A DNA stretch of 64,000 bases, taken from Antarcticibacterium sp. 1MA-6-2. Lineage in GTDB: Bacteria > Bacteroidota > Bacteroidia > Flavobacteriales > Flavobacteriaceae. Of the stretch, positions 1-64,000 are shown piece after piece. A program made the translations under genes and the position numbers. Every line of letters begins with the position of its first letter. Within the stretch, counting starts at the first letter, position 1. Where the stretch lies: positions 1,240,001 through 1,304,000 of the forward strand of contig NZ_CP091036.1 in the NCBI RefSeq assembly GCF_021535135.1. The letters run 5' to 3'. The notes beneath the pieces were generated by a model that was given only the letters and a program-made list of their open reading frames with translations, searched no databases and had not been told where the DNA came from.

Positions 1-1
1 A

Positions 2-214
2 AATCAGCCTTCAATTTTATTTGCCGATGAACCCACGGGAAATCTGGATGCTGAAACTGGAGAAAAAGTCATAGAACTTCTCTTTAATTTAAATAAAGAA
101 GCCGGAACCACATTAGTTATTGTTACCCATGATCTTGAACTCGCTCAAAAAACGCAGCGTATATTAAGGCTGAAGGGTGGAAAAATAGTGGATAACGCAA
201 TTTCTGCAACTTAA
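2..214 (+). CDS. ABC transporter ATP-binding protein, 3' end
   Basis: Only the last 70 codons are in the window; the frame is open from base 2. They carry the Walker B and D-loop stretch ILFADEPTGNLD and the H-loop VTHD, typical of the LolD/MacB/YbbA class of ATPases that pair with FtsX-type permeases. The TAA stop shares its last A with the ATG of the next gene (TAATG), so the two are almost certainly co-translated and form one ATPase-permease complex at the inner membrane. The substrate cannot be told from what is visible. Confidence 0.9.
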   Translation, partial: NQPSILFADEPTGNLDAETGEKVIELLFNLNKEAGTTLVIVTHDLELAQKTQRILRLKGGKIVDNAISAT

Positions 215-2763
215 TGAAAAATAAAAAAGCCCAAACAGCAGGATTTAAATGGCTTACAGCAATGGCCTGGCGGGACGGTAAAGCCAGTGCTAAAAAACTA
301 AGTCTATTTATGGCTTCTATTGTACTGGGGATTGCTGCCGTTGTTTCTATACAATCCTTTGGGGAAAACCTAAAGGAGAACATCCAGCTTCAATCAAAAG
401 CTTTAATGGGTGCAGATTACAGGATAGATAGTGACAATGTTCCTAATGAAAGAGTGACGGAGATCATGGATTCTCTTGGAGGTGCAGATGCCCGGGAGAT
501 AAGTTTCGTCTCAATGGCAGCTTTTACAAAAAATGGTGCCGCCAAATTAGTTCAGGTAAGAGGAATAGAAGGTGATTTTCCCCTCTATGGCGAACTGGAA
601 ACTGTTCCTCCAAATTCTGCTCAAAATTATAAAGACGAGGGAGCTGCTTTGGTAGATGCAACGGTGATGTTGCAACTTGGAATTAAAACCGGGGACAGTA
701 TTAAAATAGGAAATGTAACGCTGCCTATTTCGGGAGCTTTAAATACTGTTCCCGGAAGCACTGCTATTTTTAGTTCTGTGGCCCCTCCTGTTCTAATTCC
801 ATATAGATTTATCAATGAAACGGGGCTCATCCAGCCCGGTAGTCGTGTTGGCTATGACTTCTATTTCCTGGCCGATAGTGGAATGGATATGGAAGAACTG
901 GATGAGACCTTAGGATCCAAACTGGATGAAAACAATGCCGATTTAGATACCCACACCTCAACGAGTGAACGCCTGGGACGCTGGTATGAAAACTTCGGCA
1001 AATTTCTTAATCTGGTTGCATTTATTGCTCTTCTGTTAGGTTGTGTGGGAATAGCAAGTGCTATAAACATATACATTAAAGGAAAACTTAAATCTGTGGC
1101 GGTCCTTAAGTGTCTTGGTGCTACCAGGAAGCAAACATTCCTTGTTTTTTTACTTCAAATAGCAGCAATTGGACTTTTAGGGGGAATCCTTGGAACTGCT
1201 CTTGGGTTGGTACTTCAACAATTATTTCCTCTTTTCCTGGGTGATCTTCTTCCCGTTGATGTGCAGATGACTTTTTCACCGCGGATTATATTTATGGGAT
1301 TACTATTAGGCATCTCAATGTCAATTCTCTTTGCGGCTTATCCTCTTATGAGTACCCTGTATGTTTCACCGCTGCAGGCATTAAGGGTCCAGGCAGAAGG
1401 AAAGGAGAATTCCGGCAAAGCAGGAATTTTAGTTCTTACTGCAATCTTTCTATTCATCCTTTTCTTCTCCTATTGGCTACTGGAGGAATGGCGGTATTCT
1501 CTAGGCTTCGTAGCAGGAATTATTGTCACCTTTTCTATACTGGCAGGTATAGCAAAACTTTTTATGAAAGCTATTAGGAAATTTTTTCCAGGGAGCTGGA
1601 GTTTCCCAGCCAGGCAAAGTTTATTAAATCTTTTCCGCCCTCAAAACCAAACGCTAACTCTCGTTTTGGCAATTGGAGTAGGTAGTTTTTTAATAAGCAC
1701 CCTCTACTTTACCAAAGATGTCCTGCTGGCACAGGCTTCTGTTGAAGCCCAGGCCGATAGTCCTAATATGATCCTCCTCGATGTGCAGAGTGAGCAAAGA
1801 GAAGAGGTCGCCGCCACTATAAAAAACCAGCAGTTACCTGTTATAAATGACATTCCTATTGTAACGATGCGGGTACAAAGTATTAAGGGAAAAACGGTTA
1901 ATGAAATAAGAGAGGATACAGCTTCAGGTGTAAATCGGTGGGTTTTAAGTCACGAATTTCGTGTTACCTACAGGGATTCTCTTATAAATTCAGAAACTCT
2001 TGAACAGGGAAATTGGCAACCCAGGGTAACTAACGAGGATCCTGTTCCTATTTCCATCAGTGATAATTTTGCAGATGATGCTAAAGTCTCGGTGGGAGAC
2101 AGGGTAACATTTAATGTACAGGGAGTATTGCTCAAAACAATTGTGGGAAGTGTAAGAACTGTAGACTGGAGCAGGATGCAAATGAATTTTTCAATTGTCT
2201 TTCCGGTGGGAGTACTGGAGGAAGCACCCCAGTTTAGGGTCCTTACTACAAATATTCCTGGAGAAAATGCATCTGCAGAACTGCAGCAGGAATTAGTACG
2301 TAAATTTCCAAATGTTACCATTATTGATCTTCGGCAGGTCCTTACTGTGATCGAAGGTCTTTTGGACAAGATATCATGGCTCATAAATTTTATGGCCTTT
2401 TTTAGTATTCTTACAGGTATTATTGTTCTGCTGGGAGCTGTAAGAACAAGTAAATACCAAAGAATAAGAGAAAGTGTATTACTACGAACAATAGGAGCAA
2501 AAAGTGAACAGATCCTCAAAATACTTGCTCTGGAATATTTTTATCTGGGAGTGTTAGGAGCACTTTCAGGAATTTTGTTGTCCCTTATAAGCAGCCAATT
2601 TCTTGCCTGGTATTTATTCGATACGCCATTTGTTCCTTCCTGGGTTCCTTTTCTTGTCCTTTTTCCGGGAATTGTAATATTGGTGTTGATAATAGGCCTA
2701 TCCAATAGCCTTAGCGTGATTAAAAGCCCTCCTCTTGAAGTACTGCGAAAGGAAGGATTTTAG
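214..2763 (+). CDS. FtsX-like ABC transporter permease (YbbP type)
   Basis: An 849-residue membrane protein with duplicated FtsX architecture. There is one N-terminal membrane segment (about 31-48), a large periplasmic domain (about 50-260), several helices (about 265-287, 305-330, 350-372, 404-424, 430-450, 484-503), a second periplasmic domain, and three C-terminal helices (about 722-832). Each FtsX half has a cytoplasmic coupling motif of the type VLKCLGATRKQ and LLRTIGAKSEQ. This length and about ten helices match YbbP rather than MacB, which has four. It is fused translationally to the preceding ATPase. YbbA/YbbP-type systems are thought to handle hydrophobic or lipid-linked substrates; that is family knowledge, not visible here. 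Confidence 0.88.
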   Translation: MKNKKAQTAGFKWLTAMAWRDGKASAKKLSLFMASIVLGIAAVVSIQSFGENLKENIQLQSKALMGADYRIDSDNVPNERVTEIMDSLGGADAREISFVSMAAFTKNGAAKLVQVRGIEGDFPLYGELETVPPNSAQNYKDEGAALVDATVMLQLGIKTGDSIKIGNVTLPISGALNTVPGSTAIFSSVAPPVLIPYRFINETGLIQPGSRVGYDFYFLADSGMDMEELDETLGSKLDENNADLDTHTSTSERLGRWYENFGKFLNLVAFIALLLGCVGIASAINIYIKGKLKSVAVLKCLGATRKQTFLVFLLQIAAIGLLGGILGTALGLVLQQLFPLFLGDLLPVDVQMTFSPRIIFMGLLLGISMSILFAAYPLMSTLYVSPLQALRVQAEGKENSGKAGILVLTAIFLFILFFSYWLLEEWRYSLGFVAGIIVTFSILAGIAKLFMKAIRKFFPGSWSFPARQSLLNLFRPQNQTLTLVLAIGVGSFLISTLYFTKDVLLAQASVEAQADSPNMILLDVQSEQREEVAATIKNQQLPVINDIPIVTMRVQSIKGKTVNEIREDTASGVNRWVLSHEFRVTYRDSLINSETLEQGNWQPRVTNEDPVPISISDNFADDAKVSVGDRVTFNVQGVLLKTIVGSVRTVDWSRMQMNFSIVFPVGVLEEAPQFRVLTTNIPGENASAELQQELVRKFPNVTIIDLRQVLTVIEGLLDKISWLINFMAFFSILTGIIVLLGAVRTSKYQRIRESVLLRTIGAKSEQILKILALEYFYLGVLGALSGILLSLISSQFLAWYLFDTPFVPSWVPFLVLFPGIVILVLIIGLSNSLSVIKSPPLEVLRKEGF

Positions 2764-2876
2764 GTTTAAAATACCGCATTTAAAGTTTAAATCCTGGATT
2801 GGTTTTTCTTTTCCCGGGTACGAAGAATGAAGAAGTAGACAGGTATAAGAATAAAATCTTTTTGCGGAAAGGTATT

Positions 2877-5800
2877 TTATTTTACCAGTATCTTTTTTGT
2901 AGGATGGTCTCTAAGTACAGGTAATGCAATTATGAATGTGGCACCTTCAGTCTCGTTATTAATCAACTTTAAAGAGCCATTGTGCCCCTTTATAATATTA
3001 TAACTCAAGCTCAATCCCAATCCTGTCCCTTCTCCAGTAGGTTTAGTGGTGAAGAATGGCTCAAAAATTCTTTCTCTGATTTCTTCTGGAATTCCGGGTC
3101 CATTATCTGCAATAATAATTTCAACATAGCTGGCTGACTTCCGGGTCATAATTTTTATGAAGGGGTCGTAATTATTTTGCAGTTTTTTCTTTTTATCAAC
3201 AACAGCATCAAGCGAATTTCCAATAACATTAATCAATACCTGACCTATTTCCTGACCCACTACCTTAATTTCTCCTATTCCCGGTTCAAGATCTTTTTTG
3301 ATATTTATTTCTATGCCAGAAAGTTGCTTTCGTTTTCCCTGGTAAGCCAAATCAATATATTTTCTCACAAGTTCATTAATATCAAAGAGTTCAAAAATTG
3401 GCTTACCTCCTCTTGCGTGCTGCATCATAGATTTTACAATTGCATCTGCCCTTTTTCCATGTTCGCCAATCTTTGTTGTGTTTTGCCTGAGATCCTGCAT
3501 TAAAAGAGCAACTTCTTCTTCATCTCCATTCTTTCTCGCTTCCTCCAGTTCTTCAACCAAATCCACGGAAAGTTCAGCAAAATTGTTAATAAAATTAAGC
3601 GGATTCTTTATCTCATGTGCGACTCCTGTTGCCAATCTACCAAGGGAAGCCATTTTTTCGGCCTGGATAAGTTGGTTTTGAGTAGTTTTTAATTCATTAT
3701 ATGCCACCTCCAGTTCCTTTACCTTCTCAAGCTCCAGGGCCTTCCTTTCATTTTCGGCACGAAGAGCCAAAGCCTGGGACTCTGCGGCGTTAGATCTTGC
3801 AATGGCGGTTTCGGCCTGCAGTTCCGCTTCCCTTAAACGGGCATTATCCCTTTCTTTTTTTATAAGTCTTCGACGTTGTATCTTATCTATGGTAAAGACC
3901 AGGAGCCCCAGAATAATAATATAAGTTAAGAATGCCCACCATTGCAACCACCAAACAGGTTGAACAACAAATTCATACTTCAAAGGTTCAGTGGCCTGAA
4001 TGCCACTCTCGTTTACTGCCATGACTTCAAGAGTATATTTCTTTGGCCACAGATATGCGGGAAGATTGGTATATCGTAAACGTTTTACAGAGGTAGGTAA
4101 TGACCAGCTGTTCTCATAACCTAAAAGCCGTGTTTTGTACTGTACTTTTGAAACATTCGCAAAGCTTAAAGCGGCGTATTCAAATGTAACTTCATTCCGG
4201 CTGTCACTTTTATAGGATATTTCTGCCGAGGTTAACTGCAACCTTGGAGGAACAAAATTTGGTTTATCCTTTTCAGGATGATAAATGGAAAGACCGTTTG
4301 AAGTACCATAAAAAACATTTCCATTTTCATCTACTTTTACTGAGCCGTAGAGCCAAACCTCATTATCTACCAGGCCATCCTGCCGGGTCACTACATCGAG
4401 GACCTGCCCTTTTTCGGGATCAACTTCTGCAAGTCCATTATTCGTACCCACCCATAAATTTCCTGTTTTGGGAGAAAAAGCAAAGCTCACAGCATTATCT
4501 GCAGGTAATCCTTTTGCTGAGTTTATGTGATCATCTACTTCAAAAGTGGTAGGGTCCATTTTAAATAAACCAAACTGGGTGCCCATCCAGAGTTTGTTCT
4601 TGTAAACCAGAAGTTTTTCGATACTGTTCGTGGGTGCACCTTTCTCAAGAGACCATACCTGCTCAAAAACATTCTTTTCTGCCGTTGCTATTACCGGAAT
4701 ATTTTGACGGTTCAAAATTACATTACTTCGAAAAAGTCCCCGATCCTCTGTTCCTACCCAAAGATGCCCCTCCTCATCCATAGTCACAGAGTTATATCGG
4801 GTTGCAGGAAGTCCCTGCGTTGGCCCCAACTCATAAATCTCCTCATCTACAATTACATAAATGATCCTCCTGCCCAGAAACCAGAGACTTTCTACAGAAA
4901 AGTTTTTCTTTGCATCCCTAAGTTTTAAATTTTCTGAAGCAATAAAAGGAGGGCTTTGCCAGATTGAGAATAAAAAAGCTTCACGGCCAAAAATATCTAT
5001 TTCCCTCACATTGAAAGCCTCATTTGGAAGTAATTCTTCATCAAAGACTACAGCACTAAGACCCTGAGTAGTTGCGATCCAAATACGGCCTTTACTGTCA
5101 GTAGTAATCCCATTTACCCAATCTCCCAGTAAACCGTCTGCCGTGGTAATAAATTTTGAATTGCCATATTCGTCTACACACACTGCACCCCCGCCTTCTG
5201 TTCCAGCCCAAAATCTACAGGGACTACTGCTCTTTTCTGAAATAAGAACCGTGTTAACCTTTCCTGAAGGCAAAACAGGTTTTTCACCTGTTACTGATCG
5301 TGCAGTAAAATTTTCAAAAGCATTAAAATTATACCGTAGTTTAGATACCCCTCCCGATTGGGCTATCCAGATATTTCCTTCTTCGTCTTTTAAAGCGTGG
5401 TAGACGTTATTACTTAATAAGCCGCTGGACCTGGAGTAAGTTTTTTTTACTTCAGCTGTTTTTTGATCAATCCGGGTAATTCCTGATTCTCCGTTACCCA
5501 CTAAGATCGTACCGTCCCCAAGGGATATAATGGACGATATATTTGATGGAGAACCATTGTAAATTATATGGGGAACAGAAGACCCCGGAGTAAACCTAAG
5601 CAGTTCCCCATTTTGCCTTTGAACCCAAATAAAACCTATATCATCGTGGAACAGGGAATTAAAATTATAGCTAACATCAACATCTCCTGAAGCGTATATA
5701 ATTTTAAATTTATCCTTTTCGAATTTTGCCAGAATTCCTCCATCAAGACCTACAAGAATTTTTCCCTCTTTGGATGATGTCAATGATGTAACGGCGAGCA

Positions 5801-6349
5801 TTCCCTCACTAGTTATAGCAGTAGAAAGGGTATCAACACTAATTTTTGCGTCTCCGCCAATATGATATCGAAGTATTCCTTTATCTGAGGTTGCCACCCA
5901 TACCCTTCCCTCTTTATCTACTGCTAGATGTTGATTTGTTCTTGCTTCATCTCTGGCCAATAAAATTCCTTTGAATAGTGGTGTAAACCTGATTTCTTTT
6001 TCACCTGAATATTCGTGCAGGGTTTCTCAGAAACAACGAGACCTGAACCGGAAGAAACCCATAAATAGCCTTCTCCATCTTCAATTATTTGCCAAACTCC
6101 TAAATCCCTTAAACCTTTTTCTTTTCCATAAAGTTCCATTCCCGAACCATCATACCTCAACAATCCCGATGTGAAAACCGCAAACCAAATATAGCCCTGC
6201 CTGTCCTGGTAAATATGAGTTACAAGGGCAGAGGGTAGAGCGTTTACTTCACTATCACTTGTAAAGTGAGTAAGCGGAAGCTCCTGTGCTCCCGCTTTAC
6301 ACCACAATGATAATAAGAGAATAATTGGTAGATATAACCTCCAATTCAT
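2877..6349 (-). CDS. Two-component propeller sensor histidine kinase (frameshift near 6028)
   Basis: Read from 6349, this has a signal peptide (about residues 1-22, ending KAGAQ) and many propeller blades marked by G-x-[IL]-W repeats such as GYIWFA, GRVWVAT, GNIWIA, GHLWVGT and NKLWMGT. A Y_Y_Y-type domain, one membrane helix (coded near 3900-3960) and a coiled coil follow. The kinase core has the phosphoacceptor motif [12 protein letters not shown] (His codon 3615-3617), then N-box and G-boxes [10 protein letters not shown] and GTGLGLSLS. No receiver or HTH domain follows, so it must act through a separate regulator. The frame breaks at about 6026-6030; restoring it gives [17 protein letters not shown], joining the last complete blade. 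The scar fits a lost RCCGGY site. The ligand is probably periplasmic; such sensors often sense glycans. Confidence 0.85.
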
Positions 6350-6378
6350 TAATTATGGTATTTGTGAATACTCAGTTT

Positions 6379-7728
6379 CTAGACACCCCCGGAGCCATTA
6401 AAAGATAAAAGCATTTTAGTGTCACTAGATCTTAATGCTTTAATCTCTTCCACTCTGCGGGAAGTACTTGTTGTTTCTGCAGGACAAATTTCCAGATCGG
6501 TACAGGCTACGGCCTCAGAATAAATTAACAATGCTGTATTAAATCCAGAATTCAATTCATTGGTTTCAGGATTAAAAGCTCCTCGGTCACTCGCAATGTT
6601 TAATTCTGCAGTGAGAAGCTGCTGTAGAAATTCATCCAGCTCTGTTCTTATTGGCCTTGACAATATACTTAGGGCCATAGCCTCTTTATCATTACCAAAT
6701 TGAAATGGTTCTGGCAGTAACATGCCTTCAACTTCTATTAAAAGATTTCTGATATCTTCTTTTGAATATAAACTTCCTTTCTTTCCGGCATGTCTAATTT
6801 GTTGGACCCAGAATTTAGTAGGTTCAGTATTGACTCTAATTTTTCCATCATCCAGCTGTTGTATAATTTTGGAGGTATTAACTAAATAACCAAAGTTATA
6901 ATTAAGTCCATTTTCCTGTAAATTTTCAATAGTGAAGAACGTATTACCAGCAGCTGTATAATTTTCGTCGTTAAGAAGGTCTCCATTTACAGCGATTTTG
7001 TAGGTTCCCTGAAGAACCATAAAGGAATATGAACCGTTTGCTGAAGTGGGAACTGTAGCAATTAACTTGTCATTTTCATCGAATAGATCGATGAGAAAGG
7101 AAGGTATTCCAGATTCTGAAGCCTGTTTAAAACCATCGGAATTAGCATCAATATAAATACTACCATTTAGAGTAAATACCCCTTTGCAGGGACCCAAAAT
7201 CTCTTTAGTGTCAGATATACTTCCCCTTGTGGCTGTAACATTGATAACCCCTAAAGGTATATTTCCTCGCATAGTCATTGAATAATCCTGGCTGCCATCT
7301 TTAGAAACCGATTTGTTCCATTTAATAGCATCTTCATATAAATTGAAAGCCCTGTTGGGTGACTGGTTTTGTAGATTACCTGCACAACCAGGAATTTCAA
7401 GAGTAAAACTGTCTAACTGGGGAGTAGCTCCTCCTCCACTTACCTTGTACTTAAAAGTGGTTGTTACGTTATTTCCGGTTCCTGTTACTGTCCTGCCTAT
7501 GAAGTTTACTGTATAGGTATTAAGCATAACAGTTTCATATTTTTCGAGTTGAGCAACAAAATAGGCAGGTAAATGATCTTCCTGAAGTTTATTTGTTGGA
7601 AAAATTTCTTCAGCCGTGGATGTTCCTGAGTCGGCTTCAATTAGTTGAATAGATTCGTCTGCTTCACAACCTGCAAACATGAATCCCAATAACAGCACAG
7701 CTGTTACAAGAGAAATACATTGTTTCAT
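6379..7728 (-). CDS. Lipoprotein with SdrD B-like domain
   Basis: The start at 7728 (MKQCISLV) is preferred to the ATG eight codons upstream because it gives a clean lipoprotein signal, LLLGFMFAGC, with Cys about 18 as the lipidated residue. The roughly 450-residue product contains a Cna-B/SdrD-B-like segment around residues 190-265 (LNGSIYIDANSDG, then GIPSFLIDLFDENDK and GSYSFMVLQGTYKIAV). Such beta-sandwich modules act as spacers in surface proteins. The remainder is not recognised. It follows the sensor kinase in the same direction with a 29-bp gap, so the two may be co-transcribed and it could be a surface partner of that sensor; this is inference. Confidence 0.75.
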   Translation of the reverse strand: MKQCISLVTAVLLLGFMFAGCEADESIQLIEADSGTSTAEEIFPTNKLQEDHLPAYFVAQLEKYETVMLNTYTVNFIGRTVTGTGNNVTTTFKYKVSGGGATPQLDSFTLEIPGCAGNLQNQSPNRAFNLYEDAIKWNKSVSKDGSQDYSMTMRGNIPLGVINVTATRGSISDTKEILGPCKGVFTLNGSIYIDANSDGFKQASESGIPSFLIDLFDENDKLIATVPTSANGSYSFMVLQGTYKIAVNGDLLNDENYTAAGNTFFTIENLQENGLNYNFGYLVNTSKIIQQLDDGKIRVNTEPTKFWVQQIRHAGKKGSLYSKEDIRNLLIEVEGMLLPEPFQFGNDKEAMALSILSRPIRTELDEFLQQLLTAELNIASDRGAFNPETNELNSGFNTALLIYSEAVACTDLEICPAETTSTSRRVEEIKALRSSDTKMLLSFNGSGGV

Positions 7729-8246
7729 AATAATTAGATTAAAATGGTCCAAAAATGGTTATGGGAGGAGAAATTCTTTAACAAAATATTTGAATAAAGG
7801 AGCGGGATTTCCTCATCCTTTCTCAATGACCATTTAATCGTAGAGTATTAATATGGTTGGTACAGCAACAAAGTCAATAGGGCTAAGTCGTTATAAACTA
7901 GTATAATAACTTCGGGAAAGATATAAAATATTATTCTTATTTTTAAAAATATTTAACATAATAATTATACATTTGCTTATACTATGTAAGAAATATTTAA
8001 CATAATTCCCGGTATTGTAAGTGTTTTCTTATTAATATTATTTTTTCAAGGCGTTTTAACTAAAAATTATACAACATCTTACTTCCCCTTTAAAAGATGT
8101 TTTCATCAACTCCGGATTATTGGAGTTACTGTATCTGGTTAAGGAAAATTTATTGGTGCATTTACGAATGGAAGAATCCAGTAAATCACAAGCATACTTA
8201 AAATAAACTTCAGCATAAAATTTTAGGATTATTAAATACCTATAGG
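7729..8246. other. Intergenic region between divergent genes
   Basis: About 0.5 kb, very AT-rich, lying between the divergently read lipoprotein and soluble kinase genes. I see no convincing coding region. A TACATTTG matching the -7 hexamer pattern lies at 7968-7975 on the + strand, but there is no TTG at the right distance and it is 270 bp from the next start, so it is only a weak promoter candidate. Confidence 0.5.
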
Positions 8247-9578
8247 ATGAAAACAACAAAAATGAGTAGACCGGAGACTGTTCATAGAGACATCTTAACT
8301 GCTATAATAGACCTATCTCCCATCCCCAATCCTGAGGTCAAAAGCTTAGGGGAACTTTTTGCTCCCTCTTTTCTGTTTCTTTCAGACATTGGAAACACTA
8401 AAACAAACAATTTAAAAGATCTTGAAAAGAGCTTCAGGAATCTAAGAGATAAAGTAAAAAATATAGAAAAAAATGGATCACTGATCGTAAAACCTGTTTT
8501 TAGATCTGTATCCCCGATTGAAGATAGCGCAGTGTGTATTGATGAATTACAGCTCGCTTCCTCCAAAAATGAAACTAATTTACCCCCTTTTTTTAGAGTT
8601 TCCGTTGTACTGTACAAATTTGAAGAAGGTTATAAAGCTACCAGCCTTCAGGTCTTCGGTTTAAAATCTTTTGTTTTAGCTGAAACTCTTCCGAAGAAAA
8701 ATTCCCAAAAACCAGATGCCGAAAAGGAAAAGCTTTTACAGGAGCAGGCGATTGCGATAGGTAAGCTTTCAGAAAAATTAGAGGAAAACCAGGCCCAGTT
8801 ATTACGACAGGAGAAACTTGCCAGCCTTGGCCAATTAACTGCGGGAATAGCTCACGAAATAAAAAATCCACTAAATTTTATCAATAACTTTTCTGAACTG
8901 AGTGCAGAGTTTCTGGATGAAATTGAAGAAAATCTTCAAAAATTAGAAACTAATGAAATTACAGACGAAATAGGTTCCTTACTTAAGGACGTTAAGGCAA
9001 ATCTAGAAAAAATCCACCAGCACGGCACCAGAGCCGATGGTATTGTAAAATCTATGCTCCTCCATAGCCGGGGAGGCAGTGGTAAAATGGAAGAAACCGA
9101 TCTTAATGCACTTATTAGGGAGTATGTAAATCTTTCCTTCCACGGAATGCGAGCAAACAAAAATCCTATTAACGTGGATATAAAAGTCGAAACAGATGAG
9201 AATTTAGGCCCGGTGAAAATTAATCCTGAAAATTTTAGTCGTGTAATACTTAATCTCTGTAAGAATGCTTTTGATGCTATGAGAGAAAAATTGGAGCAGG
9301 GAGATAACAAAGATTATTTACCACAACTGGTAGTAAGGACCAAACGGGAAGTTAATAAAGTGCTTGTAGAAGTAGAAGATAATGGTCCGGGAGTACCCGG
9401 GGCTATTCGCGAAAAAATGATGCTACCATTTTTCACCACTAAAAAAGGAAGTGATGGCACAGGTTTGGGCTTAAGCATTTCTCAGGATATAATTAAAGAT
9501 CACAACGGAGTTTTAAAAATAGAAACTAACGAAGGGTCCTACACCAAATTCACCATTTTTCTAAATAGAGAAAATTAA
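8247..9578 (+). CDS. Soluble sensor histidine kinase
   Basis: 443 residues without signal peptide or membrane helix, so it acts in the cytoplasm. The N-terminal ~150 residues are a small alpha/beta domain that I cannot assign (a SnoaL-like fold is possible). A coiled coil (about 155-195) leads into the H-box [12 protein letters not shown] (about 206-217) and an ATPase domain with [16 protein letters not shown] and GTGLGLSIS. The H-box region is nearly the same as in the propeller kinase at 2877-6349, suggesting paralogy. It is 11 bp upstream of a CheY-like gene and then a receiver-cyclase gene, which are the obvious phosphotransfer partners. Confidence 0.9.
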
Positions 9579-9589
9579 AAATCAGTGCC

Positions 9590-9967
9590 ATGAAGATATT
9601 GATAGTAGATGACGAAAGAGATGTAGAGATGTTATTCCGTCAAAAATTTAGAAAGGAAATTAAGAATGAAAACCTGGAATTGATCTTTGCCTTTTCGGGA
9701 AGTGAGGCTCTTGAAATACTCGCAGCATTTGATCCGCCAAATGTGGTATACGTATTTTCAGATATTAATATGCCGGGAATGACAGGTTTGGAATTACTTG
9801 AAAAGATCAAATCCCGCTTTCCGGCAATAAAAGTGAGTATGATCTCGGCTTATGGTGATACTGAAAATCACGATAAAGCTATTTCCTCCGGAGCAAAAGA
9901 GTTTTTTACAAAACCCATTGACTTTCTTTCCCTAAAAAAAGAAATAAGAGAGATTATGACCAATTAA
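9590..9967 (+). CDS. Single-domain response regulator (CheY-like)
   Basis: 125 residues, one receiver domain. It has the acidic pair D7/D8 (IVDDE), phosphoacceptor D58 in [11 protein letters not shown], conserved S86 in MISAYGD, and K108-P109 in FFTKPID. It has no output domain, so it works by protein-protein contact or as a phosphate sink. It sits 11 bp after the soluble kinase and 10 bp before the receiver-cyclase, which makes a three-gene signalling operon very likely. Confidence 0.93.
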
Positions 9968-9977
9968 ATACAGGATT

Positions 9978-11015
9978 ATGGCCAAAATTTTAGTTGTTGA
10001 CGACGAGGCAGACTTAGAGATCCTGATCAAACAGAAGTTTAGACAAAAGATAAGGCAAAATGAATATGAATTTATTTTTGCCCTTAATGGCAGGCAGGCC
10101 CTGGAACAACTGGAGCAACATAAAGATGTTGATGTTGTTCTAAGTGATATTAATATGCCTGAGATGGATGGTCTTACCCTGCTATCTAAAATTAATGAAA
10201 GTAACGCTCTCTTAAAATCTGTAATTGTCTCTGCTTATGGGGACCTGGAAAACATTCGGCTGGCCATGAATCGTGGTGCTTTTGATTTTGTGACAAAACT
10301 GAGAGATTTTAAAGATCTCGAAATAACTATTGAAAGAACTCTTGCTCATGTGAAACAAATACGTCAAACTCTTAAAGCCCTCAAAGAAAATGATATTTTA
10401 AGAATGTATGTTGATGAAACCGTTCTTAATTTCATGGGTCAAAAGGAAATAGAGTCATCTATGTTTGAAAATGAAACTTTAGAAGCCACGGTGGTTTTTA
10501 TTGATATTGTTGAATTCACAAAAATTAGTGAAACCCGGTCTCCAGATGTAGTGGTGAACCTCCTGAACGAATATTTCGATGTAATGGTTAAGGAGATCAT
10601 TAACCAAAAAGGAATAGTGGACAAATTTATGGGTGATTGTATAATGGCAGTTTTTAAGGGAGAATACCATTGTGACAGAGCGGTGGATGCCTGCCTTTCA
10701 ATTAAAAGTAAATTACAGGAACTTCCGGAACGACTGGAGGAAGGTTTTAAGCCAAAAATTTCCATAGGTGTAAACAGTGGAGAAATGGTATCGGGAAATA
10801 TTGGTTCCTGCACCCTTAGACGCCTGGACTATACAGTCATTGGAGATATCGTAAATATCGCGGCCCGGTTACAGGCAGCTGCTACAGTGGACCAAATCCT
10901 TATTACCCAACAAAATTACAACCTGATCAAGGAGTCATTCAGCTGCCGGGAAGTCGGGACTATTTCTATGAAGAATAAAAAAGATCCCGTGGTGGTTTAT
11001 GAAGTATTGAGCTAA
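9978..11015 (+). CDS. Response regulator with class III adenylate cyclase output
   Basis: 345 residues. The receiver (1-125) has D8/D9, phosphoacceptor D57 and S85. A linker helix leads to a class III cyclase homology domain (about 168-345). Metal-binding Asp are D176 ([10 protein letters not shown]) and D220 ([11 protein letters not shown]); K216 and T286 (DYTVIGD) are the base-selecting pair, with N293 and R297 completing the site. All catalytic residues are present, and Thr at 286 points to the IIIb type making cAMP. In the receiver the usual K-P is K107-L108 (TKLRDF), an unusual loss of the conserved Pro. It likely makes cAMP in response to the upstream kinase. Confidence 0.92.
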
Positions 11016-11059
11016 AAAATTAGAAAATAAAATAATAATGCTTTACAACTATTTTACAT

Positions 11060-11948
11060 ATGAACTCTTCAAATAAGATACACTGGAAATCTATATTTTC
11101 TCTCTCTTCAATTATTTATACGATCCTGGGAGTTTTTTGCGCCCTCATCGCATTACAGGGGTTTATGATACCCAATCATCTTCTTGATGGCGGGGTAACT
11201 AAGTATTTCTATACTTTTAGAAGAAATCTTTCATATTCCTGTTAGTGTATCCTTAATAATATTTAATATCCCCTTCCTCTACCTGGGATATAAAAAAATT
11301 GGAAAAACTTTTAGTGTGAATGCCCTCCTGGCTGTATTTCTACTTTCAATTTTAATGAATTTCATCACCTTCCCTCAGGTTACCAGTGATAAAGTACTTA
11401 TTGCGGTTTTTGGCGGTTTATTTATTGGTCTTGGAATAGGATTGGTAATTAGAGGAGGCGGTGTAATTGACGGCTTAGAAATCATTGCTCATTACACAAA
11501 CAAGAAATTTGGCTTTTCCACAAGTGAAATTATTATGGCATTCAATTCTCTGCTTTTTATAGGTGCAGCCTTTGAATTTGGGATTGAGACTGCAATGTAT
11601 TCCATTTTGGTCTATTATACTGCCATGAAGACATCAGATTATATTGTTGACGGCTTCGAAGAATTTACTGCTTTATCTATCATTTCAAAAGATTTTGACA
11701 AGGTTAAGTCTCTTATCGTTAATGATTTTGGTAAAGCTATAACAGTATATAAAGGAGAAAGAGGTTATCTTCCAAACGCATTCAATGTTAAGCATGATTG
11801 TGATATTGTTATGACTATAGTAACACGGCTTGAAATTCACAGGATGAAAGTGGCTATAAAAGAAATAGATCCCCAGGCATTCTTCTATGTGCAAAGGATC
11901 AAAGAAGTTACAGGAGGAATAGGGAAACATAATAACCTGCAACATTAA
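11060..11948 (+). CDS. YitT family membrane protein (frameshift near 11202)
   Basis: A multi-helix membrane protein followed by a C-terminal DUF2179 domain (about the last 80 residues, KAITVYKGERGY through VQRIKEVTGG). The N-terminal part LLDGGVT runs into a frameshift at 11198-11204; the rest resumes as ISILLEEIFHIPVSVSLI. The family has Gly after GGVT, so ACCGGT is expected where ACTAAGT is written. With that correction the protein is about 295 residues, the normal family size. The function of YitT proteins is not established. The stop at 11948 directly abuts the HD-hydrolase start, so the two are probably co-transcribed. Confidence 0.85.
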
Positions 11949-12540
11949 ATGGAATTTTTTCAAAAGGTTTACGACAAGGTAATTACTGATTTGGAACAGG
12001 GCCTTCCCCCCTGGCTTACTTATCACAATGCAAATCACACCAGGTATGTATTACAAAAAGCAGAAGAAATTGCCAAAGAAGAAAATGTTTTTGGACAGGA
12101 TTTACTACTGGTAAAGGTTGCCGCGCTTTATCACGACACAGGATTCCTTAAGGATCGCCCGGATCACGAAAAGCTAAGCTGCGAAATTTTCATAAAAGAT
12201 TTTAAAGTTTCACATTTTTCTCCTGTTGAAAAAGAAAAGATCTGCAAAATAATTAAGGCTACCAAGGTGCCGCAAAATCCTAACACCCTGCTAGAAAAAA
12301 TTGTAGCAGATGCTGATCTTGAATACCTGGGAACCGAACTTTTTAATAGCTTTAGTAGAAATCTACACCGTGAAATCCTTCATTTTGAACCAGATATAAA
12401 AGACCGGGCCTGGGATGAATTACAGATAAATTTCCTTTCAAACCACAAGTACCACACTAAATTTTGCAAAAGTAAAAAGGAGCTAGGTAAAACAGAAAAA
12501 TCTGCTCGTAGTAAAAGAAAGGTTAATGGCACATAAATAA
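11949..12540 (+). CDS. HD-domain phosphohydrolase (frameshift near 12485)
   Basis: The start codon immediately follows the YitT stop. Metal ligands are visible as H in HNANHT, the HD pair in ALYHDTGFL, and D in VADADLEYLG. This set is typical of small soluble HD hydrolases acting on nucleotides or cyclic nucleotides. As written the frame ends at 12536 with an unlikely basic tail. If GCTAGGT at 12482-12488 is read as GCCGGT, the tail becomes KKEPVKQKNLLVVKERLM and ends at TAA 12538-12540, which resembles the family. Substrate unknown; proximity to the adenylate cyclase makes a cyclic-nucleotide link possible but unproven. Confidence 0.8.
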
Positions 12541-12691
12541 GAAAGAAGATAATTTTGTTTTTGCTATCCCCTCATCCCCCTTTTTCTACCTTTATTTCAA
12601 AGAGTTTTTTCATTTAAAAAAGTTGATCATAAGCTTCTATAATTACCTCTTAATTTTTAGCTAAACACAGGGTTTCCCTTCAGGTGGCTAT

Positions 12692-12699
12692 TATCTTTG
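12692..12699 (+). promoter_or_regulatory. -7 promoter element (TATCTTTG)
   Basis: Matches the Bacteroidota TAnnTTTG consensus and ends 15 bp before the glutathione peroxidase ATG. No good TTG lies upstream at the right spacing. Such short leaders recur in this window. Confidence 0.5.
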
Positions 12700-12714
12700 T
12701 GAAAATATGTAACT

Positions 12715-13194
12715 ATGAATAGTAAGTTCTACGATATCTCTGCCATTGACATAAAGGGTAAGGAAATTAATATGAGCGCATTTAAAGGAAAAATAGTATT
12801 AATTGTAAACACCGCCTCAAAGTGCGGTTTTACTCCTCAACTGGAGGGACTTGAAATGCTTAATAAGAAGTACACAAAGGATGGATTGGTTATTCATTGA
12901 TTTCCCTGTAATCAATTTGGTAAGCAGGAGCCCGGAGACGAGAAATCTATTGAAGAAGGGTGTATAATCAATTATGGAGTGAATTTTTTAATGTTTTCTA
13001 AAGTTGATGTGAATGGTGATCACGCGCATCCTATTTATAAATATTTGAAAGGAGAATTAGGTGGAATTTTTGGCAGTAGAATAAAGTGGAATTTCACTAA
13101 ATTTTTGATTAACCGGGAAGGAAAACCAGTAAAGAGATTTTCTCCCACAACAAAACCGGAGAGTCTTGAAAAATATATTCAGAAATTGTTATAG
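12715..13194 (+). CDS. Glutathione peroxidase (internal TGA at 12898)
   Basis: 159 codons with all GPx landmarks: [11 protein letters not shown] with catalytic Cys, [12 protein letters not shown], and WNFTKFLI near the C-terminus. It reduces peroxides in the cytoplasm, usually with thioredoxin in bacteria. The frame is interrupted by TGA at 12898-12900, two codons before FPCNQF, where the family has a Gly (LGFPCNQF). The frame is the same on both sides. The TGA is not the selenocysteine position, which is the Cys in SKCGF. The garbled CATTGA fits a miscalled GCCGGY, so the gene is probably intact in the cell. Confidence 0.87.
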
Positions 13195-13350
13195 GTAACA
13201 GGAGCTATCTCTGTTTTACTATCTCAATTGGTAACTTTGAAAAATCATTTTAAGCTTTTCTAGATCTTTTTATTCTGAAAAAACAGTTGTACCAATGATG
13301 ATTGCTGTATAATAAACAAATTAAAATTTATTTTATAGGCTCAATTAATT

Positions 13351-13384
13351 TTTGTTTTTTTAACAGAAATATCTAATACATTTG
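13351..13384 (+). promoter_or_regulatory. Promoter, TTTG-N22-TACATTTG
   Basis: A -33 TTTG (13351-13354) and a -7 TACATTTG (13377-13384) with 22 bp between, close to the Bacteroidota consensus. It ends 17 bp before the ATG at 13402 and supports that small gene as real. Confidence 0.65.
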
Positions 13385-13401
13385 TTTGTTATTTTCAGGA
13401 A

Positions 13402-13737
13402 ATGAATTTCTTAATTTTAAAGAGGCTAAGTTTATTTATTCTGCTCTTTGCGGGTAATACTGGTTTTGCATTTCCTTCAACTGAGAACACTGAAGATTTT
13501 GAAAAAAAGGGAATATCATATGATATTTCTGAAGATATACAGGATCTTTTTTTCAGCACATTATCCGGAGAAAATTCTTTTGATACACTTCGTCTTTTTT
13601 CCAACGGCGCAGGGAACTTTTACTTTCAGAGTTCCTATGTCGCAAGGAAAGCAATTAGATATATTGAATTCTCAAGGTCAATAGATCCCGGGCTCAATGT
13701 GTCTAAAATAATTTTTCCCTTTCATTCTTTTATCTAA
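13402..13737 (+). CDS. Small secreted protein, unrecognised
   Basis: 111 residues with a signal peptide (LSLFILLFAGNTGFA, cleavage about residue 23). The mature part is short and I do not recognise it. Support comes from the signal peptide and from a good promoter 17 bp upstream. Another frame overlaps it with a shorter open stretch starting at 13448, but that lacks a signal peptide and a promoter. Confidence 0.55.
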   Translation: MNFLILKRLSLFILLFAGNTGFAFPSTENTEDFEKKGISYDISEDIQDLFFSTLSGENSFDTLRLFSNGAGNFYFQSSYVARKAIRYIEFSRSIDPGLNVSKIIFPFHSFI

Positions 13738-13847
13738 TTTATCTTTTAGCTCAAGCTCTCACGGGGCTTAAATTAAATTAGTGTACAACCTATCGCAGGT
13801 AAGTACACCTTCGTCTTATACCTAAAAGAAAATTAAAATATAAAAAA

Positions 13848-14354
13848 ATGAATACTGAATTAATAATTATATCCATACTCTTAGTATGCCTTGTTTTCCT
13901 ACCATTTATCCTGGTTCCATTTGTGCAAAACCGTGGAAGTAAAAATCTAAAAAATAAATTCCGCGATGAGGCAGTTCGTCTTGGCCTGAACATAGACTTG
14001 AAAGAAAATTGGAGCTGCAATTTTATTGGCATTGATACCAATCAGAAAAAATTACTCTTTGTTCAGAAAATTGAAGAAAATTTTATTTCAGAATTTGTAG
14101 ACCTGGCTACAGTTAAACAATCAAGAGTTGTAGTAACAGAGATCCATAAAAAAAATGGCAAAAAAGAAGAGAGTGAACTTCAAAAGTTAGATTTGGAATT
14201 TTCCTTCTTTGGTGGACAGGGAACTAAATTGATTAATTTGTATGACAGAGATATCAATTTTGCTCAAGACCTTGAATTAAAACATGCTGAAAAATGGAAC
14301 ACCCAAATTGCAGGTTTCCTAAATAGCCAACCTCTCCTGAAAAAAAGTGCATAA
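13848..14354 (+). CDS. Membrane-anchored protein, unrecognised
   Basis: 168 residues: one N-terminal membrane helix (about 4-26, LIIISILLVCLVFLPFILV) and a soluble domain of about 130 residues facing the cytoplasm or periplasm. The soluble part has alternating beta-like stretches (KKLLFVQ, RVVVTEIH, LDLEFSFFGG) and ends in a Trp-containing helix. No family assigned. It lies 10 bp upstream of the Ca/Na antiporter gene in the same direction, so it is probably in its operon. Confidence 0.75.
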   Translation: MNTELIIISILLVCLVFLPFILVPFVQNRGSKNLKNKFRDEAVRLGLNIDLKENWSCNFIGIDTNQKKLLFVQKIEENFISEFVDLATVKQSRVVVTEIHKKNGKKEESELQKLDLEFSFFGGQGTKLINLYDRDINFAQDLELKHAEKWNTQIAGFLNSQPLLKKSA

Positions 14355-14364
14355 TTTTTAATAA

Positions 14365-15318
14365 ATGGTCATTAATATAGGGTTCTTAATCCTTGGATTG
14401 GTGCTTTTAATTAAAGGTGCTGACTGGCTTGTTGGCGGGGCTTCTGCAATTGCCAAAAAGAAAAATGTATCAGATCTTGCGATTGGTTTGACCATTGTAG
14501 CTTTTGGCACTTCTGCTCCCGAGCTCGTTGTAAACGTGGTAGCCTCTGTAAAGGATCATCAGGATATTGTTTTTGGAAATGTAATTGGAAGCAACAATTT
14601 TAATCTCCTTATGATCCTTGGTATTGCAGGTTTAATTACACCTTTGGTTGTACAACGAAGTACAGTATATAAGGAAATCCCTATTTCTTTATTAGCTGCG
14701 ATACTTTTATTCGTATTGGCAAACAGCTTTTTTACAGATCAACAAATTCTTTCGAGAATTGATGGCATTGTGCTTCTTATATTCTTTTGCCTGTTCTTAT
14801 TCTATGTATATAAACAGCTAAAGAGAGAACCGGACAAAACTGAAGCAACCGAAATCCAAACTTCTCAGGGAAAAAACTGGATACTACTGACGATTGGGCT
14901 CGCTTACCTGGTTGTTGGTGGTAGACTGGTGGTAACTGCAGCTGTAGATGTAGCCACCGAGATGGGTGTAAGTGAAAAGCTCATTGGCCTTACAATAGTA
15001 GCCGCAGGAACTTCATTACCAGAATTAGCAACTACTGTTGTTGCAGCCGTTAAAAGGAATTGTGATATAGCAGTTGGAAATATTATAGGATCAAACATTT
15101 TCAATGTTTTTTTCATCCTGGGAGTAAGTTCCGTGGTACGACCTATAGAATTTGATGAGGTGTTTAATATTGACCTCTATCTTTTATTTGGCGGCACAAT
15201 ATTTCTGTTCATAGTAATGTTTACTTCAGGAAAGAAAATTTTGGACTTATGGGAAGCTGCAATTTTGCTTTTTGCCTATATCGCCTATACGACCTGGTTG
15301 ATTACAAAAGAATTATAA
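14365..15318 (+). CDS. Calcium/sodium antiporter (YrbG/CaCA family)
   Basis: 317 residues, about ten helices. The two inverted alpha-repeats of the CaCA superfamily are clear: VAFGTSAPELVVNVVAS with GNVIGSNNFN in the first half, and VAAGTSLPELATTVVAA with GNIIGSNIFN in the second. The acidic residues of the GTS-PEL motifs coordinate the ion. Length is normal. It exchanges Na+ for Ca2+ across the inner membrane by family knowledge. The next gene starts 11 bp downstream. Confidence 0.93.
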   Translation: MVINIGFLILGLVLLIKGADWLVGGASAIAKKKNVSDLAIGLTIVAFGTSAPELVVNVVASVKDHQDIVFGNVIGSNNFNLLMILGIAGLITPLVVQRSTVYKEIPISLLAAILLFVLANSFFTDQQILSRIDGIVLLIFFCLFLFYVYKQLKREPDKTEATEIQTSQGKNWILLTIGLAYLVVGGRLVVTAAVDVATEMGVSEKLIGLTIVAAGTSLPELATTVVAAVKRNCDIAVGNIIGSNIFNVFFILGVSSVVRPIEFDEVFNIDLYLLFGGTIFLFIVMFTSGKKILDLWEAAILLFAYIAYTTWLITKEL

Positions 15319-15328
15319 GATATTAAAG

Positions 15329-15787
15329 ATGATAACAGAGGTAATAATGGCCATGTTGTGGAGCGTCTCACCTTTTGGAGAAGCCAAGGTAGGAATTCCT
15401 TATGCCATTTTTAATAACATAAATATTTATGTGGCTTTCCTGGTTTGTTTCCTGGCGAATGTGCTCATTTTTCCTATTATGAGTGTATTTCTGGATTACA
15501 TAAACAGGTATTTTCTAAAGTGGAGATTCTATAAAAAATCTGCAATCTACGTTGCAAGAAAAGCCAAAATTGGTGCAGGCAAAAATGTTCAAAAATATGG
15601 ATTTTGGGGCTTGCTCATATTTGTAATGTTACCCATCCCCGGAACAGGTGTTTATGCAGGTTCTATTGCGGCTTATCTCTTTGGAATTGAAAGAAAAAGA
15701 GCTTTTTTAGCTAATACGATTGGCATTTTTTTGTCCTGTTTAGTTGTATGGATTATAACCATTCTCACATTTAACGGTATGAGCTAA
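15329..15787 (+). CDS. COG2426 small membrane export-like protein
   Basis: 152 residues with about four membrane helices. It has the signature beginning SPFGEAKVGIPYAI and the LPIPGTGVYAGS motif of the COG2426 / putative small multidrug export family (PF06695). The family name is historical; transport function is not proven. It is the last gene before a strong hairpin terminator. Confidence 0.85.
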   Translation: MITEVIMAMLWSVSPFGEAKVGIPYAIFNNINIYVAFLVCFLANVLIFPIMSVFLDYINRYFLKWRFYKKSAIYVARKAKIGAGKNVQKYGFWGLLIFVMLPIPGTGVYAGSIAAYLFGIERKRAFLANTIGIFLSCLVVWIITILTFNGMS

Positions 15788-15829
15788 AATATGAGAATAA
15801 AAAAAGGTCTTAGTTATTGATTAACTTAT

Positions 15830-15854
15830 AAACGGGTGCTTAAAGCACCCGTTT
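15830..15854. terminator. Bidirectional intrinsic terminator
   Basis: A perfect 11-bp stem (AAACGGGTGCT, 15830-15840, with AGCACCCGTTT, 15844-15854) and a 3-nt TAA loop, between convergent genes. A/T flanks serve both directions. Confidence 0.9.
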
Positions 15855-15871
15855 AATATATGTTTACTTTT

Positions 15872-17218
15872 CTATTCTATTGTCTCTAATATTTCATAAA
15901 GAAAAGTATCAACATTGAATTGGGGATGTTCTGCGAGACCAAATCGAACAACGACTAAATCTTTAGATGGAATAATAAATACGTGCTGCCCCTGGAAACC
16001 ATTACAGGAATATAAGTCAGTGGGAATGTTGGGATATTTGCCTCCTGCATTTAGCCAAAAGTGGGCCCCATATTTTCCCTTAGAACCGTTCGCGGGACGG
16101 GTGGTATAGTCTACCCAGGATTCTTTAAATAACTGCTCCCCATGCCAGGATCCTTTATTTAGATACAACAGCCCAAATTTAGCCCAATCTCGTGCTGTAG
16201 CCCAGGAATAGGAAGAGCATACATAATTCCCTGCCAAATCTGGTTCTAGAGTCATAGAGTGCATACTAATTTTGTCTATCAATTCTTTATACCAAAAATC
16301 CAAATACTCCTGATGAGTTTTAAATTGATTGCGAATAAAGGCCGATAATAAATTCGTTGTTCCTGATGAGTAATTCCAGGTGACTCCGCGTATTCCTGTC
16401 AAAGGTTTTGATAATTGTACCCCGGCCATATTTTCCTCCTGAAAAAGCATCCTTGTAACATCTGAAATTGTACTGTAATCCTCCTCCCATTCCAGACCAC
16501 TATTCATTTGTAGAAGATTGTCCAAAGTAATGGCAGAGCGTTCATCTTTGCTCCAGGATTCAAACAGCTCGTCCTGGTATAGTGAAATTTTCCCCTGCTT
16601 CTCAAGTATCCCCAGAATTGCACTAGTAATACTTTTCGTCATAGACCATCCTAAAAGTTTTGTATCACTGTTTATTCCGGGTCCATATTTTTCAGCTATT
16701 AAATGGCCCTTGTAAAGTACGACTACCGCCCGGGTACGTTTTATATCCTCCTCATTTGGATCAAAGGCATTATTTATCGCCTGTTCCAGCATAATGTAAT
16801 TAATATTAGCAAAAGTAGAATCGACTGGATCTAAGTTCCCATAAGGATAGGGAAGGCTTTTTGGATGGAATTGGCGGGCAGGCCTGGGAATACTTATTTC
16901 CTCTTCTGTTTTTTCTTCCGGTAACAGAATACAGCCGATTCCTTTATTATATACCGCCTTTCTCTCCTTTAGACCTATAATAGTTGAAGTTACTGTTTTA
17001 TGTTGGTAATTAACTTTATTAGTTGCATAACTAACAGGGTCAAAATTATTATCTGTTGTCTCCACCAATTCCAGATCTCTTCCCGCTTCAAAGATGCAGG
17101 AACAGGCGTTTTTAGCGGCAAACCCCGTTATAATATTTAATTTTGGATAATTTATATATCCCAAAAAAACCACCAGTAGTAAAAAGGCAGCAATTAAAAA
17201 CTTATAATATTTTACCAT
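15872..17218 (-). CDS. Serine hydrolase, class C beta-lactamase fold
   Basis: Start at 17218 (MVKYYKF) is preferred over the ATG ten codons upstream because it gives a compact signal anchor (about 7-22). The catalytic S192-x-x-K195 (SMTK) and Y283 (WNYSSG) are in place for the beta-lactamase/DD-peptidase fold. The ~448-residue protein resembles 6-aminohexanoate-dimer-hydrolase or esterase-like members. It is likely periplasmic or membrane-anchored; substrate unknown. It stands alone, convergent with the COG2426 gene. Confidence 0.85.
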   Translation of the reverse strand: MVKYYKFLIAAFLLLVVFLGYINYPKLNIITGFAAKNACSCIFEAGRDLELVETTDNNFDPVSYATNKVNYQHKTVTSTIIGLKERKAVYNKGIGCILLPEEKTEEEISIPRPARQFHPKSLPYPYGNLDPVDSTFANINYIMLEQAINNAFDPNEEDIKRTRAVVVLYKGHLIAEKYGPGINSDTKLLGWSMTKSITSAILGILEKQGKISLYQDELFESWSKDERSAITLDNLLQMNSGLEWEEDYSTISDVTRMLFQEENMAGVQLSKPLTGIRGVTWNYSSGTTNLLSAFIRNQFKTHQEYLDFWYKELIDKISMHSMTLEPDLAGNYVCSSYSWATARDWAKFGLLYLNKGSWHGEQLFKESWVDYTTRPANGSKGKYGAHFWLNAGGKYPNIPTDLYSCNGFQGQHVFIIPSKDLVVVRFGLAEHPQFNVDTFLYEILETIE

Positions 17219-17398
17219 TTCCGAAATAGAAATTATTAAAATATTCAATGTAGTAAATTAGATATTTCAATACTTCATAGTACATCCCGGATAAGAAACA
17301 AAACCTTTGATCATTATATTTAAGGAATTTACCCATATAAAATTTTTTGCAAATTTTATAAATATTAACAATTTTTTAATAATTTTACCTTTCGTTAA

Positions 17399-17431
17399 TT
17401 TGAAAAAAATTACTTTAAATATTTACCTTTA
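17399..17431 (+). promoter_or_regulatory. Promoter, TTTG-N21-TACCTTTA
   Basis: A -33 TTTG (17399-17402) and a -7 TACCTTTA (17424-17431), one mismatch from TAnnTTTG, with 21 bp between. It would start a leader of about 160 nt for the lipoprotein at 17602. Confidence 0.5.
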
Positions 17432-17447
17432 TTTAACTTGAAATGAC

Positions 17448-17464
17448 AACCACTATTAGTGGTT
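17448..17464. repeat. Short inverted repeat in leader
   Basis: AACCACT-ATT-AGTGGTT: a 7-bp stem just after the predicted transcription start of the lipoprotein gene. It could be an operator or a 5'-end RNA hairpin; nothing shows which. Confidence 0.5.
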
Positions 17465-17601
17465 ATATGGTGATAAGGGACTCACCCTCCAACGTCGAGT
17501 ATGTGAAAGTAAAAATCGACACTAAATAAAAGATTAACTGAGGAGCAATCTTGCTATCTGAAAATCAAAAGAGTAGGAAAAAAATTCAACCCCAAATCAA
17601 A

Positions 17602-18234
17602 ATGAAAAATAAAATAAAATTAGTTACAGGGATATTCCTGTTAACCCTCACCCTCTACTCCTGCAGTTCAGATTCAGAAGAAACTGCAGTAAATGCTCTT
17701 GAGAATGAGCTGGCACTAGAGAATAACGGTATACTTGCAATTGAATCTACAACCTACATTTTCAAACAAACAGGTGAGACCGCCAAATTTCTTAGTGAGA
17801 ACAGAGACTATAACTTCAAATTTGTAAATGATTTGTCCTACACTACTACTGAAGACAAACATGCAATTGAAGGTTTAACTATTACAAATCCAGAAACAGG
17901 AGAATTTATGATCTTCTCAAATTTTGAAGAATTGAAAAGCGGTTTTTTCAGATTTGATGTAGAGTTAAGTAATGGTCAGCTTATTTCCTCGGTAAAATAT
18001 AAACCTGGAACTGCTAGTTCTTCTTCAAACAAATGGCATGGCGATCCTTTAATTAAGGAGCCTTCACCAGTTATTGGGGCTTTAATTGAATTATCTGAAG
18101 CCGAGAATGTAAAGCAATGTAGAGCAGCACTAAATTCCTGTTCTAACACAGGAGGAGTACCAACAATTGCTCTTACTAATGGAAAAGGTTGGTTTACTGC
18201 AATTGAAGCTTGTTCTTTAGTATGCCATGAATAA
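17602..18234 (+). CDS. Lipoprotein with C-terminal four-Cys segment, unrecognised
   Basis: Start chosen at 17602 (MKNKIKLVTG) because it gives a lipoprotein signal ending LTLTLYSC, with Cys about 21 lipidated; an upstream in-frame start at 17551 would bury it. The 210-residue product has a beta-rich middle and ends with four Cys in the last 45 residues (KQCRAALNSCSN and EACSLVCHE), suggesting two disulfides outside the cytoplasm. I do not recognise the family. It is monocistronic with its own promoter and terminator. Confidence 0.7.
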   Translation: MKNKIKLVTGIFLLTLTLYSCSSDSEETAVNALENELALENNGILAIESTTYIFKQTGETAKFLSENRDYNFKFVNDLSYTTTEDKHAIEGLTITNPETGEFMIFSNFEELKSGFFRFDVELSNGQLISSVKYKPGTASSSSNKWHGDPLIKEPSPVIGALIELSEAENVKQCRAALNSCSNTGGVPTIALTNGKGWFTAIEACSLVCHE

Positions 18235-18261
18235 CATTTAATATAAGAATATTTTAAAAAG

Positions 18262-18292
18262 GGCAGGAATAAAATCCTGCCTTTCCTTTTAT
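18262..18292 (+). terminator. Intrinsic terminator
   Basis: Stem GGCAGGA (18262-18268) with TCCTGCC (18275-18281), 6-nt loop, followed by TTTCCTTTT. It closes the lipoprotein transcript. Confidence 0.8.
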
Positions 18293-18344
18293 ACGATTTT
18301 CCACCTTTCTACTATAGAATACAAAAACATCAACTCAACATTTT

Positions 18345-18695
18345 TCAGGCTTCCAAAATCATTTCTTCATCTGGTCCATATAGATAATCTCCTAAAATTT
18401 CTGTTTGTTGCTGAATGGTCCTGGCATCATAATCAAAACTATCAAGCGGAGGATGGGGCCTCTGACTTTCGAAATATGTATGAGCATAAAAAAAAGCTTT
18501 ATTAAAGTCGTGAGCAACCTGGGGAGTAAACCAGGAATAATGAGCATAATAGATAGGCCACTTCCATGTTGTACCACTTCCTGTTTCTTCAGTTTCCCAC
18601 AGTTTATTTATTTCCAGGTAAAATTCCGGCAAGTTAAGAGGCCTGCCGATTAGGCCGAAATTTAAATCGACCTCCCAAATTCCGAACTGCACCAT
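18345..18695 (-). CDS. Hypothetical protein, 116 aa
   Basis: No signal peptide or membrane helix. The composition is that of a real folded protein, rich in aromatics (YYAHYSWFTP, FFYAHTYFESQ) and acidic near the C-terminus (YGPDEEMILEA). I do not recognise it. It stands alone, convergent with the lipoprotein gene and ended by the region holding that terminator. Confidence 0.65.
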   Translation of the reverse strand: MVQFGIWEVDLNFGLIGRPLNLPEFYLEINKLWETEETGSGTTWKWPIYYAHYSWFTPQVAHDFNKAFFYAHTYFESQRPHPPLDSFDYDARTIQQQTEILGDYLYGPDEEMILEA

Positions 18696-19181
18696 CTTAT
18701 AAATGTTTAATAATTAAATTTAAATATAACTGATTATAGAATAGGTATAACTTGCTGATTATTAAAATTTTCCCATTTTTGAAAGAGGTTCCGTTGAAAT
18801 TTTAAAGTCTTGTTTTACTCAAATAGATTTTCGCAATTTCAACCTTTTATGAAATTTACATTGACAAATATTTTCTATTTACTAATTCTTCTCTTCATAT
18901 TCCATATTCATTTAAGAAATGTGCAATTTGTGATCTTCCAATTTATATGAGTGTAGATTGTAGAAAACGCTTATATATAGACTCCTAAATGTTAAACAAC
19001 CGTTAAAAAAAATAAAAGAATTTGAAGTTTCGCCTTTCGCAAGTAAATTAGAGAAGCAATATTTGGAAATAAATTCCTCTAAATTTCCACCATTATTTAT
19101 CCTTATTATTAATTCGACACGCGGTAATATTTAGACCCTCACTTGGTTAAATTTTACCTGGGTCTAAATTATTATTGCCAA
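18696..19181. other. AT-rich intergenic region
   Basis: Nearly 0.5 kb between divergent small genes. I see no coding region, no RNA gene and no repeat that stands out. Confidence 0.5.
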
Positions 19182-19424
19182 ATGAAATTTCTAATCAAAT
19201 TACAAAGAGAGGGCTGGTATTTTTCCGGTTTTAAAGGATCTTCCGGGAAGACTGAAATTGGAAGAATCCAGAATGCGAAGATCTATAGTTCCCGCAAAGA
19301 AGCTATGAGTGAAATCACGAGAATGGGAGACTGTGGGCAAAGAATAATTGCAATTACTAAAATTGGCTGTGCACAAAAACCTCAAAGACCTGTGTCAGGA
19401 AAAGCTTCAAAAAAGTTAAATTAA
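19182..19424 (+). CDS. Small basic protein, unrecognised
   Basis: 80 residues from the ATG at 19182 (MKFLIKLQREGWYF); an upstream in-frame start at 19143 adds a poor 13-residue extension. Basic, no signal peptide, two Cys. The pattern GWYFSGFKGSSGKTEIGRIQNAKIYSSRKEA, split here as GWYFSGFKG and KIYSSRKEA, looks like a small beta-hairpin and helix domain. No family assigned. Confidence 0.5.
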   Translation: MKFLIKLQREGWYFSGFKGSSGKTEIGRIQNAKIYSSRKEAMSEITRMGDCGQRIIAITKIGCAQKPQRPVSGKASKKLN

Positions 19425-19571
19425 AGTAGATTATAATTCTTAGATTATTTGATCTGAAAAGATTATAATATTTTTTTGTCCTTATTTTTTAAATAAATAT
19501 TTTCCTGTACCACATTATCCTTAAGGGAGTTCATAATGTTTATCTTTAAGGGTACTAATAATTCCAATAAT

Positions 19572-20171
19572 ATGAAATCAGTTATTCTTTGCATTGTATT
19601 TTGTTTTAGTAGCTTTCTTGTTTCATCCCAACAAAAAAGTTCTGAAATTTTACCCTCTGAGGTTCAAATTACCACTGCTGTTCTTCCTGCTCCCGAACAA
19701 TTACGAGAGGGAGCCATGGTTTATGGGTATGATAAGCAAGGGAAAATGATAATATTAAGAGAAGGCACTAATAATTTAGTGTGTATTGCCGATGATCCCA
19801 CTCGTAAAGGAATTAGTGTGAGTTGCTATTCTAAAAAACTGGATCCTTTTATGTCCCGCGGAAGAGCATTGGCTGCTGAAGGAAAATCTGAAACCGAGAA
19901 AAGAGAGATTAGAAGAAAAGAAGCAGAATCAGGGGAATTGATTTTGCCTGATGCTCCCAGTATGACGTATATCTTTTCCGGAACTGAAGAAAATTATGAT
20001 CGTTCTACCGGGGAACTCAAGGACGGTAGTCTTAGATATGTTATTTACATTCCCTACGCCACAGTAGAATCGACTGGTCTTCCAGATAAACCTCATGCTC
20101 CCGGAATGCCCTGGCTCATGGATCCCGGGACTCATAGGGCGCATATTATGATTACACCTCCACAAAATTAA
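19572..20171 (+). CDS. Secreted protein, unrecognised
   Basis: Start chosen at 19572 (MKSVILCIV), giving a signal peptide that ends SFLVSSQQ; 199 residues. The mature part has a Gly/Tyr-rich N-terminal strand region (EGAMVYGYDKQGKMIILREG), a basic helix, and a well-formed C-terminal segment APGMPWLMDPGTHRAH. The look is that of a conserved periplasmic protein known only as hypothetical. It is preceded by 147 bp without a gene. Confidence 0.65.
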   Translation: MKSVILCIVFCFSSFLVSSQQKSSEILPSEVQITTAVLPAPEQLREGAMVYGYDKQGKMIILREGTNNLVCIADDPTRKGISVSCYSKKLDPFMSRGRALAAEGKSETEKREIRRKEAESGELILPDAPSMTYIFSGTEENYDRSTGELKDGSLRYVIYIPYATVESTGLPDKPHAPGMPWLMDPGTHRAHIMITPPQN

Positions 20172-20343
20172 TCTCTATAGAAAATTTTATTTTCCATAAG
20201 CCTTCTCCAGGCGCGGGTCTCCTACAGTTTCCCGCCGGAAAAGCGATTGTACGTTAACCCAGTAAAGTATTTTCCATTTAAGTAAGGTAGATCCAGAAAC
20301 AAAATCCGTAATTTTTTTTAAATCGCCTAAATAGAGAAAATCT

Positions 20344-20979
20344 ATGAATGTTAAACTGGCATACAACCTTTGGGCTAGCCAATATGACAGTAACAAGAAC
20401 AGAACCCGCGACCTTGAGGCTTTATCTTTGAGATCTGCTTTGGCACACATTTCATTTAAGGAGTGTTTGGAAATTGGATGTGGAACGGGCAAAAATACTG
20501 AATGGCTACTAACAAAGGCAGAAAAAATTACTGCAGTCGACCTTTCTGATGAAATGCTTGCCAGAGCGCAGAAAAAGGTGAGTTTTGAGAGAGTGCAATT
20601 TGTTCAGGCAGATATTACTGAAGAATGGAATTTCATCGATAACACAAAATACGATCTGGTAGTTTTTAGTCTTGTTCTGGAGCATATCGAAAATCTGAAT
20701 CCCATATTTGAAAAAGTTTCCCAAATTTTACATTCCGAAGGAATGGTTTATCTGGGGGAACTTCATCCATTTAAGCAGTACCTCGGCACAAAAGCAAGAT
20801 TTGAAACAGAGATGGGCCTACAGGAAGTAAATTGTTTCACTCATCACATTTCAGACTTTACCCGGGCCACTGAAAAAAACGGACTGGAACTTATCAAATT
20901 GGAGGAGCATTTTGATAATCCTGAAAAATCTACACCACCACGAATTCTTGCCCTTCTCTTTAGAAAAAAGAAACCCTAA
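20344..20979 (+). CDS. Class I SAM-dependent methyltransferase
   Basis: 211 residues. Motif I is LEIGCGTGK (about 42-50), the acidic residue after strand 2 is in AVDLSDEML, motif II is QADITEE, and the post-motif region YDLVVFSLVLEHIEN follows. This layout is the BioC/UbiE-like class. The N-terminal YNLWASQYD is common in small-molecule methyltransferases. Substrate unknown. Single gene, 48-60 bp upstream of the ATP-grasp-like gene in the same direction. Confidence 0.85.
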   Translation: MNVKLAYNLWASQYDSNKNRTRDLEALSLRSALAHISFKECLEIGCGTGKNTEWLLTKAEKITAVDLSDEMLARAQKKVSFERVQFVQADITEEWNFIDNTKYDLVVFSLVLEHIENLNPIFEKVSQILHSEGMVYLGELHPFKQYLGTKARFETEMGLQEVNCFTHHISDFTRATEKNGLELIKLEEHFDNPEKSTPPRILALLFRKKKP

Positions 20980-21039
20980 AAATTAGTAAGAACTTAATCG
21001 GTAAAACCAAAAAATTACAGCCTATACATGCAGCAAAAG

Positions 21040-21849
21040 ATGAAGAAAATTTTATACCTCACAAACTTCTATTATGAGGCAAACGGAAGGGAATATTTTA
21101 GAGAAGATCTCTATATAACCTCCAAACTGAAGGAGCACTTTCATCTACTTATTGCACATCCACAACAAGCCCTGGAATTTCTGGATTGTGCCGATCTTAT
21201 AGTTTTTAGAAACACTAATCCGGTTTTGGAATATCAGGAATATTTTCAAAAATTTCTGAAGGAGATTAAGAAAAGGAATATTCTTACTTTTAATTCCTTT
21301 GACGGAAAAGCCGACATCCAGGGAAAACAGTATTTAGTTGATCTTACAAATTTGAATTACCCTGTAATACCAACAGTTAGCACTTTAGAAGAATTGCCGC
21401 GGTTAGGAATTTCGGATAAATATATTGTGAAGATTAAAAATGGGGCAGACTCTATAGGAATGGAAATTCTCACTAAAAAAGAGCTTGAGGAGACTGACCT
21501 AAAAGGAAAGCTGATCCAGCCGTTTACAGATTTTAAACACGAAGTTTCCTTTTATTATTTAAATAAAGAATTTCAATACGCCTTATACGCACCCAACAAG
21601 GAGAAACGCTGGCAACTGGAAGAATATAAAGCAACTCCGGAGGATCTGAAATTTGCAAAGCTATTCATCGAATGGAATAATATTGAGCGGGGGATTACAA
21701 GGGTAGATGCGTGCCGTTTACCAGATGGTTCCCTGCTTCTTGTAGAGCTTGAAGATCTTAACCCTTATCTTTCACTGGATCTACTCGAAAATGAGAAACG
21801 TGATAAATTTGTATATAACTTTATACAAGTATTAAGAGAGGTGGAATAG
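21040..21849 (+). CDS. ATP-grasp-like protein
   Basis: About 269 residues from ATG 21040 (MKKILYLTNF); an ATG four codons upstream (21028) is also possible. The C-terminal half has ATP-grasp features: YIVKIKNGADSIG as a nucleotide-binding strand pair, TRVDACRLPDGSLLLVELE, and ELEDLNPYLSL carrying the metal-binding E and N. These resemble the glutathione-synthetase-type fold. The ligated substrate is unknown. Follows the methyltransferase, so possibly one two-gene unit. Confidence 0.65.
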   Translation: MKKILYLTNFYYEANGREYFREDLYITSKLKEHFHLLIAHPQQALEFLDCADLIVFRNTNPVLEYQEYFQKFLKEIKKRNILTFNSFDGKADIQGKQYLVDLTNLNYPVIPTVSTLEELPRLGISDKYIVKIKNGADSIGMEILTKKELEETDLKGKLIQPFTDFKHEVSFYYLNKEFQYALYAPNKEKRWQLEEYKATPEDLKFAKLFIEWNNIERGITRVDACRLPDGSLLLVELEDLNPYLSLDLLENEKRDKFVYNFIQVLREVE

Positions 21850-21879
21850 TCATCGACAACAAACGACAAAGATCCCTTA

Positions 21880-22649
21880 CTACAATTTCTTTGCCTCTTC
21901 CCAGAATACATCCATTTCAGCCAAAGTCATTTCGCTTAACGGCTTGTTCTTTTCTTTGGCTTTGTTTTCCAGATATTTGAATCTCTTGATAAATTTCTTG
22001 TTGGTACGCTCCAGGGCGTTTTCAGGGTTTATATTTAAAAAACGGGCATAATTTATCAGCGAAAACAAAACGTCTCCAAATTCTGCTTCCATTTTATCCT
22101 GGTCCTGAACCTGAAGTTCATGATGCAGTTCATCCAGTTCCTCTTTCAGCTTTTCAAAAACCTGTTCCGGTTCTTCCCAGTCAAATCCTACCCCTGCCAC
22201 TTTATCCTGGATCCTGCTGGCCTTAACCAGGGCAGGTAGAGAAGCACTCCTTCCAGAACGCTTTTCTTCCCTTCCTTCAACTTCAATTTTTCCCAATTCT
22301 TCTTTACATCTTCTTCGTCGGCCACTTCTACATCACCATAGATATGAGGATGCCTGTCAATTAACTTATCGCAGATACTGTTGGCGACATCGGCTATATC
22401 AAAATCATTTGTTTCACTCCCAATTTTGGCGTAGAATACCAGGTGTAATAAAATATCACCCAGTTCCTTTTTGATCTCTTCCCTGTCTTTTTCAAGAATG
22501 GCATCTCCCAGTTCATAAACCTCTTCTATCGTAAGATGCCTCAAGCTTTCCATTGTTTGCTTCCTGTCCCACGGGCATTGCTCCCGCAGTTCATCCATAA
22601 TGGTTAGTAATCTGTCAAAGGCAAGTAATTGATCTTTTCTGGAATTCAT
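21880..22649 (-). CDS. mazG: Nucleoside triphosphate pyrophosphohydrolase MazG (frameshift near 22244)
   Basis: Start at 22649 (MNSRKDQL). Two MazG repeats: CPWDRKQTMESL with EEVYELGDAI and KKELGDILLHLVFYA in the first, and GFDWEEPEQVFEKLKEELDEL with EAEFGDVLFSLINYA in the second. The EExxE and ExxD metal sites are intact in both. The frame shifts at about 22241-22247, between VLEG and SLPALVKA. The family has VP-x-SLPALVKA there, so about four bases are missing and GCCGGT is expected. MazG hydrolyses NTPs to NMP and pyrophosphate. Confidence 0.9.
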
Positions 22650-22716
22650 AATCTTCATTTTTGTAAAAATACGATTGTGAGGAAATATTAGCTATTTCAA
22701 TATTCAATTCTATCAA

Positions 22717-22752
22717 CAAAAAAAGCAGCTTTATTATAAATAAAACTGCTTT
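22717..22752 (-). terminator. Intrinsic terminator for the DUF5606 gene
   Basis: Stem AAAGCAG (22722-22728) with CTGCTTT (22746-22752), extended by TTTAT/ATAAA. The A-run at 22717-22724 reads as a T-run on the minus strand, so it ends minus-strand transcription. Confidence 0.7.
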
Positions 22753-22776
22753 CAGATTTGTTTCTAAGAGAAGATT

Positions 22777-23241
22777 CTATTCCTCTTCGTCTTTTGTTTT
22801 ATCTACTTTCTCTTTAGTTTTATCTGCTTCTTCGGTGGATTCTTTGTCAGATTCCTTAGAAAAATCAGTAAATCCATTGCTAACCAAAAGATTATACCAT
22901 TGAATAATTTTTTTGATATCGCTCTGGTAAACTCTGTCAACATCATAATCAGGTAGGACTTCAGCAAAATAATTCTCAAGTTCTTTTTTCGATGCCTTGT
23001 GATCTATAGCCTGTCCTCCATCTTCTTTCTCATATATTTTCTGAAAAATTGTCCCCAAAGGCACTTCTTCAGAATAAGTATAAACCGCTATTTCACTTAA
23101 GAGGCTTACATTGTTACGTACACTAACTGAAATCTTTTTTCCTTCAGTTATAGATTTTGCTACAAAACCTCCTCTTGTTTGTGCCGTTAATTCATATAAT
23201 CCCGGTTTACCGGAAATTGATAATATTTTTTCTAAACCCAT
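22777..23241 (-). CDS. DUF5606 domain-containing protein
   Basis: 154 residues. It matches the small Bacteroidota family DUF5606: N-terminal EKILSISGKPGLYELTAQTR, central IFQKIYEKEDG, and C-terminal DIKKIIQWYNLLVSNG, followed by an acidic Lys/Glu tail. Function unknown. It lies downstream of def in the same direction (58-bp gap); def-DUF5606-mazG order is common in Flavobacteriia, as I recall. Confidence 0.88.
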   Translation of the reverse strand: MGLEKILSISGKPGLYELTAQTRGGFVAKSITEGKKISVSVRNNVSLLSEIAVYTYSEEVPLGTIFQKIYEKEDGGQAIDHKASKKELENYFAEVLPDYDVDRVYQSDIKKIIQWYNLLVSNGFTDFSKESDKESTEEADKTKEKVDKTKDEEE

Positions 23242-23299
23242 CGCGTCATCTTAATTTTGGCTGGCAAATATCATATCTCTTCAAGTAATATCAAAGGAT

Positions 23300-23890
23300 T
23301 CAACGGCCTTTTTTCATTGCCGGAAAGCGCATCCTGTAATCGCACTGTATCTTCCCTTTTGATATATTGCTGAGTTTCCCCTTTATAAGCCTTTTCTTCA
23401 GGCTTGAGAGTTTATCAGTAAACAGGATCCCTTCAATATGATCGTACTCATGCTGAATGACCCTGGCAGCTACCCCTTCGTATACTTCCCGATGTGTATC
23501 AAAGTTTTCATCCTGATATTCTATAGTAATCTTAGGTTTCCGGAATACGTCTTCCCGAACATCAGGAATACTAAGACATCCTTCATTAAAAGCCCACTCC
23601 TCCCCTTCTTCACTAATTATCTCAGCATTTATAAAAACCTTTTTTAGATCTTTTAAAACTGCCTTTTCAGACTCTTCCAGAGATTCATCTTCAGAAAATG
23701 CCGTAGGATCAATAATAAAAAGACGTATGGGAAGTCCTATTTGCGGTGCCGCAAGCCCAACGCCGTAGGCTTCGTACATGGTTTCCCACATATTTTCAAT
23801 AAGCTCTTTTAAGTTAGGATAGTCCTCTTCTATTTCTTTCGCTTTTTTCCTGAGAACAGGATCTCCATAAGCTACAATCGGTAAAATCAT
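23300..23890 (-). CDS. def: Peptide deformylase
   Basis: 196 residues. All three motifs are present: GVGLAAPQIG (43-52), EGCLSIP with metal ligand C105, and QHEYDH with H147, E148 and H151. It removes the formyl group from the N-terminal Met of new proteins. The insertion SEDESLEESEKAV (about 67-79) is typical of Bacteroidota enzymes. It lies just downstream of ruvX in the same direction. Confidence 0.97.
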   Translation of the reverse strand: MILPIVAYGDPVLRKKAKEIEEDYPNLKELIENMWETMYEAYGVGLAAPQIGLPIRLFIIDPTAFSEDESLEESEKAVLKDLKKVFINAEIISEEGEEWAFNEGCLSIPDVREDVFRKPKITIEYQDENFDTHREVYEGVAARVIQHEYDHIEGILFTDKLSSLKKRLIKGKLSNISKGKIQCDYRMRFPAMKKGR

Positions 23891-23940
23891 TTTATTCCTT
23901 TTCGCCTCTACCTGCTTTAGTTTGCATCGGGCATTTATTA

Positions 23941-24348
23941 TTATTTATATAAATATGACTGAAGAATAATAGTCGCGCTTATCTCATCAAGCAGGGACTT
24001 ATCCTGACGCTTCTTCTTTTTCAATCCGCTGTCAATCATAGTTCTTACAGCCATTTTTGAAGTAAAGCGTTCATCAACTCTCTTCATCTCCATCTGCGGA
24101 AATTTTTCCTGAAACTTCTTCAAAAATTCAAGAATAGCGCCTTCACTTTGGGAAGCTGTATTATCCATTTGCTTAGGTTCCCCTACAAGGACAAGCTCCA
24201 CATTTTCTTCCTTAAAATATTTCTCCAGGTAAGGCATCAACTCTGCAGTAGGAACTGTCCCCAGTCCGGAAGCAATGATCTGCATCTCATCAGTCACTGC
24301 TATTCCTGTGCGTTTCATCCCGTAATCTAGAGCCATTATTCTCGCCAT
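23941..24348 (-). CDS. ruvX: Holliday junction resolvase-like RuvX/YqgF
   Basis: 135 residues, RNase H fold: MALDYGMKRTGIAV at the N-terminus, VGEPKQMDNT in the middle, and MKRVDERFTS then SLLDEISATIILQSYL at the C-terminus. In most bacteria the family matures the 5' end of 16S pre-rRNA; it was named as a resolvase. First gene of the minus-strand ruvX-def-DUF5606 run. Confidence 0.95.
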   Translation of the reverse strand: MARIMALDYGMKRTGIAVTDEMQIIASGLGTVPTAELMPYLEKYFKEENVELVLVGEPKQMDNTASQSEGAILEFLKKFQEKFPQMEMKRVDERFTSKMAVRTMIDSGLKKKKRQDKSLLDEISATIILQSYLYK

Positions 24349-24511
24349 GAAAATATTTTTGGCAAATGTAAGCTTAAATAGGCAATATTAAAACCGAAGG
24401 AAGCCTGGGTAAAAGATTGTCTCCGGGATTTTTCACCATAAGATGATTTTTGTTTTAGGAACTTCAGATAAACAACGCAAGCAACATTAAAGTGTACTTA
24501 ATTCAAATATT

Positions 24512-24519
24512 TATATTTG
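24512..24519 (+). promoter_or_regulatory. -7 promoter element (TATATTTG)
   Basis: Matches TAnnTTTG and ends 16 bp before the dapD ATG. No clear TTG upstream at the proper spacing. Confidence 0.55.
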
Positions 24520-24535
24520 CACAAAACAACCATTA

Positions 24536-25351
24536 ATGAAAAATTTACAGGAACAGATCGAGAAAGCCTGGGAAGACAGAAGTCTCCTCGGCGAATCAAA
24601 TACTATAGATGCCATTCGCAGGGTAATCCATCTCCTGGATTCAGGAGAATTACGCGTTGCCGAGCCTACTTCAAATGGCTGGCAGGTAAATGAATGGGTG
24701 AAAAAAGCAGTGGTTCTTTATTTCCCTATTCAAAAAATGAAAACCCTGGAAGCCGGAATATTCGAGTACCACGATAAGATGCCTCTCAAGACAGGATATG
24801 CTGAAAAAGGGATAAGAGTAGTGCCTAATGCAGTGGCAAGATACGGTGCATATATTTCGTCAGGAGTGATATTGATGCCGAGCTATGTCAACATTGGCGC
24901 TTATGTAGACGAAGGGACAATGGTAGACACATGGGCGACAGTGGGAAGCTGCGCTCAAATAGGAAAAAATGTTCACCTGAGCGGTGGAGTTGGTATTGGG
25001 GGAGTTCTGGAGCCTTTACAGGCTGCACCTGTAATTATTGAAGATAATGCTTTTATAGGCTCAAGATGTATTGTGGTAGAGGGAATAAGAGTAGAAAAAG
25101 AAGCCGTTCTTGGAGCTAATGTCGTTCTAACAGCCTCTACTAAGATTATTGATGTTACAGGAGACGAACCAAAGGAATTTAAAGGTTATGTCCCATCAAG
25201 ATCTGTGGTGATTCCCGGAAGTTATACCAAAAAATTTCCTGCAGGAGAATACCAGGTGCCTTGTGCTTTAATTATTGGAAAAAGAAAAGAGAGCACCAAC
25301 AAAAAAACATCCTTAAATGATGCACTAAGGGAATATAACGTGGCGGTTTAA
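24536..25351 (+). CDS. dapD: 2,3,4,5-tetrahydropyridine-2,6-dicarboxylate N-succinyltransferase
   Basis: 271 residues, full length. N-terminal helical domain, then the left-handed beta-helix of hexapeptide repeats (about 95-215; for example SSGVILMPSYVNIGAYVDEG and GSCAQIGKNVHLSGGVGIGG), and the C-terminal AGEYQVPCALIIGKRK. It succinylates tetrahydrodipicolinate in lysine and diaminopimelate synthesis. Its stop is followed directly by a palindromic element that is split by the IS110 insertion. Confidence 0.97.
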   Translation: MKNLQEQIEKAWEDRSLLGESNTIDAIRRVIHLLDSGELRVAEPTSNGWQVNEWVKKAVVLYFPIQKMKTLEAGIFEYHDKMPLKTGYAEKGIRVVPNAVARYGAYISSGVILMPSYVNIGAYVDEGTMVDTWATVGSCAQIGKNVHLSGGVGIGGVLEPLQAAPVIIEDNAFIGSRCIVVEGIRVEKEAVLGANVVLTASTKIIDVTGDEPKEFKGYVPSRSVVIPGSYTKKFPAGEYQVPCALIIGKRKESTNKKTSLNDALREYNVAV

Positions 25352-25353
25352 AA

Positions 25354-25371
25354 TCCCCCTAACCCCCGAAG
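25354..25371 (+). repeat. Left half of a palindromic intergenic element, split by IS110
   Basis: TCCCCCTAACCCCCGAAG lies 3 bp after dapD. Joined to the sequence right of the IS (GGGGAGTTGC from 26698) it restores CCCCGAAGGGG-type symmetry, a REP-like element of a kind common in Flavobacteriia. The last two bases AG (25370-25371) are the duplicated core. Confidence 0.75.
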
Positions 25372-25469
25372 ATACTATGGTGAATTCCTAATTATATAGA
25401 GATTATCTCTTCTTTTTTTTAATTTTGTTTAAAAGAAGGCTTCGGTCAATTCGTTGATTCGAAGTCTAT

Positions 25470-26537
25470 CTAGTGCGGGGCTTTGGGCTCCGCTTTTTTT
25501 GGAATTTGGTTTATACTTTTATTTTCTTTTTTTGATTGGGTCCAGTCATAATCCTTTCTATATTCTTCATCTTTTTTCCAGAGGGTATAGGCAAGGATCA
25601 ATAATTTTCTCATTCCGGCTACTATGCCTTTTCTTTTAATATCTGGATTTCTCTCTTTCACTCTTTCATATAATTTTTTAATAGGCTCATTAGCTTGAAC
25701 AGCACTCATAGAAGGCATATATAAAGCCTGGCGTATCCTTGTGTTACCTCGTTTTGAGATTCTTGTTTTCCCTTTATATTTTCCAGACTCATTTTGTGTT
25801 ACATCTAATCCCGCATAGCTTACCAATTGGCTAATGTTATTAAAAAGAGCAAATCCATTTGTTTCACATACTAAAATCACTGCTGTTTCAAACCCTAATC
25901 CTGGGGTGGTTTTTATTTTTCTTATTTTCTCTTTTAAAACCACATCCTGATTTACCTTGGCTTTAATATCTTTTTTAATGAGCTTAATGGCTTTTTCAAA
26001 GAATTCAATTTGTTCTCTCTTTAATTTTAAAACGACTTCCAGCTTTCTATGAGACTTTTCAAGGGCATGAAGTTGCGATTGGGCTCGTTGCTTTTCTTTT
26101 TTAATACTAAGAAGTTCTCTACATAGATCCCTAAGATCTTTATAGCCTGGGGACATTGGTTGCCATTCTTCCAGTTTTCTTTCTATTCCAAAACTAATCA
26201 TCTTTGAGTCACCCTTGTCTGTTTTTGTTTTGATATTAAGGCTCTTAGCGTAGTTCTTGATTTTATTAGCCAGCACTACAGATACATTCTGGTCATTAGC
26301 ATATAGAAAATATGCCAGATTCTCATAATAGATCCCTGTGGCCTCCATTACGAACTTGAGAGAATAATTATTCTTTTGCTGTTTTAAAGCCCAAGAATAG
26401 AATTCCTGGAATCCTTTTTCTGTATTTTCAAAAGTACGGGTGCCTTTAATCTTAATAACATCATTTTCTGTTCTTAATTTAATACAGGCATGAAAATCAT
26501 TCATAGAGATATCAATGCCAACCACAAGCTTTTTCAT
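25470..26537 (-). CDS. IS110-family transposase
   Basis: 355 residues, uninterrupted. The N-terminal RuvC-like DEDD domain has D9 (VGIDIS), E65 (VMEATGIY), D107 and D110 (KTDKGD). A coiled-coil-rich middle follows. The C-terminal Transposase_20 domain begins KTTPGLGFETAVILV and contains SYAGLDVTQNESG and RISKRGNTRIRQALYM. Recombinases of this family use a bridge RNA that pairs with both donor and target. The tail is Lys-rich. A hairpin overlaps the stop. Confidence 0.95.
   Translation of the reverse strand: MKKLVVGIDISMNDFHACIKLRTENDVIKIKGTRTFENTEKGFQEFYSWALKQQKNNYSLKFVMEATGIYYENLAYFLYANDQNVSVVLANKIKNYAKSLNIKTKTDKGDSKMISFGIERKLEEWQPMSPGYKDLRDLCRELLSIKKEKQRAQSQLHALEKSHRKLEVVLKLKREQIEFFEKAIKLIKKDIKAKVNQDVVLKEKIRKIKTTPGLGFETAVILVCETNGFALFNNISQLVSYAGLDVTQNESGKYKGKTRISKRGNTRIRQALYMPSMSAVQANEPIKKLYERVKERNPDIKRKGIVAGMRKLLILAYTLWKKDEEYRKDYDWTQSKKENKSINQIPKKAEPKAPH
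25475..25500 (+). terminator. Terminator-like hairpin overlapping the transposase stop
   Basis: GCGGGGC (25475-25481) pairs with GCTCCGC (25487-25493, one G-T pair), followed on the + strand by eight T. It would stop transcription coming from dapD from running antisense through the transposase. Confidence 0.6.
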
Positions 26538-26695
26538 AAAAGGTTTTTTAAATTAAAGGAATTCTTCTTTTTATCTTTCCTCGTAATTATACGGGATACA
26601 AGTGATATACAAGTTCCCTAGATACTATTCAGATTTTGAGAAGAAAAGAAACAGGAGCAAAATCTTCGGGTCGATATACATCAAAAGAGTTATCT
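26538..26695 (-). ncRNA. Candidate bridge RNA region of the IS110 element
   Basis: Non-coding end upstream of the transposase. Within it 26618-26628 (CTAGATACTAT) equals the predicted circular donor junction TATCT-AG-ATACTAT over 11 bases across the core. CTTCGGG at 26664-26670 is complementary to the target half CCCGAAG. Between them an 8-bp perfect stem (AGATTTTG 26631-26638, CAAAATCT 26658-26665) is present. In IS621 such guides sit in two loops of the bridge RNA. Exact RNA ends are not visible, and the left target guide and right donor guide were not identified with certainty. Confidence 0.6.
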
Positions 26696-26707
26696 AGGGG
26701 GAGTTGC
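26696..26707 (+). repeat. Right half of the split palindromic element
   Basis: Second core copy AG (26696-26697) followed by GGGGAGTTGC. With the left half at 25354-25371 it gives the presumed uninterrupted target. Confidence 0.7.
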
Positions 26708-26874
26708 TAATCCTGTTCCTTCCTTAGTTATAATTAAAATAACCAAGATAATCTCTACTAACAAAATCTTATATTTGAAATAGTAATCAAGATTCAAACA
26801 TACGAGGGGGAATTATTGCGGGAAAATAATTTTTGATCATGAATAAGAGAAAATCATATTTCAACAAATAAAAG

Positions 26875-26905
26875 CTCCTCCCCTTTGGGGAGGTTGGGTG
26901 GGGCC
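26875..26905. repeat. Second REP-like palindrome
   Basis: CCTCCCC (26878-26884), TTT, GGGGAGG (26888-26894), followed by TTGGGTGGGGCC. On the minus strand the order CCCC-x-AACC-x-CCCC-AAAGGGGAG parallels the element split by the IS, so both belong to one family. It lies in the leader of the GT9 gene, 12 bp before its ATG. Confidence 0.7.
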
Positions 26906-26906
26906 A

Positions 26907-27995
26907 ATGAAGATACTTGTAATTCAGCAAAAAATGATTGGGGACGTACTTACGTCCTCAATTTTATTTGAAGCTCTGAAAAAAGAGTATCCTAAAGCTG
27001 AACTGCATTATCTTATATACAGACATACCCTCGCTGTTGTAGAAAATAATCCTTTTATAGACAAAATTATTCCGTTTGATAAACAAACTGAGAAACCTCT
27101 TAGGCTTTATACTTTTCTTAAGGGAATTAAGCGGGAAAAATATGATGTCATCATTGATGTTTATTCGAAAATAGGAACGGCAATCATTTCTTCTTCTTCC
27201 GGAGCAAAAATTACTGTTTCCTACGACAAATGGTACACCCGTAAATTTTATACCCATACCGTCTCTCGAAATACCAAAGCGGAAACTGCGGCTTAAGCCC
27301 TTGCTATTGAGAATCGATTAAGATTACTTTCTCCAATTGTAGAAAATATTCCAAAGCTCATTAAACCGAAGATTTATCTTACAGAAGCAGAAATTGAGCA
27401 GGCAAAGGATACGCTCCGAAATGCAGGAATATCATCAGAAAAACTGCTGCTAATGGTTTCTGTTCTTGGAAGTTCTACTGAAAAAACATATCCTCACAAA
27501 TACCTGGCAACTCTTCTGAATCAAATAGTTGAGGAAACAGAGGCTCAGCTTCTTTTCAATTATATTCCTAATCAGCTGGAGGATGCGCAACAGATTTTTA
27601 GATACTGTAAATCTAAGACACAGGAACACATATTCCTAAATGTTTTTGGTAAGAGCCTCAGGGAATTTATGGGTTTAACTTCACAATGCGATGCATTATT
27701 TGGCAACGAAGGCGGTGCTGTAAACATGGCTAAAGCTCTGGATGTTCCTAGCTTTGCTATTTTTTCGCCAGCAGTTAATAAGGAGGACTGGTCTCTTTTT
27801 GAAAGTGAAGAGAACGTTGCGGTACATCTAAAAGATTTTCAGCCAGACCTATTTCCTGAGGAATCAAAAAGCACCCTCAAAAAAAGATCGGCTGAACTTT
27901 ATTTAGAGTTTACACCGGAATTTATTTCAGAGAAACTGTCAACATTTTTGAAGATTCTTCCGAAGGAGAAAAAACCAGAAGGAAAAACCACCTAG
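26907..27995 (+). CDS. Glycosyltransferase family 9 (heptosyltransferase-like), stop at 27294
   Basis: Start at 26907 (MKILVIQQKMIGDVL); the ATG at 26898 lies in the palindrome. Typical GT9 parts: the N-terminal QQKMIGDVLTSS, ALKKEYPKAELHYL, then GNEGGAVNMAKALDVP with the nucleotide-sugar site. In-frame TAA at 27294-27296 interrupts KAETAA and LAIENRLRLLSP; the frame is unchanged across it. The family has Gly before LAIENR, and GCTTAAGCC fits a miscalled GCCGGC. It likely adds heptose or a related sugar to the lipopolysaccharide core. First gene of the glycan cluster. Confidence 0.85.
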
Positions 27996-28759
27996 TCCCC
28001 TTTCCAAAACTTTATCTTTTTCTTCATTCTTTGCTTCCGCTGGAACTTCTCCTGAAATTGTACCGTGTATAACCACATTTTCCCGAATACTTCGGCTTCA
28101 GGTTTGTTTATTAATTTGGAATATTCATTGGCCATGACTTCCACCATTTCTTTCTTTGGAGTAAGCCGGGAGAAATTTTTCATCCTCTCCTCAAAATTGA
28201 GTTCCTTAAAGTTCATCCTGTTAAGATCTACAAGATAGAATTTATAAGCTCCTCCATTTAATTGTATAAGGGTGTTTCCCGGAGAATGGTCAAGAAACTC
28301 CACCCCTTTTTCATGAAGATCATAAGTGAACCTCGTGAAAGCACGCAAAATTTTCTCATTATCAGGAAAGTCCGGCTCCTGCACCAGCTCCCGATAGGTC
28401 AGATTATATTCCAGGTGCTCACTAACGTAGTAGCTTCTTTGAAAAGCAACGACAGACTTTTCTTCAGCATAAGCAATGGGTTGAGGAGTCCCTATATTTT
28501 TCGAGAGAAGATGTTCTGCATAAGCAAATGAACGTTCAGCTTTAGATTTTCTAAAAAACCTGTAAGCTATCTTATTAACGGCATTGGGTATTTTAAACGA
28601 TTTAATATTTATTGTTTTCTCTCCAAGTATAAACAGTTTAATACTGTTACGTTGTCCATCATTTAGCAGCATTCCCTGCTCAGAAAATTCGTGCACAAAG
28701 AATTTAATTCTCTTTCTGTCTGCCGCTGCCTTAAAAAAAGGGGAAAATGTCCATTCCAT
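27992..28759 (-). CDS. Lipopolysaccharide kinase-like (InaA/RfaP/KdkA type)
   Basis: 255 residues with a protein-kinase-like fold. The catalytic loop is FLDHSPGNTLI (D-x-x-x-x-N) and the metal Asp is in YLVDLNRMNF. The N-terminal lobe has a Lys in KIAYRFFRKSK. Family members phosphorylate Kdo or heptose of the lipid A core. Its stop codon overlaps that of the GT9 gene in the palindrome CTAG (27992-27995), so the two convergent genes have no space between them. Confidence 0.75.
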   Translation of the reverse strand: MEWTFSPFFKAAADRKRIKFFVHEFSEQGMLLNDGQRNSIKLFILGEKTINIKSFKIPNAVNKIAYRFFRKSKAERSFAYAEHLLSKNIGTPQPIAYAEEKSVVAFQRSYYVSEHLEYNLTYRELVQEPDFPDNEKILRAFTRFTYDLHEKGVEFLDHSPGNTLIQLNGGAYKFYLVDLNRMNFKELNFEERMKNFSRLTPKKEMVEVMANEYSKLINKPEAEVFGKMWLYTVQFQEKFQRKQRMKKKIKFWKGD

Positions 28760-28832
28760 AAGGCAAATTTAACATAATAGCGTATAATTGCAGCTAAATA
28801 ACCTTTGAATATAAAAGCCTTAATTTAATTCT

Positions 28833-29952
28833 ATGAAAGTTCTACATATTTCAACTACTATAGAATGGAGGGGCGGCGACAAACAGTTGCTTACCACTTA
28901 TGAAGTTTTAAAAAATTTTAAGGATATTCAACATGTCGTTCTTTGTCCAAAACATTCCGTTCTTTCCGAAAAATGTAAAAGTATAGGGATAGAGTATTTT
29001 ACCGCCTCCAGGAAATCAAAATTTTCTTTATCATTTTTAAAAGAAATTATAAAAATAACACGCCAGGAAGAAATTGATGTAATTCACGTGCACGATTCTA
29101 TTGCACTTAGCCTTTCATCCCTGGCAATAAAATTTTTACCGGATGTTAGCCTTATATACTCCCGAAAACGGAATAACCGAATAAAGAATAATTACTTTAA
29201 AAGAGTTAAATACAATAACTCCCGCATTTCAAATATCTTATGTGTTTCACAAGCCGTTAAAGATGTCCTTGTGCTTAGGTTCTTAATGATCCTGAAAAAG
29301 CAAAAGTCATTTATGATGGAATTGATGTAGAGAATCTTTCCCGTAACAAACCCCAGGGCATCCTGAGAAGTGAATATCATATTGACCCAAACACCATCTT
29401 AATTGGAAATGTAGCCAAGTCTCACAAAACAAAAAGACCTTTTTACATTTTTGGATGCGGCCAAAATAATCCTGAGTAACAGTGACAAAAACATTAAATT
29501 TTTAATAATCGGTGAGGGTCCCATGGAGAATGAAATAAAGGATTATTGTAAAAATTTAGATCTGACAAAAGATGTGATATTCACTAGGTTTTAGGAATGA
29601 CGTGCATAAAGTACTTCCGGAATTTGATCTTTTTCTTATTTCTTCGGACACTGAAGGATTACCACTATCTGTCCTGGAAGCATTTGCCTGTAAAATACCA
29701 GTGGTCGCCACAGCGGCAGGTGGAACAGGAGAAGCAGTAAAGAACAGGGAAACAGGAATGCTGTCTCCGGTTAAAGATGCGGCCAAACTTGCTGAAAATG
29801 CCCTTGAGGTAATTAACGATCCATCCCTTAAAGAACTTCTTATAGAAAGCGCTTATCATATGGTTTCCACATATTTTACACTGGACGTAATGCAGCGGGA
29901 GTATTATTCCTTTTATAAAAACCTTAAAGAAATACGCGAGCAAAAAATCTAA
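28833..29952 (+). CDS. Glycosyltransferase family 4 (three frameshifts)
   Basis: Begins MKVLHISTTIEWRGGDKQ, a GT-B fold; the GT4 signature SSDTEGLPLSVLEAFACKIP with the catalytic Glu is in the C-terminal part. Frames change at 29273-29280, 29418-29423 and 29583-29589. Corrected, the middle reads VLNDPEKAKVIYDGIDVENL, then TKQKDLFTFLDAAKIIL and VIFTGFRNDVHKVLPEFD. Each break fits a garbled RCCGGY (for example ACTAGGT for ACCGGT where the family has FTGFR). About 370 residues in total, normal for GT4. Role: sugar transfer in surface glycan assembly. Confidence 0.82.
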
Positions 29953-30914
29953 ATACCAAATACTTCTTTTGACCAGGCTTTCCTTCTGTATTTCTCTTTA
30001 ATCTTTTCCGGCACCTCTTTATATTGCTTTTTTAAGAAGGATTCCGGAATTTGTAAATTTTCTTTGTCAAGCACCAGGATATTATCTGAATCGTAGAAAT
30101 CATATGTTTTTATGTCCTGATTGGTGGTTATAAGTTTCTTGTCATAACCCAGGGCTTCAAAAACCCGGAAAGACAATCCCATTTGATTTTCTTTTTGAAT
30201 GTCAAGTAAAACTTCAGCTTCTTCAATTAATTTCTTAACCTCAGTTAAAGGAATATATTCTTTTACTATTTCAATATCCGGGACCTTTATCAGCTTCTCT
30301 TTTCTCACAATGAATTTAAATGGATAATTCATTTGTTTTAACTGATTTGCCAAAGTAACTAAAACGGGAAACCGCCTGTCATACGATGAAATATTAAAAA
30401 CACCGCCAGAAACCTCTTTGGAACCTGAACTATCATAGGGAATATAATTTGTGATAAATTTCAAATTATATTTTTGTGCATCCTCTTTGTCATAACTATA
30501 TACTTCATCGAAGAGAGGTATAAGTTTTATTTTTTGGGGGAAATTACTTACGCTGTCAAAATAGTAGGAAATTAATTTAGACGAATACTTCCTTAGAGTA
30601 CCAAGAAGAGATCTTTCAAGCTTATCTGGTCTAATAACCATGATAATATCCTGAGGAGGCTGCTCATTTAAAATTTTGACAATTTCCCTGGATTGAAACT
30701 GGATCTTTAAATTTTTACTTTTAATTACCTTAAGATAAACATTATATACCCTCTCAAAAACTGACTGATACTTAAACCTGAATTCACCTGTATTAATTAG
30801 CGTCACTTCAACTGAAGGCTTTGCGGCCAACTCTGCCACCAATGCTTCTATATATCCAAAGGTAAAGGGTGCTATTATAGTTATTTTCAAATCACGTATT
30901 TTAAAGCTTTTCAA
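29949..30914 (-). CDS. Glycosyltransferase-like protein (GT1/CgeB-like)
   Basis: 321 residues, no membrane helix. GT-B-like features: an N-terminal Rossmann start LKITIIAPFTFGYIEALVAE, and a C-terminal half with LLDIQKENQMGLSFRVFEALG, the place where GT4/GT1 enzymes carry E-x7-E. This resembles group 1 or CgeB-like transferases in surface polysaccharide clusters. Its TAG stop overlaps the TAA stop of the preceding GT4 gene (CTAA, 29949-29952), another zero-spacing convergent pair. Confidence 0.7.
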   Translation of the reverse strand: MKSFKIRDLKITIIAPFTFGYIEALVAELAAKPSVEVTLINTGEFRFKYQSVFERVYNVYLKVIKSKNLKIQFQSREIVKILNEQPPQDIIMVIRPDKLERSLLGTLRKYSSKLISYYFDSVSNFPQKIKLIPLFDEVYSYDKEDAQKYNLKFITNYIPYDSSGSKEVSGGVFNISSYDRRFPVLVTLANQLKQMNYPFKFIVRKEKLIKVPDIEIVKEYIPLTEVKKLIEEAEVLLDIQKENQMGLSFRVFEALGYDKKLITTNQDIKTYDFYDSDNILVLDKENLQIPESFLKKQYKEVPEKIKEKYRRKAWSKEVFGI

Positions 30915-31033
30915 TTCTCTTAGAAAAACATGTTAACTGGAACTTTAAGAAAGAACCAAATTAAGAAGATAAATAGGATTGAGAATTACCTAAACTTGTT
31001 TTAATTGTATTTAGGAACAGTTTTATATTCTAT

Positions 31034-31825
31034 TTAAGCTCTAAGATATTTATCAATTCCATCGTTACACCAGGTTCTTTTCTCACGCTCAGTCGCTTTC
31101 TGTATTTTATCATTTTTATCCAGATTATTCCTTGAATTCTCCGGGTGAAAAATATGATATACTATGCCTCCATAGCGTAACCTTTTACCGTAAATTCCCT
31201 TATTTACCATTCGCCAGACAAATTCAGTATCTTCTCTACCCCAACCTTCCATAGCTTCATCATAACCGTTTACCCCAATAAAATCTTTTCTCCAGTAAGC
31301 CAGATTACAGCCACGGGTTTTAGTGGAAAATGTAGGTTTGGGTGTGTAAATCTTTTGCAGGATCGGGATGTGAAAATTACGTGTGCGGTTTTTTATTGAA
31401 GGTGACAAGACGGAAAAATGGGTATGTTTATTTTTATAAATACCAGGTACGGCAGAAGGTTTTATATTGACACGGGAACCAAAAACATAAGATCCTTCCT
31501 GAGCAGTATTACGATGATCCTGAACAAAAAAAGGATGTACAATACAATCTCCGTCTATTTGAATAATATAATCAACATTAGTTTGAGCTATAGCTTTATT
31601 TAAGATCTCTGATTTTCTAAATCCTTTATCCTCCTGCCAAAAATGTTTAATAGGTATTGAAAGAGAATTCTGAAATTGTTCAATTATATTTTGCGTTTCC
31701 TTTCCAGATCCATCATCTGCAATGAGAATTTCATCGGGCAACTGAACCTGCCTTTTCACACTTTTTAGCACAACTTCTAAAGCTTCCGGCCAGTTATAGG
31801 TGGATATTAGTAAGGCTGTTCTCAT
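31034..31825 (-). CDS. Glycosyltransferase family 2
   Basis: 263 residues, GT-A fold. Nucleotide-binding start ALLISTYNWPEALEVVLKS, IADDGSG, the metal-binding D-x-D in IQIDGDCIV, and the galactosyltransferase-like segment GCNLAYWRKDF with GWGREDTEFVWRM. The ED in GREDTE is the likely catalytic base region. It acts at the cytoplasmic face on surface glycan or lipooligosaccharide. Divergent from the next GT4. Confidence 0.88.
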   Translation of the reverse strand: MRTALLISTYNWPEALEVVLKSVKRQVQLPDEILIADDGSGKETQNIIEQFQNSLSIPIKHFWQEDKGFRKSEILNKAIAQTNVDYIIQIDGDCIVHPFFVQDHRNTAQEGSYVFGSRVNIKPSAVPGIYKNKHTHFSVLSPSIKNRTRNFHIPILQKIYTPKPTFSTKTRGCNLAYWRKDFIGVNGYDEAMEGWGREDTEFVWRMVNKGIYGKRLRYGGIVYHIFHPENSRNNLDKNDKIQKATEREKRTWCNDGIDKYLRA

Positions 31826-31989
31826 GTATTATCTTTATAGGAGTAGCAAAAATATAATTTTAATAATTAACCTCTTCTTTTATAATCATTCAGTCACCGC
31901 TTCACTTCAATCAATTCGGAATATTAATGTAATTTTAAACCTTTATTTTACTAGTCAGTTAGCCATAAGAACTCACCTATTCAAAAGAT

Positions 31990-33102
31990 ATGAATATTCT
32001 CCATTTTTCAGCAGTAAAAAGTTGGGGCGGTGGTGGAAATTATATTGAAAATCTTGTCTATGAACTTTCAAAATCAAATCCGGAGGTTAAGAGTTTAATC
32101 GTAGTTGCAAGGGATGGGCAGTTTCACGATCGCCTGAAGAATAGTCAATTTTTGTATTCTACAGTTCCGCTTGCTATTAATGTAGATCCAAGAGCCGTAT
32201 TTAAACTTATCTCCCTTTGTAAAAAACATAGAATTGATTTGGTCCATCTGCATGGAGCGACTTCGTTAACTCTGGCTGTTATTGCAACAAAAATGGCTGA
32301 ATTACCTCCCTTCATCTTCAGTAAAAAAACATCTTTTCCTATCAAAAACAGGAAGCGAACTCTTTTCAAATACAACCACCCCCAAATAAAGAAGATAATT
32401 TGTGTTTCCGAAGAAGTCCGCAGAATAACAGAATCTGCAATTGTTGATAAGGAGAAGTTAGTGACCATCTATGATGGCACCAGAACAGATGAAAAGCCGA
32501 TTTCTCAGTCTTATGAACTTCGGAAAATGTTGAACCTTTCAGCAGAAACAAAGATAATTGGACATATAGGAAACCATATTAAAGCAAAAGATCTTGAAAC
32601 CTGGATTGCTGCGATTAACGAATTGGTGAATATCAGAAAGAACCAAAATCTATTCTTCGTCCAAATAGGTACTTTTTCGAAGTTGACTCCGGCCATTCAA
32701 CAGAAGGTAGAAGAATATAATCTGGAGGAATCTATAAAGATTTTGGGTTACTTACCCGATGCTTCTGCCTTTATGCCAGAATTTGAAATACTGATGCTCA
32801 GTTCAAAAAGCGAAGGTCTTCCGCAGGTAATCTTTGAAGCAGCTAAATATAAAGTGCTTATGGTAAGTACAAACGTAGGTGGAATTCCGGAATTTATAGA
32901 TCATAAAGTCAACGGACTCCTTTCCGGAAAGGAAGATGCTGTGGGATTAGCTGAAAATGTTGAAGTACTTTTGGCAAATCCTGAATTAGGTAAGACCTTT
33001 GCAGAAAGGAGCCATAAAAAATTATTTCCGGAATTTTCGACAGAATATATGGCTCAAAAGACTTTACAGGAATACCGCAAAGTCTTAAAGAGCAGGCACT
33101 GA
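31990..33102 (+). CDS. Glycosyltransferase family 4
   Basis: 370 residues, intact. GT-B: N-terminal MNILHFSAVKSWGGGGNYIE, acceptor-side HLHGATSLTLAVIA, then GHIGNHIKAKDLETWI and the GT4 motif SSKSEGLPQVIFEAAKYKV with the catalytic Glu pair. It is close in design to the frameshifted GT4 at 28833. The TGA stop overlaps the next ATG (TGATG), so it is co-translated with the pyruvyltransferase. Confidence 0.9.
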   Translation: MNILHFSAVKSWGGGGNYIENLVYELSKSNPEVKSLIVVARDGQFHDRLKNSQFLYSTVPLAINVDPRAVFKLISLCKKHRIDLVHLHGATSLTLAVIATKMAELPPFIFSKKTSFPIKNRKRTLFKYNHPQIKKIICVSEEVRRITESAIVDKEKLVTIYDGTRTDEKPISQSYELRKMLNLSAETKIIGHIGNHIKAKDLETWIAAINELVNIRKNQNLFFVQIGTFSKLTPAIQQKVEEYNLEESIKILGYLPDASAFMPEFEILMLSSKSEGLPQVIFEAAKYKVLMVSTNVGGIPEFIDHKVNGLLSGKEDAVGLAENVEVLLANPELGKTFAERSHKKLFPEFSTEYMAQKTLQEYRKVLKSRH

Positions 33103-34010
33103 TGAAAAGAATTTTCCCCTTTGTAAAAAATCTACTTACCTCCCCTGCCCGCTCGTTGAAAAAAAGAGAGGTTAGAGACGGGATAATAAATACTCCTCAA
33201 AAAAACAGGAGCATTGCCAATATTTACAGGATAGATACAGATAATGTGGGAGACTATTACAGTTCTCCAAAGAATTACTTTAAAGAACTCGGAGATATTG
33301 AAGTAGACATTTTTGACTTTAAAAAAAGGTATTCTAATAATATTAAGGAAGTAATTTCAAACAACTCCCTCGTAATCGGGGGAGGCGGGCTCCTGAACAG
33401 AAGCAGCTTTGAACTGCAAATGAAGACATTTGAACAGCTAAAATTAAAAGGTAAAAAGACAGTTTTATGGGGGGTAGGACACAATTCCAAACACAAAAAA
33501 GACTTTTCAAAATTACAGGAGTATAATATCGACCCAAATAATTTTGGTCTTGCAGGTATACGGGATTACAGCCTCAGCAAAAACTGGGTGCCCTGCGTTA
33601 GCTGCCTTAATCCTGTTTTTGATAAAAAATACGACACTACACAGGAAATTGGAGTAGTACTACATAAAAGCACCCTGAAAAACTCTCGTATCCCACTTAT
33701 TTTTCAGGACTTTCCTGCTATATCTAATACAGAAAACCTGGAGGATTTTGTCAACTTTATTGGTAGCAGTGAAACTATCATTACTGATAGTTACCACGCT
33801 ATGTACTGGGGTGTTTTGCTTAATAGAAAGGTGGTGGTTGTACCAAATTCTTCTAAATTTTTCGATTTTAAATATCCACCTGTTATTTCCACATATAAGT
33901 CTTCTATAAAAGATACGCGAAATGCTCAGAGTTACACCGGGGCCCTGGATGATTGCAGAGAGCGAAACAAAAAATTTTCAGAACAGGTTTTTAACTATTT
34001 AAATTTATAA
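33102..34010 (+). CDS. Polysaccharide pyruvyl transferase family protein
   Basis: 302 residues. The family core is visible: DNVGDYYSSPKNYF near the N-terminus, LVIGGGGLLNRSS, GKKTVLWGVGHNSKH, and SETIITDSYHAMYWGVLLN toward the C-terminus. These enzymes add pyruvate ketals to sugars of exported polysaccharides. Translation overlaps the preceding GT4. Last gene of the glycan cluster; a housekeeping gene follows 3 bp later. Confidence 0.85.
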   Translation: MKRIFPFVKNLLTSPARSLKKREVRDGIINTPQKNRSIANIYRIDTDNVGDYYSSPKNYFKELGDIEVDIFDFKKRYSNNIKEVISNNSLVIGGGGLLNRSSFELQMKTFEQLKLKGKKTVLWGVGHNSKHKKDFSKLQEYNIDPNNFGLAGIRDYSLSKNWVPCVSCLNPVFDKKYDTTQEIGVVLHKSTLKNSRIPLIFQDFPAISNTENLEDFVNFIGSSETIITDSYHAMYWGVLLNRKVVVVPNSSKFFDFKYPPVISTYKSSIKDTRNAQSYTGALDDCRERNKKFSEQVFNYLNL

Positions 34011-34013
34011 TTA

Positions 34014-34574
34014 ATGAAGGAAGAGATTGAAAATACCCTGGAGGTTCTTAAAAAAGGAGGTATTATATTATATCCCACAGATACTGTTTGGGGAATTGGA
34101 TGCGACGCTACTAATCCTACTGCCGTGGAGAAAGTTTATAAGCTTAAAAAGCGCAGCGAAACTAAAGCCATGATTTGCCTTGTTAACAGTGTAAAGATGC
34201 TGGAGCAGTATGTAGACCAGGTTCCTGAACCTGCATATGACATTATAGACTTTTCTGACAAACCTACTACCATAATCTATGATAATCCATTACGCGTAGC
34301 CAATAATTTAGTGGCGGCAGATAACACCCTCGCAATACGAGTAGTGAAAGAGGAATTTTGTGAAAAACTGATCTATAAATTCAGGAGGCCACTAGTTTCT
34401 ACTTCGGCAAATATAAGCGGAGAACCTTCCCCCGAATCTTTTTCCCAAATAGCCCCTGAAATTTTAAAAGGTGTGGACTATGTAGTAAATTTGCAGCGTT
34501 CAAAAACATCAAATAAACCTTCGGCCATTATCAGGATTGGAAATGACCTAAGTGTGAAAGTGATCCGAAAATAA
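34014..34574 (+). CDS. tsaC: L-threonylcarbamoyladenylate synthase (Sua5/YrdC/TsaC family)
   Basis: 186 residues: one YrdC domain, without the extra C-terminal Sua5 domain, so TsaC-sized. Motifs: GGIILYPTDTVWGIGCDATN, KLKKRSETKAMICLV, and PLVSTSANISGEPSP. It makes threonylcarbamoyl-AMP for the t6A37 modification of ANN-decoding tRNAs. The downstream tRNA nucleotidyltransferase starts 3 bp later, a tRNA-maturation pairing. Confidence 0.93.
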   Translation: MKEEIENTLEVLKKGGIILYPTDTVWGIGCDATNPTAVEKVYKLKKRSETKAMICLVNSVKMLEQYVDQVPEPAYDIIDFSDKPTTIIYDNPLRVANNLVAADNTLAIRVVKEEFCEKLIYKFRRPLVSTSANISGEPSPESFSQIAPEILKGVDYVVNLQRSKTSNKPSAIIRIGNDLSVKVIRK

Positions 34575-34577
34575 GAC

Positions 34578-36025
34578 ATGCCCAAAATCAACAATTACAC
34601 GCAGGCGCTGCAACAAAATATTTTTAAAGTTATTTCTAAAGCTGCAGAGGAAACCCTTGAAAGCTATGTAATTGGAGGTTTTGTAAGAGATCATCTTCTT
34701 AAAAGAGGAGAACCTAAAGATATTGATATTGTTGCTGTTGGCAGTGGAATTGAACTGGCAAAAAAAGTCTCAAAACTTTTACCTAAAAAACCTAAAGTTC
34801 AGGTATTTAAAAATTTTGGTACTGCAATGCTTAAAGCAGATCATCTTGAAGTAGAATTTGTAGGTGCCAGGAAAGAGAGCTACAATCATGACAGCAGGAA
34901 ACCTAGGTTGTGGAGAACGGAAGTCTGGAGGATGACCAAAACAGGCGTGACTTTACCATTAACGCTCTCGCTCTAAGTTTAAATCCTGAAGATTTTGGAA
35001 CTCTTGTCGATCCTTTCAACGGAATTAAAGATCTAAAGAACAAGATCATCCGGACACCATTGGATCCTGATATCACTTATTCTGATGATCCTTTGAGAAT
35101 GCTTCGGGCAATTCGGTTTGCTACTCAACTTGGTTTCAAAATAGAAAAAGATTCTCTGGAAGCTATTTCACGCAATAAGGAGCGAATTCAGATAATTTCG
35201 AGGGAGAGGATTGTAGACGAGCTGCATAAAATTCTTCTTGCTGAAAAACCCTCAGTAGGATTCGCACTTTTACACGAAACCGGGTTATTACCCCTCATAC
35301 TGCCACAGCTTACCGACCTTGAAGGTATAGAGGAAATTGAAGGCCAGCGTCATAAAGATAACTTCTGGCACACACTTGAAGTTGTTGACAATATTTCAGA
35401 AAACACGAACGATCTTTGGCTTAGATGGGCTGCTCTTTTGCACGACATTGGTAAAGCGCCCACTAAGAAATTCGATAAAAAGATTGGCTGGACATTCCAC
35501 GGCCACGAGTTTGTGGGAGCGAAAATGGTTTATAAACTTTTCAAGCAAATGCGTCTTCCTTTAAACGAGAAGATGAAATATGTACAAAAAATGGTTCTAA
35601 TGAGCAGTAGGCCCATTGTAATTGCTGATGAAAGTGTAACCGATTCTGCTGTACGAAGATTGGTTTTTGATGCCGGAGACGATATTGAAGATCTTATGAC
35701 ACTCTGTGAAGCTGATATCACAACTAAAAATCCAAAGCGATTTAAAAAATACCACAACAACTTTAAGAAGGTCCGGAAAAAGATCAAGGAAGTTGAAGAA
35801 AAAGATCATATCCGCAATTTCCAGCCCCCGGTAAGCGGGGAAGAGATTATGGAAACTTTTGATCTAAAACCTTCCCGGGAAATTGGATTAATTAAAGATG
35901 CCATTAAAGAGGCAATTTTGGAGGGAGAAATCCCGAACGAATATCACGCAGCCAGGAAATATATGCTAAAAAAAGGAGAGTCGTTGGGATTAACTCCTGT
36001 GGAAAATAATGATACTGCCCAATAA
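34578..36025 (+). CDS. cca: CCA tRNA nucleotidyltransferase / poly(A) polymerase family (frameshift near 34904)
   Basis: Nucleotidyltransferase head: [10 protein letters not shown], metal-binding DIDIV, FGTAML. Then [21 protein letters not shown]-binding neck [14 protein letters not shown], and an HD domain with ALLHDIGKA and [10 protein letters not shown]. The frame breaks at 34901-34908: RKP is followed by garbled ACCTAGGT where ACCGGT would give [11 protein letters not shown], the family sequence. Corrected length is about 482 residues, as usual for Bacteroidota. Adds CCA to tRNA 3' ends. Confidence 0.9.
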
Positions 36026-36039
36026 ATTTTACCGTTTTA

Positions 36040-37058
36040 ATGATGAAAGATAATAAAAAGGTTGTCTACTGGCTTTTTACAGGTTGTTTTCTAATTTTTA
36101 TAATGGTCATTGTAGGCGGTATTACCCGGCTCACACAATCGGGACTCTCCATTTCAGAATATAAACTCATTAGCGGTACGATTCCTCCTTTAAATGAACA
36201 GGAATGGGTGGAAGCTTTTGAATTGTACAAACAATATCCCGAATATCAAAAACTTCATTATCATTTTGAACTTGAAGATTTTAAGCAAATTTATTTTTGG
36301 GAATGGCTGCATAGGGTTATAGGGAGGTTAATAGGGATCGTTTTTATTATTCCGTTTATTTATTTCCTTCTTACAAAACAGCTTGCTAAATCCACGATCA
36401 GGAAATCACTGATCCTTCTTACCCTGGGAGCTTTTCAGGGATTCTTAGGCTGGTATATGGTGAAAAGTGGCCTGGTAGATATGCCCGCAGTAAGCCACTA
36501 CAGGCTGGCAGCTCACTTGACTACTGCATTTCTAACTTTTGCATACACCTATTGGGTAGCTCTGGATCTAATTTATCCTGAAAGGAAAGTAATAGAAAAG
36601 AGTTTTAGAAATCTTGTAAGAATAGGAATGGTAATCCTGCTGCTTCAGATTATCTGGGGAGCATTTGTTGCTATAGTCTCGATGCTTACTGGATCCACAA
36701 TACCTGGCCTACGATGAACGATGGGAAATTTATTCATGAAACTGTTTATATTGAACAAAATCCAGTCTGGAGGAATTTTGTAGAAGGAAAAAGCGGAGTT
36801 CAGTTTGTTCACAGGTATTTGGCATATTTTGTAGTTGGAATAATTGGTTTGATCTGGTACAGGTCCCGCGAACTAGTTCTTACATCTCTGCAACAAAAAG
36901 CTGTAAATTCCCTGTTGATTCTGGTCTTTGTACAATTCCTGCTTGGGGTCCTTACATTAGTATACGCCGTTCCCGTATGGTTAGGGGTTGCTCACCAGGT
37001 AGGCGCATTTTTCCTGCTTACAGGAATGACTTTTACTTTACACAGATTCACCAGATAA
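36040..37058 (+). CDS. ctaA: COX15/CtaA heme A synthase (frameshift near 36674)
   Basis: Eight-helix membrane enzyme. First half: GGITRLTQSGLSI, heme-ligand His in WLHRVIGRL and SHYRLAAHL. Second half: NTWPTMNDGKFIH, QFVHRYLAYFVVG and GVAHQVGAFFLL. The frame shifts in GAFVA-GLDA: written GCTATAGT at 36670-36677 where GCCGGT is expected. Corrected length about 339 residues. Converts heme O to heme A for cytochrome oxidase, so a real loss would affect respiration; that supports the artefact reading. Confidence 0.9.
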
Positions 37059-37081
37059 TATAGATTTCTAATCTAAAGCTG

Positions 37082-37089
37082 TATCTTTG
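37082..37089 (+). promoter_or_regulatory. -7 promoter element (TATCTTTG)
   Basis: Matches TAnnTTTG, ends 18 bp before the ATG at 37108. No clear -33 TTG. Confidence 0.5.
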
Positions 37090-37107
37090 CAGTCCTAAAT
37101 TTTTACT

Positions 37108-37617
37108 ATGGTTTATAGATTCCGTATTATTCTTGATGCTGAGGAAGACGTTTTTCGCGACATAGAACTCCTGCAGGAAAGTACCCTTGAAGATTTTCAT
37201 AATTCAATTGTAAATGCCTTTGGATTTGATGGTAATGAAATGGCGTCATTTTATATAAGCGATGATACCTGGAACCAGGGCGAGGAGATATCTCAGTTTG
37301 ATATTAGCGATGGAGAAGACTCTGTAAGGCTAATGAATGAAACCACCCTGGACAGTGTAGTTTCTGAAGACCAGACTAAGCTCATCTATGTCTATGACTT
37401 TCTAAATATGTGGACTTTCCTTATTGAGTTAGGTGAAATAGCCGAAATAGAAGAAGGAAGAGACTATCCTAATCTAATGTTTGTTCACGGCCAGATCCCT
37501 ATGGAAGCACCGGATAAAGAATTTATTGCCGACAAGGATGAATTTGCCGATGATATAGATTCTGACTTTGATCTCGAAGATTACGACGACCTTCCGTTCG
37601 ATGAAAACTGGAATTGA
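37108..37617 (+). CDS. Plasmid pRiA4b ORF-3-like family protein
   Basis: 169 residues. The N-terminal MVYRFRIILDAEEDVFRDIELLQ (given here as FRIILDAEEDVFRDIEL), then TLEDFHNSIVNAFGFDGNE and KLIYVYDFLNMWTFLIEL, match the PF07929 fold. The C-terminus is highly acidic (about 16 Asp/Glu in the last 40 residues). Despite the name it is a common chromosomal protein in Bacteroidota; function unknown. Own promoter; no operon partner visible. Confidence 0.83.
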   Translation: MVYRFRIILDAEEDVFRDIELLQESTLEDFHNSIVNAFGFDGNEMASFYISDDTWNQGEEISQFDISDGEDSVRLMNETTLDSVVSEDQTKLIYVYDFLNMWTFLIELGEIAEIEEGRDYPNLMFVHGQIPMEAPDKEFIADKDEFADDIDSDFDLEDYDDLPFDENWN

Positions 37618-37773
37618 TCGCAGCACCCCTTGTCGCTACAGGATAGTTAATAAGTTGTAATTACTAACAGACACCCGCAGCACTATTTTCTCAGGATTTT
37701 ACTATAATTGCCCCTGCCATTGTGCAGCTGTATTCTGTGCCTAAAAAATTCTGATTAGTTAATACTTTTTCTC

Positions 37774-37808
37774 AATACTAAATACTCACTACTCAATACT
37801 CATCACCA
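37774..37808. repeat. Heptanucleotide repeat, AATACTN type
   Basis: Five 7-bp units: AATACTA AATACTC, then ACTACTC AATACTC and ATCACCA. It lies in the gap before the nucleoid-protein gene and ends at its start. Same period as the repeats at 55288, 56627 and 56833. Confidence 0.75.
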
Positions 37809-37812
37809 CAGT

Positions 37813-38871
37813 ATGATCAATTTATATAACGCCCAGATTGAATCCCTTTCAATTCACAGGGTAGGAAATAAAAGCCGCAACGAAAACATATTTTTGTCTG
37901 CTGAACCATTTCAGCTTAATGATGAGATTATGCCGCTTATCAAAGAATATTTTCTGAAGCCTTTCCGGGAAAAAGAAGAAAATTATTATCAGTTCTTCAA
38001 CGAAACTGATCTTGAATTTAACGAGCTGTACAACCTCGCAAATCAAATTTTTGATTCTCCTGAAAATGTTCATGAGGTTTCTAAAAAGATAAATACGCTT
38101 CTCTTTGAGCAATCTGCTCATCCGCACATCAAGAGTGGTGAGGTGTATATAGTTTATTTTGAAAATATGTTGCTGGACAACGAGAAAGTATCGGCCATTG
38201 GTATTTTTAAATCTGAATTAAAACACGATTTCCTTCAGTTTCAGGAAAAAGGAAGTATTTTGGAGATGATCATTCAGCAAGGGATTAATCTGAATAAGCT
38301 TGACAAAGGTGCTATTATCTTCAATAAGAACAGAGCTGAAGGTTATAAAATCCTTTCCGTAGACTCCAACAAATACGATACTAAGTACTGGCTGGAAAAC
38401 TTTTTGGGAGTAGATGTACTGGCTGACGATAACTTCTACACCAAGAAATATCTCAAGTTTTGTCAAAATTTCGCAAAAGATGTAGTTCTACCTGCGGAAG
38501 ACAAAAAAGAAGAGGTCATGTTCATGAACCGAAGTGTGGACTACTTTGCAAAAAACGATTCTTTTGAGGAAACAAACTTTTTAAATTCGGTTTTAGACAA
38601 TCCCGATCTTATTCCGGAGTTTAAAAATTACAAAACCGAAAAAGCACCAAAATATAAAATAGAAGACCTAACAGAATTTCCTATTGCAAATACCGCTGTA
38701 ACTGCTGCGAGAAAATCTATAAAAAATGTTATTAATCTGGACACAAATATCCAGATAAAGCTGGATTTTATCAATCCTGAATCTGCTCAAAAATTTGTGG
38801 AAAAAGGATGGGATGAAGAAAAGCAGATGTATTACTACCTGGTTTACTTTAACAAAGAGGAAAAAAGTTAG
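37813..38871 (+). CDS. Nucleoid-associated protein (NdpA/YejK family)
   Basis: 352 residues. Family features (PF04245): N-terminal SIHRVGNKSRNE, LKPFREKEENYYQF, GEVYIVYFENMLLDNEKVSAIGIFKSE, DKGAIIFNKNRAEGYKIL, and ANTAVTAARKSIKNVINLD near the end. The Bacteroidota version is longer in the middle than YejK of E. coli. Binds DNA as a nucleoid protein in other bacteria. It runs convergently into the next gene, one base between stops. Confidence 0.88.
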   Translation: MINLYNAQIESLSIHRVGNKSRNENIFLSAEPFQLNDEIMPLIKEYFLKPFREKEENYYQFFNETDLEFNELYNLANQIFDSPENVHEVSKKINTLLFEQSAHPHIKSGEVYIVYFENMLLDNEKVSAIGIFKSELKHDFLQFQEKGSILEMIIQQGINLNKLDKGAIIFNKNRAEGYKILSVDSNKYDTKYWLENFLGVDVLADDNFYTKKYLKFCQNFAKDVVLPAEDKKEEVMFMNRSVDYFAKNDSFEETNFLNSVLDNPDLIPEFKNYKTEKAPKYKIEDLTEFPIANTAVTAARKSIKNVINLDTNIQIKLDFINPESAQKFVEKGWDEEKQMYYYLVYFNKEEKS

Positions 38872-38872
38872 T

Positions 38873-39933
38873 CTAGCCTTTCTTCGTATTTACATCTTCA
38901 TAATTCCTCTTTACAAATTCAAGAGCCGTACGAAGGATTTGCCCCATCGTTCTGGCTCTTTTAAATTTCATGTCTGTAGTGAATTGATAAAGATCTTTTC
39001 GCAGTTGCCGCACATTCTCCTCGGTTGAGACGTGATCGTTGATCATACACCTGATTAATTCTTTAAACCGGGTACTGGCATTGATCATCCTTTTTGCCAA
39101 AAGAGATCGTTCCTCTTTTCGATATTGTTCAATAGAATTCTCCTGAAGCCTGTCCGTCACCAATTGCACCATCTTAAAATTCTCTTTGAAGAACTGGGGC
39201 TAAGTATACCTTCAAATTGCCTTCATAACACTGCTGGTCAAAATCTATTGCACGAATGGTATAATCTACATGATCAAAATCATGGGTAGGAATTACTACG
39301 TAATTATAAGAACGCATATCGCCTAAAAGACGCACCATACAGCGTTCATTAAATTTTACAAATTGTTTGGCAATTTGGGTTTTAGCCCTGTCATCACAAA
39401 GCGGAAGTTCATTTTCTATAAATACATCTCCGGGAATTCCCGCGATATGTTCCTCGATTAGCGTATCCTTATAAACCAAAAAATTGATTCGGTGAGGAGA
39501 AAGTATATGTTCCACCTCCAGACCGTAAATTCTGGAAGCATCAGCCGTTTTCACGTAAAAGTAAGTAAAACTGTCATTGAGTATATTCCTGACTTTTATA
39601 CGGAAGGGTTTCGAGTTTCCGAAGGTGCAGTAATCTATAGCATCAATATTCAGGTAATCTAGGGCATCATCACTCCCGTCTGAATGTAGAATGGTATAAA
39701 CGTGTTTTAAGGACTCGTCTATTTCTACTCTTTCAGAATCAGAATAATAGCAGCGCACCCATAATGTATCTTCATCATGCTTTACTATAAACTACTATTG
39801 AACCTGAAAACCTAAGAAGATCTTCGTAAAAAACCGGGATTTTAGTGTTGCGATTATATTTTGCCAGGTATGTGTTAAATCTTTCATTAATGGGAAAAGA
39901 AGGCTTTTTCCTGGACATTAATCTTTCTTGCAT
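38873..39933 (-). CDS. Conserved hypothetical protein (two frameshifts)
   Basis: Read from ATG 39933: MQERLMSRKKPSFPINERF and YLAKYNRNTKIPVFYEDLLR, then a frameshift at about 39773-39783 into DEDTLWVRCYYSDSERVEID. A second shift at 39199-39205 leads into PQFFKENFKMVQLVTDRL and the C-terminal KDLYQFTTDMKFKRARTMG. The second scar, ACTTAGC, fits ACCGGC. Joined, the protein is about 352 residues, soluble, without signal peptide. I believe it is a known but uncharacterised Flavobacteriia family. Without joining, it looks like two small unrelated proteins, which I consider wrong. Confidence 0.75.
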
Positions 39934-40022
39934 AGACGGGTTTTTGCAAAAATAGAGATTCTCAATCAGTTCTCTTGTAACAAAACGTTAAGTTAGTCGT
40001 CACATAAGAAACTACGACCATC

Positions 40023-40925
40023 TTGGAGACTATTCTTACCATCAAAAATTTAACGAAGAAGTACGGCTCTTTAACAGCTGTAAACGACCTCTCTTTTACC
40101 ATAAAGAAAGGAAATGTCTACGGAATATTAGGACCCAACGGGAGTGGCAAGTCCACCACCCTTGGAATGGTTCTCAATGTTGTAAATAAAACTTCCGGAG
40201 AATTCTTTTGGTTTGATGGCAGTGATTCTACCCACGAAGCTTTGAAGAAAGTAGGGGCCATCATCGAACATCCCAATTTTTACCCTTATATGACAGCGGC
40301 TCAAAATCTTGCTCTTGTTTGTAAGATCAAAGGTGTAGCCCCGGAAAAGATAGACGAGAAACTTGAAATAGTAGGATTACTGGACAGGAAGGACAGCAAA
40401 TTCCGCACGTTCTCCCTTGGTATGAAACAGCGTTTAGCTATTGCCTCTGCCCTGCTTAACGACCCTGAAATTCTTATTCTTGATGAACCTACAAATGGAC
40501 TTGACCCCCAAGGTATCCATCAAATTCGGGAAATTATAAGGAAAATTGCTGCCACAGGAACAACCATTCTTCTCGCTTCTCACCTACTGGATGAAGTTGA
40601 AAAGGTTTGTTCTCATGTTGTGATCATTAGAAAAGGAGTAAAACTATATAGTGGCCGTGTAGACCGAATGAATGCAAGTCATGGTTTCTTTGAACTAAAA
40701 AGTAGTGATCCACAAAAACTACAGGAACTTCTTGAGAACCATCCATCAATAGGAAAAATTACTTTTACTGAAGGACTTGTAACTGCTTTTCTCGATGAAC
40801 CAATGGATGCAGAGGCTTTAAACTCTTTCCTTTTCAGCAAAGGAATTGTCCTTTCATATCTGGTGAAGAGAAAAGAAAGTCTTGAAGAGCAGTTTTTACA
40901 GTTAACCAACCAAACCTCCAATTAA
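40023..40925 (+). CDS. ABC-2 type transporter, ATP-binding protein
   Basis: 300 residues. Start is TTG at 40023 (METILTIKNL); no better start exists before the upstream stop. Walker A GPNGSGKST (37-45), signature SLGMKQRL (131-138), Walker B LILDEPTNGLD (151-161), H-loop LLASHLLDEV. The C-terminal ~80 residues after the core are typical of DrrA/BcrA-like drug or peptide export ATPases. Its permease follows after 1 bp. Confidence 0.93.
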   Translation: METILTIKNLTKKYGSLTAVNDLSFTIKKGNVYGILGPNGSGKSTTLGMVLNVVNKTSGEFFWFDGSDSTHEALKKVGAIIEHPNFYPYMTAAQNLALVCKIKGVAPEKIDEKLEIVGLLDRKDSKFRTFSLGMKQRLAIASALLNDPEILILDEPTNGLDPQGIHQIREIIRKIAATGTTILLASHLLDEVEKVCSHVVIIRKGVKLYSGRVDRMNASHGFFELKSSDPQKLQELLENHPSIGKITFTEGLVTAFLDEPMDAEALNSFLFSKGIVLSYLVKRKESLEEQFLQLTNQTSN

Positions 40926-40926
40926 G

Positions 40927-41763
40927 ATGCTACGATTATTAGATATAGAATTACACAAGCTGAAATATAGCCGTTCTGCAAAAGTCCTGACACTTACCTA
41001 TTTTATCCTTATCACCTTTATTGCTCTTATTGCCTCCATTGAATTTGATCTGGGACAGGTACATTTCCGGCTTGCCGATCAGGGGATCTTTAACTTTCCA
41101 TTTATCTGGCACTTCAACAGCTATATTGCAGCCACTCTCAAATTATTTCTCGCAATTGTGATAGTCTCAATGATGTCTAATGAATACAGCAACAGGACTC
41201 TAAAACAGAACTTAATTGATGGACTTAGCAAGAAGGAATTCGTTATGTCCAAATTTCTCGCTGTCCTCCTGTTTGCAGTTATTTCAACTCTATTCCTTTT
41301 CATTGTTACGATGATCCTGGGACTTTCTTTTTCTGATTATAATGAGATTTCGATCATATTTTCAGATATGGAATATCTCTTTGCGTACTTCATTAAACTT
41401 ATGGGGTTCTTTGCCTTCTGTATGTTTTTGGGTATCCTTGTAAAAAGGTCAGCCTTTGCTCTGGGTTTCTTATTCATCTGGTGGATCCTGGAATCCATTG
41501 CTTATGGGGTGCTAAAATGGAAACTTTTCAGAAATACTGATATTGCAGATAATATAATGCAGTTTTTTCCACTTTCATCGATGAGTAACCTGGTAGTTGA
41601 GCCTATCTCCCGTCTTAACTTTATTCAGACTGCCGCCTCACAAATTGGGTCTGAACTTGATAAGGATTATGGTGTACACTGGTATCAATTATTAATAGTA
41701 CTCGTCTGGACCACCTTATTTATTTATCTATCTTTTGCTTTGTTGAAGAAGAGGGATCTATAA
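40927..41763 (+). CDS. ABC-2 type transporter, permease
   Basis: 278 residues with about six membrane segments (starting near 18-37, 65-80, 112-135, 155-180, 180-200, 255-272). The sequence NEYSNRTLKQNLIDGLSKKEF after the second helix is the usual coupling loop of ABC-2 permeases. It pairs with the ATPase one base upstream. Cargo unknown; an exporter is most likely. Confidence 0.88.
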   Translation: MLRLLDIELHKLKYSRSAKVLTLTYFILITFIALIASIEFDLGQVHFRLADQGIFNFPFIWHFNSYIAATLKLFLAIVIVSMMSNEYSNRTLKQNLIDGLSKKEFVMSKFLAVLLFAVISTLFLFIVTMILGLSFSDYNEISIIFSDMEYLFAYFIKLMGFFAFCMFLGILVKRSAFALGFLFIWWILESIAYGVLKWKLFRNTDIADNIMQFFPLSSMSNLVVEPISRLNFIQTAASQIGSELDKDYGVHWYQLLIVLVWTTLFIYLSFALLKKRDL

Positions 41764-41899
41764 GATCAGGTTTTAAAGAAAGTGCATTTCGCGCCAATCC
41801 TGCCATATCTACACCTTTTCAAGAAGGGAATTTCATTTTTCATCTCCGCTTTTAATAGGCAGGATTATTGCTTAAATTCGTGGGGTTAAGAAAAAGAAA

Positions 41900-43905
41900 A
41901 TGAGATTTACAATAAAGTCAGATTACAAACCAACCGGAGATCAGCCTGGAGCCATCCGGCAGCTGGTTGACGGAATTAATAAAAACGATCAATATCAAAC
42001 TCTTCTGGGGGTTACAGGTTCAGGAAAAACCTTTACCGTTGCCAATGTAGTTGAAACGGTACAGAAGCCGACTTTGGTCCTGGCTCACAACAAAACTTTG
42101 GCTGCCCAGCTTTATTCAGAATTTAAGCAGTTCTTTCCGGATAATGCGATAGAATATTTTGTGAGTTACTACGATTATTATCAGCCGGAAGCCTTTATTC
42201 CTTCTTCGGGAACATATATTGAGAAAGATCTTTCGATTAATGAGGAAATAGAAAAACTGCGATTGAGTACTACCTCTTCCCTTTTAAGCGGAAGACGGGA
42301 TGTGCTTGTAGTAGCTTCTGTTTCCTGTTTATATGGTATTGGTAACCCGGTGGAATTTCAGAAGAACGTGGTCTCTATAGAAAGAGATATGCGTATCTCC
42401 CGAACAAAGTTTCTTCACAGACTGGTGCAGAGTTTATATTCAAGAACAGAAGCCGACTTTAATCACGGGAACTTCAGAATAAAAGGAGACACGGTTGATG
42501 TCTTCCCCAGCTACGCCGACAATGCATTCAGAATACATTTCTTCGGAGATGATATTGAAGAAATTGAGGCTTTTGATCCACAAACGAATGAAATTGTTGA
42601 AAAATACGACCGCCTGAATATTTATCCTGCCAATATGTTTGTAACATCTCCTGATGTTCTTAACGGAGCAATAAGAGAAATTCAGGATGATCTTGTTAAG
42701 CAGGTGGATTACTTCCAGGACATTGGGAAACATCTGGAGGCAAAGCGACTTGATGAACGAACGAATTTTGATCTGGAGATGATTCGGGAATTAGGTTACT
42801 GTTCAGGAATTGAAAACTATTCCCGTTACCTCGACGGCCGACTTCCGGGAACAAGACCTTTCTGTCTTTTAGATTATTTTCCGAATGATTATTTAATGGT
42901 AGTAGATGAAAGTCACGTGACCATTCCACAAGTTCATGCAATGTATGGCGGAGACAGATCTCGAAAAGAGACACTGGTAGATTATGGTTTTCGTTTACCT
43001 AGCAGCTATGGATAACTTAGCCACTCAAATTTGAAGAATTTGAAGCTCTTCAAAATCAGGTGATCTATGTAAGTGCTACTCCTGCAGATTATGAACTGCA
43101 AAAAACTGAGGGAATCTACGTAGAACAGGTTATAAGGCCTACAGGGCTTTTGGATCCTGTAATAGAAATCAGGCCAAGTTTGAATCAGATTGATGATCTA
43201 ATTGAAGAAATTCAAATAAGGGCAGAAAAGGATCAGCGGGTCCTGGTAACAACCTTAACCAAACGAATGGCAGAGGAATTAACTAAGTATCTTACAAGAA
43301 TAGACGTGAGATGTAGGTACATTCATTCTGATGTTGACACTTTGGAGAGGGTTGAAATTATGAATGATTTGAGACGGGGAATTTTTGACGTACTAATTGG
43401 AGTAAACCTTTTAAGAGAAGGACTCGACCTTCCTGAAGTCTCACTTGTTGCCATTTTGGATGCAGACAAAGAAGGTTTCTTAAGGAGTAACCGTTCACTT
43501 ACACAAACAATTGGTAGAGCGGCAAGACACCTTGAGGGAAAAGCAATAATGTATGCTGATAAAATTACAGACAGTATGCAGAAGACTATTGACGAAACGG
43601 AATACAGGAGGGAGAAACAGATCGCTTATAACACGAAAAACAATATTACCCCCACTGCCCTCGTCAAAGCTTTTAATGAAACACTTATTCGCAAAAAAGA
43701 AGAAGCCTATAAAATTGAAAGTGCACCAACCTTAAAAGCAGCGGAAAAGGAAACGGCTTATTTCAGCAAAAATCAACTTGAAAAAAGGATCAGGGATAAG
43801 AGAAAGGAAATGGAAGCTGCAGCGAAAGATCTTGACTTTATGACTGCCGCGCGCTTAAGAGATGAGATAAAGATGCTTCAGGAAAAAACGAAATCTATGG
43901 CCTGA
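41900..43905 (+). CDS. uvrB: Excinuclease ABC subunit UvrB (two frameshifts near 43000-43020)
   Basis: Walker A GVTGSGKT (38-45), damage-verifying beta-hairpin [12 protein letters not shown] (about 93-104), [10 protein letters not shown], then helicase half with [27 protein letters not shown] and QTIGRAARH, and the C-terminal UVR motif [14 protein letters not shown]. The frame is lost in [22 protein letters not shown] at 42997-43003 and ACTTAGC at 43015-43021 each carry one extra base. Both fit ACCGGC. Corrected length about 667 residues, normal. Nucleotide excision repair. Confidence 0.95.
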
Positions 43906-44042
43906 GAAATTTCTAAATGAAAATATAAAGTTGGTTAATACTTTTATAACTGCTTCAGCTTCAGCTTTATATTTACTTATATTTAAAGGTCTTCCCTAGG
44001 ATGTTCCAATAATCTATCGTGACTGCTTTAAAAACAGTTACT

Positions 44043-45263
44043 ATGAAATCTTTATTTGTATTTTTTCTATTTTCCCTGTCTCTTCCATTCTATTGCCAGG
44101 TTGGGATAGGAACGGAAAATCCTCAGGCCCAACTTGATATCATTTCCCACACTCCTGATACTCCGGGAGTAAAGGACGGGATTCTAATACCGCGAATTTC
44201 GAAATTCCCTGCAACTAATCCCGGTGTGGAGCAGCACGGAATGATGGTGTTCCTTACCAAAGAACAGCAGGAGAGGCCACCGGGTTTTTATTATTGGGAT
44301 GCAACTGATATTAGATGGAAATCCATAGGCTCCAACGGAACAGGAAATTTTTATAAGACCGGGACTTCTACAAATCCCGGAAACATCGAAGATCCCATGT
44401 ACAGAAACGGAAACATAGGTATAGGCACTCAGGAAATAACTTCAAAATTGCAAATAGCTTTAAACTCTCCGGCAGATGCTGCTATTAAAAAAGGTCTTGA
44501 AGTGGATAATAATAATCCAACTGTAGATAATTTGACAACCTACGGAATCATCAGTGATAACCGAAGTGCCACCAATGGGACGAAATATGGAATTAAAAAT
44601 AATGTTGGTGGCTTAGGACTGGGAGTTCATTACGGCATTTTCAATGAGGCATACCAAAATACCGGAACGAGCGATATCTATGGCATTTTCAATCGGGTAG
44701 GAAGAACTTTTGGTGCCCGGAGTAATAATTTCGGAATCTATAGCCAGATTGGAACTGTTCAGGGAAGTGGAAACATCTACGGAATTTATAGCAGTGCCCT
44801 TGGAGATCCTAATGCCAATGTTTTTGCCGGATACTTTGCGGGTAGATTAGGTATTGGAGCAACTCCGCAGGAAGAATACATATTTCCGGCTACCCGGGGA
44901 AAAGCAGACCAAACTCTCGTTCTGGACAGCAACGGAAACATGAACTGGAGCTATCCTAATAACCAAAATTACTCCTCTACCGGAAGTATGACGGGACAAT
45001 TTATTATTTCAGATGATGTTTCTACTCTACGAATTAATGACCAGATTTCCGGTCTTGTTATCCCTCCGGCGAATTTGAACAAAGGCAGAATCATCAGATT
45101 AATAGCCTGGAAAGGAACTAAAACAAAACCTTTAATATTTTCAGGGACAGATGACATTTATGACGTGGTAAATGATGTCTCTGTGAGCTCAATTGCGGGT
45201 GGTGAAATCTTAACAATGCAAAGTGCCGGAAATCGTTGGGTTCTTCTCGATATCAGAAAATAA
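44043..45263 (+). CDS. Secreted repeat protein, unrecognised
   Basis: Start at 44043 (MKSLFVFFLFSLSLPFYCQ, signal peptide). The family-typical N-terminus is QVGIGTENPQAQLDI, which opens many Flavobacteriia surface or structural proteins. The middle has repeats of Y-G-I (KYGIKNNV, HYGIFNEA, IYGIFNRV, NFGIYSQI, IYGIYSSA), probably a beta-solenoid. The C-terminus LQSAGNRWVLLDIRK, here MQSAGNRWVLLDI, closes it. Likely exported; function unknown. Strong terminator follows. Confidence 0.7.
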   Translation: MKSLFVFFLFSLSLPFYCQVGIGTENPQAQLDIISHTPDTPGVKDGILIPRISKFPATNPGVEQHGMMVFLTKEQQERPPGFYYWDATDIRWKSIGSNGTGNFYKTGTSTNPGNIEDPMYRNGNIGIGTQEITSKLQIALNSPADAAIKKGLEVDNNNPTVDNLTTYGIISDNRSATNGTKYGIKNNVGGLGLGVHYGIFNEAYQNTGTSDIYGIFNRVGRTFGARSNNFGIYSQIGTVQGSGNIYGIYSSALGDPNANVFAGYFAGRLGIGATPQEEYIFPATRGKADQTLVLDSNGNMNWSYPNNQNYSSTGSMTGQFIISDDVSTLRINDQISGLVIPPANLNKGRIIRLIAWKGTKTKPLIFSGTDDIYDVVNDVSVSSIAGGEILTMQSAGNRWVLLDIRK

Positions 45264-45286
45264 AAAGCGCCGTCTCCGGCGCTTTT
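45263..45286. terminator. Intrinsic terminator
   Basis: Perfect 10-bp stem AAAAGCGCCG (45263-45272) and CGGCGCTTTT (45277-45286), loop TCTC. Overlaps the stop codon of the secreted protein and could serve hsp20 from the other side. Confidence 0.9.
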
Positions 45287-45327
45287 ATTCTACTAATCAA
45301 ATGACTTTTATCCTGCTAATCAAATGA
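45282..45327 (+). repeat. 23-bp tandem duplication
   Basis: Two copies in tandem (45282-45304 and 45305-45327), each CTTTTAT followed by a 16-base stretch ending CTAATCAAATGA, with two differences. The first copy overlaps the terminator tail; the second ends 6 bp before the hsp20 stop codon. Confidence 0.75.
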
Positions 45328-45333
45328 ATAGAA

Positions 45334-45777
45334 TTAACCTATTTCTATACTTCTCTTCGGCTGAACTTTAGCCTCTTCACGCTTAGGCAGGCTAATTTCC
45401 AATACCCCATTTTTGTATGACGCAGAGATTTTCTCATTATCCACTGAATCGGGTAAGCTGAATGCTCTTCTGAAACTGCTATAGCTAAATTCCCTTCGCG
45501 TATATCTACCATTCTTTTCATTAGATTCGTTTTCCTGTTTTATTTCCGAAGAAATAGTAAGGACACCGTTATCTAATTCAATTTTAAAATCTTCTTTTGT
45601 TTTGCCTGGTGCAGCTACAGCAACCAAAAAGTTTTCATCTGTTTCCTGAATATTTACAGCAGGAATGCTGGTACCAATATTATTTCCATTTGTTGTACCA
45701 CCTAACCAATCTGTTTTAAACATATCGTCAAAAACTGATGGCAGCCAATTGGCCTCATTTCTTTTTACTAAACTCAT
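45334..45777 (-). CDS. Hsp20/alpha-crystallin family small heat shock protein
   Basis: 147 residues. Alpha-crystallin domain about 42-140: PAVNIQETDENFLVAVAAPG, EDFKIELDNGVLTISSE, RREFSYSSFRRAFSLPD, ASYKNGVLEISLPKRE. The last stretch is the conserved beta8-beta9 GVL motif; a C-terminal I-x-I-type tail (IEIG) follows. Holdase chaperone in the cytoplasm. Single gene, no operator of CIRCE type seen upstream. Confidence 0.95.
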   Translation of the reverse strand: MSLVKRNEANWLPSVFDDMFKTDWLGGTTNGNNIGTSIPAVNIQETDENFLVAVAAPGKTKEDFKIELDNGVLTISSEIKQENESNEKNGRYTRREFSYSSFRRAFSLPDSVDNEKISASYKNGVLEISLPKREEAKVQPKRSIEIG

Positions 45778-45947
45778 AACTCTTATTTTTTAATTAGACT
45801 TTTTATTTTTTGAAAACATATTAGCAAATTAAATTCCAATTGAATTATTGCGCCAGTTTGTCGTGAATTCTTACAATATTGCTGTCTTTTTGACACACAT
45901 CTTAATATTCTTTGAAATTCCTTACTTTTAAATTCTATTACATATGA

Positions 45948-47260
45948 ATGAAAAACATCTATTTCAAAGTTGTCAATATTCTCAAGGGTGTAAGAAATAA
46001 AATAGCATTTTATCCTACTGCTTTAGCCATATTTGGAATTTCCTTTGCTTTTTTTATGTTATACCTGGAAAGAACAGGTATATCGCAATATTTTTTTGAA
46101 AAATTACCTGTGCTAATGGTAGACAATGGAGATACTGCACTGGCAATATTAGGCTCTCTCATTACTAGTCTTATTTCAATGATGGTTTTCAGCTTTTCAA
46201 TGGTAATGTTACTATTGAGCCAGGCTTCCAATAATTATTCCCCACGCCTCCTGCCGGGCTTAATATCTAATAAAGTTCACCAAATCGTGCTGGGGATATT
46301 TCTGGCAACTATTCTGTACCTCATTTTTGTATTGTTCTCAATTGAACCTGCAGAAGAAAAATACACTATTCCCGGATTCTCTGTCCTTGTAGGAATTCTT
46401 TTTACTGTTGCCTGTATTTATTCCTTTATCTATTTCATTCATAATATTTCTCAGAATATCCAGATTAATAATATCCTGGAGCAGCGTTACAGGGAAGCCA
46501 GGAAGAGATTGAAGCAGTGGATAAAGGAGGAAGAGGAAATTAATGAAGAGTTTCCGGCAGATGAGGAGTGGTACGAGTATTACGCGACGAACAGTGGTTA
46601 TTTCCAACATATTTCCTATTCTAACTTAATGGTAATATGTACTGAAAATAAAACCAGACTATCAATCTTACCTGTACGGGGATTTTTTGTCCTGGAAGAT
46701 TTACCACTTTTCAGGTCAGAAAAAGAGTTGGATGAAAAAACTTTGAGTTCGATCCTTTCTAACTTGCATTTCTCCCGGGGGAGCTTGTAGAGGATAATTA
46801 TTTATATGCATTTAAACAAATTACTGAGATAATAGTAAAAGCAATGTCTCCCGGTATTAACGATCCAGGTACAGCAATAAACGGAATAGATTATCTTACA
46901 GAATTATTTTCTCTGAGATTACAGCATAAGGAGAATGACCTTATATGTAAAGAGGGAAAAGCATTAATTAAAATAAAAACTCTAAGCTTTGATGAGTTAC
47001 TATACAATATAATGGCTTCTATAAGGACATACTGCAAACACGATATTATTCTTGTCCAGAAGTTATTAGTTATGTTTAAGTACCTTAAAGCTCGCGGGAA
47101 TAAAGATAATCGCTACCTCGACAGCATTGAAAAAGAAGTTCATACGCTTCTTATTGATGTAAAAAATTCTGTTTCTAATTCAAGGGACATTGAAGCAATC
47201 TTTAAGTTAGCCAGAAGTTATGGTTTTGAAACCAATCTTCAACTCACCAGGAAACTATAA
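45948..47260 (+). CDS. DUF2254 membrane protein (frameshift near 46778)
   Basis: N-terminal half with four membrane helices (about 18-40, 62-85, 105-125, 140-165), including GDTALAILGSLITSLISMMV. The C-terminal half has MSPGINDPGTAINGIDYL, the most conserved DUF2254 motif. The frame changes in a C3G5 run at 46774-46781: FSR-GELVEDNYLYAFKQI is restored by one more G. This is one of two breaks that do not fit RCCGGY well and may be a plain homopolymer error. Corrected length about 437. Function unknown. Confidence 0.82.
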
Positions 47261-47269
47261 ACTTAAAGA

Positions 47270-47301
47270 GGAGCTTTTTCACAACTGAAAAAGCTCCTTT
47301 T
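47270..47301. terminator. Intrinsic terminator between convergent genes
   Basis: Perfect 12-bp stem GGAGCTTTTTCA (47270-47281) with TGAAAAAGCTCC (47286-47297), loop CAAC, followed by TTTT. Confidence 0.9.
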
Positions 47302-47327
47302 GTTAATAACGAAAAAGAAATATATTA

Positions 47328-49152
47328 CTACTTCCTGGTATTCACCCACTCCTGCACGTTCTCTTCCAGAATATTTAATGGTACTGCCCCATTTAGAAGA
47401 ACTACATCATGAAATTCCCTAAGATCGAATTCTTCACCAAGTTCGGTCTTGGCAAACTCCCTTAGCTCCAGAATTTTTATCATTCCAATTTTATATGCAG
47501 TAGCCTGTCCCGGAAACACTATATGCCTTTCCACCATTTTTACTGCATCGCTTTCAGCATTTGGCGTATTCTTTTTGTAATAGTCTATTCCTTCTTCACG
47601 AGTCCACTTTTTGGCATGAATACCCGTGTCTACCACCAGCCTTACAGCTCTCCAAAGCTCCATTGCGAGCCGCCCAAAATCTGAATAAGGATCTTCATAA
47701 AATAATCCTATTTCCTTTGGAAGTAGTTCACTGTACAATCCCCAGCCTTCAATATAGGCTGTATAAAAAGAAAACTTTCTGAAATCCGGAATACTGTCAA
47801 GTTCCTGTGCGATCGCAATTTGCATGTGATGCCCTGGTATTCCTTCATGATAAGCCAAAGCTTCCAGTTGATATTTTGGCATTGCAGACATATCATACAA
47901 ATTCGCATAGTAAGTACCGGGCCTGGAACCGTCTAAAGCGGGTGGCTGATAGAAAGCTTTACCCGCACTTCGTTCTCGAAACGGTTCTACGGCCTTTACA
48001 ACTATGTCTGCTTCAGGTAAAGTCTGGAATAAATCATCGAGGCGTCCTTTCATTGTATTTATGACTTCCGTTGCTTCAGCAAGGTAAGTTTGTTTCCCTT
48101 CCGGAGTATTTTCATAATAAAATTGGGGATCAGTTCTCAGGAATTCAAAAAAGTCCTGAAGTGTTCCGTCAAATCCCACCGTATCCATAATTTTCTCCAT
48201 TTCTCCATGAATTCGGGAAACTTCATTCAACCCAATTTCATGAATTTCTTCAGCAGTAAGATCTGTTGTAGTTGTCCTTTTTAAAGCATTATTATAAAAA
48301 GCATCTCCTTTAGGGAATTTCCAGGCACCATGATCGGTAGTAGCCCGTTGTTGCTGATCTTCCAGTTTGGCTATTAATTTTTCATAAGCAGGCTTTACTG
48401 ATGTTAAAAGGGCCTGCTCTGCACTTACTAACAATTCTCTTTCCACCTCATCTTCCAGATCCAAAGCTTCCACTTTTTCTTTAAAATCATGAAGAAGGGT
48501 ACTGGCTTCCTTAGAAGTCTCAAAAGGTTTCCCTTTCAGAATATTTTTGGAGGCATCAACCGTTCTCTCAAATACAAAGGCTGGTGGCACTATTCCATTT
48601 TGCTCCCTTAGGTTCATACCTTCGATAATTTCATCAAACACTCTCGGTAGATCATTAAGACGCGAAATATAATTCTTAGCATCGGCTACAGAATCAATTC
48701 GGTGCATATTAATAAGAAAAGCTAGGTAGGCTGGTATGCTGCCCCCTCATTTGATTTATAGGATAATCATAAAACCTGTATTTATAGTCTTCGATCCTAT
48801 TTTCAAGATCCTGTCTGTACAGCCTGTAACTAAGATTAGCCTCCTCGTCCAGAGCTTCTTCGTCTACCTCATCTTTGAGGTAACTTAAGCGTCTTTTATA
48901 CTTTTCGAGATCTTCAGCAAGTTTAATATTCGAGAAATCATCAAATTTTCCATAATCGGTTTTAAGCCCCAACTGCGTTTGAAGCATAGGAGAATCTGCC
49001 AAATCTTCCTGAAATTGGTCGTCCAGATATTGATTAAATTCTAATGACTGCCTTTCAATCTCTTCTTCGGAAAAATTTCCCTCCGTTTTATCTTTACACG
49101 ACATAAAGCCTGAAAAAATGAAGAGGATAACTGCTACTTTAAGTCTTTTCAT
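47328..49152 (-). CDS. DUF885 family metallopeptidase, lipoprotein (frameshift near 48723)
   Basis: Start at 49152 (MKRLKVAVIL); lipobox IFSGFMSC. The large C-terminal part has the zinc motif YHEGIPGHHMQIAIA (HExxH-like H-E-G-I-P-G-H-H) and the later EGWGLYSELLPKE, the third ligand region. The frame shifts at 48721-48727 (coding ACCTAGC); ACCGGC gives LPAFLINMHRIDSVADA. Corrected length about 608, normal for DUF885. Predicted periplasmic or outer-membrane carboxypeptidase. It directly follows the CocE-type hydrolase, so both may degrade peptides. Confidence 0.85.
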
Positions 49153-49158
49153 ATTCAA

Positions 49159-51017
49159 TTATTCTAAAACAGAAAATTTAATAAATGAATCTCCGTATAC
49201 TTTGTGAGTCTGCTTCTTAAAATCTTCTTCTTTTGCCTCAAAAATGTTAGGGACATAAATTTGCGGATTAAGATCAATCAGAGGAAACCAGGTACTCTGA
49301 ACCTGTACCTGAAGCTTATGTCCCTTTTTAAAAGTATGATTCACGTCCTGTAAATTAAACGTGACATCAGTCTTCTTATTGGCTTCAAAAGGTTCTGGTT
49401 TTTCAAAACTGTTTCTAAAGCGGCCCCTTATAACTTCACTCCTAACCATCATATGATAGTTGCTCATTCGCAGATGGTCCTGCATTTCTTCAGAATCCTC
49501 AGCATCAGGAGGATATACATCTATTATTTTCACGATCCAGTCTGCCGCAGTACCCGTGGTAGCAACCTTTAAATGTGCTTCTATAGCACTTAGCAAGAGT
49601 CATATCTTTATCCAAAACCGGAGTCTCATACACAAGCACATCAGGACGTCGCGCGGCAAAGCGTTGATCATCTGTCATGTATTTTCTTGGTGTAAACACA
49701 GCCTTTATATCTTCTGAATACGGCACCTACTTTTTAGGATCACTCACAAAAGAAACTTCTGCCTTTGAAGGTATACTGGTCAATTTCTCATCTTCCCCTA
49801 AATAAAATCTTTTACTCCTTACACCTTCCGGAGGCCATGATTCAAAAGATTTCCAGGTCATAAGACTTAGTGTCGTACATATGAGCTTCAGGTAGAGAAA
49901 CAGTTTTATCTCCGCTGCCTTTTAGAAAGTGATTAAAAAACACGGTCTCTGTTTCCCTCTGATAAGCTTCAGAAATATCATCTCCAAAATAGATGTTTCC
50001 TACAGCCTGTCTTTTACTGGTCCTGGCCCAGTCTCCATGGCTCCAGGGCCCCATTACCAGGATATTGAAATTGTCGCTGTTCTTTTCAATTGTCTTATAA
50101 GTTTGAAAAGGACCGTAAAAATCTTCAGCATCAAACAATCCGCCTACGGTCATAACGGTAAGTTCTATATCATCCAAATGCTGAATGATTCCCCTTTTTT
50201 GCCAAAATTCATCGTAGTTTGGATGCTCCTTAAGCTGTTGCCAGAAGACATTGTCTTCCTTGTAATATTTGTTCAGATTACTTAGAGGGCCTGCATCCAG
50301 AAAAAACTGATATTGATCCTGTGTTCCAAGTTCAGGTAGTTCGTACCAGGCCTCGGCTGTAGGTTCTGTCTTCTCGTAACCAAATAAGGCAGTCGCACGC
50401 CAGTAACTTAAAAGATAAGCTCCGTTATGGTGAAAGTCATCAAAAAAGAAATCCCCGATAGGTGCCTGCGGGGAGACCGCTTTAAGGGCAGGGTGCCGAC
50501 TTAAAAGAGAATAGGTTGAGTAAAATCCCGGATATGAAATTCCCCATACTCCTACTCTTCCATTATTGTTGCTAATATTTTTTAGAAGCCATTCAATAGT
50601 ATCATAAGTATCAGTTGCCTCATCTATGTTTTTATTTCCGTTTTTCTTCGGAAGAAATGGCCTCATATTGTCATAAGTACCTTCACTCATCCACCTTCCC
50701 CGCACATCCTGGTAAACAATAATATTACCTTCCTTCATTAAATAATCATTGGGTCCAATTTTAGACCGAAATTGATCTTCCCCGTACGGCCGGGAGCTGT
50801 ACGGGGTCCTTTGCATTAAAATGGGATATTCCTGTGAGGTGTCCTTAGGTGAATAGATAGTGGTATGAAGTTTTACCCCATCCCTCATAGTTATAGTAAC
50901 CTCCTGCTTAGTATAATTTTCTTTTACCTGGTACTCTATAGTATCCTGTGCCAAGCCTGAGACAACTAAAAACAGGCTCAGGATTAGGCTGAATTGGATT
51001 TTCACAAATTTCATCAA
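49159..51017 (-). CDS. CocE/NonD family alpha-amino-acid ester hydrolase or X-Pro peptidase (three breaks)
   Basis: Signal peptide (LILSLFLVVSGLAQ). S15 peptidase fold: nucleophile Ser in VWGISYPGFYS, Asp in GGLFDAEDFYGP, His in GPWSHGDWAR, and a C-terminal jelly roll ending KVYGDSFIKFSVLE. Breaks: 49854-49860 (shift), TAG at 49727-49729 in GTAGGT, and 49585-49594 (shift, GCTAAGT). Corrections to RCCGGY give KSFESWPPEG, PVPYSEDIKA and TLAGAIEAHL. Corrected length about 618. It hydrolyses esters or Pro-peptides in the periplasm; exact substrate unknown. Operon with DUF885. Confidence 0.85.
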
Positions 51018-51066
51018 CTAGGGTTTTGATTTGATCCTAAAGATAGAAATTTAAGGAAGAATACCC

Positions 51067-53071
51067 TTAGTTTATTGCAGCTGCTCCAAATTTATCAAGC
51101 CCCTGTTCCAGCCAGCCAAGAAATTCTTTTTCATCGGGTGTATAACCTACAGGGGGATTTAAAAGATTTACTTCCGGATCTAAAAGAACGTAGAAAGGTT
51201 GTGAATTGTTTTTAAAATTGACAGTTTGAAATGTGGCCCATTTATCGCCGATCGTCTTTATTTTCTTAATGCCACCTTTTTCCCGCAGATAATTAAACTG
51301 CTCCTCCTCTGGAAGATCCTCTTTGTCGTCGACATATAGAGAGATAAGGACATAGTCATTCTTTATAACATCGTAAACCTCAGGATGACTCCAAACCTGT
51401 TCTTCCATTTTTCGGCAATTAACACAGGCCCAGCTAAGTAAAATCCAGTAAAATAGGTTTATTCTCTTCACGGGCAACAGCCAGTCCTTCCTCCCAATCC
51501 TTATATGCTTTTAATCCCAACGGGCCTTCCGTCGGTTTATCGTAAACGCTATAAAATAAAGGTGGAGGAAAACCACTCAGTAATTTCAGATTTGCAAAAC
51601 CAGTGTTGGTAAGGCCGGGGAAGAGATAGAGAACAAAAATGAAGGTGAGGGTCCCAAAAGCAAACCGCCCTTTACTTATTCTTTTCTTAGGCCCATCGTG
51701 TGGAAATCTAATTATTCCGAAGAGATATAACATTAATCCAATAGCGATAATGATCCATATTCCTATGAAGATCTCCCTTTTAAGGATACCCCAGTGTTCT
51801 ACAAGATCTGCGTTAGAAAGGAATTTAAAGGCCAGTGCCAGTTCGATAAAACCTAAAACAACCTTTACAGTATTAAGCCATCCTCCACTTTTAGGAAGAG
51901 AATTTAGCCAGTTTGGGAAAAGGGCAAAAAGAGCAAAAGGAAGAGCAAGGGCGAGACCGAAACCTCCCATTCCAAAAGATAATTGGGTTGCACCACCATC
52001 GGTAGTTAAAGAACCACCCAGTAAAGAACCTAAAATTGGTCCGGTACAGGAAAATGAAACCAGGGCAAGGGTTAAAGCCATAAAAAATATTCCGACTACA
52101 CCACCAAAACTCGAAGCTTTATCATCCATCCTGCTACTCCACGAGCTTGGAAGAGTTATTTCATAATAACCGAAGAAAGAGAAAGCAAAGGCTATAAAAA
52201 TTACGAAGAACACGACGTTAAGCGTCACGTTAGTTGAAATGTTATTAAGGATCTCCGGTGCAATACTGTCCAGTAAATGAAACGGAACGCTCAATAAAAG
52301 GTATATCAGGAAAATAAACAGCCCGTACAATATAGCGTTGACTAAACCTTTTTTTCTTGTTCTGGCACCTTTGGTAAAAAAAGATACTGTTAGTGGGATC
52401 ATTGGAAAAACGCAGGGAGTAAGTAACGCGATAAGTCCTCCAAAGAAGCCCAAAAGAAAAATAGTAATATAGCCGTTTCCTTCTTCCTCTTCCGGCTGGT
52501 ATTCCTCCCAACCCTGAATTTGAATATTTAAAGCCTCTGTTTGTCCTCGGTCACGGTCGGTTAATTCTACATCTGTATAACCTTGGGTAGCTTTATTCTG
52601 ATTTACAGAAATTTGAAAAGGCACCGTATCCGGAGGCAAACATTGCGCATCATCGCATACACTAAAGTATACCTCTACTTCAATTTTCGCTTCAGGATCT
52701 AAAATTCTAATATTCTGACTAAAAACTGCTTCATCTTCAAAATAAATAACATCCATTTCAAAGACCTCATCAAAAACTGCAGGAACGTTTGGTTCCTCCA
52801 TTTCACCTATAAGTTCTATGCCTTCAGAATTTATAAAAGTAAAGGTAGTAGGAATGGGACCGCCCTCTTCTACGTGCTGAGAGTAAAGGTGCCAGCCTTT
52901 CTCCAAAGTGGCAGTTAAGAAAAGAGTGGCGATACTGTCATTTTGTTTTTCTATCCTTGCATCCCACTCAATGGGGTCTGCAATTTGAGATTCGCTAGAG
53001 GAACTGAAAACCTGTGCCTGTACAGTAAAAAAAGATATTATAAGAAAGGCCAGGGTCCAAAGATATTTCAT
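51067..53071 (-). CDS. dsbD: Thiol:disulfide interchange protein DsbD (frameshift near 51435)
   Basis: Start at 53071 (MKYLWTLAFLIISFF), a signal peptide; it overlaps the tilS stop as ATGA. N-terminal alpha domain with the Cys pair CDDAQC, eight-helix core with PCVFPMIPLTVSFF and SFSCTGPILGSL, and C-terminal thioredoxin domain with C-V-N-C (ACVNCRKMEEQ). The frame breaks at 51431-51439: LLDFT-GWACVNC is restored if ACTTAGC is ACCGGC. It carries electrons from thioredoxin to the periplasm. Corrected length about 668. Confidence 0.92.
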
Positions 53072-54381
53072 AGAGAATAGGTAATTTTTAATATTTCCTG
53101 GGAAGGATCTGTGATGGCAAATCGGCCATCGGCTCTGTGGTTTACCACCCATAAGATCTTTTCTCCGGAACAGAGGAGCCAGGATTCTTCTTTCTCGGGC
53201 AAAGATAATTTTTTGTCCTTAAAAAAGTCACTAATTTTCTTCTTTCCTTTCATTCCAAAAGGATAGAAAAAATCACCCTTCTCCCATCTTCTCAGTACCA
53301 GGGGGAATTGAATTTTTTCCTTAGCCACGTAAATAATATTAGGTGTCGTTTCCTGAATTTCTTCTGCCTCGTGTAAAGTAAAAGTACCCGGGGGCAACAT
53401 GACTATTTCCTCTCCTTCAGGAATTTCATATCTCGTTCCTTTATTAGCTGAAGGTTTCTCAGTAAGGATTAGAACCTCCCGATCTTTTATAAGGCGGTGC
53501 GTATTAGAAAACACCATTTTTCCCGGTTGAGCTGAAAGGAGGTCGTAAACATCATTCCACTCGGTAAAGCCGAAAGATTTAAGCAAGTGATATAACACAG
53601 CTTTCCTGTTTGGAATTCTTTGTAATACCGGAATCTTTAATTCATACCCAAAATTGGATTTTGTGACAATTTCGTTGTAGAGAAGACCAATATAATCTTC
53701 AAGAAGATCAAAACTTTCCTTAAGATGTTCCTGCGTTTGGGCAAAACTATCCAGTAACTGCGGATTCATTTCTTCCAATACAGGAACTACTTCGTGCCTT
53801 ATTTTATTCCGAAGATATTTTGAAGAAGCATTGGTGCTGTCTTCCCTCCAGGATATATTATTTGATTTTGCAAAGGCTTCTATTTCTTTCCGCGAGAACT
53901 TCAGCAGGGGCCTTACTATATAATTATTTTCAGCTTTAATACTGGTAAAACCTTCTAAACCACTCCCCCTTACCAGGTTAATCAGAAAAGTTTCCAGGTT
54001 ATCATTGGCGTGATGAGCTGTTAGAATATAATCAAAATTAAGAGTAGATCTTAGCTGAGAAAACCATTCATACCGCAGATCCCGGGCAGCCATTTGAATT
54101 GAAACTCCCATTTCTTCAGCATAAGCTTCTGTATCAAACCTTTGACTAAAAACCTCTACTTCCAAAGCATCAGCCAGATCTACTACAAATTCCTCGTCAG
54201 CATCGCTTTCCTCTCCCCTCAAATTAAAATTGCAATGGGCTATGGAAAAATTGAGGTGAGAAGTTTTACAAAGGTGTGCAAGCACAACACTATCTACTCC
54301 CCCACTCACCGCCAGCAAGAGCTTTGAGTTTGAAAGGTCTTTAAAATCTGATTTTATAATGTTCTTGAATTCCTTTTCCAT
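53068..54381 (-). CDS. tilS: tRNA(Ile)-lysidine synthetase
   Basis: Start at 54381 (MEKEFKNII); 437 residues. PP-loop LAVSGGVDSVVLAH (26-31 core SGGVDS), then ILTAHHANDNLETFLINLVRG (TAHHANDNLET) and NKIRHEVVPVLEEMNP. The C-terminal domain has LRRWEKGDFFYPFGMKGKKK, typical of long TilS. It makes lysidine at C34 of tRNA-Ile(CAU). Four-base overlap with dsbD. Confidence 0.96.
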   Translation of the reverse strand: MEKEFKNIIKSDFKDLSNSKLLLAVSGGVDSVVLAHLCKTSHLNFSIAHCNFNLRGEESDADEEFVVDLADALEVEVFSQRFDTEAYAEEMGVSIQMAARDLRYEWFSQLRSTLNFDYILTAHHANDNLETFLINLVRGSGLEGFTSIKAENNYIVRPLLKFSRKEIEAFAKSNNISWREDSTNASSKYLRNKIRHEVVPVLEEMNPQLLDSFAQTQEHLKESFDLLEDYIGLLYNEIVTKSNFGYELKIPVLQRIPNRKAVLYHLLKSFGFTEWNDVYDLLSAQPGKMVFSNTHRLIKDREVLILTEKPSANKGTRYEIPEGEEIVMLPPGTFTLHEAEEIQETTPNIIYVAKEKIQFPLVLRRWEKGDFFYPFGMKGKKKISDFFKDKKLSLPEKEESWLLCSGEKILWVVNHRADGRFAITDPSQEILKITYSL

Positions 54382-54464
54382 CGAAAAGTAAAGATACAAA
54401 AGCCCTTCCTAATCGGGTTAAAAGAAATTTTTATAGATAGATAAAAAGCCGAAGAAAGCGTTGT

Positions 54465-56018
54465 CTAAAAATCGCCTAAGACTTCTCTCATAGCTTTTGC
54501 CTTAAGGAGACATTCTTCGTATTCTCTTTCAGGCACAGAACCTGAAGTTATTGCTCCTCCTACAGAAAAAGATATATATTTATTTTCAGCATTGTAAAGA
54601 ATGCTGCGAATTACCACATTAAAATCAAAGTTACCCTGGGGAGTAAAATATCCCACTGCGCCACTATACAGTCCGCGCCTGGTTTCTTCCATTTCTTCAA
54701 TAATTTTCATTGCCGAAATTTTTGGTGCACCTGTCATACTACCCATTGGAAAAGTAGCTCTTAAAACTTCAACCGGAGGAATTCCAATATCTAGTTCAGC
54801 CGAAACTGTGGAGATTAATTGGTGAACCTGCCTGAAAGAATACACTTCGCAAAGCTCCTCCACCTGGACAGTTCCTCTTTTTGCAACTTTGGAAAGATCA
54901 TTTCGCACTAAATCCACGATCATAATATTTTCTGATCTTTCCTTTGGATCGTTTGAAAGAACCTTTGATATTTCTTTATCTTCCAATGGATCTTCTGAAC
55001 GTCTTGCTGTGCCTTTAATGGGTTGAGAGAAAATCTTGCTCCCATCTTTCCTGAGATACCTTTCGGGTGAAGCTGAAAGGAGGTAATTTTTATCAAATTT
55101 CAGAAAAACTGCAAATGGTGAAACAGAAATCGCATTTAATTTTTTGAAAACTTCAAGAGCATCAATTTCAGTTTCTTCAGCATAAAATTCCTGACAGAAA
55201 TTGGCTTCATAGATATCTCCGCGATGGATGTGGTGCAGAATCGTCTTTACCTTTTTAAGATAATCTTCTTTTGATATGCGTGGAAGCGGTTTTTGGTTTA
55301 AGGTTTCTGGTTTAAGGTTTGAGGTTTCTGGTTCAAAGTTTAAGGTTTCAGGTTTAAGGTTTGAGGTTTCTGGCTTCTGGTTTAAGATTCCAGGTTTAAG
55401 GTTTGAAGTTTCTGGTTCAAGGTTTGAGGTTTCTAGTTTCTGGTTCGGTGTTCTCTCTTCTCTCTTCTCTCTGCTCTCTTCTCTTTCTTCTCTCGTTGCT
55501 TCTCTTTCCTCTCTTCTCTCTTCTCTAACCTCGGAACTCTCTCCACTTTCCTCTTTCCTCTCTCCACTTTCCTCACTTTCTTTCCCAATTCCCAAAATGT
55601 CGAAAAAATCTTCTTCCATTTCTTCATCTACCATTTTCAGATAATGAAAAACAGCTTTGCCATTTTTGATCTGGATCATTTTTGCAGGTTGGAAAAAGTA
55701 AAGTTCCGGAAATTGAAGTCCGTCAAAATTATTGGACGAAAGCTCTTCGACATCGTTTTTGAGATCGTAAGAAAGGTATCCAAAGATCCAGTCGGCAGTT
55801 ATTTCCTGGTATTCTTTTAGATTATCAAAAGCATTAAAAGAATCGGTTTTAATTGAAGTAAAGGCTTCAACAGCAAGTACTGCTTCAAATCCGGTATATT
55901 TCTGCGGGTAATCATTACTGTCCAGCCAAACAACTTCTTCAAACTGTTTGCTCCAGGAAAGCAGCTTCAGTTTAAATTCAGCGGGATTGGTTAAAAGAAA
56001 TTCTTTGGTGGTTCGCAC
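54465..56018 (-). CDS. pabB: Aminodeoxychorismate synthase component I with repeat insertion
   Basis: 517 residues, GTG start directly after the FMN-reductase stop. Chorismate-binding domain about 255-510: GDIYEANFCQEFYAE, LSASPERYLR, PIKGTARR (the Lys that marks PabB over TrpE), VDLVRNDLSKVAKRG, FPMGSMTGAPKISAM and LYSGAVGYFTPQGNFD. Makes 4-amino-4-deoxychorismate for folate. Odd: residues about 148-244, between the N-terminal and catalytic domains, are low-complexity (EREESREKREERTPN, then 7-residue repeats such as KPETSNL) coded by 7-bp DNA repeats. Without it the length, about 420, is normal. Confidence 0.93.
   Translation of the reverse strand: MRTTKEFLLTNPAEFKLKLLSWSKQFEEVVWLDSNDYPQKYTGFEAVLAVEAFTSIKTDSFNAFDNLKEYQEITADWIFGYLSYDLKNDVEELSSNNFDGLQFPELYFFQPAKMIQIKNGKAVFHYLKMVDEEMEEDFFDILGIGKESEESGERKEESGESSEVREERREEREATREEREESREKREERTPNQKLETSNLEPETSNLKPGILNQKPETSNLKPETLNFEPETSNLKPETLNQKPLPRISKEDYLKKVKTILHHIHRGDIYEANFCQEFYAEETEIDALEVFKKLNAISVSPFAVFLKFDKNYLLSASPERYLRKDGSKIFSQPIKGTARRSEDPLEDKEISKVLSNDPKERSENIMIVDLVRNDLSKVAKRGTVQVEELCEVYSFRQVHQLISTVSAELDIGIPPVEVLRATFPMGSMTGAPKISAMKIIEEMEETRRGLYSGAVGYFTPQGNFDFNVVIRSILYNAENKYISFSVGGAITSGSVPEREYEECLLKAKAMREVLGDF
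55288..55576. repeat. Heptanucleotide minisatellite inside pabB
   Basis: About 41 units of 7 bp. 55288-55448 is 23 units of GGTTTNN (GGTTTAA, GGTTTCT, GGTTTGA and variants); after two bases, 55451-55576 is 18 units of TTCTCTC/TCCTCTT type. Three 7-bp units make 21 bp, so the frame is kept over every third unit, and a 7-residue period appears in the protein. Confidence 0.9.
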
Positions 56019-56555
56019 TTAATCTTCAATTTCATGTGCAAAAGTAGTTAAGACATCTTCAATTCCCATATCCAGAACTTCATTCTGAATTTTGCCATCC
56101 TCAAGATTATCTTTAAAAGAGGGAAAGCTGAAACTCTGAATGATTTTTCCGCCAAATCGCGGTAACATATGCTTTGTGTAATCAAGAGCAGCAGCAGCTC
56201 CTCTGGCTCCCGGGGAGGTACTCATAAGAAGAATATGCTTTCCTGTGAGAAAACTTCTGTCCATTCTGGAAAGCCAGTCAATAATATTTTTGAAAAAAGC
56301 TGATACAGTACCATTGTGTTCATTTACCGAAATAACAAGCGCGTCATGTTCATCAATAAGATTTTTTAATATCCTGATATCTGTAGGTATTCCCCGCTCC
56401 TTCTCCAAATCTATACTGTAAATTGGGATATCAAACTCTCGCAATTTTAGAATTTTAATTTCGTGCCCCTGAATTCTATCTACTACGTGAGTCAAAAAAG
56501 TGTGGTTAATAGATGTACTGCTATTGGAGCCTGCAAAGGCGAGAATTTTCTTCAT
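56019..56555 (-). CDS. NADPH-dependent FMN reductase family protein
   Basis: 178 residues, flavodoxin-like. FMN phosphate loop FAGSNSSTSINHTF (about 7-20), ALVISVNEHNGTVSAFFKNIIDWLSRM for the isoalloxazine, and MSTSPGARGAAAALD. The family reduces FMN, quinones or chromate with NAD(P)H. Its stop abuts the GTG of pabB, so it is the first gene of a two-gene operon; no functional link to folate is known to me. Confidence 0.88.
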   Translation of the reverse strand: MKKILAFAGSNSSTSINHTFLTHVVDRIQGHEIKILKLREFDIPIYSIDLEKERGIPTDIRILKNLIDEHDALVISVNEHNGTVSAFFKNIIDWLSRMDRSFLTGKHILLMSTSPGARGAAAALDYTKHMLPRFGGKIIQSFSFPSFKDNLEDGKIQNEVLDMGIEDVLTTFAHEIED

Positions 56556-56626
56556 AATTATTAATTCTGTTCAAAATTACCTAAAAATATAGAAGCGCCC
56601 TCTTAAAGTTGTTTTAAAGATAGATA

Positions 56627-56661
56627 TGAGACTTGAGATGTGAGACATGAGATTTGAGATT
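56627..56661. repeat. Heptanucleotide repeat, TGAGANN type
   Basis: Five exact-register units: TGAGACT, TGAGATG, TGAGACA, TGAGATT, TGAGATT. Confidence 0.85.
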
Positions 56662-56832
56662 GAGGTATGTCGGGTTTTAGAACTTGAAGTTCTGCTGCAA
56701 GATATTAAGTTGCATCCTAAATTTCCCGCAGAGCCCGCAGATCAAAAATGGTGATTTTCGCAGATCGTCCCGGGAAAGAGAAAATCATCCTCTTTTCCTG
56801 TCCAATCTTCAGTCACCTCTCTAAAGGCGCTC

Positions 56833-56867
56833 TGACTTTCCTCTCTTCACTTTCCTCTCTCCTCTAC
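56833..56867. repeat. Heptanucleotide repeat, CCTCTCT/TCACTTT type
   Basis: Five units: TGACTTT, CCTCTCT, TCACTTT, CCTCTCT, CCTCTAC. Resembles the second block inside pabB. Confidence 0.75.
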
Positions 56868-56906
56868 TACTGCACCACGATACTTCTCTCTCCACAATAA
56901 TTCCCT

Positions 56907-56914
56907 TACCTTTG
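56907..56914 (+). promoter_or_regulatory. -7 promoter element (TACCTTTG)
   Basis: Matches TAnnTTTG, 22 bp before the GTG start of the helicase. No clear -33 element; the upstream DNA is repeat. Confidence 0.55.
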
Positions 56915-56936
56915 CAAACAGATTAATATTCATACT

Positions 56937-58283
56937 GTGACTTTTCAAGACCTCAATTTAAATACTCCTTTACTCAACGCGCTGGAAGATCTTAAATTCC
57001 ACACTCCTACTCCTATCCAGGAAAAGGCATTTTCTTCTATTATGTCCGGAAAAGATGTAGTGGGAATTGCACAAACGGGTACAGGGAAAACATTTGGATA
57101 TATGCTTCCGATTCTACGGATGCTCAAATATTCCGAACAAAAGAATCCGCGGGTACTGGTGCTGGTGCCAACACGGGAACTTGCAGTACAGGTGGCAGAG
57201 GAGATTGAAAAGCTTACTGCATATATGAATGTGAGAATAGTTGCCGTTTATGGAGGTGTAAACATTAATACTCAGCATCAGGATGTTTTACAGGGACAGG
57301 ATATTGTGGTGGCGACTCCTGGAAGATTGTATGATCTGGTGTTAAGACGGGCAATTCAGCTGAAATCGGTTCAAAAGCTGGTGATAGATGAAGTAGATGT
57401 GATGCTGGATTTAGGCTTTCGGTTTCAAATCAATAATATTCTTGAGCTACTTCCGGACACTAAGCAAAGTATTATGTTTTCAGCTACAATGACAGAAGCT
57501 GTGGAAGAGCTTATTGACGCAAATTTTAAAGCTCCGGAGAAAATTTCGGTAGCAATGAGTGGGACTCCGCTAGAGAATATTGAGCAAAGAGGTTACAAAA
57601 TTCCAAATTTCCATACCAAAGTAAATTTCCTGAAGCACATTCTGCAAGACCGGGAAACCTACAGCAAAGTACTGATCTTCGTAGGCTACAAAAGAATGGC
57701 AGACCGTCTGTTTGAAATGCTGAATGAAAAATATGCAGAGGAACTAACGGTAATCCATTCCAATAAGACTCAGAATTACAGATTGCGAAGTGTGAGACAA
57801 TTTGGAGAGGGGTTTTGCAGAATTCTTGTAGCTACAGATGTTATGGCCCGTGGTCTTGATATAGAAAACGTTTCCCACGTGATAAATTTTGACACTCCGG
57901 AATATCCTGAAAATTACATGCACAGAATAGGAAGAACAGGACGTGCCGAAAAACAGGGAATTTCTATTGTGCTTACTACTGAAAAAGAAGAAGAGAACCT
58001 GGAGAAGATTGAAAACCTAATGAATATGAAGGTGCCTCAAAATGAGTTACCGCCTGAAGTATCCATTTCTACTGAACTTATTCCTGAAGAACAGCCAAAA
58101 GTCTTTGAGATCAATAATCCCGGAAAAAATTCTGAAGATGCTCCCGGACCAGCTTTCCACGAGAAAAGCGAGAAAAACAAAAAGGTGAATCTTGGAGGAT
58201 CTTATCGACGGGAAATAGCCAAGAAATACAAGAAACCGAAAACCCGGGGCGATAAAAATGCCAACAGAAGAAGAAAAAAGTAG
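56937..58283 (+). CDS. DEAD-box RNA helicase
   Basis: 448 residues, GTG start. Q motif (TPIQEKAF), Walker A AQTGTGKT (45-52), PTRELAVQV, motif II is DEVD (VIDEVDVMLD) instead of DEAD, SATM, then helicase C with ATDVMARGLDIENV and HRIGRTGRAEKQG. The Lys/Arg-rich C-terminus (KKYKKPKTRGDKNANRRRKK) is an RNA-binding tail. Cold-shock or ribosome-assembly role by analogy. The epimerase starts 3 bp downstream. Confidence 0.93.
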   Translation: MTFQDLNLNTPLLNALEDLKFHTPTPIQEKAFSSIMSGKDVVGIAQTGTGKTFGYMLPILRMLKYSEQKNPRVLVLVPTRELAVQVAEEIEKLTAYMNVRIVAVYGGVNINTQHQDVLQGQDIVVATPGRLYDLVLRRAIQLKSVQKLVIDEVDVMLDLGFRFQINNILELLPDTKQSIMFSATMTEAVEELIDANFKAPEKISVAMSGTPLENIEQRGYKIPNFHTKVNFLKHILQDRETYSKVLIFVGYKRMADRLFEMLNEKYAEELTVIHSNKTQNYRLRSVRQFGEGFCRILVATDVMARGLDIENVSHVINFDTPEYPENYMHRIGRTGRAEKQGISIVLTTEKEEENLEKIENLMNMKVPQNELPPEVSISTELIPEEQPKVFEINNPGKNSEDAPGPAFHEKSEKNKKVNLGGSYRREIAKKYKKPKTRGDKNANRRRKK

Positions 58284-58286
58284 AAT

Positions 58287-59160
58287 ATGCATCAGTTACA
58301 GAATGAATTTTTAAGTATTGGCGTTAAACCGATTGGTGCAGAACTGTGCAGCATAATTGATCGTGAAACGCAAAAAGAATATATCTGGCAGGCGAATCCT
58401 GAAATCTGGGCGAACCACGCCCCAATACTTTTCCCAATTATTGGAGAATTAAAAAACGGTTCTTATTCTTTTGACGGCAAAGAATACAGCCTACCCCGAC
58501 ACGGTTTCGTAAGGCATAATGATAAAATTATCCTGAAGGAGAAGACCAACGAGAGCCTGATTTTCTTTCGTGAATATTCCGAAGAAACATTAAAAGTTTA
58601 TCCCTTTAAGTTTCAACTGGAGATCCAATTTACTTTATTTAAAAAGCAACTGGAGATTTCTCACCGTGTGACCAATGTGGATGACAAATACATTTATTTC
58701 TCCCTGGGAGGACATCCTGCTTTTAACGTTCCGTTAAATGAGGGAGAAGTTTATGAGGATCATTTTCTCCAGTTCGATAAAAAATTGGACTTAAAGACTC
58801 ACGTGCTGAATGAAGAAGGACTAATAACGGCCAGGACTACTCCGGTAACTGAAAATGATGATAAGATTCATTTACACAAGGACCTTTTTAACAAGGATGC
58901 ACTGGTTTTTAAAGATATCCAGTCTAAGAAGGTGGTTTTAAAGAGTAAAAGATCTGGGCCTGTATTAACTGTGGAGTATGATGATTTTAAAAATTTAGGT
59001 CTTTGGGCAAACCCTAGCTGCGCCATATGTTTGCATTGAACCCTGGCTGGGAATAGCCGATTCTGAAGATGCTACAGGTAATATAAAAACAAAAGAAGGC
59101 ATTATCGAAATAATGCCTTCTGAGAAATTTGAAGCGTCTTACACCATAACTATAGAGTAA
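58287..59160 (+). CDS. Aldose 1-epimerase family protein (frameshift near 59015)
   Basis: Galactose-mutarotase-like fold: GAELCSIIDRETQKEYIW, PILFPIIGELKNGSYSF, LPRHGFVRHND and SLGGHPAFNVPL with the catalytic His; the C-terminal Glu region is VCIEPWLGIAD. As written the frame ends at 59039 after WANPSCAICLH. If CCCTAGC at 59011-59017 is read as CCGGC with one base less, it continues as APYVCIEPWLGIADSED to TAA 59158-59160, as in the family. Corrected length about 290. Interconverts sugar anomers. Confidence 0.88.
59095..59120. repeat. Perfect hairpin in the 3' end of the epimerase
   Basis: GAAGGCATTAT (59095-59105), loop CGAA, ATAATGCCTTC (59110-59120). It codes KEGIIEIMPSE in the corrected frame. 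No T-run follows, so not a standard terminator. Confidence 0.7.
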
Positions 59161-59177
59161 GATCTGCCGATTATAGA

Positions 59178-59286
59178 TTAACTTCTGTTCTTTTTCTTCG
59201 CTTCTTTCGCAGCGCGTTTTTCCTTTAAAGTAAGAACTAAGTTCCTTTTTAACCGAATTCTTTGAAGGGGATTTTTCTTTTGCCAT
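59178..59286 (-). CDS. Small basic protein, 35 aa (frameshift near 59238)
   Basis: ATG at 59286: MAKEKSPSKNSVKKE. The frame then runs into an implausible stretch. If coding ACTTAGT (59236-59242) is ACCGGT, it continues PVLTLKEKRAAKEAKKKNRS to TAA at 59178-59180. That gives a Lys/Ala-rich 35-residue protein of a type common in Flavobacteriia as a hypothetical small basic protein. Found because the scar rule predicted it; convergent with the epimerase. Confidence 0.7.
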
Positions 59287-59402
59287 GGTTTCTCTGTTAT
59301 TAAGAGTTTATGGAATAAAAGTAATAAAACTTATAACACCAAAGCAGAAAAATTTGGGGCCGAAATTCGCACTACAAAATAAAATTTCCCTAAATTAAAT
59401 CT

Positions 59403-59639
59403 ATGAAAACCGAGGAGCTTAAAAAGGAACTGATAAACAGAATAAATAGTACTGAAGATAAATCTCTACTGGAAGATATCTATAGATTAATTGATCCGGA
59501 AAATTCTGGAAAGGTTATTTATGAACTATCTTTTGAAGAGAAAACTGAACTAAATATAGCCAGGGAGGAAGTTAAAAACGGACAATATTTTACCCAGGAA
59601 GAAGTGGATGAGAGCATGAAAAAATGGCTGGGAGAATAA
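59403..59639 (+). CDS. Antitoxin of a type II toxin-antitoxin pair
   Basis: 78 residues, all helical and acidic, no DNA-binding domain that I can name. Begins MKTEELKKELINRINST and ends EEVDESMKKWLGE. Small antitoxins of this shape pair with RelE/ParE toxins in Bacteroidota. The toxin reading frame starts inside its last codons (16-bp overlap). Own promoter not obvious in the AT-rich leader. Confidence 0.85.
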   Translation: MKTEELKKELINRINSTEDKSLLEDIYRLIDPENSGKVIYELSFEEKTELNIAREEVKNGQYFTQEEVDESMKKWLGE

Positions 59640-59920
59640 AATGGTCCAAAAAAGCTACAGAAGATCTTCAGGAAATTTTAGCTTACTGGAGAAGTAGAAA
59701 TAAATCCAATACATATAGCAAGAAACTCTATAAAGAAATAATACAGATCATATATTTATTAGATGCATATCCCTATTTAGGCATATCTACTAGTGATAAA
59801 TTTATTAGAGTGAAAATTTTTAAATCGTATAAATTTTTTTACGAATTTAAATCCAAACCAATTACCATACTGGGAATTTGGGATACGAGGCAAGACCCGG
59901 AAGAATTAGAAACACTCTAA
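59624..59920 (+). CDS. RelE/ParE family toxin
   Basis: 98 residues. RelE/ParE fold: IKWSKKATEDLQEILAYWR at the N-terminus, AYPYLGISTSDKFIRVKIFKSYKFFYEFK in the strand core (given as DKFIRVKIFKSYKFFYEF), and the C-terminal strand ITILGIWDTRQDPE with Arg and Asp. ParE-type toxins poison gyrase, RelE types cut mRNA; which applies here cannot be told. Overlaps the antitoxin by 16 bp. Confidence 0.9.
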   Translation: MAGRIKWSKKATEDLQEILAYWRSRNKSNTYSKKLYKEIIQIIYLLDAYPYLGISTSDKFIRVKIFKSYKFFYEFKSKPITILGIWDTRQDPEELETL

Positions 59921-59925
59921 AAAAT

Positions 59926-59957
59926 AAAAAACGCTTCGGAGTTCTGAAGCGTTTTTT
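59926..59957. terminator. Bidirectional intrinsic terminator
   Basis: Perfect 12-bp stem AAAAAACGCTTC (59926-59937) and GAAGCGTTTTTT (59946-59957), 8-nt loop. Shared by the toxin gene (+) and lpdA (-). Confidence 0.92.
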
Positions 59958-59974
59958 ATTCAACTTTTTTTCAA

Positions 59975-61381
59975 TTAAACGTGCAATGCACGGTCTCCGG
60001 TTGCCGCTAAAGCTGCTTCTTTAATAGCTTCAGCATAAGTTGGATGGGCGTGGCTCATACGCGCAATGTCTTCAGCAGAGGCTCTGAATTCCATGGCAGT
60101 AACCGCTTCAGCAATAAGATCGGCTGTTCTTGCTCCAATCATATGTACTCCTAATACTTCATCAGTTTTAGCATCGGAAAGAATTTTTACAAAACCATCC
60201 GTGTCACCACTGGCTCTTGAACGTCCTAATGCCCGCATCGGGAATTTCCCTGCTTTGTATTCAACTCCTGCTTCTTTTAATTCTTCTTCCGATTTACCTA
60301 CTGCGGCAACTTCCGGCCAGGTGTAGACAACTCCCGGGATAAGATTATAATTGATGTGTGGTTTTTGTCCCGCAATTACTTCAGCAACAAAAGAACCTTC
60401 TTCAGAAGCTTTATGTGCCAGCATTGCTCCTTTTACTACATCTCCAATAGCATAAATATTTTTCACATTAGTTTGCAAATGCTCATTCACGGTGATCATT
60501 CCGCGTTCTCCAACTTCAACCCCTGCAGCTTCAGCATTTAGTCCGTCGGTAAAAGGTCTTCTTCCCACAGAAACAAGACAATAATCTCCTTTAAATTCTA
60601 CTTCATTTCCTTTTTTATCATCTGCTTTAACAATCACCTCATCTCCATTTCTTTCAACAGATTTTACTTTATGGCTCACATTAAGAGTTATTCCCTGCTT
60701 CTTAAGCACCTTCGCCAATTCCTTGGCTAAAGCAGAATCCATTGTGGGAATGATCCTGTCCATATACTCCACTACGGTAACTTCGGCTCCAAGTCTGCTG
60801 TAAACCTGTCCTAATTCCAGACCAATTACACCACCACCAATTACTAACATGTGTTTAGGAATTTCCTTCAGTTTTAATGCTTCAGTAGAAGTTATTACTC
60901 TCTCTTTATCAAGCTTAATAAACGGCAGAGAGGACGGTTTTGAGCCCGTTGCGATAATAGTATTTGTTGCTTCAATGGTTTCTGTACCACCTTCAGCTTT
61001 ATCTATATTAATATGTGTAGCGTCTTTAAAAGATCCAACTCCTTGAAAAACCTCAATCTTGTTCTTGTCCATCAGATATTTTACGCCATCGCAGGTTTGT
61101 TGTACAACTGCAGATTTACGGTTCATCATTTTTTCAAGATTGATTTTTACATCTCCCGAAAGTTCGATACCGTGTTCTTCAAAATGTTTTACAGCGTCCT
61201 CGTAATGGTGCGAAGAATCCAACAAGGCTTTACTTGGAATACAGCCCACGTTTAAACAGGTACCACCAAGAGTGGAATATTTTTCAATGATTGCAGTTTT
61301 CATCCCCAGTTGCGCACAACGAATGGCAGCTACGTATCCTCCGGGACCTGATCCTATTACCACTACATCATATTTACTCAT
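59975..61381 (-). CDS. lpdA: Dihydrolipoyl dehydrogenase
   Basis: Start at 61381 (MSKYDVVVIG); the upstream in-frame ATG would place 15 poor residues first and overlap the promoter. 468 residues. FAD site VIGSGPGGYVAA, redox pair C42/C47 in GGTCLNVGCIPSK, NAD site IGGGVIGLELG, and the catalytic His-Glu in HAHPTYAEAIKEA. E3 subunit of pyruvate, 2-oxoglutarate and branched-chain dehydrogenases. Confidence 0.97.
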   Translation of the reverse strand: MSKYDVVVIGSGPGGYVAAIRCAQLGMKTAIIEKYSTLGGTCLNVGCIPSKALLDSSHHYEDAVKHFEEHGIELSGDVKINLEKMMNRKSAVVQQTCDGVKYLMDKNKIEVFQGVGSFKDATHINIDKAEGGTETIEATNTIIATGSKPSSLPFIKLDKERVITSTEALKLKEIPKHMLVIGGGVIGLELGQVYSRLGAEVTVVEYMDRIIPTMDSALAKELAKVLKKQGITLNVSHKVKSVERNGDEVIVKADDKKGNEVEFKGDYCLVSVGRRPFTDGLNAEAAGVEVGERGMITVNEHLQTNVKNIYAIGDVVKGAMLAHKASEEGSFVAEVIAGQKPHINYNLIPGVVYTWPEVAAVGKSEEELKEAGVEYKAGKFPMRALGRSRASGDTDGFVKILSDAKTDEVLGVHMIGARTADLIAEAVTAMEFRASAEDIARMSHAHPTYAEAIKEAALAATGDRALHV

Positions 61382-61415
61382 AAGTCTAATTTTTGTTTTA
61401 TTTGCAAGATTGTAA

Positions 61416-61446
61416 CAAAAGTACAATTATTCTCTTCAATGAACAA
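61416..61446 (-). promoter_or_regulatory. Promoter of lpdA, TTG-N20-TACTTTTG
   Basis: On the minus strand TTG (61446-61444) and TACTTTTG (61423-61416), 20 bp between. A full match to the Bacteroidota pattern, 34 bp upstream of the ATG at 61381. Confidence 0.7.
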
Positions 61447-61520
61447 CGAATAAAACCCTTCAAAGGAGCGCTATTTGCTTTTAAAGCGGTGTGTAAAAAA
61501 GAGAGCCTTTAATTGAAAAT

Positions 61521-61760
61521 TTATTTCTTCTTAGTATTCTCTTCGGAAGTGGAGGAAGGAGTTTTGCCTCTTTGGGCGGTTGAGTCTGGCGGTACAGAAT
61601 CTTTTCCTTTTATTGATGTTGATTCCTCTGTAGTAAAATTCTTTTGAGCTTTGGCACTGGTTTCGGGAGAGATGGGTTCTTTCTCAGATTTTGTAGTTCC
61701 CCTGCTTTCCGGTTGTCCCGCTATAGTTCCTTCTGTCTTTGGTACATTTGGCTTTCCCAT
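61521..61760 (-). CDS. Small disordered protein, unrecognised
   Basis: 79 residues from ATG 61760 (MGKPNVPKTEGTIAG); an upstream in-frame start at 61808 is possible. Composition is Lys, Ser, Thr, Glu, Pro with almost no hydrophobic residues, so intrinsically disordered. No signal peptide. Such short hydrophilic proteins occur in flavobacteria; function unknown. Confidence 0.5.
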   Translation of the reverse strand: MGKPNVPKTEGTIAGQPESRGTTKSEKEPISPETSAKAQKNFTTEESTSIKGKDSVPPDSTAQRGKTPSSTSEENTKKK

Positions 61761-61903
61761 GATTTTATTTTTTTTATGTTGATTTTGATCCGGAAGGATC
61801 AGCATCATATAAATTAAAATTCCTATTTTAAGAAAGATAAAATAAAAGGAAGAGAAACCTGGGGATTTTAGGATCTCTATAGTGTAGGTTTAACAATAGG
61901 CGG

Positions 61904-62362
61904 CTATAATGGTAAAGCTGAAGTATGTTTAACCTGGTTAATAACGAATGTGCTTTGTGTACTACCAATATGCTCCAGCGTGGTGAGTTTGGTTACCATA
62001 AATTCACGATAGGCCTCCATATTCTTTACCCGTACTTTTAGATTATAATCATATTCCCCACTTACATGATAACATTCCATTACCTCAGGAAGTTTTGCAA
62101 CTTCGGCTTCAAACTTCATCATATAAGCTTTCGTGTGCTGAGTCAATTTGATCTGGCAAAGAACCATAAAAGATCTCTCCACTTTTTCCGGCTCTACCAC
62201 CGCAATATATCCTGAAATTACGCCATTCCTTTCCAGCCTTTTTACCCGCTCATAAATTGCGGTAACCGAAAGGTTTAATTTTGCTGAAAGTTGTTTGTTG
62301 GTGATCTTACTATCCTTTTGAAGTTGTCTCAGTATTTTTATATCAATGTTATCCAGATGCAT
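61904..62362 (-). CDS. Lrp/AsnC family transcriptional regulator
   Basis: 152 residues. HTH: DIKILRQLQKDSKITNKQLSAKL and AIYERVKRLERNGVI (given as VTAIYERVKRLERNGVIS); RAM domain with ECYHVSGEYDYNLKVRV, an effector pocket for amino acids. Divergent from the methionine gamma-lyase-like gene, which makes that gene its likely target. 312 bp lie between the start codons. Confidence 0.93.
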   Translation of the reverse strand: MHLDNIDIKILRQLQKDSKITNKQLSAKLNLSVTAIYERVKRLERNGVISGYIAVVEPEKVERSFMVLCQIKLTQHTKAYMMKFEAEVAKLPEVMECYHVSGEYDYNLKVRVKNMEAYREFMVTKLTTLEHIGSTQSTFVINQVKHTSALPL

Positions 62363-62674
62363 ACTGATTAAGTTTTAAAGTGCCAGGGCAATTATGTGTG
62401 AAAAATTCAAGAACAAAACTTTTTTATTTTAAAATCCAGTGCTTAAAATAGAACATCCCACTCTATTCCGATGCATTTCCACATAAAGAAAGAGTTTAGC
62501 ACCTCCCATTTCAATTACTGAAAATAAAAAAACTACATAAGCTTGCGGAGGTTCGCTTTGGGAGAAATATTTCCTATAAAAATCAAATGTGGTAGTTTTT
62601 TTTTCTAAATATATCGCAATCTATTGATTAAATAATATTAAAAGTAGAGATTTGAATAGAATAAAACTAATACT
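62363..62674. other. Divergent intergenic region, likely Lrp-controlled
   Basis: About 0.31 kb, AT-rich, no gene seen. It must hold both promoters; I see no perfect TAnnTTTG with a -33 partner (TAGAGATTTG at 62646-62655 is off-consensus). No clear Lrp box can be called by eye. Confidence 0.5.
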
Positions 62675-63889
62675 ATGAAATATAAACCCGCCAATCATAT
62701 CCAGGATCTCCAATACTTTGGAGAATTTGGAGGAGTAAATCCATCAATTTCAGATTCTTCTACTTATACGTTTCTTTCAGCAAAAACCATGTTTGACACT
62801 TTTGAGGGGAATGCAGATGGTTGTTACTTATATTCCCGGCATTCCTCTCCCTCAAATCTTTATTTAGGAGAGGCTCTCGCTGCAATGGAAGGAACAGAAA
62901 CTGCTAACGTAGCAGCATCAGGTATGGGAGCCATAACTTCAACTCTTTTACAGTTATGTATGGCAGGCGATCACGTAGTTTCCAGCAGAACAATCTATGG
63001 CGGAACCTATGCTTTTCTGAAGAATTTTGCACCCAGGTTGAATATTACCACTTCCTTTGTAGACATTACTAAACCGGAAGCTGTGGAAGCAGCTGTCACA
63101 AAAAATACAAAAGTGTTGTACTGTGAATCTGTAAGCAATCCCTTGCTTGAAGTTGCAGATATTGAAGCCCTGTCTAAAATTGCAAAAAAGCACAATCTCA
63201 CTCTTGTTGTAGACAATACTTTTTCACCACTGTCAATAACTCCAAAAGAACTTGGTGCCGATGTTATTATACACAGCCTCACCAAATTTATAAATGGTAG
63301 TAGTGACACGGTGGGCGGAGTTACCTGTGGATCCCAAAATTTCATCAACTCCCTTAGAAGCGTAAATGATGGTGCCAATATGCTGCTAGGACCTACTATG
63401 GATAGTTTACGCTCTGCCTCTATTCTTAAAAATATGAGGACACTACATATAAGAATGAAACAGCACAGTAATAATGCAATGTATCTGGCTCAAAAATTTG
63501 AAGAAGATGGATTAAGAACAGTTTATCCCGGACTTCCCTCCCACCCCAGTCATGAACTTTTCAAAAGGATGATGAATCCGGATTACGGTTTTGGCGGAAT
63601 GTTAACTATAGATGTTGGAACCCTGGACAAAGCCAATGAATTAATGGAATTAATGCAGAATGAGAATCTTGGATATCTTGCCGTGAGTCTCGGGTTTTAT
63701 AAAACCTTGTTCAGCGCACCCGGAAGTTCCACTTCTTCAGAAATTCCTCTTGAAGAACAGAAAGAGATGGGATTAACCGATGGCCTTATCAGGTTCTCGA
63801 TTGGACTGGATAATGATATTGAAAGAACATACCAGCGAATGAAAGCCTGTATGGAAAAAGTAGAAATACTGGCTTTACAGGAAAACTAA
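62675..63889 (+). CDS. Cys/Met metabolism PLP-dependent enzyme, methionine gamma-lyase-like
   Basis: 404 residues, fold type I. PLP Lys K204 in HSLTKFINGSSDTVGG, D180 in VVDNTFSPL contacting the ring N, Y53 and R55 in YSRHSSPSN at the phosphate site of the neighbour subunit. The C-terminus FSIGLDNDIERTYQRM is as in the family. Methionine gamma-lyase versus cystathionine lyase or synthase cannot be settled by eye. Divergent from an Lrp-type regulator. Confidence 0.87.
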   Translation: MKYKPANHIQDLQYFGEFGGVNPSISDSSTYTFLSAKTMFDTFEGNADGCYLYSRHSSPSNLYLGEALAAMEGTETANVAASGMGAITSTLLQLCMAGDHVVSSRTIYGGTYAFLKNFAPRLNITTSFVDITKPEAVEAAVTKNTKVLYCESVSNPLLEVADIEALSKIAKKHNLTLVVDNTFSPLSITPKELGADVIIHSLTKFINGSSDTVGGVTCGSQNFINSLRSVNDGANMLLGPTMDSLRSASILKNMRTLHIRMKQHSNNAMYLAQKFEEDGLRTVYPGLPSHPSHELFKRMMNPDYGFGGMLTIDVGTLDKANELMELMQNENLGYLAVSLGFYKTLFSAPGSSTSSEIPLEEQKEMGLTDGLIRFSIGLDNDIERTYQRMKACMEKVEILALQEN

Positions 63890-63911
63890 GAAATGATTAG
63901 TTTGATTTTGG

Positions 63912-63947
63912 AAAAGGGAGACGGGGATAACACGTCTCCCTTTTTTT
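63912..63947 (+). terminator. Intrinsic terminator
   Basis: Stem AAAAGGGAGACG (63912-63923) and CGTCTCCCTTTT (63933-63944), 9-nt loop, followed by TTT. Ends the lyase transcript. Confidence 0.9.
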
Positions 63948-64000
63948 CTAATGACTTGTGTTTCTATTGTTTATTAGTAGATAACAATTTATTAAGCTCT

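Follow-up and report, generated by a model that had tools for sequence, protein, structure and literature searches.

Modification-mediated error in nanopore consensus sequences is a known phenomenon, described for Dcm sites, Listeria and Neisseria. In the accessible text of Wick et al. 2019 (PMC6591954), m5C at the Dcm site CCWGG is the main source of consensus errors for native DNA if the basecaller has not been trained on the motif, with homopolymers second. In the available portion of Chiou et al. 2023 (PMC10687267), thousands of systematic errors in Listeria were ascribed to modifications outside the training set; these were chiefly mismatches and were demonstrated with amplified DNA and hybrid assemblies. 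For R10 assemblies of Neisseria meningitidis (PMC12506013), 208 substitutions are reported; the errors include C/G to T/A changes, mostly at 5mC-called sites, and the accessible text of that source uses none of the terms RCCGGY, CCGG and motif.

Two m5C systems acting on RCCGGY are described in the accessible parts of the literature. NmeDI of N. meningitidis, often carried by ST-11 meningococci, is a Vsr-containing system with the target RCCGGY whose m5C activity was determined by MspJI cleavage; SMRT sequencing detected no RCCGGY methylation in meningococci, and M.NmeDI is also reported as RCCGGB (PMC7973814, PMC4081073). VchM of Vibrio cholerae is an orphan m5C methyltransferase whose target is the first C of RCCGGY, modified at nearly every site (PMC8559950).

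The window analyzed here, a whole stretch of 64,000 nt from a flavobacterial chromosome, contains many broken genes. The breaks are almost certainly not real but sequencing misreads at one six-letter motif. Very likely, an unpolished consensus of native-DNA nanopore reads was miscalled at m5C-modified RCCGGY, and an NmeDI-like methyltransferase was probably responsible. The errors would thus resemble those at Dcm sites in being m5C-motif consensus errors, but the motif is RCCGGY, many errors are of +1 or +2, and the loss is near-total and concerns an assembled genome, not a benchmark (cf. PMC6591954, accessible text). Unlike the Listeria errors as described in PMC10687267, they include insertions and are deduced from the assembly sequence alone, and the 208 substitutions given for meningococci in PMC12506013 are far below the approximately 3,000 sites lost here. 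As in the published account of NmeDI (PMC7973814, PMC4081073), genes for a Vsr, a C5 methyltransferase and a restriction enzyme lie together, but in a flavobacterium instead of N. meningitidis; VchM is an orphan enzyme, whereas the methyltransferase here sits in a vsr-M-R cluster.

By word count, RCCGGY was absent among the 180 CCGG of the window. A first-order Markov model predicts 16 sites, the flanks of the remaining CCGG give 25, and the density in the corresponding region of five relatives (0.34-0.81 per kb) gives 22-52. In a 464-kb sample, consisting of the window and 20 further stretches of the same genome, 7 of 1256 CCGG were RCCGGY, compared with expectations of 319 (flanks) and 304 (relatives). 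The other NCCGGN words were kept in the sample, the loss being concentrated on RCCGGY. The whole 4.38-Mb chromosome has 62 written RCCGGY, while by extrapolation about 3,000 would be due.

Garbled forms of the motif were counted in the 464 kb by comparison with relatives. RCCTAGGY was found 10 times and in relatives 0 times, RCTAAGY 150 times against 101 expected, and RCAGGY, a common word with a modest excess, 980 times against 853 expected. This comparison was better than a within-genome test, yet some of the words it lists are not clearly linked to the motif. The within-genome enrichment of R-core-Y words, calculated under flank independence, was rejected as a measure, being swamped by other word biases, with only the CCGG loss clear. 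The inserted-base forms explain only part of the approximately 300 sites missing in 464 kb, and the remainder has to be due to changes that keep the length or to true avoidance.

The proposed course of events is as follows. RCCGGY is probably methylated on both strands by the C5-cytosine methyltransferase of the NmeDI-like system. Nanopore sequencing was most likely performed on native DNA, and the altered signal would be miscalled alike in most reads, resulting in garbled consensus words. In these, the outer R C ... G Y would mostly be preserved and the center altered, either by an insertion of one or two bases accompanied by C-to-T or G-to-A changes or by a same-length change such as RCAGGY. 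Repair by accurate short reads was probably omitted. The specificity of the enzyme, the methyl mark and the platform are inferred.

One C5-cytosine methyltransferase was found in the genome (single 4.38-Mb contig, 97% complete), within the following cluster:

G000:C1:3,943,900-3,946,934 (approximate), minus strand: vsr (139 aa), M (394 aa) and R (359 aa); the M and R ORFs overlap

The Vsr ORF matches PF03852 and TIGR00632. The M ORF matches PF00145 with 164 bits, and the stretches PPCPDFS, ENVKG, QDRER and GNGVP are visible in it. Its homologue P0174 shares 66% identity with it and bears the name modification methylase NmeDIP in its source. The nearest solved structure, M.HaeIII (target GGCC), was matched over residues 12-198 only, and the second-best PADLOC model was DruM of Druantia. 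No match to M was detected in 14 of the 15 other genomes of the genus or in the five relatives used for motif density. The 359-aa R ORF matches the type II enzyme model REase_II. The original prediction had proposed a search for a Cfr10I/BsrFI-like methyltransferase; a C5 methyltransferase beside R was indeed found, but NmeDI is the closer model, since phmmer matched R to no PDB sequence at E up to 1 and the PDB contains Cfr10I (Cfr10I, Bse634I and NgoMIV are solved enzymes). The predicted structure of R was of low confidence (pLDDT 68, pTM 0.45); its fold search gave no PDB match at E <= 0.001, and the weak matches include BspD6I. Among the 120 matches listed per protein search, none was named R.NmeDI or came from Neisseria.

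The genome footprint and the name of one homologue suggest that the target of the cluster is RCCGGY, and methylation of this motif by the organism's own enzyme is probably the real cause of the misreads. The same artefact could have arisen by other chemistry, from 4mC or a less usual mark at RCCGGY, and the near-total errors, often adding bases, would fit this, as the m5C-linked errors of meningococci were mostly substitutions according to the accessible text of PMC12506013. We consider this unlikely. A homologue of the sole C5 methyltransferase found is named for an RCCGGY m5C system, and 5mC is favored over 4mC because the search for N4-methylases, which covered the large family PF01555 of N4-cytosine and N6-adenine methyltransferases, gave no match in the genome.

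The original prediction listed 23 breaks in genes of the window, which are presented below with the evidence for each. Fitting residues are those compatible with RCCGGY in relatives' proteins.

6026..6033, minus strand: break in two-component regulator gene (propeller repeats, histidine kinase); length fit only; weak support from Reg_prop repeats, which occur in each of the overlapping open pieces (2880-6026 and 5927-6352)
11198..11204, plus strand: ACTAAGT in YitT-family gene; PF02588 matched at 2-31 upstream (19.4 bits, below the curated cut-off) and at 33-204 downstream
12482..12488, plus strand: GCTAGGT at end of HD-domain gene, proposed break; word present, HD domain matched upstream only
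12895..12900, plus strand: in-frame stop in glutathione peroxidase gene; length fit only; PF00255 matched at 1-56 upstream and at 59-108 downstream
22241..22248, minus strand: MazG-domain gene, 4 bases shorter than in relatives; two aligned relatives read GCCGGC and ACCGGT; MazG matched in both overlapping open pieces
27291..27299, plus strand: GCTTAAGCC, in-frame stop; stop in 5/5 relatives' alignments; fitting residues 4/5
29273..29280, plus strand: GCTTAGGT in glycosyltransferase gene, proposed break; word present
29418..29425, plus strand: proposed break in glycosyltransferase gene; Glycos_transf_1 match in next piece starts at profile position 24
29583..29589, plus strand: ACTAGGT in glycosyltransferase gene; PF00534 matched at 24-79 upstream and at 78-171 downstream
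34901..34908, plus strand: ACCTAGGT in cca/poly(A) polymerase gene; 16/16 relatives; PF01743 matched at 2-80 upstream and at 86-126 downstream; fitting residues only 3/16
36670..36677, plus strand: GCTATAGT in ctaA (name from the original prediction); 9/9 relatives; fitting residues 9/9
39199..39205, minus strand: ACTTAGC; 17/17 relatives; DNA of two relatives GCCGGT on plus; fitting residues 12/17
39773..39785, minus strand: break fitting RCCGGY; 21/21 relatives; relative G011 alone GCCGGT, at 39779; fitting residues 3/21
42997..43003, plus strand: ACCTAGC, first break of uvrB; ACCGGC, one base fewer, in three of five relatives; fitting residues 85/85
43015..43021, plus strand: ACTTAGC, second break of uvrB; frame change across the pair 85/85 loci; one relative ACCGGC, one base fewer; fitting residues 85/85
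46774..46784, plus strand: break at G-run, not RCCGGY; break against 13/14 relatives; compatible residues 0/14
48721..48727, minus strand: ACCTAGC; 4/4 relatives; fitting residues 4/4
49588..49594, minus strand: GCTAAGT; 5/5 relatives; fitting residues 2/5
49725..49730, minus strand: GTAGGT, in-frame stop with length unchanged; stop against 5/5 relatives; DNA of three relatives ACCGGT on plus
49854..49871, minus strand: break with minus-strand ACTAAGT; 5/5 relatives; fitting residues 3/5
51433..51439, minus strand: ACTTAGC; 5/5 relatives; DNA of two relatives GCCGGT on plus; Thr-Gly 5/5
59011..59018, plus strand: ACCCTAGC; break at 59015-59079 against 5/5 relatives; fitting residues only 1/5
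59236..59242, minus strand: ACTTAGT; two relatives ACCGGT and ACCGGC on plus, one base fewer

All 16 garbled words spelled out in the original prediction were found at their positions and on the strand given. Independent support was obtained for 20 of the 23 breaks, for one of them weakly, while Pfam matches on the adjoining pieces gave no independent confirmation of the breaks at 12482, 29273 and 29418. The break at 39773 had been regarded as a poor fit to the motif, but it does fit, through G011 and 3 of 21 relatives' residues; the G-run at 46774, predicted to fit poorly, does not fit. At 49854, predicted to fit by length, a garbled word was found within the break.

A frame-aware comparison with the proteins of relatives covered 35.9 kb of the window. 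The unrestricted frame-break scan resulted in 158 clusters, many of them from open frames opposite the gene strand, and 30 were left when only dominant-strand events were taken. Thirteen of these were counted and 17, each resting on 1-3 loci, were dropped; the dropped clusters at 22779, 23252 and 24499 had one spanning locus each and were not contradicted. The 13 clusters correspond to 14 breaks (the uvrB pair forms one cluster), all on the earlier list, and were backed by every spanning relative except at 46774 (13 of 14). Six further breaks were supported otherwise. For 22241 and 59236 the support comes from the aligned DNA of two relatives each, for 11198, 12895 and 29583 from halves of a single Pfam family flanking the break, and for 6026, weakly, from the repeats noted above.

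The 14 breaks were compared with random positions in a scripted residue test, in which several of the break positions were placed at the predicted words inside the cluster. Within 2 residues, at least one relative had in-phase residues that RCCGGY can encode at 13 of the 14 breaks, compared with 27% of 400 random positions, and half or more of the relatives fitted at 9 of 14 compared with 6%. Within 1 residue, the corresponding values were 10/14 and 6/14 versus 17% and 3%, respectively. In the DNA of relatives near the breaks, RCCGGY was present in 28 of 281 rows versus 40 of 2960 rows taken at random; the uvrB pair accounts for 170 of the 281, and only 8 of the 14 breaks have a relative with RCCGGY nearby. 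Out-of-frame length changes at relatives' RCCGGY were detected in 15 of 93 rows (9 of 74 places) and at the control YCCGGR in 5 of 117; by places this is not distinctive, RGCGCY (6/47; 9/60 rows) and RAATTY (33/304; 33/594 rows) being similar. This test is weak because the identity to relatives is 74% and two controls match by places.

The ribosomal and rpoB genes allow the written bases to be compared with what the cell must carry. At one site, the three 16S genes read GCAGGT, GCTTAGGT and GCTAAGGT, where the copies of relatives have GCCGGT (7/17) or GCCAGT (10/17). At another site, they read ACTGAC, ACTAAGC and ACTAAGC, where ACCGGC is found in all 17 copies. The essential gene rpoB is written as two pieces with a TAG, split at ACTTAGC on a Thr-Gly common to all seven relatives, in which the gene is intact (7/7, 1274 aa). 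These 16S spellings and the split of rpoB speak against real mutation. The copies of the rRNA operon show natural differences in their spacers, and in 23S, plain substitutions were observed at sites where some relatives have RCCGGY; therefore, only the two 16S sites were used as rRNA evidence.

Real avoidance, in which the organism's own R-M system selected RCCGGY out of the genome and the breaks are a separate matter, is very improbable. A restriction enzyme does adjoin the methyltransferase, and many of the relatives' RCCGGY places differ here by plain substitutions. However, avoidance cannot insert bases in rpoB, uvrB, cca and 16S or give three spellings in three 16S copies, and the fall from the extrapolated number of sites to only 62 also counts against it. 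Real gene decay or a mutator targeting RCCGGY, e.g. Vsr or restriction damage, can be given hardly any credence: Vsr and R genes are encoded and C-to-T and G-to-A are among the changes, but the essential rpoB and conserved 16S positions are affected in a genome that is otherwise a single, nearly complete contig. Equally negligible is frameshifting or stop readthrough, whether programmed or tolerated, at the garbled words, to which the many +1 breaks with TAG or TAA could be attributed, as the same words occur in rRNA genes, the forms are of several lengths and the insertion is absent from the genes of relatives. The misreading of base-modified RCCGGY, as originally predicted, is supported by the near-erasure of the motif, the varied misspelling in 16S, the split of rpoB and the encoded vsr-M-R cluster.

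With about 3,000 sites expected and 62 written, many false pseudogenes are probably present in the genome, and changes seen in its 16S genes are apparently false as well; annotation, typing and tree building from this genome would inherit them. The signature of motif loss together with garbled words could be scanned for in other assemblies, flagging them and giving methyltransferase targets without reads. As a more tentative possibility, an unpolished assembly may serve as a readable methylome, in which motif loss and garbled words would reveal the R-M target (RCCGGY for the flavobacterial vsr-M-R family found here), and a portion of the 62 surviving sites might mark DNA left unmethylated by the enzyme.

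RCCGGY was absent from the window, whereas CCGG occurred 180 times. The remaining three flank classes of CCGG were counted 87, 49 and 44 times, from which 25 RCCGGY were expected; a first-order Markov model gave 16. In a 464-kb sample, consisting of the window and 20 stretches of 20 kb each, 7 RCCGGY were detected among 1256 CCGG, compared with 319 expected by the flank rule or 304 from 446 kb of relatives. The density of RCCGGY in the corresponding region of five same-genus relatives was 0.34-0.81 per kb. On the whole chromosome, a single 4,383,004-base contig with the window at 1,240,001-1,304,000, 62 sites survived: 42 ACCGGT, 1 GCCGGC and 19 ACCGGC/GCCGGT. The skew of the survivors towards ACCGGT over GCCGGC (Markov expectation in the 464-kb sample, 37 to 25) suggests that whether RCCGGY is called correctly varies with sequence context. 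Four surviving ACCGGC sites at 2401079-2403505 of the chromosome (5079-7505 of the stretch L185) have identical 46-base contexts and thus belong to a local repeat. A cluster of five of the 62 survivors was observed within about 11 kb at 875518-886817 (stretch L186).

The uvrB piece of the window shared 92% protein identity with two genomes of Gramella, a marine genus, and the aligned 16S stretch was 90-96% identical to same-genus genomes. Judged from its sequence, the host is a flavobacterium.

The original prediction had listed 23 gene breaks and matched all but two of them (39773 and 46774) to garbled RCCGGY. All 16 garbled words which it spelled were found at their places in the window, and 20 of the 23 breaks were independently supported; no such support was obtained for 12482, 29273 and 29418. 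The translated alignment of relatives' open frames covered 35.9 kb and resulted in 13 clusters (14 breaks), all among the predicted ones and backed by all spanning relatives (85/85 for the uvrB pair, 21/21 at 39773, 17/17 at 39199), except 46774 with 13/14. The 17 additional clusters, with 1-3 loci each, were left out of the count. At each of the breaks 11198, 12895, 29583 and 34901 a Pfam family was split into halves, the breaks 22241 and 59236 were backed by DNA alignment with relatives, and the support for 6026 consisted only of repeats on either side.

With several break positions placed at the predicted words within their cluster, which favours the RCCGGY reading somewhat, the residues of at least one relative fitted an in-phase RCCGGY within two residues at 13 of the 14 breaks, compared with 27% of 400 random positions. 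Fitting residues in half or more of the relatives were found at 9/14 breaks versus 6%. Within one residue, the corresponding values were 10/14 and 6/14 versus 17% and 3%. RCCGGY was not distinguishable from two of its control motifs in a coarser DNA test. The G-run break 46774, predicted to fit poorly, was indeed a misfit in the residue test. At 46774-46784 the break falls at a CCCGGGGG run and resembles an error in homopolymer length, which ranks second among the typical errors of nanopore sequencing (PMC6591954).

The garbled words mostly retained the left RC and the right GY, the centre being altered. With complements pooled, RCCTAGGY occurred 10 times in the 464-kb sample and was not found in the relatives. 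RCCTAAGY was counted 40 times versus 14 expected from relatives, RCTAAGY 150 versus 101, and RCAGGY 980 versus 853, the excess of this common word being less telling. As RCAGGY is a same-length form, present also in one own 16S copy, the errors probably exceed those visible as breaks. Among 208 substitutions reported for R10 assemblies of meningococci, 199 were C-to-T or G-to-A (PMC12506013). A 2019 Klebsiella benchmark attributed about 70% of consensus errors to Dcm sites with default models of the then-current ONT basecallers (PMC6591954).

Apparent false changes at two sites were detected in all three own 16S rRNA genes of the chromosome:
2409890-2411407, 16S rRNA gene
4263767-4265287, 16S rRNA gene
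294068-295588, 16S rRNA gene
Ribosomal RNA works without translation. In the alignment with 17 copies from eight relatives, site one was ACCGGC in all 17, whereas the own copies read ACTGAC, ACTAAGC and ACTAAGC. Site two was GCCGGT in 7 and GCCAGT in 10 of the relatives' copies, and GCAGGT, GCTTAGGT and GCTAAGGT in the own ones. The seven GCCGGT copies continue with GCAAACCGT and the ten GCCAGT copies with GCAAACTGT; since the own copies carry GCAAACCGT, GCCGGT is expected there. The own copies were 99.6-99.8% identical over ungapped columns. The essential gene rpoB was whole in 7/7 relatives and was written here as two pieces with TAG, the break falling on a Thr-Gly common to all seven.

A methyltransferase was looked for in the genome, as the original prediction had suggested, and one C5 methyltransferase was found with PF00145; no PF01555 methyltransferase was found.
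3940885-3947493 of the chromosome (885-7493 of the stretch L019), vsr-M-R cluster region, with a serine recombinase on one side and a tyrosine integrase on the other
Minus strand, in a row: tyrosine integrase, Vsr, 394-aa methyltransferase, 359-aa restriction enzyme (gene overlapping that of the methyltransferase)
381-1460 of the locus L001, gene of the 359-aa restriction enzyme
The recombinase and integrase flanks suggest a mobile island. The methyltransferase had no match (E 1e-20) in 14 of 15 other genus genomes, some incomplete, and therefore the system looks acquired; one genome contained a 39% identical protein. The nearest solved structure was M.HaeIII (residues 12-198), and the second PADLOC model was DruM. 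HaeIII targets GGCC; flanked by R and Y, this word was not rarer than expected (180 versus 123 in the 464-kb sample). The homologue P0174, named NmeDIP by its source, was 66% identical to the methyltransferase, and P0035, of the same source organism and from a contig of equal length, was 78% identical to the restriction enzyme. The latter had 2,081 homologues at E ≤ 0.001, with PF27126 in the best 120 of them; no PDB sequence match and, with a low-confidence model, no significant fold match were obtained. Like this cluster, the meningococcal NmeDI system is described with Vsr and a restriction enzyme. NmeDI is reported to target RCCGGY, according to one study also RCCGGB (PMC7973814), and to cleave on either side of RCCGGY (PMC4081073). 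Its activity in meningococci was described as visible with MspJI and not by SMRT sequencing (PMC7973814).

The predicted miscalling of modified RCCGGY, perhaps in nanopore reads, is well supported by the loss of the motif, the 16S spellings, the split rpoB and the C5 methyltransferase cluster; the platform, the methyl mark and the specificity of the enzyme are what we infer. Identification and tree building from the 16S genes would be misled by their apparent false changes. The breaks in the genes belong to a known type of artefact and are not biology, and the methylation footprint underlying them is probably real.
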